A stretch of 64,000 bases of DNA from assembly GCA_028583605.1 (NCBI GenBank), contig CM053327.1:46300510-46364509 (forward strand), in the 5' to 3' direction. The stretch comes from Dastarcus helophoroides. Taxonomy: Eukaryota; Arthropoda; Insecta; Coleoptera; Bothrideridae. The notes below the pieces were generated by a model. It saw only the letters and a list, made by a program, of their open reading frames with translations. It was not told where the DNA came from and made no database searches. The translations under genes were made by a program, and so were the position numbers. Shown in pieces: positions 1 through 64,000 of the stretch; positions within the stretch are counted from its first letter, which is position 1; each line of letters opens with the position of its first letter.

Positions 1-394
1 GATTTTTGTTTCAAAGTTTTAGTTTTTAACTTCAAAATTCCTACTCATAATTCAAATCTAACCTTTGAATTACATTTCCTTATTTTAATGTTCACACTTC
101 TACTTAGACAAAATGTTGACCTTTAAACGCTTAATTTCGAGATTTTTTTAGAAGACTTGAATTTTTGTTGTTAAGTTTCTACTTTATATAGAAATTTAGA
201 CTTTGATTTAAATTTTCTTAGATTTTTTAAGTCCTCAAAGTTTTTTTGAACTTTAATCTCCACACTTCAACTTGAAATATCTTAAATTCCAGTTATTTAT
301 ATCTTTAACAAAATTTTGATTAATGTCTCCTAAATTTTTCTCCAAATTTCGAATTGAAATTGACATTCGAATTCTCATAACTATGAAACTTTGT
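1..394. other. AT-rich upstream sequence, no gene seen
   Basis: This stretch is AT-rich with many short runs related to AAATTTCGA and TTTTAAACTT. I see no coding potential, RNA gene or recognisable promoter element. It lies upstream of TTC21B and could hold part of its promoter; I found no convincing RFX X-box, the motif usually expected for ciliary genes. Confidence 0.5.
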
Positions 395-545
395 TAACAA
401 CTAAAACAACAACAGATATTAAAAATTCCACGATATTTCTATAAATATTTGTTATGACCGGACCAGATTTCGCTTTACAGCATCGTAGCAAATATTTATA
501 GAAATATCGTGAAATTTTTAATATCTGTTGTTGTTTTAGTTGTTA
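395..545. repeat. Foldback element with 57-bp inverted arms
   Basis: Positions 395-451 and 489-545 are inverted copies of each other with a single mismatch, separated by a 37-nt spacer. Seen directly: both arms contain TAACAACTAAAACAACAAC read inward. No ORF is present. The structure fits a small foldback or MITE-type element, or a strong hairpin, in the TTC21B upstream region, about 300 bp before the start codon. No clear target-site duplication was found, so the class is unknown. Confidence 0.75.
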
Positions 546-691
546 TTACAGTTTAATAGTTATGAATATTGAAGAATTTCGCAAAGTAAGGGTGATAAAT
601 GTCAATTATTCGAATTTTTTCAAGGTTTTATTTATTCGCTGAAAGTACCTCTCCATTTTTTGATTCTACTGACAGAACTTTTTCTTTTCAG

Positions 692-849
692 AAAGTTTTC
701 GACCATGTGATAAACAAGAAGAAAAAGATGAAGCTAACGTGCGAATTTTTGCAACATTTCTATACAAAAAATCAATCCAAATATAAAAGTCATGTAGTTC
801 CTTGAAATATAACAATTTTCCATTGACGAGTCGTATTTTATTTTACGAA
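692..849 (+). promoter_or_regulatory. TTC21B 5' leader with short upstream ORFs
   Basis: A pyrimidine-rich stretch ending in CAG at 689-691 looks like a splice acceptor, so a 5' UTR exon may begin at 692. Between it and the predicted start codon are several upstream ATGs: one followed directly by a stop (ATGTGA near 704), one opening a 26-codon uORF at 728-805 that is out of frame with the main ORF, and an ATGTAG near 791. The uORFs could dampen translation; this is inference. Confidence 0.35.
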
Positions 850-3800
850 ATGGATCAAGTCGAGGCTCGATCGAAAATATTCTATTATCTACGGAATAAG
901 TATTCCACCCTCATGCTGAATTGCGCCAAAGAGGGTATGACCAAATTTAAAGGGGAGTCATGCTTTCATCTCTACTTCGCGTTAGCTTTAATGTTGAATA
1001 AACGCTTGGAGGAAGCGATACACGAATTAAACTTGATAACGTCCGAAAATGACATCAAATTAGCAACGGTGATCGCCCTGATGTATTTCAATAAGATGTT
1101 GCGAGTTACCAACAAGGAAATCTATCAGAAGTTGGACGGCCAAATGAGGGAGAATCGCAGGACGGCGAGCGCTGTCGATTTTTACTACGCGAGCTACGTT
1201 CTATATTCACTAAATAAAAGCGAGAAAGCGTTAGATTACTTGGAGAAGAGTTTACAACTAAATCCAGAGCTTAGCGAGGCTTCGAATCTCAAAGGATGGA
1301 TATTAATAGAGCAGAAGAAAAAGGGTCGAAAATTACCAAACGTGGGCGAAATTTTCGAAAAAGTTTTGGAAAGAGATTCGAAAAATATCGATGCTTTGCT
1401 TGGTTTATCCGAAACATATTTATGTTACAGCAACTTTGAGAAAGCCGTAAGTGTTATCAATAAAGCCATCGTGAAATTCCCATCACTCGATTTACCTCTC
1501 GTTCAGAAGATGAAAATACAATTAGCGCAACAGCAGTGGGATCAAAGCAACGAAACTTTGAACCGAATCGTGAACACAGACTCTGAGAATATCGACGCGC
1601 TGAAAATCTGTATAATTATACTTTTGTGTTACGAGGCTAATTACGAAGAAGCTGTTTCTTGTATCGACAGATTTTTGAAAATATTAGAAACGGTTGAGCC
1701 CAAAAATGGGAATATTTTGTTAGAGAGCGCCCAACTTTTCTCGCAAATATGCGGTAAAAACGATAAAATATTAAATCTGACTTGTCAGATGGTGGAAAAA
1801 GCTGTTAAATTCGACCCGGAGAATGATGAATTTGTCGTAGAACTTGGATATCAGTATCTTCTACTTAATAGAACAAAGGATGCGCTCAAGTGTTTTAAAA
1901 TGGGGACTAAAGTGAACGATAGCTGCGTTCATGCTCTAATTGGGATCACTTTAATCGAATTGATACAAAATGGAGCATCCGAACAAGTTGCTAAACAGGT
2001 GAATTATATATTGGATTTTCAAGAGGCGCAATCTTCAACTATGTTATGCTTAGTGCAGTCAAAGTTATCCGAGGATGTTAATGAAAGTTTAAATTACTTG
2101 AGGAAAGCCTCGGAAATTTGTTTAAATCAAATTAAGCATTATCCATACTCTGAGCAATACTTAAGGAACCTCAAGCCCGAATTTATGATGGAAATCGTTA
2201 GAGAGATATTAAGTTACGTTCCCTGCGCTTTCGACGTCAGCGTCCAAGCTCCGACCGCGTTAGCGAACGACATGAATTCCACCACTCAAAACATCCTAAC
2301 TGTTATATCGAAAGCCTGCCCCGGCCTTCACGAATCCATGTTTCTCTTGGCCAAACTGCAATATTACTTAAACGGCGACGTGAACAGCGCCATCAGCAAC
2401 CTAGAGCAAATCCTAACGCGCCCAAATATGAACCTCACAGAAGCCTACCTACTCCTAGCCCAAATCCACGCCCAAAACGGAAATTACGAAAGGGCGACGC
2501 AAAATTTGGAAGTCGGCCTTAGCCACGATTTTTCAGTGAGAGAAAACCCAATTTACCACTTCATCGGGGGTTTAATACAGAAAAATTTGAACAACATTCA
2601 GGACGCCATCAAATCGTTCACGACGGCGCTATCGCTTATTAATTTGCACGGCAGCCGAAGCGTTTTTGCCAAGAGCGACACCGATTTGAATCTCTCCGAG
2701 AAATGTTCGATCTACATCGAATTGATATCGTGTCACAATAAGATCGGACAATTGGCGGAAGCGTTAAAAACGATGGAAATGGCAACCGAAGAGCTCCACG
2801 GAACGTCGGAACAAACCAGATTGGTTATTCTGTCGGCGGAGCAGGAGGTCGCTCGGAGGAACATACAGGGCGCCCTGGATTTGTTGGCGCAAATTAAACC
2901 AAACCAGGCGTATTACCTACAGGCTAAAACTAAATTCGCTAACATAATTCTAGAGTATAGAAAGGATAAAAAGACATTTTTAGAATGCTACAAAGAAATG
3001 GCGAGTCAAACGCCTGGCGCCGAAAGCTACGTTCTACTGGGAGACGCTTACATGTCCGTTTTAGGTAAATAGTTTTAGGCTGGTCGCCCGCCATGCTTGG
3101 AAAATCAAATCAGGAATTCAGATTCGAGCGGAAGCGCCTGAATTCCCGATTCGGGGAGAATAAACGCGGAAGCGCCTGAATTCCTGATTCGTAAACTTAA
3201 TCGAATTTCGTTTAAAGTTTGTTTGTTGCAGAACCTGATCAAGCTATCGATTGTTATCAGAAAGCGCTCGCCGAGAATCCAAAAAATCCGGAGCTCAATC
3301 TTAAAATGGGTAAAACTTACGTGTACGCTCACTATTTTAATAAAGCGATTGATTTTTACAAGAATGCGATTCAGTCGACTAATTACTCGGCGTTGAAGTT
3401 AGAGTTGTCGAGACTTTATATGCAAATGAAGCAGTATAATAAAGCAGAGCTTTTGTTGGTCTCGGAAATCGAAGCTGAAGATAATACTCTTGCCGAAGAT
3501 TTGACTTATTTACAATATAAGACGAAATTGTTGAATTTATTAGCTTTGATCCAGGAGAAGTCTGGAAATGTTTTAGGGGCTGTCACAACTCTAAAAGACG
3601 TGCGAGATAATCAAGAAAGAGTGCGCAAGAGACTCGTTTTGGAGCTCACAAGTAGGTACATATTTGTATGATTTTGTAACTCGGCGGTTCCCAACTTTTT
3701 GTCTTGGGGGGACACACTTGAACTAGGCACTGAACTAAATATTGTGGCTTATGATGCAAACGTGCGCTTGAAAATGCTAGTTCTGCTGGCGAAATACGTA

Positions 3801-6800
3801 TCACTTGATTATTTGTTTAATTACCGTTGTAGTAAAAGGGTAAAATCTACGGATACACTTGAACATTAGTTAAAATTTTATGACACATGAAAATGTCTTT
3901 TGGTTAGATAATTTTCAACCATTGGAACCTAAAAATAAAGATCAGGAAAAATGCATTTTACATTTTTTTTTGTATTTTTGTCATTTTTGTCATTGCTCGA
4001 AATTAAATGCAGTTTTACGTCAACGCAGCACGTTCTTGTATTTTTTATTGAAAAATTCCCTCGTAACTTTTTTCAACAACATTCGAAATTATTTTGTAAA
4101 ATTTGAACTTCTTTGTTGAAATGTTTAAAATTTGTATGTGTATAGGTTTGCGTTTAAGCTCGAATTTTCGAAAAAAATACTAGAAGTACCAACTGCCATT
4201 AAAATTTTATAATCCAAATTACCGAAAGTAAACTTAATTAACAAGAATGTTCGCGAAATTTCAACTTTTTATATAAATCGTAAAGTTCTACTTTATATAA
4301 ATCGTAAAAGTCTACGTGAAATGAAAAATATTCGATTTCGTCAAAATTTCAATATTGTGGCTTGAAAAAAACAAATTTTGACGTATGGAGATAAAATTTT
4401 ATCAAAAAGATGTAAACAGGAAAAATTTTGAAAATCAATGTTTACTTAAATTTAGAGTTTGTTTAAAATTACTATTTTCTTTCAAATTTGGATTTTTTTT
4501 TAGAAAGTTCATTTAATATTCCAGATTTTAGAAGTAATCACCTTTAAGATAGTGTCAAATATATTAGGATAGTGAAAAAAAAATATTCGATTTCGTCAAA
4601 ATTTCGATATTGTGGCTTGAAAAAAAAACAAATTTTGACATATGGAGATAAAATTTTATCAAAAAGATGTAAACAGGAAAAATTTTGAAAATTAATGTTT
4701 ACTTAAATTTAGAGTTTGTTTGAAAATACCATTTTTTTTTTCAAATTTGAATTTTTTTTTAGAAAGTTCATTTAATATTCCAGATTTTAGAAGTAATCAG
4801 AATTAGGATAGTGTCAAAGACAGGGTGTTACAAAAGTCCGGGCTGCTACTTCAGGAGCATATTCTACACATTAAAATATGAAAAATGTTGAAATACATTT
4901 TTTTCTTTAAATTGCCTCCTAAAGGAAATATGACCATTTAAAGATGGCGCCCCTAAAGTGGTTTTTTTACTACAAAAAGTTAACGGTTAGTAGCAAAGTC
5001 ATGAAATTGGGCAAGCAGTTAAAGAATTGGATTAGGCATATTCTCATGTAACATATTTTTTAAATAAGCAGTAGCGTGGTGTGTAGGGGGTTGCCCGCGA
5101 TTATTTTTTGCCGTAACTTTTTTGTATTGCAATATTTCGACACAAAAGTGCCATAATCGTAAAAAGCAACATTTTTTTATACAAAAAAGGTACTCTTTCT
5201 CAAAGTCGCTAAAAGTAACCGTTTCCGAGAAAAAAGCGTTTAAACAAAATTGTTGCATTTATTAGAATTCGTTTTGCAAATTTCTAATTTATCCACTACT
5301 AACTGCATTGATATAAAAATAGTACAAAATTAAGAAAAAAAAAATCAAAGCAAGTGTTCGAAATTACTGCCCCCTGCAGCAATACATTGCTCGGCTCGTC
5401 TTCTAAGGGAACTCCTTACTCTTTCGCAAATGCCTGGTGTATTGTGAATCTGGTTGAACCCATTTTCAATTCGTTCACGAAGATCATTGATATTGTCAAC
5501 TGGTGTGGAGTAGACGATCTGCTTTAGATGTCCCCAATAAGTAGAAATCGAGTGGGTTGAGGTCAGGAGACCTAGCTGGCCATGGTATCGGACCTCCTCG
5601 ACCTATCCATCGTTGATGATAGTTGTTATTCAAAAATTCCCTAGCAACTGCACTAAAATGGGCAGGTGCCCCATCCTGCATTATCCACATTCGCTGTCTT
5701 GTTATGAGTGAAACATTTTCAAGTAACACGGGTAACTCTGTTTGCAAAAAATGTCTATATGATGCTCCTGTTAACCTATGCGGTAAAAAAAACGGTCCAA
5801 TTATAGAGTCCCCTATTATTCCTCCCCAAATGTTAAGTGAAAAATGTTGCTGATGTCTCGACTGAATAACTGCATTAGGATTTTCAACTTGCCACTGATG
5901 CATGTTGTGAAAGTTAAGTATCCCGTTTCTGGTAAAACCCGCTTCGTCCGTAAATAATATGAGCGATGGAAAGTTCTCATTTTCAGCGATCTTATGCAAT
6001 AGCCAGTTGCAAAATTCTATTCTTGGAGGATAATCAGCAGCAAGTAACCCTTGCACTCTTTGAAAATGATAGGGGTAAAATTGGTAAAATTTCAAAATTC
6101 GCCAGATAGTTACGTGATTTACTCCTTCGGCTAAAGCAAGTTGTCTAGTGCTGACACATGGATCTTCTTCAACTCGTTGAAGCACACGCTCCTCTAAATT
6201 AGCAACTTCTGCGTTTGGCCTTCCAACACGTTCGCCTTTGAAAACAAAATTTCCTGTTTCACATAAACGAGCATGAATTTTCTGGAACAATTTTTCTCCT
6301 GGTAGGTGTCTATTAGGAAAACGTTCAGCCGTCTTGCTTCAGCACGGTTACAATTTGCAAGCCCGTACATTAAATGCATATCGGCCATTTCTTGATTTGA
6401 ATAGTCCATTTTATCAAAATAATGAAAAGTTAAAAAACTACTACACTTACTATTGACAACAAAAACTGCTAAAGTTTACAGCTTACGACCAAATTTTATC
6501 AGTGACACAACGTCAATCTCTGGCAGATATTGTCAAGTACAATTGTTTTCTTTACGATCAGTTTGCATGACCAACTTATTTTTTCTTATACAAATTAGTT
6601 AGAATTTCGAAGACGGGATAGGATTATTTAAACGCCTTTTTCTCGGAAACGGTTACTTTTAGCGAGTTTAAGAAAGAGTATCTTTTTTGTATAAAAAATG
6701 TTGCTTTTTACGATTATGGCACTTTTGTGTCGAAATATTGCAATACAAAAAAGTTACGGCAAAAAATAATCGCGGGCAACCCCCTACACACCACGCTACT

Positions 6801-9800
6801 GCTTATTTAAAAAATATGTTACATGAGAATATGCCTAATCCAATTCTTTAACTGCTTGCCCAATTTCATGACTTTGCTACTAACCGTTAACTTTTTGTAG
6901 TAAAAAAACCACTAGGGGCGCCATCTTTAAATGGTCATATCTCCGTTAGGAGGCAATTTAAAGAAAAAAATGTATTTCAACATTTTTCATATTTTAATTT
7001 GTAGAATATGCTCCTGAAGTAGCGGCCCGGACTTTTGTAACACCCTGTATTTTAAATGAGGCCAATGTTTATTTTTTGACGTAAATAGAATGTAAATGTA
7101 GGCGTACAAGAGCGAATTGTACATCAATTGCGACATTTCGAAAGAAAAAAAAAACAAATATTGCAAAAAAATAAGTAATTTGAGAAAATAAGTCGAAATT
7201 TTGAAAAAATGTTTCCAAGGAAAAAATCAATTTTGAAGAAGACTACATTTTTCGAAAGAATCCCCTACTTGAATACATATAAATGTTCGTGCATGAACCA
7301 GGGGGAGGGGGCAAGCGCCCCAACCTGCCCTATTCTAGCTGCGCCTATGTGTAAGGTCATTCCAAAAAATCGGAATATGGCGCCTATTTTCGGAAAATTT
7401 GAATGTAGGAACGAAAAGTTATCTTAACAACTTATATTTTAGATATTCCCCATCAAGAAACAAAACTGTTGATCGACATAAATATGAAATTAGCTGAAAT
7501 GCATATCGAAATGAAAGACAACGAAAAAGCGGTCCAGTATTATAAAGCAGCTTTGGAAATTGCTCCCTCAGACATCAACATCCTGACAGCATTAGCTAAA
7601 GTGTATATGCAGGTATTTTAAATGACTCAAATCTAGAAATGACCAATTATTCAATTGGGTTGATACAGAAATAATGGCTGATTTTGTTTGATTTTCATTT
7701 TGTATTTACAGAGAAATAATTCTCAGCTTTTAAAGGTACAGAACGAATAACACAAAACACATCATTCTTTCTAAAAATTTTGTTTGACTTTTATTTTGTA
7801 TTTAGAGAGAAATAATTCTCAGCTTTTAAACCTACAGAACGAATAACACAGAACACATCACTCTTTCTAAAAATTTTGTTTGACTTTTATTTTGTATTTA
7901 GAAAGAAATAATTCTCAGCTTTTAAAGCTACAGAACGAATAACACAGAACACATCACTCTTTCTAAAAATTTTGTTTGACTTTTATTTTGTATTTAGAAA
8001 GAAATAATTCTCAGCTTTTAAAGGTACAGAACGAATAACACAGAACACATCACTCTTTCTAAAAATTTTGTTTGACTTTTATTTTGTATTTAGAGAGAAA
8101 TAATTCTCAGCTTTTAAAGCTACAGAACGAATAACACAGAACACATCAGCCTTTGTAAAAAGTCGAGGAATTTGTGTAATTATCTAGCTACTTAGCTTCA
8201 AAAATTCTTCATCTGACCACACGAAATAACTGTTGATGTCGACTCACTCAATTTTGAAATTCAGCTTTAAAATGGGCCATTATTTCAAATTATTTACAAT
8301 TTACATATCATTTGCAATATACCAATCCCTAGTTATTCTTTAAAATGTAATTTTTTTAATCTAACTATCTATTAGATGCAACATCTGGAGTTGTGTCAGC
8401 AAGCTTGTGGCAACATTTTGAAAATAGATCAAGAAAATGAAGCCGCTTCGGTCATGATGGCAGATATAGCATTTCACAAGGTAACTCAAATCACTCTGTA
8501 TATCTAACCCGACTAATTTTTATAATTTCTATCAGATCGATTTTGACATGGCCCTATTCCATTTCACCCAATTAATCACAAAACAACCAACAAACTGGAA
8601 AGCGCTAGAGCGCCTAATCGAAATATTAAGAAGAACTGGAAAACTGGACGAGGCCCAAGAATATCTCACTTACGCGGAACAAAAATGCGAGAACCCTAAT
8701 AAAAACTCTGGATTCTTATACTGCACCGCTCTGTATCAATGGTATTCGGGTAATTTGAATAGCGCCTTGAGGAATTTCAACATGACAAGACAGGATAGCG
8801 AGTGGGGACAAAAATCTTTGTACAACATGATCGAAATTTGTCTGAATCCTGAAGATGAAATGTTCACGGAGAAATTTATCGATGGAGACGACTCGATCGA
8901 GTACAGGGATTCGCGTTCTATGGCTCTCAAAACTGGTATGTACTTTAGAGATTGAAACACAGAACTTGTCCCCTGAAACCAAGAAACAACAACAAAGGTT
9001 GCTCTAACGCTTTTCGGCAGCCAAGCTGTCATCTTCAGAGAGAAACTGATACTGAATTTAGAGATAAGTTAGTGGATAAGTAACAACACTCGGAAATGCT
9101 AACGTTGACCCATATTTAGGGGAATTATTCCATACTAGACGTGTACCCGATGAGATTACATTTCAGATTGTTCTCAAATGTTAATTTTTGGGTAACTTGC
9201 TTTACGCATACCCTCCTTTTTAGCTCGTGTATTTTGAATTTTTTCTTCCCCAGCCGACATTTGTATTTTGATACATTAAAACGTTTGAATCTGTTAAATG
9301 TGGTTAAAACGATGTATTATCAACGTTTAGCGTTATCAACGATGCAATTCGTTCTGTAATAGAATAGAGACTCTTTCTACTTTTACCGCCGCATGGCCAC
9401 ACAAATAAGAAATACAACAAGCCAATTAAATATCGCCGCACCGTGGCTAGAATATGTCATATAAAGAAATGAGTTAACCTGTACCATAAGTATTCGGTTA
9501 ACGCGTACAGACAACTAATCGTTAATCCTAGTTCTCTCTTTTTTCAGCTGAAAGACTTATTCGTGAGTTGAAGCAGAAACAAGACAACAGAGGCGACGAA
9601 TTACTAAAAGTCAAACTCTTATCAAACTTCAGATTGCTAGCAACGAAGGAAAAGTACAACTTGGAGCAAGCTCTCGAAGGTTTCATACAGTTGGCGTCCC
9701 AGCCTCAACATAAAGAGAATATCGGAGTTATCCTCGGCATGGCTTCGGCCCACACGCTCCTAAAACAATCACAAAGAGCAAAAAATCAACTCAAAAGAAT

Positions 9801-10203
9801 CGTAAAAACACCTTGGACTTACGCAGATGCTGAATATTTGGAAAGATGCTGGCTTCTCTTGGCCGATTATTACATACAATCCTCGAAATACGACGTCGCC
9901 GCGGATTTATTAAATAAAGTAACCAATTACAACAAGTCGTGCAACAAAGCCTACGAGTATTTGGGTTTCTTGTGCGAAAAAGAACAGAGGTACAAGGATG
10001 CGGCTTTTAACTATGATTTGGCGTGGAAATACGGGGGTCAAAATAATCCGACCGTTGCGTACAAGTTGGCCCACAGTTTGATGAAGTGTAAGAAGTACAG
10101 CGATGCTTATGTCGTTGGCCAGCAGCTTCTAAAGTTGAGTCCCGATTACCCAAGGGTTAAAAGAGAAATTTTGGATAAATCGATGAATAATTTAAGAACT
10201 TGA
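850..10203 (+). CDS. Ttc21b: Tetratricopeptide repeat protein 21B (IFT139), IFT-A component
   Basis: Role (family knowledge): TPR subunit of the intraflagellar transport A complex, needed for retrograde transport and receptor entry in cilia. In insects cilia are largely confined to sensory neurons and sperm. Exons read from splice sites and frame: 850-3064, 3232-3651, 7443-7612, 8376-8480, 8536-8935, 9548-10203. All introns are GT-AG and phases match, giving 1,321 codons, nearly the vertebrate length. Recognisable signatures include WDQSNETLNRI, LGDAYMSVL, GKLDEAQEYL, WGQKSLYNMIEICLNP near the C-terminus, and the ending ILDKSMNNLRT. The start MDQVEARSK matches the expected N-terminus; the reading frame is open upstream to 802 but without an ATG. 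Intron 2 (3.8 kb) holds a DD41D transposon and a 255-bp tandem duplication. Intron 3 holds a 96-bp tandem repeat, and intron 5 a family B insertion. A candidate AATAAA lies at 10756-10761. The gene looks intact. Confidence 0.96.
4322..4818. repeat. 255-bp tandem duplication in TTC21B intron 2
   Basis: Two adjacent copies of an AT-rich segment begin near 4322 and 4577 (offset 255 bp). Both run from ATTCGATTTCGTCAAAATTTC to a shared AGATAGTGTCAAA-like end. They are highly similar with small indels in A and T runs. No coding potential. The DD41D copy starts immediately after the second copy. Confidence 0.7.
4821..7047 (-). mobile_element. DD41D Tc1/mariner-like transposon, copy 1 (defective)
   Basis: Both ends carry the same inverted terminus, CAGGGTGTTACAAAAGTCCG at the left and its complement at the right, extending into very long inverted repeats of roughly 420 bp. 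The body is nearly identical to the intact copy at 36343-38577 but inverted. The right flank is TA and the left flank is GA, so the expected TA target duplication has probably mutated. It sits in TTC21B intron 2, antisense to the gene. Confidence 0.9.
5345..6409 (-). pseudogene. Transposase pseudogene, DD41D family
   Basis: It corresponds codon by codon to the 356-aa transposase at 36983-38053 but has two frameshifts. A 7-bp deletion near 6333, between GCT direct repeats in the N-terminal helix-turn-helix region, removes Leu-Tyr-Ala coding. A 1-bp T insertion near 5535 falls just after the third catalytic aspartate in the DFYLWG motif. LFTDEAGF and DGAPAH motifs remain readable, and the residue before the second Asp is Gln instead of His. 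The product would not be a functional transposase. Confidence 0.9.
7711..8155. repeat. 96-bp tandem repeat in TTC21B intron 3
   Basis: Five head-to-tail copies with an exact 96-bp spacing (GAGAAATAATTCTCAGC at 7711, 7807, then a GAAAG variant at 7903 and 7999, and 8095). Copies differ at only a few bases, implying recent expansion or homogenisation. Each unit contains the short palindrome GAGAAATAATTCTC. No coding potential. Confidence 0.85.
8953..9056 (-). mobile_element. Family B hammerhead-like element in TTC21B intron 5
   Basis: A truncated family B repeat in antisense orientation. It runs from the CAGAACTTGTCCCCTGAAAC segment to the hammerhead-like hairpin (CTGAAGA, GACAGC/GCTG stem, on the minus strand). 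It is flanked by the direct repeat TTTAGAGAT at 8944-8952 and 9057-9065, which I read as its target-site duplication. It begins only about 17 nt after the exon 5 splice donor at 8936. The hairpin carries substitutions (TTTCGG for TTTCGA in plus orientation), so ribozyme activity is doubtful. Confidence 0.75.
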
Positions 10204-12455
10204 GCTGCGCTGCGGCTAGCACGTTGATCACTATCACTTAAATTTATCACTTTACTTCAATATTTTATTCAGAATGCGTCAACTAAATCCGAACTAAATT
10301 TTAATGTTGAATGGTCGATACTTAAATTCAGTTTTGAAAATTTGGATTTTCGTTTTAAATTGGAAGATTTAATTTGAATTTTTTGAAAACGTCGAGTTTT
10401 TTAAATGCATGAATTTCTCTCAAAATTCTAATTGGGTTAAAATTTGGATTTTTTTATCAAATATCAAAATATTTAAAAATGTAAAAACTCATTTCAAAAT
10501 TTCAGTTTTTTTAAATGTTCGACATTTTTTCAAAATTTTATTTTAACCCAAAATTTCGACATTTTTTAAATATCGATCAAATTAGTCCGGATTTTAAAAC
10601 TAAATCCGAATTAAATTTAAACTTGAATGGTCAATACTTAAGTAGGATAATCAATTAAAATTAGTCCGGATTTGGATCATGTAAGTTTAGAATAATTTTA
10701 TTTAGTTTGTAAACACTACGATCCGTCCATAATTGTTCTTATAATTGATATTTCAAATAAAATGTTTTGAAAATATTCTCTTTATGTTACTAAATCTAAA
10801 CATATTTCTCCTTTCTCCCCATAACAGTACATAGTTGACTTCACTTTACGAATCTGAATTAATAAAATTAAAACTATTTTAAAACCCTCTCGTTTGTAGA
10901 ATTTTTGTTTGTTCAAAATGTTTTGTCAAAGAACTCAACAATGGTACTGAAATTTAGGATTGTGAAAGGAGTGACCGGCGAAGAAAAAGCCAATAAAACT
11001 GCATACAAAAAATGGTATTTTCCTACGCATTTTTTATTCAAATTAAACGCTGCCAAGGGTACTTAACAGACCTGAAAATCGGTTTCTTGCAAATACATTC
11101 CAAATGGTTAAGCAGTTTGACAACAAAGCTTATTATTAGACTAGCTGACACGTCACCCAGCCCCACTGCTGTCACGATTTTATTCTAAATTCGAACATTT
11201 TTCAAAAATTGCGGTTTCATTGAAATTTTTACCTTTTTAAATTTCCTTTTTACAAGAAATTCGACTTTTTTCAAAATTTCGACTATTAGAAATTTCGGCT
11301 ATTCGAAATTTCGACTCTTATTTACTAACCTTCGACTTTTAGAAAATTCAGTTTAGAAAATTTGGATGTTCGTTTCAAATTGGAAGCTTTTATTTGAATT
11401 TTTTGAAAACGTCGAGTTTTTTAAATGCATGAGTTTCTCTCAAAATTCTAATTAGGTTAAAATTTCGATTTTTTTTATCAAATATCAAAATATTTAAAAA
11501 TGTAAAAACTTATTTCAAAATTTCAGTTTTTTTAAATATTCGACATTTTTTCAAAATTTCATTTTAACCCAAAATTTTGACATTTTTTAAATTTTAACAT
11601 CTTTCAAAATTTCGACTATTAGAAATTTCGGCTATTCGAAATTTCGACTCTTATTTACTAACCTTCGACTTTGAGAAAATTCAGTTTTGAAAATTTGGAT
11701 GTTCGTTTCAAATTGGAAGCTTTTATTGGAATTATTTGAAAACGTCGAGTTTTTTAAATGCATGAATTTCTCTCAAAATTCTAATTGGGTTAAAATTTCG
11801 ATTTTTTTACGAAATATTGAAATATTTAAAAATGTAAAAACTTATTTCGAAATTTCAGTTTTTTTAAATGTTCGACATTTTTTCAAAATTTCATCTAACC
11901 CAAATTGTCGACATTTTTTAAAATTTTAACATCTTTCAAAATTTCGGCTATTTTGAAAATTTTGATTTTTCTGATAATTTCCAATATCTTTTAAATTTTG
12001 CTTTTCGAAAAATTTATCTTTTAAAACTTGACCATGAAAAATGTCGACTAGGTCGAATTTTTCGAAAGCGGTTGGATTTTTTCAAAATTTTGATTTGAAG
12101 GCAATATTTTTTTCAAATATTTTATCAAGACATGTTTTATTGAAACCTTTGCCTTTAAAATGTCGGCTTTTTAATACAGATTTCGGGCTTTTTTATTTCA
12201 ACCTTAATGTCAAAATATCTTGAAAATTCAGTTAAACGTTAAATGTAAAATTGAGGACGGAATTTCAAACAAAAAAGAGACAATGTTAAAATAAAGGGAA
12301 ATGAATTTCAAATAGAAATTAAAGTTTATTGAAGTTGATTGTTCTGTTTTTAATTTTCAAAAATGTGTATAAACATAACAGTTTTTCGGAAATATACATT
12401 GTTTTGAAAATAGGACCGTAATGCATTAAAAAAAAATAAAGTCAAAAAATAATAA
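10204..12455. other. Intergenic AT-rich spacer with diverged ~345-bp repeats
   Basis: This is the spacer between convergent TTC21B and NCBP2. A segment starting with GAAAATTTGGATNTTCGTTT and containing CGTCGAGTTTTTTAAATGCA occurs near 10335, 11355 and 11690. The last two copies are about 340 bp apart in tandem. The rest is low-complexity AT with TTTCGAC motifs. Apparent short ORFs here are unconserved and overlap these repeats. I see no gene. Confidence 0.6.
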
Positions 12456-12461
12456 TTTATT
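12456..12461 (-). terminator. Candidate NCBP2 polyadenylation signal
   Basis: AATAAA on the minus strand, about 50 nt after the NCBP2 stop codon. Position and sequence fit a poly(A) signal; the region is A/T-rich, so a chance match is possible. Confidence 0.5.
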
Positions 12462-12511
12462 AGCAAAAAATACAAATATGATCTAGTACACTTGAATACT
12501 TAACATATAGG

Positions 12512-13808
12512 TTAGCGTGGGAATTCAGGTCCTCCCATTTTTTGTTGAATTATCTTACCATAGCCTCCTCGCCCTCCGTCGTAGTCAGTTCTGTATTCAT
12601 CTCGTACCTAAAATAAATAATAATTGAAAAATGTACTCATCTTAAAATATACACCTTATTAACCCTTTCGCGCCGAAGACCATATATTCCCGTGTTAAAA
12701 AAATGTAACAAGTAGTCGAAGACTGTATTTAACCGAATTATATTTTTAATTTAGTACAATATTCTTGTACAGACGCCGATAATCGTACTTTTCCGGTAAA
12801 TGTATACTATAACGACGAAGACAATATGATTTCGTAAACCTCGAAAACTGCTCGCCTTATGGGCATACTTAAAAATAGGAAATAGCACGTCGCGAATGAG
12901 TTAAGTGAGAAAATGTCTGCGATAATTCGTTGTTGGTGAAAACAAAGCGATAAAACCGCTATTTATTTATTTACAAAAAATACTCTGTCTACAGAGGTAC
13001 ACTAGGTTACCTGTACGTAGTCCTAGTTTCCCTTAATCTAGACTAACTAAATCTAAAACTTATATATCATCACTTAATTTAAATTAATATAATTTGCCAA
13101 CATTAAAGTCATTCCCTTTTCTATACATTTATAAACTTATTTTCTGTAATTTATTTGCGAAATATTCATATTTGTATGCAGTTTTATTGGCTTCCCCTCT
13201 ATTTTGAAATCATTTTAATTTAATCAAGTTCCGTTCAGTAATTTCAAACGTGCTCCATGAAATATTTATGAAATTTTCCAATTTGATAGATAAATTAATT
13301 GCACGAATTAATCCTAGCATTAACAACAAACCTGTCCACCAGTCTTTCCACGTCCATATTGCCTTCCTTCGATAAAACCAGCATCCCAATCTGTACGCAC
13401 GATTCTGTCATCTAATCTCGTCCCGTTAATATACCTGCAACGACGTTTAAGATACCGCATATGGGAACAAATTAACTTACCTAAGACAGTTTTCGGCATC
13501 CGGTCTGTGGTAATATTCAACAAAGCAAAACCCACACGGTGTCTTTTTATACTTATCCAGGCCCATGACCACTCTTCGAATATCTCCACATTTAGAAAAT
13601 AATTCGTACAGTTGCTCCTCCGTAGTGTAAAAGGATAAATTACCAACATAAAGGGTAGTGGAATTTCGCAAAAGGCGATCCTGTTCGGCCCTCGTGCCCT
13701 AAAATTCAAATATAAGAGGGACCAAAAGTGAAAGCTTTGTTAAGTTACCTTAAAATGTTGATCTCTGTACGAACTAAGTTCAACGGAAGGTGAATGAATT
13801 GTTGCCAT
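12512..13808 (-). CDS. Ncbp2: Nuclear cap-binding protein subunit 2 (CBP20)
   Basis: Role (family knowledge): CBP20 binds the 7-methylguanosine cap of nuclear Pol II transcripts as a heterodimer with CBP80, supporting splicing, 3' processing and export. Exons on the minus strand: 13808-13749, 13698-13481, 13434-13332, 12607-12512. All are GT-AG with matching phases, giving 158 aa, close to the 156 aa of the human protein. The single RRM is clear: RNP2 LYVGNL at residues 36-41 and RNP1 GFCFVEY at 76-82. The cap-stacking tyrosines expected from the human structure are present as Tyr14 and Tyr37. The invariant [18 protein letters not shown] and [18 protein letters not shown] segments follow, then a Gly/Arg-rich tail. 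Intron 3 (724 bp) contains a piggyBac-like MITE. It converges with TTC21B. The gene appears intact. Confidence 0.97.
12663..12900. mobile_element. piggyBac-like MITE with TTAA duplication
   Basis: A 238-bp segment in NCBP2 intron 3 flanked on both sides by TTAA (12659-12662 and 12901-12904), the target duplicated by piggyBac transposases. The ends form imperfect inverted repeats: CCCTTTCGCGCCG at the left against CTCATTCGCGACG from the right. No ORF. Its size and structure fit a non-autonomous piggyBac derivative. Confidence 0.65.
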
Positions 13809-14972
13809 TTTCGTTCGTTAAAGAATCGAAAATGGAAAATTCGATCGATATTTCAGTTAATTTACTCGTATGTTTGAAAGCTGCTTTATACTATATTGTA
13901 AAGTAAATCGAAAAAACACTTGTTTGAGGTTAGGTCGACTCAGTGTTGCCAATCTGTAAGCAAGCTTTTTCCCTTCACTTACCAGAAAATTACCATTTTT
14001 ATGAAAGAATTGCCTTCCGCCGTTAATCGAATATGTATTCAATCAACGCTACCGCTAAGACCACAAATCACTTATTCCATATAGGTGCCTTATGGCTAAG
14101 ACATCAGAAATTTTGTCGACCGAAAAAAATAGGTCGGTCAAGGTACGGTTTCGGGTCGTCTAGTTTTCGCGACTTTTCTTGTTAAAATTACTTTCCTTAC
14201 GTCTTCAGCTTCCCGTTTCCGTAAAAATTTTCTTGCGCCGACTCGAATTATGCCCGGAACTTTACCAATAGGTCTTCCAAACAATTTTTCGCATTAATTT
14301 CCCGTTGTCCAATTTTGTAAACTAAAAATAGTCCCCAACAGCACAATTATTTGCATTCTTACTTCTCCTAGACGAATTGACTCTACAAAAAATTCCCGTT
14401 TTCAACTAACTTTTCCATTTTATGTTCAAAAATTCCCGTAAAACGGAAAATTTCCTTACAGGTGGGAACACTGCTAGTCATAGACAAATTAAAATTTTGG
14501 ACATGTCAACTGTCAATGGGCACCATTTTGAATCTTAGGCCTAATTCAGACGCAATTTGGTAGTTAACGCCTATTTCAACAGATGGCGCACCGTCAAAAC
14601 TGCTTAGAATTAATAATTTTACCAAAATTCGTATAAATATATCCTTCCTGACTTCAAATTATGTAATAAGAACAACAAATCTTTAATTCTATTTAGATGG
14701 GTTCCTTGTATATTGTTTATATGTTTTTTTGTGTTTTTTTTTTTCAAATAAGGAAAGGGAGTCCAGCAAGGCCGACGTTTATAAATGTGCAGATTGTTCG
14801 TCGCACGAAGGGATGCAACATCGTTCAAAAAAATGTTAAATAAATTGAAAAAAACATCGTTCAAAAAAGCATCGATGCTTGACCATCGATATTTTTTTTC
14901 CATAAAATATCGATGTCTCAAACATTGATATTCGTTAACGATACATCGATGATTTTCCGATGTTTCTTAAAT
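13809..14972. other. Intergenic region upstream of NCBP2
   Basis: This contains the NCBP2 promoter by position; no TATA box stands out. Near 14870-14960 there is a cluster of ATCGAT palindromes (at least five), several in the form TATCGATG, which resemble the insect DRE/DREF motif but may belong to a repeat. I see no gene. Confidence 0.4.
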
Positions 14973-14984
14973 ATTTAATTGAGG

Positions 14985-15254
14985 TATGCAAGAAGAATGC
15001 AACCTAGACTACAAATTCTTGCATACGACATTGTTGGCGATGGCCATAGTTTCTCTATGGACCAATAGGTGGTAGTACTAAAAAGTCACTCTCTCGACGC
15101 CTGTGAATGTTTTAGTACTTGCTTGTCGGAACATTTATTAGCATTCGAGTTGGATATACCAAACTGACGAGATCTAACAAGATCGAAACCGGTATTTGGT
15201 TTCCAAACTTCGAATCTAATAAATGTTCAAACCTATTGGTCTGTGCATTATAGA
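14985..15254 (+). mobile_element. Family A hammerhead retrozyme-like element, single copy
   Basis: Flanked by the 12-bp direct repeat ATTTAATTGAGG at 14973-14984 and 15255-15266. It opens with a short segment in reverse orientation (TGCAAGAAGAATGCAACC), switches orientation near TTGCAT, and runs forward through the hammerhead to the family end GTCTGTGCATTA. A middle section present in the tandem copies is missing. Non-coding. The target duplication with an internal inversion suggests insertion by reverse transcription. Confidence 0.8.
15158..15200 (+). ncRNA. Type I hammerhead ribozyme motif (family A)
   Basis: Core seen in order: stem I strand ACCAAA; CTGACGA; stem II GATCT / AGATC with an AACA loop; GAAA; palindromic minimal stem III (ACC/GGT sharing the last A of GAAA); H17 = A at 15194; then stem I strand TTTGGT. 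All conserved core bases are present (position 7 = C is allowed). Predicted cleavage is after 15194. Stem I continues outward through TTGG/CCAA, ATTCGA/TCGAAT and a perfect 12-bp helix (ACATTTATTAG-type arm) with small internal loops, unusually long for this class. Confidence 0.85.
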
Positions 15255-16689
15255 ATTTAATTGAGGGTTTAAAAAGTCAAAATTACAACGATGTAGAAAG
15301 GACAATAAGGACATCAATTTAAAATAAATCTTTTTAGAAATTTCGAGTTTAAGGTTAGTATTTCGACTTTTTTAAAAAAGTATTGGAATCAAAATTGAAA
15401 TTTCCATTCTAATAATCTCGGCATTTCGACTTTAATCTCAAAATTTTGACCTTTTTCTCGGATACTCGACTAATTGTTCGACATTTCCCCTCTTAATCTC
15501 GACATTTCACCTCTTAATATCGACATTTCGCCTCTTAATCTCGACATTTCGCCTCTTAATCTCGAAATTTAGACTTTTTTTTAGAAATTCTGGGATTATT
15601 AAAGTCAAAATTTCGACTTTAATATTGAAATTTTGACTACAGATAAACTAAAAACTGAAATTTTTAGAAAAAAGTGAAAATTTCGACGTTAATTTTAGAA
15701 TATCAAAAAAGTCGATATTTTAAGATTAAAGTTGAAATTTCGAGAAAAAACTCGAAATTTCGCCATTAAACTTTTAAGTTTCTAAAACATTTTTTTTTAA
15801 TTGATGGCCTTTCTACGCTTTATTTATTTAATTATGTGTGATGGAATGAGAATTATTTTCCTTCCGATTTTAAAAATATATTTTTGAAGTGAAAACTTCC
15901 TCAGACGTGTTGAGCTATTTTGGGTAAAGTTTCACGTTACCATCACTCGTATCCAACATGCTCAACGGTTTACTTAAGAGAACGTTGGTTTTAAGTTTTA
16001 ACTTCTGTCGGCAATCTCGAAGACTCCCCAATTTTGTTAAATTTTTCTTCCTCCAAATTTTGTCCTAAAACTCAAAATCTACGTTTTTTGAACCAAAGAT
16101 TGGGTTCGAAGATTAAGATTTTCAAAAGAAGTAGACATTTCAAGCCTAATATTGAAAAAAAACTTCAACATTGAAAAGTTAAATTCAAAATTTAAAAAAA
16201 TTTTACTCTAATCTCAAATATTTATAAAACATACTCGAATCTTCGATAAAAATTCAAGGTTAAACTCCGGGTTTGAAGAAAAAGTTGAAATCTGGAAAAA
16301 AACTAAAAGTTATGAAAATAAAATTTGGTTTAAAAGTAAATTTTGGAAAATAAATGAATTTAAAAAGGTGGGAAAATTTTGAAAAATAAATTAAACCTTT
16401 GAAAAAACTTCGAAAATTTTATAAAAAGGCAATTTTGAAATATATTGAAATTTTCATAAATAATTAAAATTTTCAAAAAAATTCAGGTTTTTTAAAACAG
16501 TCGAAATTTTAATGGAATTCCTTTTAAAAAATGCAAAATTTTGTAAATATCCCAAACTTATAAAAGTCGGAATTTTCAAAATAAGCGAGGGTTTGAGAAA
16601 ATATCGAATTTTGCAAATTTTGACCGAAAAATTCAAAAGTTTTCAAGAAATGGGGTTTTTCAAAAAAGTCGAAATTTTGATAAAATAAA
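15255..16689. other. AT-rich degenerate repeat sequence
   Basis: The region is dominated by loosely repeated AAATTTCGA / CGACATTTCGCCTCTTAATC motifs; a 30-bp unit of the latter is tandem near 15475-15565. No ORF with conserved content and no RNA gene seen. Confidence 0.5.
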
Positions 16690-16960
16690 TAAAGTATGTA
16701 TTTTTTGGGTATAATGAACTTTGGATATAACGAACTCCGCATATAACGAACTCCGCAAATAACAAACTCCGCAAATAACAAACTCCGCATAAACGAACTT
16801 CGCATATAAGGAACCACCGCTTATATCGAACAAAATTATGGTCTAAACCTCCATAAGAAAGTATGGAATTCTCGTTCGTTTATAACGAACACTTGGCTAT
16901 AACGAACTATTTAAAAATCCTCTTGGTGGTTCGGTATATCCCAAGCTGACTGTACAAACG
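16690..16960. mobile_element. pogo/Tigger-like transposon end with expanded short repeats
   Basis: The right edge reads GTATATCCCAAGCTGACTGTA, whose complement starts with TACAGTCAGCTTGGGATAT. Together with repeated TATAACGAACT motifs this is the typical terminal sequence of pogo/Tigger-like elements. At 16715-16800 a 17-18-bp unit, TATAACGAACTCCGCA with variants, is tandemly repeated. No transposase. Probably a fragment. Confidence 0.45.
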
Positions 16961-18771
16961 TTCATCTATAATCAGCCTTTTCCTATGGTCACCTTTGTAA
17001 AATTTTAAATATTATTGAATCCATTTACTACATAAAACCAATTGAAAGTCTAACAAGAAATAAATCTTCGTATTCGTCGAATTGCTGACCAAATTAGCCA
17101 ACTTCAATAAATAAATTGGACAAGTATAAACGAGTTCTCTATATTTGATCAAATTGTTTAACTAGACAGGAACACGTGCAAACGCTGAATACTTTGTTCT
17201 GAAACAATTATTTTTGAGCGAATTACTTGGCAAGTGTTGATTATTGGAATCAGTATCTTTACATGTAAGGTGGCGTTATGACAAAACATAAAAATCGAGT
17301 TACTTCGACCGTCGTATGGGTAGGAAGCGGAGTTATCGTGCAAATTTCCCCTCGGGATAACATCGAGGACTATAACATTGGTCAGTGAATTAAGTATGTA
17401 AGAAATTTTCGTTTTTTTTTGATGTTTTGTGTTAATTTTTCGTCAGATTCTATTAGCTAATTTTGTCGTGTTGCAACAGCTGTGTTTTTGCCAAGTTTTT
17501 GATAATGGAAAATTTTCTCGTCGTTACGCTCTTCTAAACGTTGCTTTTGACATTTGTAAATTATTTGACGCGCTTCCGGCTTACGTATATTATCTCTGGT
17601 CAATTTAATTCTTGTAATTTGTATAGAAAAATATGTTTATTAATTATTATTAATAATATCGACTAATTATTAATAATATCGACTAACGTATCATATTTAG
17701 TTATTTGTTTACATTCAAGACTTTTCAGTTAATTTCAGTACGATACGTAGACTCTCATTTTATTAAAGAGTCGTGCATGTTGCAATTTTTTCATCATCCT
17801 TGTATTAAAAATGCAAAAAGTTGTACTACCATATCAAATCGTCTGGAAACCTATTTCGTCTCATTAACATTTTTCGGTGTCAAGCTTACCAAAATTATGA
17901 GGTCAAATATCGATTTTCGTGGTATTCAATGCTCTTTAATTGGTTGAATCGACTAAAGAAATGAACTCTAAATTTGAGCAGACAAATTTGAGTAGACAAG
18001 GGAATGTTTATAAAAGTTACAGAAAATCTTAATCGAAAAATATTTGGTGCAGCTAACGTTTAAAAAATTATTAATGTGGAACGAGCATTCTTTGTATTAC
18101 TATCTTTTCTAAAATTTTCTTACAAAGTAAACACATAAAATGTTAATTGTCTTCGATGTAGCACCAAGAAAACATTCTTTGTTAATTCAGAGTTTTCTCT
18201 CAAAATTTTGCTTTTTTCAAATTTGCAATTGATATTCTTTAAATTTCCACTTCGTACTTGGAGGGTTTTTTTACTGAAATTTGAGTTTTTGTCGAATTTA
18301 AATATCTTTTCCTTTGAGACTCCATTTCCAGAGTGCACCCTAAATGGTTAAGATTTGATTACCTTTTAATTATTTTGTTACAATTTTTGAAACAAGAAAT
18401 TGGTTGTAGGAAGTAGCGAAGGGATTTATTTACTTCAGATAAACAAACCCAGTCTGATTCGAGTGGCAGTAAAATTGAAACGTTATATTTCCTGTTCTTA
18501 GAAATCGATAAGTGATAGTAATTTTGTCAATTTTTTGTTGACTATAATATTCTAGGAACTGATGTATTTATGGGAGGAGATTTCTGTAAACAATAAGGCA
18601 ATTGATAATTTATTAGTCATAAAATCAGATCGAAATAAATCGAACAATGCCACATTAACATTTAGGGAATGTTCCCGGTCGCTTTGGAAAACTACTCAAT
18701 CAATATACGATATACGTTCAACCTTGAGACGTCTCTCCTTGAAATCGAATATGTCAGATGATTGCACCACA
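16961..18771. other. Mostly single-copy sequence downstream of SLC45 gene
   Basis: Little repetition is visible apart from a small duplicated TTATTAATAATATCGACTAA near 17640-17690. Short open frames occur but none shows recognisable protein features. On the minus strand it lies 3' of the SLC45 stop codon and may include its 3' UTR. Confidence 0.4.
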
Positions 18772-18777
18772 TTTATT
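18772..18777 (-). terminator. Candidate polyadenylation signal of the SLC45 gene
   Basis: AATAAA on the minus strand about 60 nt beyond the SLC45 stop codon. Placement is plausible; the sequence alone does not exclude a longer 3' UTR. Confidence 0.4.
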
Positions 18778-18835
18778 GATAAATTATTACACATTACATA
18801 ATTATTTACACTTAAGACGCTTTTGTACTTTTTTC

Positions 18836-19066
18836 TTAAAGATCCAAATACATTATTTGAGTGGCTGTTAAGGCGCCACAAAACGCTAAAATACTGGCAA
18901 CGACGACCACAGCTGTGGTCGTTTGGGACAAAGCGACGATGTATCCCATACCCAAAGACAATAAAAATTGAGCCAAAAACACCATGCTGGATATGATGGC
19001 CACATCGGTGCCCAATCCACGTATTTGACCGCCACTTTTCGCCACCCCGTCAGCGGACACATCAAA
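18836..19066 (-). CDS. SLC45 transporter, last coding exon
   Basis: Acceptor CAG at 19069-19067; the stop TAA is at 18838-18836. It encodes 76 residues beginning FDVSADGVAKSGGQIRG, with two hydrophobic segments (SSMVFLAQFLLSLGMGYIV and TTAVVVVASILAFCGALTA), the terminal TM helices. Phase 0 matches the upstream exon. Confidence 0.9.
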   Translation of the reverse strand, partial: FDVSADGVAKSGGQIRGLGTDVAIISSMVFLAQFLLSLGMGYIVALSQTTTAVVVVASILAFCGALTATQIMYLDL

Positions 19067-22000
19067 CTGAAATTAACAATGAATAATATAGACATCTTGT
19101 CCCCTGAAAGCAAGAAATATTAAAAAAACACAACAAAGTTGCAACAGAGAGCAACAGTTGCAACAGAGCAAGAACTAAAATAAGTTTAAACTAAAAAAAA
19201 TTGAAGTTCATATTCGTTTTAACATCAAATTTCTGCAGACACCTACATAGAAATTTGTAGAAAAATTTGGATTTGGAAAGAAAAATGTTTGCCAAAATTT
19301 CTGCTTTTTTGTTGAAACCAAGAAATATTAAAAAACACAACAAAGTTGCAACAGAGCAACAACTAAAATAAGTTTAAACTAAAAAAACTTGAATTTTTTA
19401 TTCGTTTTAATACCAAATTCCTGCAGAAACCTAGAAATTTGTAGAAAAATTTGTATATGAAAAGAAAAATGTTTGCCAAAATTTCCGTTTTCTTGTTGAA
19501 ACGAAGAAAAACACAACAAGGTTGCAACAGAGCAACAGTTGCAACAGAGCAACAACTGAAATAAGTTTAAACTAAAAAAACTTGAATTTTATATTCGTTT
19601 TAACACCAAATTTCTGCAGAAACGTAGAAATTTGTAGAAAAATTTGTATTTAAAAAGAAAAATGTTTGCCAAAATTTCTGCTTCTTTGTTGAAACTAAAA
19701 AATATTTTAAAACACAACAAAGTTGCAACAGAGCAACAACAGTTGCAACAGAGCAACAGCAGTTGCAACAGAGCAACAACTAAAATAAGTTTAAACTAAA
19801 AAAGAGAAAGACTTGAATTTTATATTCGTTTTGACGCCTAATTTCTGCAGAAACTTAGAAATTTGTAGAAAAATTCGAATTTGAAAAGAAAAATGTTTGC
19901 CTAAATTTCTGTTTTCTTGTTGAAACCAAGAGTTATTAAAAAACACAACAGGTGCAACAGAGCAACAACTAAAATAAGTTTAAACTAAAAAAACTTGAAT
20001 TTTATATTCGTTTTAATACGAAATTCCTGCAGAAACCTGGAAATTTGTAGAAAAATTTGTATTTGAAAAGAAAAATGTTTACCAAAATTTCTGCTTCTTT
20101 GTTGAAACCAAGAAATATTAAAAAACACAACAAAGTTGCAACAGAGCAACAACAATTGCAACAGAGCAACAATTAAAATGTTGAAACTAAAAAAACTTGA
20201 ATTTTATATTCGTTTTAATACCAAATTCCTGCAGAAACCTGGAAATTTGTAGAAAAATTTGTATTTGAAAAGAGAAATGTTTGTCAAAATTTCTGTTTTC
20301 TTGTTGAAACGAAGAAATATTAAAAAACACAACAAGGTTGCGACAGAGCAGCAACAGTTGCACCAGAGCACCAACAGTTGCAACAGAGCAACAACAGTTG
20401 CAACAGAGGAACAACTAAAATAAGTTTAAACTAAAAAAGAAAAAGACTTGACTTTATTTCGTTTTAACGCCAAATTCCTGCAGAAACTTGGAAATTTGTA
20501 GAAAAGTTTGAATTTTAAAAGAAAAATGTTTGCCAAAATTTCTGCTTCTTTGTTGAAACCAAGAAATATTAAAAAACACAACAAAGTTGCAACAGAGCAA
20601 CACCAGTTGCAACAGAGCAACAACAGTTGCAACAGAGCAACAACAATTGCAACAGAGCAACAATTAAAATGTTGAAACTAAAAAAACCTGAATTTTATAT
20701 TCGTTTTAATACCAAATTCCTGCAGAAACCTAGAAATTTGTAGAAAAATTTGTATTTGAAAAGAAAAATGTTTGCCAAAATTTCTGTTTTCTTGTTGAAA
20801 CGAAAAAATATTAAAAAACACAACAAGGTTGCAACAGAGCAACAACAATTACAACAGAGCAACAACAGTTGCAACAGAGCAACAACAATTGCAACAGAGC
20901 AACAATTAAAATGAGTTTAAACTAAAAAACTTGAATTTTATATTCGTTTTAACACCAAATTTCTGCAGAAACGTAGAAATTTGTAGAAAAATTTGTATTT
21001 GAAAAGAAAAATGGTTACCAAAATTTCTGCTTCCTTGTTGAAACCAAGAAATATTAAAAAACACAACAAAGTTGCAACAGAGCAACAACAGTTGTAACAG
21101 AGCAACAACAGTTGCAACAGAGCAACAACAGTTGCAACAGAACAACAACAATTGCAACAGAGCAACAATTAAAATAAGTTTAAACTTAAAAATTTGAATT
21201 TTATATTCGTTTCAATACCAAATTCCTGCAGAAACCTGGAAATTTGTAGAAAAATTTGTATTTAAAAAGAAAAATGTTTGTCAATATTTCTGTTTTCTTG
21301 GTGAAACGAAGAAATATTAAAAAACACAACAAGGTTCAACAGAGCAACAACAATTACAACAGAGCAACAACAGTTGCAACAGAGCAACAACAGTTGCAAC
21401 AGAGGAACAACAATTGCAACAGAGCAACAATTAAAATAAGTTTAAACTAAAAAAACTTGAATTTCATATTCGTTTTAATACCAAATTCCTGCAGAAACCT
21501 AGAAATTTGTAGAAAAATTTGTATTTGAAAAGAAAAATGTTTGCCAAAATTTCTGCTTTCTTGTTGAAACGAAGAAATATTAAAAAACACAACAAAGTTG
21601 CAACAGGGCAACAACAGTTGTAACAGCAACAACAGTTGCAACCAGAGCAACAACAGTTGCAACAGAGGAACAACAATTGCAACAGAGCAACAATTAAAAT
21701 AAGTTTAAACTAAAAAACTTGAATTTTATATTCGTTTTAATACCAAATTCCTGCAGAAACCTGGAAATTTGTAGAAAAATTTGTATTTGAAAAGAAAAAT
21801 GTTTGTCAAAATTTCTGTTTTCTTGTTGAAACGAAGAAATATTAAAAAACACAACAAGGTTGCAACAGAGCAGCAACAGTTGCAACAGAGCACAACAGTT
21901 GCAACAGAGCAACAACTAAAATAAGTTTAAACTAAAAAAGAAAAAGACTTGAATTTTATATTCGTTTTAACGCCAAATTCCTGCAGAAATTTAGAAATTT

Positions 22001-25000
22001 GTAGAAAAGTTTGTATTTGAAAAGAAAAATGTTTGCCAAAATTTCTGCTTCTTTGTTGAAACCAAGAAATATTAAAAAACACAACAAAGTTGCAACAGAG
22101 CAACAACAGTTGCAACAGAGCAACAACAGTTGCAACAGAGCAACAACAATTGCGACAGAGCAACAATTAAAGTAAGTTTAAACTAAAAAATTTTGAATTT
22201 TATATTCGTTTTAATACCAAATTCCTGCAGAAACCTGGAAATTTGTAGAAAAATTTGTATTTGAAAAGAAAAATGTTTGTCAAAATTTCTGCTTTCTTGT
22301 TGAAACGAAGAAATATTAAAAAACACAACAAGATTGCAACAGAGCAACAACAGAAACTTAGAAATTTGTAGAAAAAATTGTATTTGAAAAGAAAAATGTT
22401 TACCAAAATTTCTGCTTCTTTGTTGAAACCAAGAAATATTAAAAAACACAACAAGGTTGCAACAGAGCAACAACAGTTGCAACAGAGCAACAACAGTTGC
22501 AACAGAGCAACAACAGTTGCAACAGAGCAACAACGGTTGCAACAGAGCGACAACAGTTGCAACAGAGCAACAACAGTTGCAACAGAGCAACAACAGTTGC
22601 AACAGAGCAACAACAATTGCAACAGAGCAACAATTAAAATAAGTTTAAACTAAAAAACTTGAATTTTATATTCGTTTTAATACCAAATTCCTGCAGAAAC
22701 CTGGAAATTTGTACAAAAATTTGTATTTGAAAAGAAAAATGTTTGTCAAAATTTCTGTTTTCTTGTTGAAATGAAGAAATATTAAAAAACACAACAAGGT
22801 TGCAACAGAGCAGCAACAGTTGCAACAGAGCAATAACTAAAATAAGTTTAAACTAAAAAAGAAAAAGACTTGAATTTTATATTCGTTTTAACGCCAAATT
22901 TCTGCAGAAACTTAGAAATTTGTAGAAAAATTCGAATTTGAAAGGAAAAATGTTTGATAAAATGTCTGTTTTCTTGTTGAAACCAAGAGTTATTAAAAAA
23001 CACAACAGTTGCAACAGAGCAACAACTAAAATAAGTTTAAACTAAAAAAACTTGAATTTTATATTCGTTTTAACACCAAATTTCTCCAAAATTCTCTCCA
23101 AAATTCTCCAAATTTGTATTTGAAAAGAAAAATGTTTACCAAAATTTCTGCTTCTTTGTTGAAACCAAGAAATATTAAAAAACACAACAAAGTTGCAACA
23201 GAGCAACAACAATTGCAACAGAGCAACAATTAAAATGTTGAAACTAAAAAAACTTGAATTTTATATTCGTTTTAATACCAAATTCCTGCAGAAACCTGGA
23301 AATTTGTAGAAAAATTTGTATTTGAAAAGAGAAATGTTTGTCAAAATTTCTGTTTTCTTGTTGAAACGAAGAAATATTAAAAAACACAACAAGGTTGCGA
23401 CAGAGCAGCAACAGTTGCAACAGAGCACCAACAGTTGCAACAGAGCAACAACAGTTGCAACAGAGGAACAACTAAAATAAGTTTAAACTAAAAAAGAAAA
23501 AGACTTGACTTTATTTCGTTTTAACGCCAAATTCCTGCAGAAACTTGGAAATTTGTAGAAAAGTTTGAATTTTAAAAGAAAAATGTTTGCCAAAATTTCT
23601 GCTTCTTTGTTGAAACCAAGAAATATTAAAAAACACAACAAAGTTGCAACAGAGCAACACCAGTTGCAACAGAGCAACAACAGTTGCAACAGAGCAACAA
23701 CAATTGCAACAGAGCAACAATTAAAATGTTGAAACTAAAAAAACCTGAATTTTATATTCGTTTTAATACCAAATTCCTGCAGAAACCTAGAAATTTGTAG
23801 AAAAATTTGTATTTGAAAAGAAAAATGTTTGCCAAAATTTCTGTTTTCTTGTTGAAACGAAAAAATATTAAAAAACACAACAAGGTTGCAACAGAGCAAC
23901 AACAATTACAACAGAGCAACAACAGTTGCAACAGAGCAACAACAATTGCAACAGAGCAACAATTAAAATGAGTTTAAACTAAAAAACTTGAATTTTATAT
24001 TCGTTTTAACACCAAATTTCTGCAGAAACGTAGAAATTTGTAGAAAAATTTGTATTTGAAAAGAAAAATGGTTACCAAAATTTCTGCTTCCTTGTTGAAA
24101 CCAAGAAATATTAAAAAACACAACAAAGTTGCAACAGAGCAACAACAGTTGTAACAGAGCAACAACAGTTGCAACAGAGCAACAACAGTTGCAACAGAAC
24201 AACAACAATTGCAACAGAGCAACAATTAAAATAAGTTTAAACTTAAAAATTTGAATTTTATATTCGTTTCAATACCAAATTCCTGCAGAAACCTGGAAAT
24301 TTGTAGAAAAATTTGTATTTAAAAAGAAAAATGTTTGTCAATATTTCTGTTTTCTTGGTGAAACGAAGAAATATTAAAAAACACAACAAGGTTGCAACAG
24401 AGCAACAACAATTGCAACAGAGCAACAACAGTTGCAACAGAGCAACAACAGTTGCAACAGAGCAACAACTAAAATAAGTTTATGTTTGTCAAAATTTCTG
24501 TTTTCTTGTTGAAACGAAGAAATATTAAAAAACACAACAAGGTTGCAACAGAGCAACAACTAAAATAAGTTTAAACTAAAAAAGAAAAAGACTTGAATTT
24601 TATATTCGTTTTAACGCCAAATTTCTGCAGAAACTTAGAAATTTGTAGAAAAATTCGAATTTGAAAAGAAAAATGTTTGTCAAAATTTCTGTTTTCTTGT
24701 TGAAACCAAGAGTAATTAAAAAACACAACAGTTGAAACAGAGCAACAACTAAAATAAGTTTAAACTAAAAAAACTTGAATTTTATATTCGTTTTAACATC
24801 AAATTTCTGCAGAAACCTAAACATTTGTAGAAAAATTTGTATTTGAAAAGAACAATGTTTGCCAAAATTCCTGCTTCTTTGTTGAAACCAAGAAATATTA
24901 AAAAACACAACAAAGTTGCGACAGAGCAACAACAGTTGCAACAGAGCAACAACAGTTGCAACAGAGCAACAACAATTGCAACAGAGCAACAATAGTTGCA

Positions 25001-28000
25001 ACCAGCAACAACTAAAATAAGTTTAAACTAAAAAAACTTGAATTTTATATTCGTTTTAATACCAAATTTCTGCAAAAACCTTGAAATTTGTAGAAAAATC
25101 TGTATTTAAAAAGAAAAATGTTTGCCAAAATTTCTGTTTTGTTGTTGAAACCAAGAAATATTAAAAAACACAAAAAAGTTGCAACATAGCTACAACAGTT
25201 GCAACAGAACAACAACTAAAATAAATTTAAAATATAAAAACTTAAATTTTATATTCGTTTTAACACCAAATTTCTGCAGAAACCTAGAATTTGTAGAAAA
25301 AGTATTTGAAAAGAAAAATGTTTGCCAAAATTTCTCTTTTAAAGTTTTGTTGAAGCTCGGAATTTTAATTAAATATCGAACACTCTACTTTTGGTCACCA
25401 GTTCAAATTTTCTAAAAAAAAGTGGAAATTTCGTGTGGAAAAAACGTGGAAACTTCGTGTGGAAGAAAAATGAAGTTTGGAAAAAAAAGTGGAAAATGGA
25501 CAGTCGAAATTTCGATTTATAAATTAATTTTTCTTTCAAAGCTTTCACCTTGACTTGCAATTTAGACTTCTTCTGTAAACTGTAAATTGATTCTTTTTAT
25601 TTAAAATTTGAAATAAAAGGTCGCGCTTAAATCCGGAATCTTGAGTACAAATTTTGAATTTATCTACGAAAAAATCTGAACATTTTTATTTTAGTAGCAA
25701 TAATTTTTGTTGAGTTTAAAAGTTCGACTTTTTGTTTAAATTTTTCTTAAAAATAAAAATTTTACTCGAAAGTGAAAATTTTACTCGAAAGTGAAAGTTT
25801 TACTCGAAAGTGAAAATTTTACTCGAAAGTGAAAATTTTGCGACAAGGTTAAAATTTTGCGACAAGGTTAAAATTTTTCTTAATAAGTCCCAAAAGTTTC
25901 AACTTCCAATTTCGAAAAAAAGTCGAAATTTATCAAATTAATTAACTTCTAAAAACCCTTTTATGACTTGAACTCCTATGAAATTATTCGTTACTACTTT
26001 ATTAACTTTGATTTTGATGGAACGGACTGGTCCTTGGTTATCTTCAAAAATTAAAACGCAGAACGTGTCCCCTGAAACCAAGAAAGATTAAAAAACACAA
26101 CAAAGGTTGCTGACTAACGCGTTTCGACAGCCAAACTGTCATCTTCAGAGAGAAACTGTTTCTCCAAAAAAAGATTAGTGTTGAGAAAAATAGAAAAAAA
26201 TCGAAAAAAAAGCCATAATTTCGAGAAAACTGTCGAAATTTCAAGAACAAAATCGAAATTTTCCTGAAAAAATTAAATTTTACGAAGAAAAGTAAAATTT
26301 TTGCCAATAAAGTCAAAGTTGATAAGGTAACCTCTGTTGTGTTTTTTAATCTTTCTTGGTTTCAGGGAACAAGTTTTGTATTTCAATTTTTGAAGATAAC
26401 CAAGGACCAATCCGTTCCACCAAAAAAACCTAAGTTATAAAAAGGACGAGTTTTGAAAAAAACTAATCATAATTCTGGGATAAAAACGAACATCAACGAC
26501 AAAAACGATTTGACAAAAGAAACGGAAATTTTCTAAAAGCTGCATTTTGACAAAATAGTAACATTTTGAGAAAAAACTCGAGATTTCCAAAACAGAAAGG
26601 ATCAGACTTTGAGCTTAGTCGAAATTTAGAAAATATTGAATATCAAAAAAGATGATTTTCCAGGTAAAAATGAAATTTTACGAAGAAAAGTAAAATTTTA
26701 CGAATATTCGAAATTAAAAAATAGTAACAGAATTTTACGAATAAAATCTAAGTTGTTAGAGCAACTTTTGTTGCGTTTTTTAATCTTTCTTGGTTTCAGG
26801 GGACAAGTCCTGTGTTTCAATTTCTATTTTATTAACGTTCTATAAGTCTTATTTTACGATATTTTGAGGCACATGAAATGAAAAATGACACCATAAAATA
26901 CTTACTATGCCCATGGAATGGTAGTGGGCAATTAGTAGATATGGCATGGTAAATAAGGTCGAGTACATAACACCTGCTGTGGCACTAAACAAAATAACGC
27001 CAATTTTGTGTTTCATCAAAGCCATCAAACACATCCCTAAGCAGTCAGTCAAAAGACCCAAAACGTAAATTTTTCTCGCCCTAAAAATACATACTGGTTA
27101 TTGCATTAAAATATAATAAAATTATACATCATTTTCAAACAAGATTAGTAAAAAAAACGTATGTTAGAAATATTTTCCAAAGATGGATCCACATCAATCG
27201 AAATTTATGTTCTGTTTTGTATTTTATAATTTAAAAAGTATTTCTTACGCAAGGGCACTTATTTTTTGATATAAATAGTTATTTTGTTTGTTAAACTGGA
27301 TCCACACAGACCTGTAACCAGGGGGAGGGGGAACTTTGGCTTCACACTAGATAGAACTGAATTTTCCAGATGTGCGACCTTTTTAAAAACCATTTTTAAT
27401 GAATCATTTTGTTTTCGTACCGAAATGCAAGGATGTTTTTTCAAATTTGGCGCCATTTCTTTTTATTAGAGACCGGATTTTAAGCACAATCAAGCAAGGT
27501 AAAAAGGTGAGCAAAATGTTAAATTAGGCAAAAACGGAAAGCTAAAGAAGGCACCAAAAAGGTAAAATACTCTAAGGCATTAACAGGCCAAAATTAACAA
27601 TTAACAAAAAAAAAAACATTTTAATATCTGAGTCGGAATTAGAAAAAATAATAGATTTTAGGTTATACTCAGGATATTCAGAAGGAGTATAACATTTTCA
27701 AATGAAGAAGCTCTTAAAATTTCGAGTTCATTCTCGAATTTTCGCCCTAAACCTTAAAATTTTTACCTTAAACTTCGAATTTTTTCCAAAATTTTGACAT
27801 TTAAATCTGAGATTTCGTTCTAGAAAGGTTTAAACTTTTCTTGAAATTTCTTTTTTTCTTATTTGAAATTTCAATCTTACGTTTTAAATATTATTAAAAT
27901 GATGTTGAATTTGCAGGTTTTTGAAGCTTAAATTCCCTATTTTGAAAAAAAATTTAAATTTTGAGAAGAATTGGAAATTTATACAAGCGATCTTTCGATA

Positions 28001-31000
28001 TTTTACACCAAATTTTGAGAAAAACTTGTATTTTGTGATAATAGTTTTACAGTTTTGGAATTTAAAATATTTAAATTTTTAATTCGGTTTTTGAATAAAA
28101 TTTTGAATGTTAGGCCTTTTACTAAAAAATCAAAATATCTTATAGGCCATTATTTTGAGAAGATATTTTCTTAATAAGTTATTTTTATGAATTTCTTCTA
28201 TAATTTTTCCAACATGGCGATTGAACTTTAAAAAAAATGTCTAAAATGTCGATTCTTTTATAAATTTGGAGTTTTACACTAAAACTTGACCATTTTTAAG
28301 TTGAAAAATTCAGGATTTTATTAATAACCTTAACCCATCAGCTTAATTCGAAATTTTTTGTTATGAAGTTGATTTGTTTATATTTCGATTACGATTTCGA
28401 CGCAAATTCGACTTTTTTCTCCAAAATTGGAATTCCAAGTGAAAACTTCCAAAAAAATACTGAAATTTCTATCTTAGTTATCAAATATCAACTTTAATTA
28501 AGAATTTATTTTACTTTTAATCACGACATTTCAAGTTTAAATTCATATTTTTAGAAACACTTGATTTATAAAATTTTTACAACTTTTTACGACTAGTTTA
28601 AAAATGTCAAGATTAAAGTCGAAATTTTGAAAAAAAAATGAGCTTAATGACTTAAGTTAATTTTTCAAAATTTTTACATTAGCACTGGTTCAAAATTCAG
28701 ACTTTTTCAAAATATTTTGACTTTCTAGATATTTAATTTATAAAAAATCCCCTGGCCATTTTGAGAAAACATTAAAAGTTTCAGGAAATATCAAAGTTTA
28801 TTTTTTGAATTTGGTTCAAGACAAAATATTAAGTGTTATCAGTTTTGTTGATAGATTTTCTATTTTGGAAATGATAGATTTTTTTTTAGAAAATCTGGAC
28901 TTCAAACCTTTTTTTTTCAAAAATTATAGCTTCTTTTACTTCGGATTTAGAGAGTAATTCTAAATGTCAACTTATTTCCAAAACTTCGAATTTAAAAAAC
29001 TAAAAATTTCGAGTTCGAACAGGTCATATTAAGAATTAACATATCCTAATTTTGTTCGGAAATTTACATTTTTAAAAAAGGTAATATTTTCAGAAGTGTT
29101 TAATACTGAATTTTGGTTATTTTTAAGTATAAACAGGGTCGTAATTAAACTTTTTTAAAACGAGTTTGTCCACTCTAAATGTAGACTTTTCTGGACATTT
29201 CGAATTAAAATTCCAAATTCAAAAAACTCAAGATTAAGTTCAGAATTTCGATATCTGACGTTTTTCGCAAAAATTTTGGCGAAATTTTTACGTTTCTAGA
29301 AAGAATCGAAGTTTAAAAAAATATTTGTGGGTTTGAAGTAAATACCAAGATTTTAAACTTTGAATTTTGAGAAAAAAAAAAGTAAAAGTATTAACATACT
29401 TCGCATTTAGCAAAAAATCTAATTCAAATTGAAAATTTCCAAAAAAAGGTCGAAATTTTAAGATTAAAGGTAAAACTTGCAAAAAAACGATAAAGAACTT
29501 TACAGCGAAAACTTTTTTTTTGAAATTCGGAAGAATCAAATGCATTTCGACATTACAAATTCAGATAGCAACAATAATTCCCAAAATTGCCCAAAATAAA
29601 AAACGTAGGAATTGAAGTTGTTGCCAGTTAGAAAAACAATTGGACGCGAAACTTGAACTTAAAAAAAAACATCTAATCTTCCAGAATTTAGAAAGAATAT
29701 CCAAATTGTAAATATTCGGGTGCAAACTTTAAATTTAAAATTAAAAGTTAAAATTATGGATTTGATCGAAATTTGAAAAAAATTTAAAAAAAAGGTTTTT
29801 CTCCAGCTGACTTCAAACTATGTCTTTAAATAGAGCACTTTCTATAGGCATTTTTAATACAAAACTGCAGGTTATAGAAGTCAAAGAGAAATTTTAGAAA
29901 AGGAATATCTTTCGAGTAATTTTATCATCTTAGGTTAGGTTAGGTTAGATTAGGTTAGATAAGATTAGGTTAGGTTAGGTTAGGTTAGGTTAGTTTAGGT
30001 TAGGTTAGGTTAGGTTAGGTTAGGTTAGGTTAGGTTAGGCTAGATTAGGTTAGGTTAGGTTAGGTTAGGTTAGGTTAGGTTAGGTTAGGTTAGGTTAGGT
30101 TAAGTTAGGTTAGGTTAGTATAGGTTAGGTTAGGTTAGGTTAGGTTACGTTACGTTAGGTTAGGTTACATTAGGTTAGGTTAGGTTAGGTTAGGTTAGGT
30201 TAGGTTAGGTTAGGTTAGGTTAGGTTAGGCATTTTTCATACAAAACTGCGGCTTATAGAAGTCAAAGATAAATTTTAGAAAAGGAATATCTTTCGAGAGC
30301 ACTTTCTATAGGCATTTTTCATACAAAACTGCAGGTCATAGAAGTCAAAGAGAAATTTTAGAAAGGGAATATCTTTCGAGTAATTTTATCATCTTAGGTT
30401 AGGTTAGGTTAGGTTAGGTTAGGCTAGATTAGGTTAGGTTAGGTTAGGTTAGGTTAAGTTAGGTTAGGTTAGTATAGGTTAGGTTAGGTTACGTTACGTT
30501 AGGTTAGGTTACATTAGGTTAGGTTACATTAGGTTAGGTTAGGTTAGGTTAGGTTAGGTTAGGTTAGGTTAGGTTAGGTTAGGTTAGGTTAGGTTAGGTT
30601 AGGTTAGGTTAGGTTAGGTTAGGTTAGGTTAGGCATTTTTCATACAAAACTGCGGCTTATAGAAGTCAAAGATAAATTTTAGAAAAGGAATATCTTTCGA
30701 GAGCACTTTCTATAGGCATTTTTCATACAAAACTGCAGGTTATAGAAGTCAGAGAAATTTTAGAAAAGGAATATCTTTCGAGTAATTTTATCATCTTAGG
30801 TTAGGTTAGGTTAGGTTAGATAAGATTAGGTTAGGTTAGGTTAGGTTAGGTTAGGTTAGGCTAGATTAGGTTAGGTTAGGTTAGGTTAAGTTAGGTTAGG
30901 TTAGTATAGGTTAGGTTAGGTTACGTTACGTTAGGTTAGGTTACATTAGGTTAGGTTAGGTTAGGTTAGGTTAGGTTAGGTTAGGTTAAGTTAGGTTAGG

Positions 31001-34000
31001 TTAGGTTAGGTTAGGTTAGGTTAGGTTAGGTTAGGTTAGGTTAGGTTAGGTTAGGTTAGGCATTTTTCATACAAAACTGCGGCTTATAGAAGTCAAAGAT
31101 AAATTTTAGAAAAGGAATATCTTCCGAGAAATTTTATCGTCTTACCCACACATCTGCTTTTATTTGGAAATTAAATTAAGATAAATAGGCAACGTTGTTG
31201 TTAAATTACATTGTTAGAATGTTAGAAGAATTAGACAATAATAATATTAATAGTAAAGTAGTATTGGACCGTGGTTTCTGAGCTCTAACCTAAACGCAAA
31301 CAAAGACTAGGTACTTTTAGCAGAAGGATCGCAGCCCCCCTCCGAAAAAAAACCTGGTTACGGGCCTGGATCCACATCAATAAAATTTTGTGTTGTTAGT
31401 TGTATTTGTCACAAGAACGGTTTTTGAATTGTATTTGGAGAGGTTGGGACGTACACAAACGAATTTGGCTGTATAACTAGCAAAGTAACTATTTACAGAA
31501 CAAAATAAGTACCTTGCGTGAAAAATATGTTTTTTAAAATATGAAAAATAGGTTTTTTAAAATGCAAAATACAACGCACAACACAATTTTTCATTGACGT
31601 GGATCCAGCCTTATACGAATCTATTTGATAAACAAATCTTGTCCCTTAAAACCAAAGAAGATTAAAAAATGTAACCACGGTTTCTCTTAGAGTTTCGATA
31701 GCCAAGCTATCATCTTCAGAGACATGCTAGAAACGTGTTGCTGTGATTCTTAATCTTTCTTGGTTTCAGGGGACAAAATTTGTATATCAATTTTTAAAGA
31801 TTACCAAAGACCAGTTCGTTTCACCAAAAAAAAAAAACGAATCCATTTGTGTGCGTCCTAAACTTATGTTGTGCGCTGTATTGGTCACAAAAAGTTGGGT
31901 TATATTTACGTTTTTTGAAGTGTATTTGAAGACAAGTGTCTTTGAAGACAAGTGTCTTTGAAGACAAGTGTCTTTGAAGACAAGTGTCTTTGAAGACAAG
32001 TGTCTTTGAAGACAAGTGTCTTTGAAGACAAGTGTCTTTGAAGACAAGTGTCTTTGAAGACAAGTGTCTTTGAAGACAAGTGTCTTTGAAGACAAGTGTC
32101 TTTGAAGACAAGTGTCTTTGAAGACAAGTGTCTTTGAAGACAAGTGTCTTTGAAGACAAGTGTCTTTGAAGACAAGTATCTTTGAAGACAAGTGTCTTTG
32201 AAGACAAGTGTCTTTGAAGACAAGTTTCTTTGAAGACAAGTGTCTTTGAAGACAAGTGTCTTTGAAGACAAGTATCTTTGAAGACAAGTGTCTTTGAAGA
32301 CAAGTGTCTTTGAAGACAAGTGTCTTTGAAGACAAGTATCTTTGAAGACAAGTGTCTTTGAAGACAAGTGTCTTTGAAGACAAGTGTCTTTGAAGACAAG
32401 TGTCTTTGAAGACAAGTGTCTTTGAAGACAAGTGTCTTTGAAGACAAGTGTCTTTGAAGACAAGTGTCTTTGAAGACAAGTGTCTTTGAAGACAAGTGTC
32501 TTTGAAGACAAGTGTCTTTGAAGACAAGTGTCTTTGAAGACAAGTGTCTTTGAAGACAAGTGTCTTTGAAGACAAGTGTCTTTGAAGACAAGTGTCTTTG
32601 AAGACAAGTTTCTTTGAAGACAAGTGTCTTTGAAGACAAGTGTCTTTGAAGACAAGTATCTTTGAAGACAAGTGTCTTTGAAGACAAGTGTCTTTGAAGA
32701 CAAGTGTCTTTGAAGACAAGTGTCTTTGAAGACAAGTGTCTTTGAAGACAAGTGTCTTTGAAGACAAGTGTCTTTGAAGACAAGTGTCTTTGAAGACAAG
32801 TGTCTTTGAAGACAAGTGTCTTTGAAGACAAGTGTCTTTGAAGACAAGTGTCTTTGAAGACAAGTGTCTTTGAAGACAAGTGTCTTTGAAGACAAGTGTC
32901 TTTGAAGACAAGTGTCTTTGAAGACAAGTGTCTTTGAAGACAAGTGTCTTTGAAGACAAGTGTCTTTGAAGACAAGTGTCTTTGAAGACAAGTGTCTTTG
33001 AAGACAAGTGTCTTTGAAGACAAGTGTCTTTGAAGACAAGTGTCTTTGAAGACAAGTGTCTTTGAAGACAAGTGTCTTTGAAGACAAGTGTCTTTGAAGA
33101 CAAGTGTCTTTGAAGACAAGTGTCTTTGAAGACAAGTGTCTTTGAAGACAAGTGTCTTTGAAGACAAGTGTCTTTGAAGACAAGTGTCTTTGAAGACAAG
33201 TGTCTTTGAAGACAAGTGTCTTTGAAGACAAGTGTCTTTGAAGACAAGTGTCTTTGAAGACAAGTGTCTTTGAAGACAAGTGTCTTTGAAGACAAGTGTC
33301 TTTGAAGACAAGTGTCTTTGAAGACAAGTGTCTTTGAAGACAAGTGTCTTTGAAGACAAGTGTCTTTGAAGACAAGTGTCTTTGAAGACAAGTGTCTTTG
33401 AAGACAAGTGTCTTTGAAGACAAGTGTCTTTGAAGACAAGTGTCTTTGAAGACAAGTGTCTTTGAAGACAAGTGTCTTTGAAGTTTGAAGACAAGTGTCT
33501 TTGAAGACAAGTGTCTTTGAAGACAAGTGTCTTTGAAGACAAGTGTCTTTGAAGACAAGTGTCTTTGAAGACAAGTGTCTTTGAAGACAAGTGTCTCTGA
33601 AGACAAGTGTCTTTGAAGACAAGTGTCTTTGAAGACAAGTGTCTTTGAAGACAAGTGTCTTTGAAGACAAGTGTCTTTGAAGACAAGTGTCTTTGAAGAC
33701 AAGTGTCTTTGAAGACAAGTGTCTTTGAAGACAAGTGTCTTTGAAGACAAGTGTCTTTGAAGACAAGTGTCTTTGAAGACAAGTGTCTTTGAAGACAAGT
33801 GTCTTTGAAGACAAGTGTCTTTGAAGACAAGTGTCTTTGAAGACAAGTGTCTTTGAAGACAAGTGTCTCTGAAGACAAGTGTCTTTGAAGACAAGTGTTT
33901 TTGAAGACAAGTGTTTATGAAGACAAGTGTCTTTGAAGACAAGTGTCTCTGAAGACAAGTGTCTTTGAAGACAAGTGTCTTTGAAGACAAGTGTCTTTGA

Positions 34001-37000
34001 AGACAAGTGTCTTTGAAGACAAGTGTCTTTGAAGACAAGTGTCTTTGAAGACAAGTGTCTTTGAAGACAAGTGTCTTTGAAGACAAGTGTCTTTGAAGAC
34101 AAGTGTCTTTGAAGACAAGTGTCTTTGAAGACAAGTGTCTTTGAAGACAAGTATCTTTGAAGACAAGTGTCTTTGAAGACGAGTGTCTTTGAAGACGAGT
34201 GTCTTTGAAGACGAGTGTCTTTGAAGACGAGTGTCTTTGAAGACGAGTATCTTTGAAGACGAGTGTCTTTGAAGACGAGTGTCTTTCAAGACGAGTGTCT
34301 TTCAAGACGAGTGTCTTTCAAGACGAGTGTCTTTCAAGACGAGTGTCTTTCAAGACGAGTGTCTTTCAAGACGAGTGCCTTTCAAGACGAGTGTCTTTCA
34401 AGACGAGTGTCTTTCAAGACGAGTGTCTTTCAAGACGAGTGTCTTTGAAGACGAGTGTCTTTCAAGACGAGTGTCTTTCAAGACGAGTGTCTTTCAAGAC
34501 GAGTGTCTTTCAAGACGAGTGTCTTTCAAGACGAGTGCCTTTCAAGACGAGTGTCTTTCAAGACGAGTGCCTTTCAAGACGAGTGTCTTTCAAGACGAGT
34601 GTCTTTCAAGACAAGTGTCTTTCAAGACAAGTGTCTTTCAAGACAGTTCAAAAAGCGTAAATATAACCCAACTTTTTGTGACCAATACAACGCACAACAT
34701 AAATTTTTATTGATGTGGATCCAGATAATAATGACGCGCACGAGCTTTCACGCATTATTGTGGTCTTTCTATCTATTTTACCCGAATTTGGTTATAAGTT
34801 TCTCAATAATTAAGGAATATAGAGCACACGATAAGGAATACATGGACATTCCCCAGCAACCAAATCTTATCCCTTCCTCGTAGAGGCTCCTTTCGGGACT
34901 ATCCAAAGGTGCCTGAAAAATTCCAAATTAATTAAAAATTAAATTACATAAATTAAATGGTATTTGTTATTACTAATTTAAACAGTATCTATTACTATTA
35001 ATTTAAACAGTAATATATTGTCAAATAAGGCGATTTACCGTAGGGCTGCCATTGAAAACTGCTTCTCCAACAAAATCCGTAAAGTATAAAGAGTAGCAAA
35101 CGTGTGCCATCCAAGAGAACAGATTCGTTAGACAGACAACTCGAATCGAATTTGGCATAAAAATTATACTTTTTAGATACATAAGCAAGGAAGCGTTGGG
35201 GGCAGGCGTAATGCTCATGGTTCTTTGTCGGCGAATTTCCTTAGATTCGGATTCACTCCTTTTAGACAAGTCGAATGGATGCTAAAATAAAAACAAGTTA
35301 AGTGGTCCCGTATTTTACGAGTTCTTCCATATTTTGGTAAATCCATATTTTGGTAAATCTATATTTTGAAAAATCCATATTTTGGTAAATCCATATTTTG
35401 GTAAATCCACATTTTGGTAAATCCATATTTTGCTAAATCCGCATTTGGAAAGAAATTTCCCGTATTTTTAAGAGTGCAACGGTAACACAAATTTTATAAA
35501 TAAGAAAGCATATTAGATCGACAGCACTATTTGTTGCAGACACGAATAAAAACATTAAAACAAATAAATTGATCCGTCAATTCAAGAAATTTGAAAACTC
35601 TTTCTGATTTTGCACAGTTTTTCTATTTTGGTGCAAAAATTGACATACAAATCTTGTCCCCTGAATCAAGAAATTTTTTTTCCTGTTAAATTCTAACTAT
35701 TCACTTAAAGCCGCAAACGAAGTCGCGGATAATATCTAGAATGCTACAGCTCGTCTTTATCCTAATATTAACAAATGATTTCTGGACGTAGACCCAGTCG
35801 GGCAACTACCTCCTCTCATCCGCCTCTCAGAAGCTAGGCTTTCCCTTTCATCCCTTTTCCCTTTCATCAAGGGATAATGCAACATTATCTATCGCTGCTT
35901 CAGATCGACTAAGAGAACAGCAGATACAGACGATTAATTGGGATTTCGAGATTATTCTGGAATGGGGTAAGAACAATTTGGTCGACTTCAATGCTTCAAA
36001 AACTCAGGCCGCGGTTTTCTCTAAGAAAACATCAAGGGATAATGCAACAAACATACTAATGGACGGTAAAAACCTTCCGATGGGATCTAATCTATCTATT
36101 CTAGAAGTGAATGCGAGCACTAACTTCTCTTGGGACGATCATGTGCGCGCCATTGGCAAATCCGCCCCTCAGAAGCTAGGTTTTTTTTTAGAGGTAAAAA
36201 GTACTTCACATCTCATCAGCGAGTAGAGCTTGTGTTTAAAAATAACTTTGAATCACGTCTATAAATAACTATATTTCGGTTCATTAGCTTTTAGTTTGTT
36301 TTACTTCAGTTCATTTCCCGTAACCTTGAAAGTATCCCTATACAGGATGTTACAAAAGTCCGGGCCGCTACTTCAGGAGCATATTCTACACATTAAAATA
36401 TGAAAAATGTTGAAATACATTTTTTTCTTTAAATTGCCTCCTAACGGAGATATGACCATTTAAAGATGGCGCCCCTAAAGTGGTTTTTTTACTACAAAAA
36501 GTTAACGGTTAGTAGCAAAGTCATGAAATTGGGCAAGCAGTTAAAGAATTGGATTAGGCATATTCTCATGTAACATATTTTTTAAATAAGCAGTAGCGTG
36601 GTGTGTAGGGGGTTGCCCGCGATTATTTTTTGCCGTAACTTTTTTGTATTGCAATATTTCGACACAAAAGTGCCATAATCGTAAAAAGCAACATTTTTTA
36701 TACAAAAAAGGTACTCTTTCTCAAAGTCGCTAAAAGTAGCCGTTTCCGAGAAAAAGGCGTTTAAATAATCCTATCCCGTCTTCGAAATTCTAACTAATTT
36801 GTATAAGAAAAAATAAGTTGGTCATGCAAACTGATCGTAAAGAAAACAATTGTACTTGACAATATCTGCCAGAGATTGACGTTGTGTCACTGATAAAATT
36901 TGGTCGTAAGCTGTAAACTTTAGCAGTTTTTGTTGTCAATAGTAAGTGTAGTAGTTTTTTAACTTTTTATTATTTTGATAAAATGGACTATTCAAATCAA

Positions 37001-40000
37001 GAAATGGCCGATATGCATTTAATGTACGGGCTTGCAAATTGTAATCGTGCCGAAGCAAGACGGCTTTATGCTGAACGTTTTCCTAATAGACACCTACCAG
37101 GAGAAAAATTGTTCCAGAAAATTCATGCTCGTTTATGTGAAACAGGAAATTTTGTTTTCAAAGGCGAACGTGTTGGAAGGCCAAACGCAGAAGTTGCTAA
37201 TTTAGAGGAGCGTGTGCTTCAGCGAGTTGAAGAAGATCCATGTGTCAGCACTAGACAACTTGCTTTAGCCGAAGGAGTAAATCACGTAACTATCTGGCGA
37301 ATTTTGAAATTTTACCAATTTTACCCCTATCATTTTCAAAGAGTGCAAGGGTTACTTGCTGCTGATTATCCTCCAAGAATAGAATTTTGCAACTGGCTAT
37401 TGCATAAGATAGCTGAAAATGAGAACTTTCCATCGCTCATATTATTTACGGACGAAGCGGGTTTTACCAGAAACGGGATACTTAACTTTCACAACATGCA
37501 TCAGTGGCAAGTTGAAAATCCCAATGCAGTTATTCAGTCGAGACATCAGCAACATTTTTCACTTAACATTTGGGGAGGAATAATAGGGGACTCTATAATT
37601 GGACCGTTTTTTTTACCTCATAGGTTAACAGGAGCATCATATAGACATTTTTTGCAAACAGAGTTACCCGTGTTACTTGAAAATGTTCCACTCATAACAA
37701 GACAGCGAATGTGGATAATGCACGATGGGGCACCTGCCCATTTTAGTGCAGTTGCTAGGGAATTTTTGAATAACAACTATCATCAACGATGGATAGGTCG
37801 AGGAGGTCCGATACCATGGCCAGCTAGGTCTCCTGACCTCAACCCACTCGATTTCTACTTATGGGGACATCTAAAGCAGATCGTCTACTCCACACCAGTT
37901 GACAATATCAATGATCTTCGTCAACGAATTGAAAATGGGTTCAACCAGATTCACAATACACCAGGCATTTGCGAAAGAGTAAGGAGTTCCCTTAGAAGAC
38001 GAGCCGAGCAATGTCTTGCTGCAGGGGGCAGTAATTTCGAACACTTGCTTTGATTTTTTTTTTTCTTAATTTTGTACTATTTTTATATCAATGCAGTTAG
38101 TAGTGGATAAATTAGAAATTTGCAAAACGAATTCTAATAAATGCAACAATTTTGTTTAAACGCTTTTTTCTCGGAAACGGTTACTTTTAGCGACTTTGAG
38201 AAAGAGTACTTTTTTTGTATAAAAAATGTTGCTTTTTACGATTATGGCACTTTTGTGTCGAAATATTGCAATCCAAAAAAGTTACGGCAAAAAATAATCG
38301 CGGGCAACCCTCTATACACCACGCTACTGCTTATTTAAAAAATATGTTACATGAGAATATGCCTAATCCAATTCTTTAACTGCTTGCCCAATTTCATGAC
38401 TTTGCTACTAACCGTTAACTTTTTGTAGTAAAAAAACCACTTTAGGGGCGCCATCTTTAAATGGTTATATCTCCGTTAGGAGGCAATTTAAAGAAAAAAA
38501 TGTATTTCAACATTTTTCATATTTTAATGTGTAGAATGTGCTCCTGAAGTAGCGGCCCGGACTTTTGTAACACCCTGTATATGTCATGTTTAAAAATAAC
38601 TTTGATCTTCGGATGAGTCACGTCTATAAATAACTATGTTCAGGTTCTTTGTACTATATCAGTTCATTTCCCCTAACCTTGAAAGCATCCTATTGCCGTA
38701 AAGTTTTATGACTCGGGCTATAACTTTGAAAGTCTCGTATTACCTTACAGTTCTTTGACTTTTGGAAGTATCGTATTGCCTTAAAGTGCTACGACTTCAT
38801 TAATGTTATTTGACTTGGACTATAACCTTGAAAGCATCATATTGCTTTAAAGTTCTGTGACTTCATTAATGTTATTTAACTTGTGTTATTACTCATTCGA
38901 GTTAACCTTGAAAGTATCCTATTACCTTAAAGTTCTGTAACCTTCAAAGTATTGCATTTCCTAAAGTTCTTTGACCTCGGAAGTGTCATATTACCTGAGT
39001 TCATTGACCTTGAAAGTATCATATTCCCTTAAGGTTCTATGACTTCATTAATGTTATTTAACTTGTGTTATTACTCATTCGAGTTAACCTTGAAAGTATC
39101 CTATGGCCTTAAAGTTCTGTGACCTTCAAAGTATTGCATTTCCTAAAGTTCTTTGACCTCGGAAGTGTCATATTACCTGAGTTCATTGACCTTGAAAGTA
39201 TCATATTGCCTTAAGGTTCTATGACTTCATTAATGTTATTTAACTTGTGTTATTACTCATTCGAGTTAACCTTGAAAGTATCCTATTGCCTTAAAGTTCT
39301 GTAACCTTCAAAGTATTGCATTTCCTAAAGTTCTTTGACCTCGGAGGTGTCATATTACCTGAGTTCATTGACCTTGAAAGTATCATATTGCCTTAAGGTT
39401 CTATGACTTCATTAATGTTATTTAACTTGTGTTATTACTCATTCGAGTTAACCTTGAAAGTATCCTATTACATTGAAGTTCTGTGAACTTGAAAGTATCG
39501 CATTTCCTAAAGTTCTTTGACCTCGGAAGTGTCACATTACCTAAGTTCATTGACCCCAGAAGTGTCACATTACGTTCTAGTCGGTACCCCCCACCACTTT
39601 TATGAATTTCCCGCCTTTTTGTGCGCCAGAAGCCTTCTAGGTACACTACTAACACTAAACGAAGCTCAGGTTAGGCCAACACCAGAGACTAAATAGACTG
39701 AACGTTTCAATGTTGTCTCATGCGTACAGTTGAAGCTAAAATACGGGGAAGTGGGGGGGTGCATTCCACTACTCTTTGATATGGTCGGATTAAGTAAAAT
39801 TTATAAATACGAAACTTGCCGCGTAACGGTTCTAACGATTTAGATGAAACTTTAGAATTAGGGACTTTTGGACCAATAGGATAATTTTTATAAGTGCTTT
39901 TTGGTAAAAGTTCAGGAGAACTATTTTCAAAGACATCTTGGTTTAATAGTAAAATAATTTTCTTTCAATACGCGACGCCTGTGTACAATATTGTTAAGCC

Positions 40001-43000
40001 GGTGCTGTAAACACGTCATGATTGCAGTGAAATGGCGGCGCGCGCACGCCGATAATTGAATATTTATATATTTTATTTTTACCTACCCAAAGAATGAAAC
40101 TCTTGATTTTCCTTCACTAATGTGTTCACTGAGGTTTCAACAATGATCCACAATACACTTCCCCATATTTATAGCCCATTTTCTTTAAAAAAAACCGATG
40201 TTATCTTCGCAAAGGTCTGTCAAATAATAAGAGGGCATTGCTAGCTAGATGGAGTTAGGCTTTCGCCAGGCTTTCAACTGGCTTCACTGCTTACCGTGTA
40301 AGGTTCAGTCTATTTAGTCTCTGGCCAACACTAGCCAATACTGTTCTCATGTTTGGAGATCAGCCCCAAAATACAGTTTAGCTCTCTTGGATTCAATTCA
40401 AAGAAGAAGAGAGAGAGAAAAGGAGAGCGATTCGCCTAATTAATGACGAGAGTCTGACCGATTCTCTCGAAAGACTAGAGCACAGGCGTATGGTTGGTGA
40501 CTTGTCTCTTTTCTACAAGTACTATCATGGAAGATGCTCGCAGGAACTAACAGGATTGATCCCCCCAAGGGGAAGATTCTTGAGGCGTGCTAGACGGTCG
40601 GAGACAGCAAATTCCTGTGCGGTCCAGCTTGACGCAATGAGGACTTCTGTCTACGGAGACTCTTTTTTCTATAGTTCTATAGAACTTCCAAGTTATGGAA
40701 CTTGTTATCGAAAGGAATTTTCCCCAAAATTACAACCTATCCTTGTTTAAGAAGGCGATTCATCGCCATCTATCCTTATTTTCGCATCCTACTCGCAGTA
40801 CTTTGAAAGCAAAATGGGGTTACCCTTTGCGAGTGGATTAAACTTAAAAAAAAAAACCTAAAGTATTCGACGTCTCAGAAGAATTTTGTCTTTGACGGTT
40901 GCTGTTTTGACTTTTTTTTTGAGTTGTTTGCTCCACTTGCACTCTAAAAGATCTTGGCCCCCTCTTTTAGCTGATTGTTGTGCTCATTTGAATTTATTTT
41001 TGAAACCAAAAACCATCAATTGATAACAACAGAACTTGTTCCCTGAAACTAAGAAAGATTAAAAAACACAACAAAACCTTTGTTGTGTTTTTTAATCTTT
41101 CTTGGTTTCAGGGGACAAGTTCTGTGTTTCAATTTTTGGAGGTAACCAAGGACCAGTCCGTTCCATCAAACATCAATTGATAAATACCATCAAATGAGTA
41201 AAGTGTCGTAGTTCGATTTTTTGACCTTATTGGGTATTTGGTATGCTCTAAAATGATGCTTCTTTGAAAAATCCAATTTCTAGAAGAAGAAGAAGAAGAA
41301 GAAGAAGAAGAAGACTGGGATCTTTTCAGTCGAAACGTCGAAATCTACTTTAAATTTCTTTGGTCTTAATTACTAAATCCGAGTAACATTTACTGTGGCA
41401 GGTTGGGTGTGGAGATTGCACATTTTAAAGTAGCTTTCGGCGTATTTTTTTATAGAATAACTACAGATTTACTGAATTATTTTATCTGATAACCCTTGGG
41501 GAATTTGAAAGTCTGTTTTCCTTGTATTTATAGCTCTTGTTTTGCATGAAAACAATAAGCATGTAGCGAAAATACGTGATAGATACATGATTGTGATTCT
41601 AACATGAATATTTTGTTGGAAGCTAAATTTAAATTAATTTTTAAGGTGCCAAAAGATGCTATTTTTTGTAATTAATGTATAACGCATTTAAGGTCACGCT
41701 CTTTGGGCTGGAGTATAAATAGAAATTAAATGGGATGGCTAAAATTGTAAACGTTACCTTACTTCAATAATTAGTGAATTTCTTGTCACATAAATTTAAA
41801 TATAGCATCTGTAAGCATTTCAATTTTTGACGCAGCATTCAACGGTAATATAGTTGAAATCTTAGGGAAGAATATTTGGTAAACGTTTGTCAATAAAATA
41901 TAATGTTGAATGCTTTAAAATACCCAATAAAAATAAAGTATACTGTGGTGAGTCGAGTTCTGTAAAACTGTTCTCTTTCCTCGTTTCTTTTATTTAATTG
42001 AATTTTATTCAATTTTTCTTGGAAATATTAAATCTACAAATACTGCATTATAAAAATTCTTTGTAACATAACGTTTTGCGTCAGAAACAGATTTCTTAGC
42101 GTTCACAAATTAGACAAGGGTTATTTGTTAGGCCTGGTTTGTTTCAAGTTTAATTACCTAAACTGAGTAAAATAACATGTTAGTTTTGAAGGACCGCTGA
42201 AAAGTAGAGTAATAAATAAGGGTAAGTGCCAATAACGGAGACCGTAGCAAATATCTCGGCAAGACCATTTGGTGGTAGACTGGAGGAATTTGACGTTCAA
42301 AAAACGCCCTTATAAACACGTACAATTGTAAGTTATTTAAATTTCAATTATCGAAGTAAAACTTGCAAGATAAAAGGACGACGTTATTCAAAATGGGTTT
42401 GCAGTTTGATATGCACTTTAAGAATCCTTTTCAAAATTTATTTAAGGGTTAATTTGGATTAGAAATATTTAAATTAGTAGAAATTCTGCATCCTCATGCC
42501 CTCTAGCGAGATGCAGAGGATGTCTTTCGGTCCCCAGAAGTTAAGGGTAGGGGAATAAAAAGATAAAACACAAAAGACCAACTTTAAGGTAGTCAAATCC
42601 TAAACTTCGATGAAATTAGTTTAGAAATTATGATCAACTTCCGGACTTATAAAAACGAGTACGGAATACGGGAGTTTAAAAAAATTACTTCTGTTTGTAC
42701 TAATTAACGTGAATGAACCCAAAAAAAACAATTTCTGTTCAACGTGAAGTTCTTGTGCCATTTATATGATGTTTGCTACGAAATAAGTAGGCAAGTAAAT
42801 TTTAAATTGTCCGATAATTTTATTTGATGGTTTTTTCGCTCTTATATGATTTAATTAACTTTTCCTAAAATTTGAGAAAATACTTGTTCCTAACTTTGAT
42901 TAAAATGGGGTTGGGGGGCGTACACAAAAAAAAGAGAAAGGAAGGTAAACTTCCACAACAAACCGAATGAATGAGAAAGTCGTTGTTAGAAAATTATTAT

Positions 43001-46000
43001 AGGGCCAAGAACCCTACCGCTGACTGGTGCAACTACCAGTCTCAGTTTTAAAAAGGAAACAAAAATAAAACAAAATAAAAAATACAAAGACAAGAAGACG
43101 AAAAGGAAATAAAGCGCATTCGCTTCATACAAACATTTTCATTTTCTTAAGGTCGATGTTAGTGTTCTGCTGTTGGAAGCTGAGTTTCCAGGGGTTCCAA
43201 AATAATTTATACCCATCACCACAAAGGTCCGGTAACTGGCAGCAGACACATATATTTGGGTTTTACTGATGATGTTCTGCAAGTTCTAGAAACGTGGGCA
43301 TTGTACACCTTAACATCCTAGAAGCATAAGCCACAATGAGCTCTTACCTAGTTCTTGTTTTGGTGTATTCACCTAGTGCTACCTCATTCGCAGATTCTCC
43401 TTCGTAGGTTGCTTGAATCCCAAAAATATAGGACAAGACAACCTGGCCCAAAGAAAGCCTTATAGATCTGTTGACAAATGGGGAGTACTAACGTAGGTGA
43501 ACGCGCAGTATCAGCATCAGCTCTCGTTAGGGAGGTGTTTTGATGAAAGAAATGAGAACTTCTTGCCAGTTTCTAACTTTAATTTCAATGTTTTGTGCTA
43601 AGTCAAGCTTAGCCACTTTCTAAGCCAGAAAATGTCCCTTTTATTAGACTAGTAGCCGTAGAAGTAGATGTAGTGTTGGAAGGGAAAATTCTGCTCAGAA
43701 AGTTTCTTCGAAATCTGAACAATATTTCTAGTCTATTTTATGACACTGGTTTGAGTTCGAATGATTGAGTTTGGTATGAGAAAAACAGAAAAACAAACAA
43801 AGGAACAAGTTAACAAAGGAATGAAAGAAAGAGTGAGAGAACGAGATCTGTAAGATTGAATCAACATTTATAAATTTGATTTATTACGATAAATTACAAC
43901 TTCATTTCCAAGCTTGAGTTCCATTTTGTCGTAGCATTATCCTTTGGATATTGTTAGCTCAAAGCTTTAACAGGAAACTGTATGCTATGTGAAGTATGCA
44001 TGAATTAAGAAGCGACAAAAACACACAAGAATTGGGGAATAAAACAGACACCTGAAAATAGTTTGAGAACCTCTGTGTACAAACTTACCAGCGAACACCC
44101 ACCGATAATCAGGTACAAAGTTAGCTGCATTTGGTTTGAAAACCTTTGAGTACAAACTAAATGGCTCAGCTGGGGAAAATATTGCGATTATTAGGGTTAA
44201 AATAAACTTTGGGAAATTAATAACCGACGCACCATATACAAGCGAAAGAGTTAAACAAAGAATGTCAGATTATTTGTGCTTAATAAATTCTCTTAATTTT
44301 CTAAAGAAACATTTCACTCAAATCTGTGTCCAGCAAATTTAAACAAGTTGAAACAAACAGGTTCACTTTTATTTTGTTGTATTATGTTTAAGAACACTTG
44401 AAAATCACAAAAGTGAAATTTTGTTGATTTATTTTTTGACCAATTGTAATAAAAGTTGAGGTCAATTGTTGTTTGAATTTGATAACACTTCCCTGTCGAC
44501 TCTACGAGCTGGGGTTACAATTTATTTAAATAAAATAATTTTAAACACAACGTAGACAAATTGGGTCCGAAAATCGAAGGTAAATTATTCTTCGAAAATT
44601 TTTAAAGATGAGCAAAATTCGACAATTTTGAAAAACTATATATATACAATCACTGGTTTTGGTCACAAACGGCTGCTCATCACAATACCTATTGTAATAT
44701 CTGTAATCCTAAATTTTAAGTCAGTTAAATAAGTAACTGATAATAGAATATACTTCTTCCGGGATTGGATCGGGATTTTTCTTTTCTTTGTTCCTGAAGA
44801 AGCCCCCTACGATGGTGGGCGAAACGTCGAACACTTTTAGTAGTTCTTTGATATGGTCCAATCCCGGAAGAAGTATATTCTGTACTGACTCTAGCCATGG
44901 AAGCCTTCGTTATCACAAGTAACTGATAAACTAATGATTTTTTTTTTTGGTGTAATGAACTGGTCCTTGGTTATCTTCAAAAATTGAAATACACAACTTG
45001 CCTCCTTGGTTTCAGAGAACAAGTTCTGTATTTCAAACTAATAATAAATGATAATGATAATAAGAATCTTAATTATCAGCAGGACGGAATGTTTATTATA
45101 AAGATCGATTTGCTCAACATAAAGGGAATCGAATAATAATTGTAAGACTTCCATAAGGACAGGCAAAAATGGTTATTGTTAAAATCAACGAAGTTTGATA
45201 ATAGCTACAGGATATACTTCTTCCGGGATTGGACCGTGTCAAAGAACTACTAAAAGTGTTCGACATTTCGCCCACCATCGTAGGGGGCTTCTTCGGGAAC
45301 AAAGAAACAATAAATGAAAAATAAAATACAAGGAAATATACAAAAATGAAAAAAGGGGCCAATTTCAAAACATCAGAGCACGATAACTCAGTATGTCCAC
45401 CATACCAGAGGCGAAACTCTTCTGAATTGAAAATTGGTACAAAGGATAAGAATGTTTAGACCGAAGAGCACGGTAACTCAATATGTCCACCATACCAGAG
45501 GCGAAACTCTTCCAAATTGGAAATTTGTTACAAAGGATTAGAAAGTTTAGACAGAAGAGCTCGGTAACTCAGTATGTCCACCATACCAGAGGCGAAACTC
45601 TTCTGACAGGAAAGAGGGAAAGGGAAACTTTATATACCACGCGTCTGTGCGATCACTTCCGAAGATTTCCGATGGTTGGTTTCCAGATGGAGGAAAACAT
45701 GTAACCTTCGTCTCTGTTGATGTTATTGGGGAATTTTTGGATTTCGATGGCCTCGCGTATCTTCCTATTATAGTAATTAGGGAATATTGGATATAATTGA
45801 AATATTATCGAAGAGAATCTTATGTCCGGTCTCATGTTGATGTTCGGCAATGGCTGACTGCGAAAATAAACCAGACCTAAGACACCTTTGGTGCTCGAAT
45901 ATTCACGTCTTAAATGATCGCCCCGTTTCTCCGATGTACACTGAACCACAAGAACAAGGAACCCTATACACGCCATTAGAACAAAAGGATGAAATTTTAT

Positions 46001-49000
46001 CTTTGGGAGATGGAAGGAGCTGTTGGATCTTTGAGGATGATGAAAAAATGGGTTTAATGTTGTGTTTTCTCAATAATTTTCCGATTTGATCTGTTACTCC
46101 GTGAACATACGGAAGAAAGGCTTTAGAAGAAACTATTGAATTTTGTGAAGGACGAGGGGTAGGGTGAAAATGTCGTTTAATGACAGTTTCAATGTCGTGC
46201 GATTTGTAACCATTGTTGCGGAGGTTGAAACGAATATTGTTCAACTCGTCTGAAAGATTTATTGGTTGTGAAATTGCTACAGCTCGTGAAACCAGTGAAT
46301 TTATGACGGAACGTTTTTGGGAAGGGTGATGATGGGACTCTGCATGCAAATAACGATTAGTATGGGTGGGTTTTCGATAAACGGAATGAGAAACGCGACC
46401 GTTTGGTAAACGAGTGACCAGTACGTCAAGAAAAGGAAGAGAACCATTGTTTTCGATTTCCATAGTGAAGCTAATAGAGGAATGTAAACTGTTTAGGTGT
46501 TCCAAAAATAAATTTAGTGAATCCTTGCCATGTGACCATACAATAAATGTGTCATCTACATACCGAAGCCAAACCTTGGGTTTTAAATCTGCAGTTTCCA
46601 ACGCAGTGTTTTCGAAAGATTCCATAAAAATGTTTGCTACGACTGGGGATAAGGGAGAACTCATCGGGGTGTCGGAGACTTGTTTGTAGAAACTGCCATT
46701 AAAAGAAAAATAAGTCGATGTGAGGCACATTTCAGTTAAATCAGCTAGAGAATCTGCATTCTCTTTGCCTGAAAGTAATTGACGAATTATCGTCATGGAG
46801 TCGGAAACTGGGACGTTTGTGAATAGTGAAGTGACGTCAAAACTTACTAATATGTCGTTGGGGTCTAGGGTTAATTCGGACAATAATTCGACAAAGTGTT
46901 TGGAATTTAGGATGTGTGATGATGTGTTTCCGGTATATGACTTGAGGATGTTAGATAAGTATTTCGAGACATTGTAGGTAGGTGAATTTATCGTGCTGAC
47001 AATGGGCCTAAGAGGAATATTGGGTTTGTGAATTTTGGGGAGACCATAAAGACGAGGTGGTTTGGATTCTTTCGGAACAAGATGTCTGAGAGTGTCTGCG
47101 GGCAAATTTGAGGATTTTAGTTTCGACTTTAGTTCACGTTCAATTTTGCTTGTTGGGTCCTGAGGAAGAGGAATATAGAATCCGTCATTTAACAGGGCGT
47201 TAATTTTGGATGCATACTCGGATTTATCCAAGATGACAGTTGCATTACCTTTGTCAGCCGAAAGAATAGTGATTGAAGAATCTGTTTTTAGGGTTTTAAG
47301 GGCACATCTTTCTTCTCTAGAAATGTTGGACTTTAGTGGTTTGGCATGTTTTAGAATTTTTGTGGTTTGAAAACGAATGGGATCTGCAACCTCCTTGGGG
47401 AAGAGTTCTGATGGAAGACTCTACCGCACTGATTATTTCTTCAGTTGGAATTTTTCTTGGGGCGACAGCAAAATTCAGTCCTTTGGATAAGATGGTCTGT
47501 TCGTTATCCGATAGTGGACGGGAAGACAAATTGACTACTGTTTTTGAGACTGAACTATGAGTTTTGACCTTGGGACTTAGGGATTCGAATTTCTTCTTGT
47601 GTTTCAGATTTTTTAATTCAAAGGTTTTTTCGAATTGATTATAGGATATGGCGTCGAAATGACTCCAATGTTCAACCGACAACCTACTCGAAAGTTCCAG
47701 ATGGAGTTCGAGCAATTGTCGGGAAAATTGATAATAGCTTGATTCTGGAAAAAAATCATTTAGAATTAAGGCACGAACATTCTAAAAAAAAAACTAAGAG
47801 CTGCAAACTCTTGGGCCTTAGTCCTTTCAGATGAGAAGGAAGGCGAGTGTTTACACTCCTTGTTCATGTCTTTGCCCCTGAATTATACAAATAAACCCCT
47901 GACGAAGACGGGGTATCAGCTAGTTCACTCAGACGAAGATTTGGGTATCACCCAGTGAACGTTAGAAATACATAAAAGACATGTTATTGTTATTGAAGAC
48001 GCGGGTATCAGCTAGATCACTCAGACGAAGATGCGGGTATCAGCCAGTTAACGCTTCCTACTCGCAGTGCTTAAAGGCATAATGTGGTTATTTTTTTTTA
48101 AGTTTAATCCGCTCGCAAAGGGTAACCCCATTATACTTTCAAATCAGTGCGAGTAGGATGCGGAAACAAAGATAAATGGCGATGAACCTCATTCTTAAAA
48201 AAGGATAGATTGTAGATTTTGGAAAAAATTCCTTTTGGTCACAAGTTCCATAACTTGGAAGTTCTATGGAAAAAAGAGTCTCCCTAGACAGAAGTCCTCA
48301 CTGCATCAAGCTGGACCGCACAGGAATTTGCTGTTTCCGACTGTCCTGTATGCCTCAAGAATCTTGCCCTTGGGGGGTCGTAGCTAGTACGTCTCAGGAA
48401 TCTTGGGGGGATCAATCCTATTAGTTCCTGGGAGCATTTTCCATGATAGTACTTGTAGAAAAGAAACAAGTCACCAACCATAGGCCCGTGTTCTAGTGTT
48501 TCGAGAGAATCAGTCAGACTCTCGTCATCAGTTAGGCGAATCGCTCTTTTTTGAATTGAATCCAAGAGAGCTAAAGTGTGTTTTGGGGCTGAACTCCATA
48601 GTTTTCAAGGTGGCAGATCGTCATCTTATTCTATCAAAGTCAATTCATCGTCATCGTCAACCAGTTCTGAGTTTTTAACTTCCTTCTTTATCTTTAAAAA
48701 TGATAACTTCCATTTTCTTCGCAAGTTTCAAATCATTCGTGATTTCAGATCTGCTAAATCGAGACTCTTGCTTAAAAGTGATAAATTCGTTTTAAAATCT
48801 GTTTTGCCTTGAAGAAACCCAATCTTCTTCTTCTTCCAGGAGCTGAATTTCTCAAAGAAGGAGCGTTTTAGTCAGAGTCTCTGGTTTTAGTGCACACCAA
48901 AGTTCTAATAAGGCACACAAAATCGAACTACGATATTTCGCTCATTTGATGATAAAGAGCTTCAAAAAAACCGCCAATTAATCAACTAACTGCTGAATTC

Positions 49001-50975
49001 TGGATTTGGTGTGGGTTGTCTAAGAGTCAGCACTTGGGCTTTTTGGGCCCATTGTCCGAAGTGCTAGGAATTTTTCTATGGAAGTTTACAAATCGAAACA
49101 ATTCTGGGGCCCCGTTTGCAAATATTTACATTTTTAAGTAATGGAAGTGGACACTATTCTGAAGTATTGTCAACTTTCATTATGCAAGAAGAATGCAAGC
49201 TAGACTACAAATTCATGCAGCCCTCCAGGCGGCGTGTATAGTGATAGATAGCTGAACTACCAACAGTTGAAACACTGCCACCTAGCGAAGCGGTTGCTCT
49301 CTAGGAAAGTTCCCAGAAGACAAGGATTCTAATGCACAGGTCAATAGGTTTGAACATTTATTAGATTCGAAGTTGGTGGAAACCAAATACCGGTTTCGAT
49401 CTTGTTAGATCTCTACCAAACTGACGAGATCTAAGAAAATCGAAACCGGTATTTGGTTTCCACCAACTTCGAATCTAATAAATGTTGAAACCTATTGGTC
49501 TGTGCATTATGGAACTTTCATTACTAAAAATTTAAATGTTTCCAAACTGTGTCGCAGAATTATGCGAAAATGTTAAATAAAACCAATGGCGGCTGGTCTT
49601 AAAGAGCGCAAGAGCGCGCGCTCCTCGTGAAATGAGCGATCTATTCTTTTCTGTTTAATGTAAAAGACTTGGATTTGTCACATTTTTAAACACAAAATAA
49701 TGACATATTACACATAATAATACTTGTGAATGATTTGGAATCAAATACACCAACGTTTGATTCCGTTATACATATTAAATATTATAAGGAAATTTAAAAT
49801 TGTGCGCGCAGAATTATGCACTTAGCGTGGCTGCCGTGCTATGCCTATCAACGGTCTTCACGGGATACGGAGAAATAAACTACAGAACACCACGTTAAAG
49901 CTAGCCCGGGGTACGCCGCTCCGCGCATGTGCGATATTGCCAAATGGTGAGTACGAGTCAGAGTTTGGAGTGTGTAGTTACGTTCATGATGCTAAATGCG
50001 TAGGTCCCGGCTGATCTGATTGCGATTGCTAATTGTGCCGCTTCCAGGCCTAACTGCCAATAGTACCGCTATTCACAAAGAGATAGCAGTACCCATTCTA
50101 GGGTCTAATTATTCATTTATAGATTTGGATTTAAACAATTTTGTTGTGAAAGTAATGAAAACTTTATTTCTTTAAAAGATCGTAGAGCGGATTTTGTTTT
50201 AAATTTTTTTTGTGTGTTTTTGTAGAGTTTAATTAGAACCTTGTAATAAAATATATTTTATTTTCAAATGCAGTTTTCATGAAATGGGGATTATAAGATG
50301 GTAATTAAATTTAATTCGTAAAAATACTATTAAATATCACACCTTTTGTGTCACTTTTGTTTCTCTGAAATTTAATATCTTGCTATGACACTGGAGCCAC
50401 CTAAACTCTTAACTACTAATATTTTTGCATCTGCGCACCCCCTGTCAAAAAGTCACCAGCCGCCACTGAATAAAACTATTAATGTTTCTGACCAAATACA
50501 GTTTGAATATGATAACGAAGGCTTCCACGGACAGAGTCAGTACAGGATATACTTCTTCCGGGATTGGACCGTATCAAAAAACTACTAAAAACGAACACTT
50601 TTAGTAGTTCTTTGACACGGTCCAATTCCACAGTCTAAAATTAAAAATAATCGAAACAAGTTAATTGTGAAGCACAATTACTTCTTCGTGATAGTTAATA
50701 TTTAATTATACTTCCTCATAGGTTAATTTTCTGCAGCCTAACCTTTTTCTTGTTTGCTTCCCCTACAGATCCATACGATGAGGTCGACTGCACATCTATC
50801 GATTTGTTTTCTGTTGCATTACTTGCGAATTCAAACGATTCTTCAACTGTCACTTTCTGTTCCAAAATTTCCAGTGGAATTTCTTTAAAACTCGTTAATG
50901 TACAAATAACGCACACAATAAATATAATTGTTATCAGTGTAAATACTGCTTTTACGTGTCCCCCGAGCATGTTAC
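18836..50975 (-). CDS. SLC45-family (proton/sugar symporter) transporter, partial at 5' end
   Basis: Five minus-strand exons join with correct GT-AG sites and phases: 50975-50743, 35281-35039, 34912-34782, 27080-26906, 19066-18836. They encode about 337 residues ending in a stop codon. Family signatures: LGGHVKAVFTLITIIF, CLTNLFSWMAHVCYSLYFTD, DFVGEAVF, GVMYSTLFTMPYLLIAHYH, RGLGTDVAIISSMVFLAQ. SLC45 members are 12-TM major-facilitator proteins moving sugars with protons; this part covers roughly TM6 to TM12 plus a hydrophilic central loop. The 50975 exon begins in mid-codon, so upstream exons with the N-terminal half exist; I could not find them up to 64000. Introns of 15.5, 0.13, 7.7 and 7.8 kb are filled with satellites and transposons. 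SLC45A1/Slc45-1-like is likely; the exact paralogue is uncertain. Confidence 0.9.
20054..21336. repeat. Higher-order duplicated block, copy 1
   Basis: About 1.28 kb of the satellite, covering several unit variants including the same sub-repeat counts and point variants, recurs at 23111-24393 with a constant offset of 3,057 bp. Only isolated differences were seen, for example GCACCAGAGC against GCAACAGAGC near 20362. Confidence 0.85.
23111..24393. repeat. Higher-order duplicated block, copy 2
   Basis: Near-identical partner of 20054-21336, offset 3,057 bp. Similarity ends where copy 1 reads AAGGTTCAAC and this copy AAGGTTGCAAC. It points to a recent duplication or unequal exchange in the array. 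Confidence 0.85.
26018..26162 (-). mobile_element. Family B hammerhead-like element, minus orientation
   Basis: It runs from the family end TTTGATGGAACGGACTGGTC through the CCCTGAAACCAAGAAAGATT section to the hairpin (CTGAAGA, GACAG..CTGTC stem, GAAACGCGTTAG on the minus strand). The pairing partner for stem I is changed (TGACTAACGC), so cleavage ability is questionable. A partial plus-oriented copy follows at about 26330-26425 and a short fragment at 26762-26824. Confidence 0.75.
26906..27080 (-). CDS. SLC45 transporter, internal exon
   Basis: Acceptor AG at 27082-27081, donor GTAAGT from 26905. It encodes RKIYVLGLLTDCLGMCLMAL and GVMYSTLFTMPYLLIAHYHS, covering TM9-TM10 region helices of the major-facilitator fold. 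It begins with one base completing a Gly codon from the 34782-34912 exon. Confidence 0.93.
27081..29930. other. SLC45 intron, first part: AT-rich with MITE scraps
   Basis: Near 27186-27313 are ends containing TGGATCCACATCAAT and a GTAACCAGGGGGAGGGGG terminus typical of non-autonomous hAT-like elements. From 27600 to 29800 the sequence is AT-rich and degenerate, full of TTTCGA/AAATTT words with no longer structure I can define. No gene seen. Confidence 0.45.
29931..30229 (+). repeat. Interstitial TTAGG telomere-like array 1
   Basis: About 60 copies of TTAGG, the canonical insect telomere repeat, with scattered variants (TTACG, TTAAG, TAGAT, TTACATT). It lies inside an intron between SLC45 exons, so it is not a chromosome end. 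It is bracketed by AT-rich modules containing CATACAAAACTGCAGG and GAATATCTTTCGAG. Confidence 0.95.
30394..30633 (+). repeat. Interstitial TTAGG array 2
   Basis: About 48 TTAGG copies with the same kinds of variants, in the same order as parts of array 1 (TTAAG, then GTATAGG, then TTACGTTACG, then TTACATT). This shows it arose by duplication with its flanks and not by independent telomere addition. Confidence 0.95.
30796..31060 (+). repeat. Interstitial TTAGG array 3
   Basis: Third array of the series with about 53 units. The flanking module (GAGCACTTTCTATAGGCATT) recurs at 29833, 30297 and 30701, spacing about 464 and 404 bp. The three arrays are therefore a higher-order repeat whose length differences come from TTAGG copy number. 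Confidence 0.95.
31367..31607. mobile_element. MITE with TGGATCCACATCAAT-type inverted ends
   Basis: A 241-bp element. Left end TGGATCCACATCAATAAAAT; the right end is its inverse with a few changes (complement begins TGGATCCACGTCAAT). Both continue into GTGTTG...GTTGTATT. No ORF. The same terminal sequence is present at the right edge of the 16-bp minisatellite element at 34.7 kb, so both belong to one family. Confidence 0.7.
31865..34722. mobile_element. TIR element carrying a giant 16-bp minisatellite
   Basis: The left flank of the minisatellite (about 31865-31921) and its right flank (about 34647-34706) are inverted copies: both contain GGTCACAAAAAGTTGGGTT or its complement immediately outside the array. 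The outer right end reads TTTTTATTGATGTGGATCCA, matching the MITE at 31367-31607. The array is thus the expanded interior of a MITE-family element. The left outermost end has diverged. Confidence 0.75.
31922..34646. repeat. 16-bp minisatellite, about 170 copies
   Basis: Unit TTTGAAGACAAGTGTC in near-perfect head-to-tail copies. Each unit holds 6-bp inverted arms AAGACA/TGTCTT around AG. Variants are grouped: GACAAG up to about 34175, GACGAG with TTTGAA to about 34287, GACGAG with TTTCAA to about 34605, then GACAAG again. A 5-bp slip interrupts the phase near 33484. Because 16 is not a multiple of 3 and one strand lacks stop words, all three minus frames stay open for up to 799 codons; these are not genes. 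Confidence 0.97.
34782..34912 (-). CDS. SLC45 transporter, internal exon
   Basis: Acceptor CAG at 34915-34913, donor GTAAAA from 34781. It encodes APLDSPERSLYEEGIRFGCW followed by GMSMYSLSCALYSLIIEKLI, an extracellular loop and TM helix of the SLC45 fold. It is separated from the next upstream exon by only 126 bp, the one compact intron of the gene. Confidence 0.92.
35039..35281 (-). CDS. SLC45 transporter, internal exon
   Basis: Acceptor AG at 35283-35282, donor GTAAAT from 35038; 81 codons, phase 0 at both ends. It begins HPFDLSKRSESESKEIRRQR, a polar cytoplasmic loop, then carries the highly conserved CLTNLFSWMAHVCYSLYFTD and FVGEAVFNGSPT (TM7 and following loop). Confidence 0.93.
35282..35769. 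other. Start of 15.5-kb SLC45 intron
   Basis: At 35325-35450 a 17-bp unit (CATATTTTGGTAAATC) is tandemly repeated about seven times. A short AATCTTGTCCCCTGAA fragment of family B lies near 35650. No gene seen. Confidence 0.6.
35770..36232 (+). pseudogene. LINE reverse transcriptase fragment
   Basis: Translation with frame changes gives NWDFEIILEWGKNNLVDFNA then SKTQAAVFSKK and NASTNFSWDDHVRAIGKSA. This is the region downstream of the RT catalytic domain in Jockey/CR1-like insect non-LTR elements. An internal duplication of TCAAGGGATAATGCAACA is visible. It is truncated at both ends with stop codons and is not functional. Confidence 0.75.
36343..38577 (+). mobile_element. DD41D Tc1/mariner-like transposon, copy 2 (potentially intact)
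   Basis: 2,235 bp flanked by TA (36341-36342 and 38578-38579), the expected target duplication. The two ends are inverted copies over about 423 bp (36343-36765 and 38155-38577), far longer than typical mariner termini. The outermost sequence is CAGGATGTTACAAAAGTCCG at the left and the complement of CAGGGTGTTAC at the right. It encloses one uninterrupted transposase gene. It is inserted in the degenerate AACCTTGAAAGTATCC repeat region, which resumes on its right. Confidence 0.93.
36983..38053 (+). CDS. Transposase, IS630-Tc1-mariner superfamily, DD41D
   Basis: 356 aa, single exon, no internal stop. The N-terminal part (about residues 1-55) and residues 70-125 look like two helix-turn-helix DNA-binding modules; the second includes VSTRQLALAEGVNHVTIWRI. 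The RNase-H-like catalytic domain follows, with Asp157 in LFTDEAGF, Asp248 in MHDGAPAH and Asp290 in SPDLNPLDFYLWG. Exactly 41 residues separate the last two aspartates, which defines the DD41D class and not DD34E/DD34D. All three catalytic residues are present. The start ATG lies about 215 bp inside the left TIR boundary. It would bind the long TIRs and cut and paste the element at TA. It could be active. Confidence 0.93.
   Translation: MDYSNQEMADMHLMYGLANCNRAEARRLYAERFPNRHLPGEKLFQKIHARLCETGNFVFKGERVGRPNAEVANLEERVLQRVEEDPCVSTRQLALAEGVNHVTIWRILKFYQFYPYHFQRVQGLLAADYPPRIEFCNWLLHKIAENENFPSLILFTDEAGFTRNGILNFHNMHQWQVENPNAVIQSRHQQHFSLNIWGGIIGDSIIGPFFLPHRLTGASYRHFLQTELPVLLENVPLITRQRMWIMHDGAPAHFSAVAREFLNNNYHQRWIGRGGPIPWPARSPDLNPLDFYLWGHLKQIVYSTPVDNINDLRQRIENGFNQIHNTPGICERVRSSLRRRAEQCLAAGGSNFEHLL
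38580..39560. repeat. 182-bp tandem repeat
   Basis: Units aligned on GAGTTAACCTTGAAAGTATCC begin near 38899, 39081, 39263 and 39445, an exact 182-bp period. Degenerate earlier copies reach back to 38680. Each unit is itself built from 30-40-bp sub-repeats of the type CCTTGAAAGTATCATATTGC. Related sequence also lies left of the DD41D insertion at 36330. No coding potential. Confidence 0.85.
39645..40860 (+). pseudogene. LINE C-terminal RT fragment, split by a hAT element
   Basis: The part after the insertion reads, with frameshifts, YCSHVWRSAPKYSLALLDSI, RAIRLINDESLTDSLERLEH, MVGDLSLFYKYYHGRCSQEL and TGLIPPRGRF. These are hallmarks of the C-terminus of Jockey/CR1-like LINE polymerases. The sequence ends in an A-rich tail near 40847. 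The short left part (GAAGCTCAGGTTAG, Glu-Ala-Gln-Val-Arg) precedes the insertion at 39683. Degenerate and non-functional. A (GAGA)-rich slip near 40405 breaks the frame. Confidence 0.75.
39683..40323. mobile_element. hAT-like non-autonomous element, 641 bp
   Basis: Perfect 21-bp inverted termini (39683-39703 and 40303-40323) beginning CAGAGACTAAATAGACTG. It is flanked by the exact 8-bp direct repeat GCCAACAC (39675-39682 and 40324-40331), the target duplication size of hAT transposases. No ORF. It is nested inside a LINE fragment, which is continuous when the element and one target copy are removed. Confidence 0.9.
41027..41171. mobile_element. Family B palindromic insertion lacking the hairpin
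   Basis: Flanked by the 12-bp direct repeat ATCAATTGATAA (41015-41026 and 41172-41183). Its left half (CAGAACTTGTTCCCTGAAAC onward) is the inverse of its right half, meeting at AAA-CC-TTTGTTGTG with almost no spacer. The right arm continues to the family end GTCCGTTCCATCAAA. The hammerhead-like hairpin that normally lies at the centre is absent. Confidence 0.85.
41283..41313. repeat. (AAG)n microsatellite
   Basis: About ten AAG triplets in a row inside the large SLC45 intron. Confidence 0.9.
41314..44730. other. Mostly single-copy intronic sequence
   Basis: 3.4 kb of the large SLC45 intron with little visible repetition. I checked for coding, RNA and transposon signals and found none I can support; small open frames (for example 44136-44342) have no recognisable features. 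Confidence 0.45.
44744..44916. mobile_element. Family C short element (Penelope-LTR-like) with hammerhead
   Basis: A 173-bp insertion flanked by the 13-bp direct repeat AAGTAACTGATAA (44731-44743 and 44917-44929). Its ends are inverted copies of each other (AGAATATACTTCTTCCGGGA at the left, TCCCGGAAGAAGTATATTCT near the right), with the hammerhead motif between them. The right end continues into CCATGGAAGCCTTCGTTATC. Related segments lie beside the Penelope-like element at 45195-45305 and at 50505-50640. Confidence 0.8.
44790..44832 (+). ncRNA. Hammerhead-like ribozyme motif (family C)
   Basis: Order of elements: GTTC (stem I), CTGAAGA, one extra A, GCCC...GGGC stem II with a 10-12-nt loop, GAAA, palindromic mini stem III ACGT, H17 = C giving the preferred GUC cleavage triplet, then GAAC pairing with GTTC. 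Position 7 (A) is tolerant in hammerheads. The single extra nucleotide between A9 and stem II departs from the consensus, so activity must be tested. Confidence 0.6.
44951..45037. mobile_element. Family B fragment, inverted pair
   Basis: AACTGGTCCTTGGTTATCTTC then GAAATACACAACTTG, followed directly by the opposite-strand segment CTTGGTTTCAGAGAACAAG and TCTGTATTTCAA. The flanks ACTAATGAT and ACTAATAAT resemble a target-site duplication. No hairpin core remains. Confidence 0.55.
45195..45305 (-). repeat. Family C / Penelope-like terminal sequence, degraded hammerhead
   Basis: On the minus strand this repeats the family C order (GAAGAAGCCCCCTACGATGG, then GTGGGCGAAATGTCGAACAC, then the TTAGTAGTTCTTTG and CCGGAAGAAGTATATCC segments). 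The core is mutated (CCGAAGA for CTGAAGA; AUGU for ACGU), so it is probably inactive. It lies next to the 3' end of the Penelope-like coding remnant, in the same orientation. Confidence 0.65.
45377..45610. repeat. 90-bp tandem repeat downstream of Penelope-like ORF
   Basis: Three copies with a 90-bp period, each containing ATGTCCACCATACCAGAGGC then GAAACTCTTC (near 45393, 45483 and 45573). It lies on the 3' side of the retroelement ORF and may be part of its untranslated region. Confidence 0.8.
45640..47760 (-). pseudogene. Penelope-like retroelement: reverse transcriptase + GIY-YIG nuclease, decayed
   Basis: The longest intact part, 47231-45903, encodes 442 aa with RT features: [59 protein letters not shown] (catalytic Asp-Asp at about 46555) and PFLDVLVTR. 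It ends with VPCSCGSVYIGETGRS, the start of the C-terminal GIY-YIG endonuclease. That fusion is diagnostic of canonical Penelope-like elements. A stop at 45901-45903 and a frameshift break the nuclease, whose remainder (AIAEHQHETGHK) is readable in another frame to about 45640. A frameshift near 47380 separates the N-terminal part, up to about 47750. In the B motif the usual Gly before SPLSP is Ser. Not functional as it stands. Confidence 0.88.
47761..48084. other. Sequence between Penelope-like element and LINE fragment
   Basis: It contains repeated phrases of the type ACGAAGATGCGGGTATCAGC (near 47910-48050, three or four diverged copies) and probably represents element UTR or a small repeat. 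No gene seen. Confidence 0.4.
48085..48600 (-). pseudogene. LINE C-terminal RT fragment
   Basis: Minus-strand translation includes MDSIQKRAIRLTDDESLTDS, LETLEHGPMVGDLFLFYKYY and HGKCSQELIGLIPPR. It is closely related to the fragment at 40370-40860 (same family, same 3' end with GCGAGTGGATTAAACTT and an A-rich tail). It is truncated and frameshifted; a small internal duplication near 48360-48420 repeats the PPR segment. Confidence 0.75.
48601..49171. other. Intronic sequence without recognised features
   Basis: Moderately AT-rich, low repetition. TCATCGTCATCG-type triplets occur near 48650. Nothing supportable as a gene. Confidence 0.4.
49183..49512. mobile_element. Family A retrozyme-like insertion with internal inversion
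   Basis: Flanked by the 11-bp direct repeat AACTTTCATTA (49172-49182 and 49513-49523). The left two-thirds run in minus orientation, from TGCAAGAAGAATGCAAGC through the middle section to the hammerhead. At 49412/49413 the sequence switches to plus orientation and reads through a second hammerhead to the end GTCTGTGCATTA. It has the same termini as the copies at 14985 and 55732. Confidence 0.85.
49415..49457 (+). ncRNA. Type I hammerhead motif (family A), stem II damaged
   Basis: ACCAAA, CTGACGA, GATCT, then GAAACCGG, T-A17 and TTTGGT are intact. The 3' strand of stem II is altered (AAAATC instead of AAGATC), weakening the helix by one pair. An abutting minus-strand hammerhead (49382-49412) lacks its CTGACGA strand because of the orientation switch. 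Confidence 0.65.
49584..50468. mobile_element. hAT-like non-autonomous element, 885 bp
   Basis: Exact 8-bp target duplication AATAAAAC (49576-49583 and 50469-50476). Terminal inverted repeats CAATGGCGGCTGGT and CAGTGGCGGCTGGT (from the other strand), one mismatch. No transposase ORF. The interior contains a GC-richer island at about 49800-50110. The CAGTGGCGG start and 8-bp duplication are characteristic of hAT elements. Another fragment starting CAGTGGCGGTTGG lies at about 51583. Confidence 0.9.
50505..50640. repeat. Family C fragment
   Basis: It contains AACGAAGGCTTCC, ATACTTCTTCCGGGATTGGA and the inverted pair ACTACTAAAAACG/AACACTTTTAGTAGTTC from the Penelope-LTR-like family C. The hammerhead core itself has been deleted at the inversion. 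Confidence 0.7.
50743..50975 (-). CDS. SLC45 transporter, most upstream exon found
   Basis: Acceptor AG at 50977-50976; donor GTTAGG from 50742. It encodes GNMLGGHVKAVFTLITIIFI then VCVICTLTSFKEIPLEI, the TM6-type helix and FREIPL-like motif of the family, followed by an acidic/Ser-rich cytoplasmic loop (SFEFASNATENKSIDVQSTS, SYGSVGEANKKK). It starts with two bases of a split codon, so it is not the first exon. Confidence 0.92.
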
Positions 50976-51740
50976 CTAAAACAAAGAGAAATCTGTTACA
51001 GTTCACCCAGACTAAATTAAACATGTTTTTTTCAATTTATTTAACATTAAATTAAACATCTTTGATCAATTGGTGTCAGCTTTAGAAGATGAAAAATTTT
51101 TGAAAACTGCAGTGGTTGCAAACGAAATTCGAATCTAGTCTTTATTAACTTCGCTTGCTGCAAAACAATGGCTCCTAATTTTTTGGTAACGGTACACTTT
51201 TGCTATTATGTAAAAAAGGCCGAAGCACATTAATGCTCTAAGAATTGATTTGACGACCGAAAAAAACTTCCTCGTGGCTGCCCCACAAATATTTTTGATG
51301 ACTAAAACAAAAGATAATTATTATTCATTTCTGAATTTGCATGATCTCATATTTTGGCGAAGAGAGACCTTCCAACAACACACCGGTTGGGGATCACTGC
51401 TGTAAAGTGTTCATGATTTTTTTCTAAGATTTTCTCAGTTACGAAAATGGGGCTTTGCTGTTTAAATCCTCAAAAAAAGCGACTCAGGCACTTTCCAAAA
51501 TATAATATTTACGTTGATTTCTTAGATATATTCTTATAAAATAATTCTTGCAAAATAATTCTTACAAAATAATTCTTACCAGTGGCGGTTGGCGTTTAGG
51601 CACTGTGGAACTGTAGCACCAAGTTCGCTTACGAGTTTTTTTCTCAAAATTTTCTGAACACTTCATTACACAATTTTTTGTAGAAATTTTAAATTTTCTC
51701 TGATTTCTTTTTATAGAAATTTTAGGTTTCTTTCACGAAG
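50976..51740. other. Upstream intronic sequence with hAT-like scraps
   Basis: GGTTGGGGATCACTGCTG near 51385 (complement CAGCAGTGATCCCCAACC) is a typical hAT-like terminus, and CAGTGGCGGTTGG occurs at 51583. I found no N-terminal SLC45 exon here. An 80-bp segment at 51741-51822 recurs at about 52618-52698 on the other side of the family A array. Confidence 0.45.
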
Positions 51741-52033
51741 TTATGACATTTAAAAAACTATTTTTAACTTTGATCAAAATCACATTTTTGAAAACTAATT
51801 TCTGTAAAAGTATTGAGGAAGAATATGCAAGAAGAATGCAACCTAGACTACAAATTCATGCAGCCCTCCCAGGCGGCGTGTATAGTGAATCATAAGGTAG
51901 CTGAACTACCAACAGTTGAAACACTGCCACCTAGCGAAGCGGTTGCTCTCTAGGAGAGTTCCCAGAAGACGAGAATTCTATTAATGCACAGACCAATAGG
52001 TTTGAACATTTATTAGATTCGAAGTTGGTGGAA

Positions 52034-52076
52034 ACCAAATACCGGTTTCGATCTTGTTGGATCTCGTCAGTTTGGT
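52034..52076 (-). ncRNA. Type I hammerhead ribozyme (family A, array unit 1)
   Basis: Minus strand: ACCAAA, CTGACGA, GATCC/AGATC stem II with AACA loop (one weakened pair), GAAACCGGTA, TTTGGT. All core nucleotides are intact. Predicted cleavage is immediately 3' of the A complementary to position 52040. Extended stem I pairing is retained outside these limits. Confidence 0.85.
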
Positions 52077-52396
52077 ATATCCAACTCGAATGTTAATAAA
52101 TGTTCCGACAAGTAAGTACTAAAACATTCACAGGCGTCAAGCGAGTGACTCTTTAGTGCTACCACCTATTGGTCCATAGAGAAACTATGGCCATCGCCAA
52201 CAATGTCGTATGCAACCTAAACAACAAATTCATGCAGCCCTCCAGGCGGCGTGTATAGTGATAGGTAGCTGAACTACCAACAGTTGAAACACTGCCACCT
52301 AGCGAAGCGGTTGTTCTCTAGGAAAGTTCCCAGAAGACAAGGATTCTAATCCACAGACCAATAGGTTTGAACATTTATTAGATTCGAAGTTTGGAA

Positions 52397-52439
52397 ACCA
52401 AGTACCGGTTTCAATCTTGTTAGATCTCGTCAGTTTGGT
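52397..52439 (-). ncRNA. Hammerhead (family A, array unit 2), one core substitution
   Basis: As unit 1, with GATCT/AGAT stem II. The base before GAAAC is changed (TTTCAATCTTG on the plus strand, giving AAGATTGAAAC), turning the G10.1-C11.1 pair into G-U, and stem I reads CTTGGT. Probably weaker than unit 1. Predicted cleavage at 52403, 363 nt from the other site. Confidence 0.75.
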
Positions 52440-52699
52440 ATATCCAACTCGAATCCTAATAAATGCTCCGACAAGTAAGTACTAAAACATTCACAGGCGT
52501 CAAGCGAGTGACCCTTTAGTACTATTGGTCCATAGAGAAACTATGGCCATCGCCAACAATGTCGTATGCAAGAAGAATGCAACCTAGACTACAAATTCAT
52601 GCAGCCCTCCAGGCGTGTTATGACATTTAAAAACTATTTTTAATTTTGATCAAAATCAGATTTTTGAAAACTAATTTTTGTAAAAGTATTGAGTAAGAA

Positions 52700-54030
52700 G
52701 TCAATATTTCGAGCAGGAATTAAAATGTTAAGAAAAAAACTCAAATTTCTTTGAAAATGTCAACTTTTTGAGAAAATAATTACAATTTCAAGAAAAAATC
52801 TAAATCCAACTCATCTCGCATTTTACTATTTCTCTAAAACATAAGTTTATGCGTTATCTTCGAAATGTTACCTCGACTTTTTTCGCAAATGCCGATTTTT
52901 TTCTCGAAATTTTGTCTTTTTTGCAAATTTCGACTTTTTTTCTTGAAATTTCGACTTTGTCCTCGAAATTTTGGCTTTTTTCTCGAAATTTTGGCTTTTT
53001 TCTTAAATTTCGACTTTTTTCTTAAAATTTCGACTTTTTTCTCGAAATTTTTCACCTCCTTCTCGAATTTCATTTTTTTCTCGAAATTTCGAACTTTTTC
53101 TCGAAATTTTGATCTTAATATCGAAATTTCGACATTTTCCTGGAAATTTCGACTTTAAACTCTTCGAATTTTTACCCCAAATCCCCAAATGTATAAAAAT
53201 TTTGAGTTTTTTTTTCAAATATTTCGATTTTTTTAGGAAATTTTGATTTTTTCTGCAAAGTTTCCATTTTTCCTAAATATTTAATATAAAGAAATTTTCT
53301 CGAAATTTCCATTTTTCCTGAAAGTGTTATTCTTAAAATTTCTTCTAGAAATTCCAACTTCTCCAGATTTTTCTTTGTGTTCCTCTAATTTGCTCTAAAA
53401 ATGTCAAGTTTTTTCACGACACTTTGACAATTTAAAGTTCATTTTATTTTGTAGATTTGACAAAAAATGTTTGGAAAAAAAAGCTCTATAAAAATTTCAA
53501 CATTTTGGGAAAAACAAAAAATTTCGACTTTTTTGTAAAGATATTTCAAATTTTTTTTCAAATTTCGATTTCTTTCTCCAAGAAATTTTGGTTTTTTTTC
53601 CCTACGCAATTTGTGTTTTTTCCTAAACATTCTATGCAGAGAATTTTTTTAAAATTTCGACTTTTCCTCGATATTTTGTCTTTAAAATATTTTTTCTTGT
53701 AGAAATTTTAATTTCTCTCTAATTTATTTTGAAAATTTAAAAGTTTTCTAACGAAATTTTAAAGTTCATTTTATTTTGTAATTTTAATAAGAATCTGAAA
53801 ATTAGTAAGTATAAGTTTAGGGAAAGCTATTAAGTATAAGTTTAAGGAAAATAAACTTCAAATCTGCATAAAAATAAGAAAACTTTGCGAAAAATATTGA
53901 AATTTCAAGAAACAATGAACCTTGTAAATTTCAACCTTTTTTACAATTTGATATTTCTCAACAAAATTACTGCTACTGTAGGACCAAAGGAAATTCTGAT
54001 TCGGAATTTCCAATTTTCCTAGAAATGTTA
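52700..54030. other. AT-rich degenerate TTTCGA repeats
   Basis: 52860-53650 is an almost continuous run of CTCGAAATTTCGACTTTTTT-type words, poorly phased (about 15-20 bp). Long open frames rich in Phe/Lys are by-products. No gene seen. Confidence 0.6.
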
Positions 54031-54037
54031 AATTTAT

Positions 54038-54228
54038 CCTTTTGATGGAACGGACTGGTCCTTGGTTATCTTCAAAAATAGAAATACAGAACTTGTCCCC
54101 TGAAACCAAGAAAGATTAAAAAGTAGTTTCTCTCTGAAGATGACAGCTTGACTGTCGAAACGCGTTAGCCAGTAACCTTTGTTGTGTTTTTTAATCTTTC
54201 TTGGTTTCAGGGGACAAGTTCTGTATTT
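54038..54228. mobile_element. Family B insertion with target duplication and inversion
   Basis: Flanked by AAATTTATCCTT at about 54026-54037 and about 54229-54240. It starts with the family end TTTGATGGAACGGACTGGTC in minus orientation, switches to plus at about 54122 just before the hammerhead-like hairpin, and ends at TTCTGTATTTCT. The hairpin has one stem change (GACAGC...GACTGTC). Confidence 0.8.
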
Positions 54229-54364
54229 CTAAATTTATCCTTGAAATTCTCAAATTCGAATTTAAAATTCAAATGTCGATATGAAAAAAGATCGAAGTTT
54301 AAAAATTAAACTCAAAATTTCAAGCGAAAGCAGATTATATTTCTAAAAAAGTTGAAATTTCTTT

Positions 54365-54960
54365 TGATGCAACGGACTGGTCCTTGGTTATCTTCAAAAA
54401 TTGAAACACAGAACTTGTCCCCTAAAACCAAGAAAAATTAAAAAACACAACAAAGGTTGCTCTAACGCGTTTCGACAGCCAAGCTGTCATCTTCAGAGAG
54501 AAACTACTTTTTAATCTTTCTTGGTTTCATGGGACAAGTTCTGTATTTCTATTTTTGAAGATAACCAAGGACCAGTCCGTTCCATCAAAAGTTTCTCTTC
54601 TTTCAGTTTCTCTCTGAAGATGACAGCTTGGCTGTCGAAACGCGTTAGAGCAACCTTTGTTGTGTTTTTTAATTTTTCTTGGTTTCAGGGGACAAGTTCT
54701 GTGTTTCAATTTTTGAAATTTCTTATTAGTAAACAACATTTTTCAAAAAAAAATAGCATTTTCGGAATTATAAAACACAACAAACGTTGTTCTAACGGGT
54801 TTCGACAGCCAAGCTGTCATCTTCAGAGAGATACTGATACAGCAGTGATACAGTATCTCTCTGAAGATGACAGCTTGGCTGTTGAAACGCTTTAGAGCAA
54901 CGTTTGTTTTGTTTTTTAATCTTTCTTGATTTTAAGGGACAAGTTCTGTATTTCAATTTT
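54365..54960. mobile_element. Cluster of family B elements in alternating orientation
   Basis: Successive minus (54368-54505), plus (54505-54590), plus (54600-54720), minus (54775-54835) and plus (54855-54960) copies. Intact hammerhead-like motifs are at 54460-54500 (-) and 54610-54650 (+). The 54840 copies carry TGTTGAAACGCTTTAG and are damaged. Confidence 0.75.
54610..54650 (+). ncRNA. Hammerhead-like ribozyme motif (family B)
   Basis: Order: CTCT (stem I), CTGAAGA, one extra T, stem II GACAGC-TTG-GCTGTC (six perfect pairs), GAAA, palindromic mini stem III ACGCGT, H17 = T, then AGAG pairing with CTCT. Identical motifs lie at 60850-60890 (+) and 63391-63431 (+), and on the minus strand at 54460-54500, 60379-60419, 60700-60740 and 61178-61218. 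The extra base before stem II matches family C. Activity is untested. Confidence 0.6.
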
Positions 54961-55560
54961 TTTACAAAACGTTATTCGATAAAAGAGTATACCACCACCC
55001 ATAGGATCGCGATTGGTGTGTGTGTTACTTTCAGGATGTTTTTTCACGATAAAACTAAGTTTTAACTAGATTTATGCCCGTAAGATTGTCATTCATTTCA
55101 ATCATTTCGTTTTATAGACGTCAAACTGAACACGTGAAGGAAAGCACATTGTTTATTCAACAAAACACAATTTTGGTGCCAAAGTATTTTTAAAATGTAA
55201 ACTCGTCGCGGGTTCAAGGTTTTTCCTTCAATATTTTTCAGACTTAAACATTTACCAAATTATATAATTGTTATTTCTTTCTGGCATTGATATGTCAATT
55301 ACTTATAATTTTTTTTAAATTTAAAATATTAACTATTATGATAATAGTTAATAGTAGATAATAGTATTATCTACAAGTAATCATCTAGTGATATTTTTTT
55401 TTCAAATCGTTTACGTAAATTTTCGATGATGCAAAATAAGTCTAACAATATAAGAGAAAAAGGATTTTATTAATATTGATTTTACAAATAATATGTTTCT
55501 TTAAGTGAGATTTGGTTTTTTTTTTAATCTAGTCAATGCGTAGTAGTTTAAGTTAGTTAT
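54961..55560. other. Single-copy AT-rich sequence
   Basis: No repeat, coding or RNA feature that I can support. A TAATAGTTAATAGTAGATAA cluster lies at 55340-55370. Confidence 0.4.
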
Positions 55561-55731
55561 TAAAATACAAATCTTGTTCCCTCAATTTCTACGCGATTCG
55601 ATAGCCAAGCTATCATCTCCAGAGAGATATCAGTATCTCTCTGAAGATGATGATAGCTTGGCTTCAAGGGATAAGAATTTTGTCGTTGTTGTTGACGAAA
55701 TTTCCCAAAAATATTTTTCTTCACATTTTTA

Positions 55732-56052
55732 TGTGCAAGTAGAATGCAACCTAGACTACAAATTTATGCAGCCCTCCAGACGTGAATTTGTAGTCTAGGT
55801 TGCATTCTAATTGCATACGACATTGTTGGCGATGGCCATAGTTTCTCTATGGACCAATAGGTGGTAGGACTAAGAGTCACACGCTTGACGTCCGTGAATT
55901 CTTTAGTACTTACTTGTCCTTGTCGGAACATTTATTGGCATTCGAGGTGGATATACCAAACTGAGGATATCTAACAAGATCGAAAGCGGTATTTGGTTTC
56001 CAAACTTCGAATTTAATAAATGTTCAAAGCTGTTGGTCCGTGCATTAGAATC
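55732..56052 (+). mobile_element. Family A retrozyme-like insertion, degenerate hammerhead
   Basis: Flanked by the 10-bp direct repeat CACATTTTTA (55722-55731 and 56053-56062). It begins in minus orientation (TGCAAGTAGAATGCAACC), inverts near 55783, continues in plus orientation and ends CGTGCATTAGAATC. The hammerhead region at 55955-55997 is broken (CTGAGGATATC for CTGACGAGATC, GAAAGCGG for GAAACCGG), so it should not cleave. Confidence 0.8.
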
Positions 56053-56159
56053 CACATTTTTACTCATTTCCTTCACATTCCGATTCAATTCACAAAAAAT
56101 AAACGAATTTGGGAAAGTTAACATTTTAGGGAAAATCTAGTTGCAAGGAAAAACATTAA

Positions 56160-59100
56160 ACATCGCATTTTGAGATAAAATAATTTCGAAAATGACGCAA
56201 AATTTGAAATGCAATTTCTGGAAAGTCAAATTTTAAAAAGTTTTAAGAAATACTAATAATAATGGACGAAAAATGAAGTCGAAATTTCTAAAAAGACGAT
56301 TTCGAGAAAAAGACGATTTTGAGAAAAAGACGATTTTAAGAAAAAGACCATTTTGAGAAAAAGACGAATTTGAGACAAAGACGATTTTGAGAAAAAGACG
56401 ATTTTGAGAAAAAGACGATTTTGGGAAAAAGACGATTTTGGAAAAAAGACGATTTTAAGAAAAAGACGATTTTAAGAAAGACGACTTTAAGAAAAAGTCG
56501 AATTTTAGGAAAAAGAACTAATTTTAAGAAAATAGTAAACATTTGTAGAAAACGAATTTCGAAGGAAAAAGTTGAAGTAGCCAGCAATATTAAATACCGA
56601 ATTTTGAAAAAAGAAATATTTTGAAGCAATCAGTTCAATGTTAAATTTTAGGGAAAAGCTAGTTGCAAGGAAAAACATAAAACATCGCATTTTGATATAA
56701 AATAATTTCGAAAATGACGCAAAATTTGAAATGCAATTTCCGGAAAGTCAAATTTTAAAAAGTTTTAAGAAATACTAATAAAAATGGAGGAAAAATGAAG
56801 TCGAAATTTCTAAAAAGTCGATTTTGAGAAAAGGACGATTTTGAGAAAAAGACGATTTTGAGAAAAAGACGATTTTGAGAAAAGGGCGATTTTGAGAAAG
56901 AGACGATTTTGAGAAAAAGACGATTTTGAGAAAAAGACGATTTTGAGAAAAAGACGATTTTGGGAAAAAGACGATTTTAAGAAAAAGACGATTTTAAGAA
57001 GAAGTCGAATTTTAGGAAAAAGAACTAATTTTAAGAAAATAGTAAACATTTGTAGAAAACGAATTTCGAAGGAAAAAGTCGAAATAGCCAGCAATATTAA
57101 ATATTGAATTTTGAAAAAAGAAATATTTTGAAGCAATCAGTTCAATGTTAAATTTTAGATAAAAGCTACTTGCAAGGAAAAACATAAAACATCGCATTTT
57201 GAGATAAAATAATTTCGAAAATGACGCAAAATTTGAAATGCAATTTCCGGAAAGTCAAATTTTAAAAAGTTTTAAGAAATACTAATAATAATGGACGAAA
57301 AATGAAGTCGAAATTTCTAAAAAGACGATTTCGAGAAAAAGACGATTTTGAGAAAAAGACGATTTTAAGAAAAAGACGATTTTAAGAAAAGGATGATTTT
57401 AAGAAAAAGTCGAATTTTAGGAAAAAGAACTAATTTTAAGAAAATAGTAAACATTTATAGAAAAAGACGAATTTCGAAGGAAAAAGTCGAAATAGCGAGC
57501 AATATTAAATATCAAATTTTGAAAAAAGAAATATTTTGAAGCAATCAGTTCAATGTTAAATTTTAGGGAAAAGCTAGTTGCAAGGAAAAACATAAAACAT
57601 CGCATTTTGAGATAAAATAATTTCGAAAATGACGCAAAATTTGAAATGCAATTTCCGGTAAGTCAAATTTTAAAAAGTTTTAAGAAATACTAATAAAAAT
57701 GGACGAAAAATGAAGTCGAAATTTCTAAAAAGACGATTTTGAGAAAAGGATGATTTTGAGAAAAGGACGATTTTGAGAAAAAGACGATTTTGAGAAAAAG
57801 ACGATTTTGAGAAAAAGACGATTTTGAGAAAAAGACGATTTTGGGAAAAAGACGATTTTAAGAAAAAGACGATTTTAAGAAAAAGACGATTCTAAGAAAA
57901 AGTCGAATTTTAGGAAAAAGAACTAATTTTAAGAAAATAGTAAACATTTGTAGAAAAAGACGAATTTCGAAGGAAAAAGTCGAAATAGCCAGCAATATTA
58001 AATATCGAATTTTGAAAAAAGAAATATTTTGAAGCAATCAGTTCAATGTTAAATTTTAGGTAAAAGCTAGTTGCAAGGAAAAACATAAAACATCGCATTT
58101 TGAGATAAAATAATTTCGAAAATAACGCAAAATTTGAAATGCAATTTCCGGAAAGTCCAATTTTAAAAAGTTTTAAGAAATACTAATAAAAATGGACGAA
58201 AAATGATGCCGAAATTTCTAAATAGACGATTTTGAGAAAAGGACGATTTTGAGAATAAAGCGATTTTGAGAAAAAGACCATTTTGAGAAAAAGATGATTT
58301 TGAGAAAAAGACGATTTTGAGAAAAAGACGATTTTGGGAAAAAGACGATTTTGAGAAAAAGACGGTTTTAGGAAAAAGTCGAATTTTAGGAAAAAGAACT
58401 AATTTTAAGAAAGTAGTAAACATTTGTAGAAAAAGACGAATTTCGAAGGAAAAAGTCGAAATAGCCAGCAATATTAAATATCGAATTTTGAAAAAAGAAA
58501 TATTTTGAAACAATCAGTTCAATGTTAAATTTTAGGGAAAAGCTAGTTGCAAGGAAAAACATAAAACATCGCATTTTGAGATAAAATAATTTCGAAAATG
58601 ACGCAAAATTTGAAATGCAATTTTCGGTAAGTCAAATTTTAAAAAGTCTTAAGAAATATTAATAAAGATGGAGGAAAAATGAAGTCGAAATTTCTAAAAA
58701 GACCATTTTGAGAAAAAGACGCTTTTGAGACAAAAACGATTTTGAGAAAAAGACGATTTTGAGAAAAAGACGATTTTGGGAAAAAGACGATTTTAAGAAA
58801 AAGACGATTTTAAGAAAAAATCGAATTTCAGGAAAAAGAACTAATTTTAAGAAAATAGTAATCATTTGTAGAAAAAGACGAATTTCGAAGGAAAAAGTGG
58901 AAATAGCCAACAATATTAAATATCGAATTTTGAAAAAAGAAATATTTTGTAACAATCAGTTCAATGTTAAATTTTAGGGAAAAGCTAGTTGCAAGGAAAA
59001 ACATAAAACATCGCATTTTGAGATGAAATAATTTCGAAAATGACGCAAAATTTGAAATGCAATTTCCGGAAAGTCAAACTTTAAAAAGTTTTAAGAAATA

Positions 59101-59440
59101 TTAATAAAAATGGAGGAGAAATGAAGACGAAATTTCTAAAAAGACGATTTTGAGAAAAGGACGATTTTGAGAAAGAGACGATTTTGAGAAAAAGACGATT
59201 TTGAGAAAAAGGAGATTTTGAGAAAAAGACCATTTTGAAAAACAGACGATTTTGAGAAAAAGACGATTTTAAGAAAAAGTCGATTTTCAGGAAAAAGAAC
59301 TAATTTTAAGAAAATAGTAAAATTTTGAAGAAAAAGACGAATTTTGAAGGAAAAAGTCGAAATAAACGAAAATATTAAATATCAAATTTTAAAAAAAGGA
59401 ATATTTTGAAACAATCAGTCGACATTTTTGGAACATCAGT
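56160..59440. repeat. Higher-order satellite, about 440-510-bp units with nested 17-bp repeat
   Basis: At least six units. A constant part (AAAACATAAAACATCGCATT, GAAATGCAATTTCCGGAAAG, AAATTTCTAAAAAGACG) recurs with starts spaced 507, 408, 493, 476 and 442 bp. A variable block of the 17-bp word GAGAAAAAGACGATTTT accounts for the length differences. Open frames (Lys/Arg-rich one way, Phe/Ser-rich the other) are artefacts. Confidence 0.9.
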
Positions 59441-59759
59441 TACTAAAAGTCGAAATTACCAAAAAAAGACTAGTGTTGAGAAAAATCGAAAAAAAAGCCA
59501 TAATTTCGAGAAAATTGTCGAAATTTCAGGAACAAAATCGAAATTTTCCTGAAAAAATTAAATTTTACGAAGAAAAGTAAAATTTTTGCGAATAAAGTCA
59601 AAGTTGTTAAGGTAACCTCTGTTGTGTTTTTTAATCTTTCTTGGTTTCAAGGGACAATGTCTGTATTTTAATTTTTGAAGATAGTCCGTTCCACTAAAAG
59701 TTAGTTATTGTTATTTCAGTTCTCGAATGATTTTCAATTTGAAAAATAACGAGCTCCCA

Positions 59760-60055
59760 TCGTCCTACACATAAATCTGTGTTTGAAATGAGTCTATGTG
59801 CCTAAAATTCTATGACAACGGCGAAGCCACGCCCATAACATCTTCTATCGCGTCCTTAGCAACCAAGGGCACACGTCGTTTCCGCGCAAACATCGCTCAT
59901 AATCCTAATGATCCTATCGTGCGCAACTAATCTGCCCGAGCGCGTGATCCATCCCAAGCAAATGACTCCACGATAGTGACGTAGCCGCTTCGACGGGTAA
60001 TTCCCCAAACTATTAATATAGAATATTAACGAATTGATTCGGTTCCTCGTTCCAC
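59760..60055. promoter_or_regulatory. GC/CpG-richer island, candidate regulatory region
   Basis: An abrupt roughly 300-bp stretch with clearly higher GC and many CpGs between AT-rich satellites. Visible words: TGACGTAG (CRE-like), GGGCGTGGC on the minus strand (KLF/Sp-like), and CCTTAGCAACCAAGG (an imperfect palindrome resembling an RFX X-box half-site). No ORF. It could be a promoter or 5' exon of the upstream-incomplete minus-strand SLC45 gene, or a remnant of another element. Confidence 0.35.
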
Positions 60056-60065
60056 CTAGCTGAAG

Positions 60066-61620
60066 AGGTGGCTGTTGAAACGCTTTAGAGCAACGTTTGT
60101 TTTGTTTTTTAATCTTTCTTGGTTTCAGGGGACAAGTTCTGTATTTCTAAATTTATCCTTGAAATTCTCAAATTCGAATTTAAAATTCAAATGTCGATAT
60201 GAAAAAAGATCGAAGTTTAAAAATTAAACTCAAAATTTCAAGCGAAAGCAGATTATATTTCTAAAAAAGTTGAAATTTCTTTTGATGCAACGGACTGGTC
60301 CTTGGTTATCTTCAAAAATTGAAAACACAGAACTTGTCCCCTGAAACCAAGAAAAATTAAAAAACACAACAAAGGTTGCTCTAACGCGTTTCGACAGCCA
60401 AGCTGTCATCTTCAGAGAGAAACTACTTTTTAATCTTTCTTGATTTTAAGGGACAAGTTCTGTATTTCTAAATTTATCCTTGAAATTCTCAAATTCGAAT
60501 TTAAAATTCAAATGTCGATATGAAAAAAGATCGAAGTTTAAAAATTAAACTCAAAATTTCAAGCGAAAGCAGATTATATTTCTAAAAAAGTTGAAATTTC
60601 TTTTGATGCAACGGACTGGTCCTTGGTTATCTTCAAAAATTGAAAACACAGAACTTGTCCCCTGAAACCAAGAAAAATTAAAAAACACAACAAAGGTTGC
60701 TCTAACGCGTTTCGACAGCCAAGCTGTCATCTTCAGAGAGAAACTACTTTTTAATCTTTCTTGGTTTCAGGGGACAAGTTCTGTATTTCTATTTTTGAAG
60801 ATAACCAAGGACCAGTCCGTTCCATCAAAAGTTTCTCTTCTTTCAGTTTCTCTCTGAAGATGACAGCTTGGCTGTCGAAACGCGTTAGAGCAACCTTTGT
60901 TGTGTTTTTTAATCTTTCTTGGTTTCAGGGGACAAGTTCTGTATTTCTAAATTTATCCTTGAAATTCTCAAATTCGAATTTAAAATTCAAATGTCGATAT
61001 GAAAAAAGATCGAAGTTTAAAAATTAAACTCAAAATTTCAAGCGAAAGCAGATTATATTTCTAAAAAAGTTGAAATTTCTTTTGATGCAACGGACTGGTC
61101 CTTGGTTATCTTCAAAAATAGAAATACAGAACTTGTCCCGCGAAATCAAGAAAGATTTAAAAACACAACAAAGGTTGCTCTAACGCGTTTCGACAGCCAA
61201 GCTGTCATCTTCAGAGAGATACTGATACAGCAGTGATACAGTATCTCTCTGAAGATGACAGCTTGGCTGTTGAAACGCTTTAGAGCAACGTTTGTTTTGT
61301 TTTTTAATCTTTCTTGGTTTCAGGGGACAAGTTCTGTATTTCTAAATTTATCCTTGAAATTCTCAAATTCGAATTTAAAATTCAAATGTCGATATGAAAA
61401 AAGATCGAAGTTTAAAAATTAAACTCAAAATTTCAAGCGAAAGCAGATTATATTTCTAAAAAAGTTGAAATTTCTTTTGATGCAACGGACTGGTCCTTGG
61501 TTATCTTCAAAAATTGAAATACAGAACTTGTCCCGCGAAATCAAGAAAGATTTAAAAACACAACAAAGGTTGCTCTAACGCGTTTCGATGGCCAAGCTAT
61601 CATCTTCAGAGAGATACTCT
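60066..61620. repeat. Tandem composite of family B elements and a 150-bp linker
   Basis: A linker starting AAATTTATCCTTGAAATTCT and ending TTTTGATGCAACGGACTGG recurs at about 60149, 60470, 60949 and 61344, and once at 54229. It alternates with family B inverted pairs. Spacings are about 321, 479 and 395 bp. Linker copies are nearly identical, so the block was amplified recently together with its family B insertions. Confidence 0.85.
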
Positions 61621-62279
61621 CTGCAATTTGTATTTCAATCTGTAAAGCTATAGAATTTAACATTCAGGACACATTTCTTACTGGGCATTGAAAGTGTTTA
61701 CAACGACCGTATAATGTGTCCAAGAAAGCCCGAAACCGGTCCTCGGTTGTATTGTAAATATTTTCAACTGTAATACGTTTAACGGTTGAAATACATCTTA
61801 TGTTACATAAAGTAGTTTATTTATTTGATTACTGGAATTGTGTCCACTTAGTGGTCCTAATGCACAGACCAATAGGCTTGAACCATTTATTAGTTTCGAA
61901 TTGGAAATCAAAGACAGGTTTCGATCTTGTTAGATCGAAATCGGTCTTTGGTTTCCACCAATTTCGAATCTAATAAATGTTCAAACCTATTGGTCTGTGC
62001 ATTAGAATCCTTGTCTTTTGGGAACTTTCCTATAGAGCAACCGCTTCGCTAGGTGGCAGTGTTGAACTTTTGGTAGTTCAGCTACCTATGATTCACTAGA
62101 CACGCTTAGAGGGTTGCATGAATTTGTAGTCTAGGTTGCATTCTACTTGCATACGACATTGTTGGCGATGGCCATAGTTTCTCTAAGGACCAATAGGTGG
62201 TAGTACTAAGAGTCATACGTTTGACGTCTGTGAATTTTTTAGTATTTACTGAACATTTGTTAGCATTCGAGTTGGATAT

Positions 62280-62322
62280 ACCAAATTGACGAGATCTAAC
62301 AAGATCGAAACCGGTATTTGAT
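62280..62322 (+). ncRNA. Hammerhead (family A), C3 mutated
   Basis: Same layout, but the core reads TTGACGA instead of CTGACGA, replacing the essential C3. The second stem I strand is TTTGAT instead of TTTGGT. Expected to be inactive. Confidence 0.7.
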
Positions 62323-62649
62323 TTCCAAACTTCGAATCTAATGTTCAAACCTATTGGTCAATGCATTAGAATCCTTGTCTTCTGGGAACTTTCCTAGAGA
62401 GCAACCGCTCCGCTAAGTGGCAGTGTTTCAACTGTTGGTAGTTCAGCTACCTATGATTCACTAGACACGCTTAGAGGGCTGCATGAATTTGTAGTCTAGG
62501 TTGCATTCCACTTGCATACGACATTGTTGGCGATGGCCATAGTTTCTCTATGGACCAATAGGTGGTAGTACTTAGAGTCACACGCTTGACGTCTGTGAAT
62601 TTTTTAGTACTTACTTGTCGAAACATTTGTTAGCATTCGACTTGGATAT

Positions 62650-62692
62650 ACCAAACTGACGAGATCTAACAAGATCGAAACCGGTATTTGAT
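62650..62692 (+). ncRNA. Type I hammerhead ribozyme (family A)
   Basis: ACCAAA, CTGACGA, stem II GATCT/AGATC with AACA loop, GAAACCGGTA, TTTGAT. The core is intact; one stem I pair is lost (G to A in TTTGGT). Predicted cleavage after 62686. Confidence 0.8.
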
Positions 62693-62898
62693 TTCCAAAC
62701 TTCGAATCTAATGTTCAAACCTATTGGTCAATGCATTAGAATCCTTGTCTTCTGGGAACTTTCCTAGAAAATAACCGCTTTGCTAAGTGGCAGTGTTTCA
62801 ACTGTTGGTAGTTCAGCTACCTATGATTCACTACACGCCTGGGAGGGCTGCATGAATTTGCAGTCTAGATTATATTCTACTTGCGTTCTATTTAGTGG

Positions 62899-63360
62899 GC
62901 CAAAATTGCAAAGTTATTGCAGTTACATTTGAACGTTTTTCGTTCTGATATTTGATATAGACGAGTTGTGTATTTCCCTCGTATAACACCCTTGCAATGT
63001 CAAATTACAAGACGAACTATTTGGAAAGTTTCGGGCAAACATAACCACCACCTTTGTAAGTAGCAGGAGTTTGTTTCAAGGAGAATGGCTTTAATTGTAA
63101 TTAACTTATATTGTTTGTTACTGTTATAAACCTCATTGACCAATTTGTTGTTTAATGCACATGCCAAAAGTTCATAATTTAACCAAACAGTTAACCCACA
63201 AATTGGATTGTTGTGGTGTGTGTGTCACTGTGCCATTTACGAGGATATGCATTATGCAATTTTGAAAACTCTACAATACACACAATATACATTTCTATAC
63301 AACATAACAACGAATTAGTAAAATGATATTAGTTTAAAACATATCCACTGAAGAATTCTG
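62899..63360. other. Single-copy sequence, no gene recognised
   Basis: Little repetition; TGTGTGTGT-like and CACACAATATACA words appear near 63215 and 63280. Nothing supportable as coding or RNA. Confidence 0.4.
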
Positions 63361-63370
63361 ACCCAAAAAT

Positions 63371-63527
63371 TGAAACACGAGAAACTGTTTCTCTCTGAAG
63401 ATGACAGCTTGGCTGTCGAAACGCGTTAGAGCAACCTTTGTTGTGTTTTTTAATTTTTCTTGGTTTCAGGGGACAAGTTCTGTGTTTCAATTTTTGAAGA
63501 TAACCAAGGACCAGTCCGTTCCATCAA
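63371..63527 (+). mobile_element. Family B element, nearly complete, intact hammerhead-like motif
   Basis: It starts with a short inverted piece (AAAATTGAAACAC), then turns forward into the hairpin (63391-63431) and runs to the family end AGTCCGTTCCATCAAA. The flanks TTCTGACCCA (about 63356) and TTCTGACTCA (about 63529) match at 9 of 10 positions, a likely target-site duplication. Confidence 0.8.
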
Positions 63528-63659
63528 ACTTCTGACTCAAGGGATAAACTATCAACGCAATTTTATTAAGCAACTCTTTTTATTACTTATAGTGCTGAAC
63601 TGCAGTAGTTAGTAAGTCACGCCAAGATGAGGATAAAAAACTCCTGGTCATAACATTTT

Positions 63660-64000
63660 TAACGTATCAAATAAATCGATTTTTTTTAATTACGCCATTA
63701 TCCAAAATTTCCATTTTTTTAATTTCCTCTTCTTCAAAAAGAAATTCTTTAAAAAAGTTCGAATTTTAACAATAAATCGAAATTCTAAAATATCGACTTT
63801 ATTTCAAAATTTCGATTCCTTGTCAAAATACGAACTTTTTTAAAGAATTTTTTTCAAAATTTCGACCTTTTCAGAATTGTTACTTTATTTGAAAATTTCT
63901 ATTTTTTAATTTCTATTTTTCGATGTCCGCATTTTTTCGAAGTATGGATTTTTTCGAAAATTCATGTGAAAACCTCGTTTTCAGCAAACTGTCTGTCAAA
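63660..64000. other. AT-rich degenerate TTTCGA sequence at window end
   Basis: AAATTTCGATT/TTTTTC words without clear periodicity, the same vocabulary as at 11-12, 15-16, 28-29 and 53 kb. No gene seen. Confidence 0.5.

Follow-up and report, generated by a model that had tools for sequence, protein, structure and literature searches.

The window analysed here, 64,000 nucleotides of Dastarcus helophoroides contig CM053327.1, holds 18 hammerhead ribozyme cores of the form CTGANGA..CGAAAC, against 0.17 expected from shuffles. An initial annotation had described three mutually dissimilar repeat families with such cores (A, B and C), bounded by short direct repeats, and this description was borne out. 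Words common to the families are 9-14 nt at most in pairwise comparison, and a string search located all five of the direct repeats it had named next to elements. By eye, the palindromic mini stem III reads ACCGGT, ACGT or ACGCGT. Three cores, at 15164, 26121 and 31692, fall outside the range first considered (44725..63540), and another, at 48498 (minus), is not part of family A, B or C. The single units first proposed required revision: the unit of family A is about 370-374 nt, with several copies multimeric, and copies of B and C usually consist of two opposed arms. Exact-pattern scans of viral contigs gave no match.

Elements of the three families

Five family A copies of the window are described here. 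The first (14985..15254, plus; core 15164-15189), outside the range first considered, is flanked by the 12-bp repeat ATTTAATTGAGG (14973-14984 / 15255-15266). Head-to-head copies with one long-site and one short-site end occupy 49183..49512 (core 49421-49446, plus; 11-bp repeat AACTTTCATTA, 49172-49182 / 49513-49523) and 55732..56052. The latter is flanked by CACATTTTTA (55722-55731 / 56053-56062), which occurs once more in the window, at 49679; the score assigned to this copy rests on another repeat, not on the flush CACATTTTTA. An antisense dimer at 51824..52618 (minus; core 52045-52070, minus) has one long-site end, and a short duplication sought beside it was not found. The fifth copy (61855..62891; core 62656-62681, plus) is head-to-head with a tandem sense arm and short and long ends; its repeat TTAGTGG (61848-61854 / 62892-62898) scores 7.

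The ‘remnant’ of a Penelope-like reverse transcriptase noted earlier does belong to a Penelope-like element (PLE), in the form of a 5'-truncated copy at 45207..47727 (minus) with a broken reading frame, a B pseudo-LTR at its end (B arm 45206-45315, minus) and its own 12-bp duplication, TTGATAATAGCT, at 45195-45206 and 47728-47739. RVT_1 matches it at 45903-47417 (minus, E 4.2e-9). Elsewhere in the genome, intact-looking PLE ORFs were found. Both intact ORFs inspected (807 and 808 aa) match RVT_1; telomerase RT was matched weakly (E about 0.1). By eye the PLE ORF contains a GVY..YIG..GR pattern, which may correspond to the GIY-YIG endonuclease motif; no Pfam endonuclease match was obtained in it. 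Since at least one B match occurs in 28 of the 30 PLE loci fetched, and both inspected ORFs have their ATG start inside the B ribozyme, family B is identified as the pseudo-LTR of a Penelope-like element, one in which the hammerhead overlaps the ORF start and the tail is optional. A two-armed B copy at 44744..44916 (plus) has a 25-nt antisense arm followed by a hammerhead arm with tail (core 44794-44825) between 13-bp repeats, AAGTAACTGATAA (44731-44743 / 44917-44929). A head-to-head copy without a hammerhead, at 50510..50629, has a minus arm spanning +7..+87 and a plus arm spanning 0..+37, so that its sense arm begins at the cleavage site; its duplication is unclear (score 5).

Family C has an ATG within stem II, a frame open through the tail, and two 3' ends. 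On these features, the first two of which recur in the lizard PLE, family C is very probably a PLE pseudo-LTR. Head-to-head copies lie at 31628..31836 (13-bp repeat with one mismatch, 31615-31627 / 31837-31849), at 41027..41170, where the hammerhead is lacking (13-bp repeat (C)ATCAATTGATAA, 41014-41026 / 41171-41183), and at 54042..54229 (core 54134-54161, plus; 13-bp repeat (T)AAATTTATCCTT, 54029-54041 / 54230-54242). A one-armed copy at 8953..9056 (minus) has the 9-bp repeat TTTAGAGAT (8944-8952 / 9057-9065), and a copy at 63367..63529 (plus; core 63395-63422) has an 11-bp repeat with one mismatch (63356-63366 / 63530-63540; score 8). A three-arm copy at 54364..54712, with a core on each strand (minus, 54469-54496; plus, 54614-54641), has a tail on its left and none on its right; its 12-bp repeat TTGAAATTTCTT (54352-54363 / 54713-54724) has several further occurrences. 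At 60069..61617, C copies and their flank form a tandem array with repeated flank strings and arms, and AAATTTATCCTT recurs there four times (60-61.4 kb). As these copies were duplicated together with their flanks, they are not independent insertions. The array was treated as ordinary. As read from the sequence alone, B and C have a minimal hammerhead with a palindromic mini stem III, like the minimal hammerheads of PLEs, which Cervera 2014 and Lunse 2017 are said to have described as acting as dimers.

Duplications, outer ends and flanking motif

Further copies were collected from the same 539-Mb genome. Of 2252, 2738, 3815 and 403 first-look candidates, the searches scored the best 40, 40, 85 and 40, respectively, and the samples therefore lean towards high similarity. 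The A and PLE samples each comprised 30 loci; the C sample comprised 36 stretches (40 places less three in the window, with two merged into one) found with a head-to-head query, and the best 40 of 403 came from a second, tail-free C query. Four A loci repeating one insertion and C matches in the satellite at 19-25 kb were left out of the counts.

Duplications are mostly 9-14 bp across A, C and PLE. With the threshold set at a direct-repeat score of 9 or more and mismatched left/right flank pairs as control, 9 of 20 window elements scored (against 10/380 mismatched pairs; the other 11 have no repeat at that score), as did 18/26 family A insertions (45/650), 26/36 of family C (67/1260) and 9/14 PLE copies (2/260). 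The short repeats proposed to bound the copies were thus upheld. Perfect duplications are slightly shorter than those of the PLE in A (p 0.034) and C (p 0.048).

Since many copies of all three families are head-to-head, both outer ends correspond to 3' ends of the RNA. These fall at two fixed sites, the first about 55-70 nt past the hammerhead cleavage site in A, PLE and C alike. In family A, duplication-resolved ends are found 55-62 and 200-212 nt past the cut (about 58 and 204), PLE ends at 50-65 and 86-88 nt, and C ends mostly at 60-72 and 91-113 nt; the long site of A (+204) is far from that of the PLE (+87). Each insertion tends to have one of each. Short/long pairing was seen in 12/12 classified A pairs, whose inner junctions differ, in 14/14 PLE pairs as scored (L098 is ambiguous, with several right-hand arms) and in 35/40 C pairs, the other 5/40 being long/long. 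One A pair, L070, has an aberrant end. The A copy recorded at window position 14981 stands outside the 12 pairs; it was scored as one-armed after a filter removed its 40-nt left arm. Among five loci fetched with the tail-free C query, L105, L106 and L108 are short/long, one end of L107 coincides with the cleavage site, and L109 is one-armed with an unclear duplication.

This pairing bears on how the two arms arise. Snap-back self-priming of a single cDNA is the explanation favoured by the authors of the bdelloid rotifer study (Arkhipova 2013, PMC3846280), and many inner junctions here do overlap palindromes, giving negative gaps (the C junction reads GAAACWGTTTC). Self-priming should, however, leave a copy whose two ends share one site, and the short/long pairing of A and the PLE argues instead for two initiations; palindromes could equally help two cDNAs to join. 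We therefore regard snap-back as unlikely.

Just outside the duplications, the motif AAY is common to A and PLE. It was first noticed in pooled data (A 12/40, PLE 6/18, C 9/60) and, once corrected for the bias that duplication extension imposes on the adjacent base, stands at 12/33 against 0.089 in A and 6/13 against 0.083 in PLE. In C it is present only weakly and is not significant after correction (9/48, p 0.076; AA alone 14/60, p 0.16). Flank patterns were cross-tested both ways, PLE to A and A to PLE; of the top five patterns picked on PLE, four hold on A before bias correction and one, ARS, fails (p 0.077).

LINEs also leave duplications of the length seen in A, which counts in favour of a LINE-type element moving this family, its inversions then arising by twin priming. 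LINEs are also named as an alternative by the authors who described animal retrozymes (PMC7229834). Against this, the outer ends of all 12 classified A pairs map to a fixed pair of internal sites, poly(A)-type ends were not observed, and the flank motif matches that of the PLE at both ends; we consider LINE mobilisation very unlikely.

Family A and the role of cleavage

The unit of family A recurs in head-to-tail multimers with no ORF in between, several sampled loci being longer than one unit (the longest 1620 nt). The window copy has no open frame, with stops in all three forward frames. Folded as a circle, family A reaches -109.9 against -84.2 (sd 5.4) in 40 shuffles, about 4.8 sd lower. 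It gives full-length matches to Hammerhead_HH9, weak at 25-35 bits and under the gathering score of 52; the same search gave no match in B or C. Rfam miRNA matches were judged to be hairpin artefacts of head-to-head copies. Family A is best read as a non-coding, strongly self-paired, circle-type retrozyme of about 374 nt, non-autonomous, which seems to borrow PLE machinery for its insertion. That A is instead the pseudo-LTR of an unseen PLE would fit its anatomy, which is as in B and C; its canonical type of hammerhead, its ORF-free multimers and the missing open frame make this improbable, and it was set aside.

The initial annotation had further proposed that hammerhead-processed RNA ends are what the enzyme recognises, in which case termini should map to the cleavage site. 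This part was not supported, and cleavage was rejected as what sets the ends. In family A, 0/17 outer 5' ends (one of the 17, at window position 14981, being a parsing artefact) lie within 10 nt of cleavage, and of the 43 listed 5' ends 2 are no more than 5 nt away, where about 1.3 are expected; the 5' ends are scattered, and the 3' ends are removed from cleavage by the distances given above. A lizard PLE RNA with a dead ribozyme also still inserts in vitro (PMC11167929). On the other side, a few B or C ends touch the cleavage site, at window positions 26755 (-2) and 50592 (0) and at L107, whose outer antisense end is accompanied by a 13-bp duplication; cleaved ends may thus be used occasionally. 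As a general rule, recognition of processed ends is most improbable.

Spread of the repeats as satellites by recombination, with chance flanking repeats, has the duplicated C array in its favour, and is scarcely credible and was rejected, as dispersed loci carry their own, distinct duplications, far over the mismatched-pair controls.

A proposed Penelope-type route of insertion

All three families share the unusual back-to-back insertion anatomy of a Penelope-type retrotransposon. We consider it likely that B and, very probably, C are PLE pseudo-LTRs, that A is a retrozyme, and that PLE machinery inserts all of them, A in trans. Mobilisation of PLE type, as first suggested, is supported for B as the PLE's own end, as likely for C, and on anatomical grounds for A, with processed-end recognition removed. 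In this scheme the hammerheads would cut transcripts into units, which for A could be monomers or circles. A PLE protein would then nick the two strands of the target at positions separated by about 9-14 bp, preferring AAY immediately outside, a step supported by the duplications of A, B/PLE and C and by the motif in A and PLE. Reverse transcription would start within the RNA, at two sites each a set distance past the hammerhead, one per strand, the short site serving one end and the long site the other; the ends and their pairing are seen in the junctions, and the protein contacts are presumed. Two cDNAs of variable length, up to about four units in A, would be joined head-to-head, or only one arm would be made. 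The pairing of one short with one long site fits a dimeric enzyme holding both. Sampled PLE copies are up to 100% identical and the closest A relatives 93-97%, so that A may have been mobilised by something other than the youngest PLE.

Mobilisation of animal retrozymes by PLEs has already been proposed from co-occurrence (Cervera & de la Pena 2020, PMC7229834). The metazoan non-LTR retrozymes of that work resemble family A in their type I hammerhead, unit size (within 170-400 nt), tandem copies, low GC, strong self-pairing and co-existing PLEs. Circular RNA was shown for them, whereas family A is known here from DNA. The portion of that text available to us does not contain the words ‘inverted’ or ‘head-to-head’, the arrangement found in A; relative to it, the two fixed 3' ends, one each per insertion, and the motif shared with the PLE are added here. 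The lizard element PAc (Frangieh 2024, PMC11167929) resembles B and its PLE in an ORF that starts in the hammerhead, a tail of about 31 nt that may be present or absent, a pair of internal start sites and AT-rich targets. Its starts lie 111-118 nt into the ORF, and as its hammerhead cleaves 26 nt beyond the start codon, the distance from cut to start is roughly 85-92 nt, similar to the +87 of B. The start sites reported for PAc show no strand difference, whereas genomic copies here pair one site per end. Bdelloid Penelope elements (PMC3846280) likewise have head-to-head pseudo-LTRs, a tail at one of the two and, in the examples given, 8-10-bp duplications; that system is described without a retrozyme.

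A wider proposition is put forward tentatively: PLE integration may be obligately two-sited, with a dimeric enzyme that binds both start sites of its RNA and primes from one of them on each strand of the target, and unrelated circular ribozyme RNAs may have independently acquired the pair of sites for mobilisation in trans, the ribozyme making the unit and not the ends. What the junctions add to the published argument, in which the enzyme moving animal retrozymes has been argued, in the works consulted, from co-occurrence, is insertion-site evidence. The junction test (a fixed pair of start sites, each used once per insertion, along with a common nick motif) is usable in any genome, and the two-site rule would limit how Penelope elements, which are poorly understood retroelements, make and join both cDNA ends.

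Hammerhead cores and repeats across the window

The genome that holds the window spans 538.9 Mb in 50 contigs, and a TTC21-type gene lies at one window end. The window contains 18 hammerhead cores against 0.17 expected. Three repeat families carry such cores: A, a non-coding, retrozyme-like unit; B, the pseudo-LTR of a Penelope-like element (PLE); and C, which is PLE pseudo-LTR-like. The initial annotation found little similarity among the three, and indeed words of 9–14 nt are all that they have in common. The direct repeats it named are likewise all found in the window, along with others, an additional one bracketing the window PLE copy itself. A duplication score (direct-repeat score of the two flanks) of 9 was reached by 9/20 window elements vs 10/380 mismatched flank pairs.

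One of the 18, a CTGATGA..CGAAAC core at 48498–48531 (minus strand), lies outside families A, B and C. A satellite-like region at 19088–25178 holds many short, decayed family C fragments, and a short-period tandem repeat at 31787–34883 has long open frames in several frames on both strands. Two very similar DDE transposase copies occur at 5496–6338 (minus) and 36917–38053 (plus), the latter matching DUF4817 and, slightly under cut-off, DDE_3.

Identity of the three families

The A unit is 374 nt and copies reach 1620 nt; the window copy has stop codons in all three forward frames. Its circular fold is ~4.8 sd lower than 40 shuffles, CTGANGA stands immediately upstream of 38 of the 47 stem II anchors in A loci, and A gives weak Hammerhead_HH9 matches spanning the full model, with none from B or C within 44.7–63.6 kb. 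From these sequence features we read A as a putative metazoan retrozyme. An A dimer at 51.8–52.6 kb is bracketed by a direct repeat of ~84 bp, identified by eye (~51741–51830 and 52618–52707); at about seven times the usual length, it represents either an exceptionally long target duplication or a repeat of older origin.

At least one B match was present in 28 of 30 PLE loci fetched from the same genome, drawn from 85 scored places (the best 85 of 3815 candidates). The two PLE ORFs inspected encode 807 and 808 aa with the N-terminus MVGETSNTF, and both start ATGs sit within the B ribozyme. A putative endonuclease motif was recognised by eye, and a Pfam search for that domain gave no match. About three tandem repeats (45370–45620, by eye) lie immediately 3' of the ORF in the window copy.

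In C, the stem II ATG starts a frame of ~42 codons running through the tail, as in the lizard PLE described in the accessible text of Frangieh et al. (PMC11167929). No C-type reverse transcriptase was seen among the loci fetched. C is recent, since 22 of 40 scored places (the best 40 of 403 candidates), including the window's own, are identical across all 105 nt of the second C query.

Element ends and the ribozyme

The proposal that hammerhead cleavage sets the element ends fails for A: all 17 outer 5' ends are more than 10 nt from the cleavage site, and of the 43 listed 5' ends (one insertion listed twice) 2 come within 5 nt of it. The ribozyme therefore does not define A ends. Eight of the 43 listed ends, from L062, L068, L072 and the window copy at 49.4 kb, fall at +337 to +359, a 23-nt interval at the ribozyme core and before the cleavage site, as though reverse transcription were stopped or turned by the ribozyme structure. 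At their 3' sides, the elements end at two fixed sites past cleavage, one short and one long (in the PLE, the end with the tail). The short site lies about 58 (A), 56 (B) and 63 nt (C) past cleavage, a similarity that is no more than suggestive. The cleavage site itself is reached by a few ends in B and C. In L107 (positions 160–213), a recent C copy with a perfect 13-bp duplication, the outer antisense arm starts at this site, perhaps by priming on the cleaved RNA 3' end. For the lizard PLE, ribozyme-dead RNA was still inserted (PMC11167929, accessible text).

Paired ends, target sites and probable insertion in trans

The A, PLE and C loci sampled were best-scoring places, not full copy sets. 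Thirty A loci, minus four repeating a listed insertion, left 26, of which 18 scored ≥9 (45/650 for mismatched pairs). Duplications place A 3' ends 55–62 and 200–212 nt past the cleavage site, except in L070, where the right end is aberrant and the repeat measures 29 nt. With four window copies added, 13 of 30 insertions have 3' ends at both sides: L070, unclassified, and 12 classified pairs, all short/long (~1.3e-4 under free mixing at observed frequencies). Inner junctions vary from locus to locus, so these 12 are separate events. One-armed copies use the long site in 13 cases and the short site in 4, including the mis-scored window copy at 14981.

Two-sided PLE loci (14/30) are all short/tail as scored, and 9/14 score ≥9 vs 2/260 mismatched pairs; for L098, with four right-hand arms, the best-scoring arm was used. 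C copies comprise 35 mixed, 5 long/long (2 within one locus), 1 unclassified and 1 one-armed, with duplications in 26/36 vs 67/1260 mismatched pairs. This pairing carries less weight because a head-to-head query chose the copies and many have a common junction. Perfect duplications span 9–13 bp in A (16), 12–14 in PLE (8) and 9–16 in C (19), slightly shorter in A (p 0.034) and C (p 0.048) than in PLE.

Where a non-A base adjoins the duplication, AAY occurs in 12/33 A flanks (vs 0.089) and 6/13 PLE flanks (vs 0.083); in C flanks it is not significant (9/48 vs 0.110, p 0.076). Patterns picked on PLE and then tested on A gave RRY in 14/40 (p 6.7e-5), RAY in 13/40 (p 1.5e-5), ARY (p 4.7e-5), RRN (p 0.042) and ARS (p 0.077).

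Head-to-head pseudo-LTRs, one of the two with a tail, are described in the text available from Arkhipova et al. (PMC3846280), where self-priming is favoured. The short/long pairing counted here argues instead for two distinct initiations at different sites, one per strand. In the lizard PLE, according to Frangieh et al. (PMC11167929), both strands are cut and extended, two internal start sites bound the genomic tail, an ATT motif is preferred and dimerisation is predicted.

PLE mobilisation of retrozymes was already proposed from co-occurrence by Cervera & de la Pena (PMC7229834), in whose accessible text the words "inverted" and "head-to-head" are absent; a search of titles and abstracts, with incomplete subscription coverage, returned no such junctions for a retrozyme. 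Identity to the nearest relative is 93–97% for A copies and 93–100% for PLE copies. Because A, without PLE sequence, has the same pairing and motif, PLE machinery working in trans would be the best explanation for its insertion.
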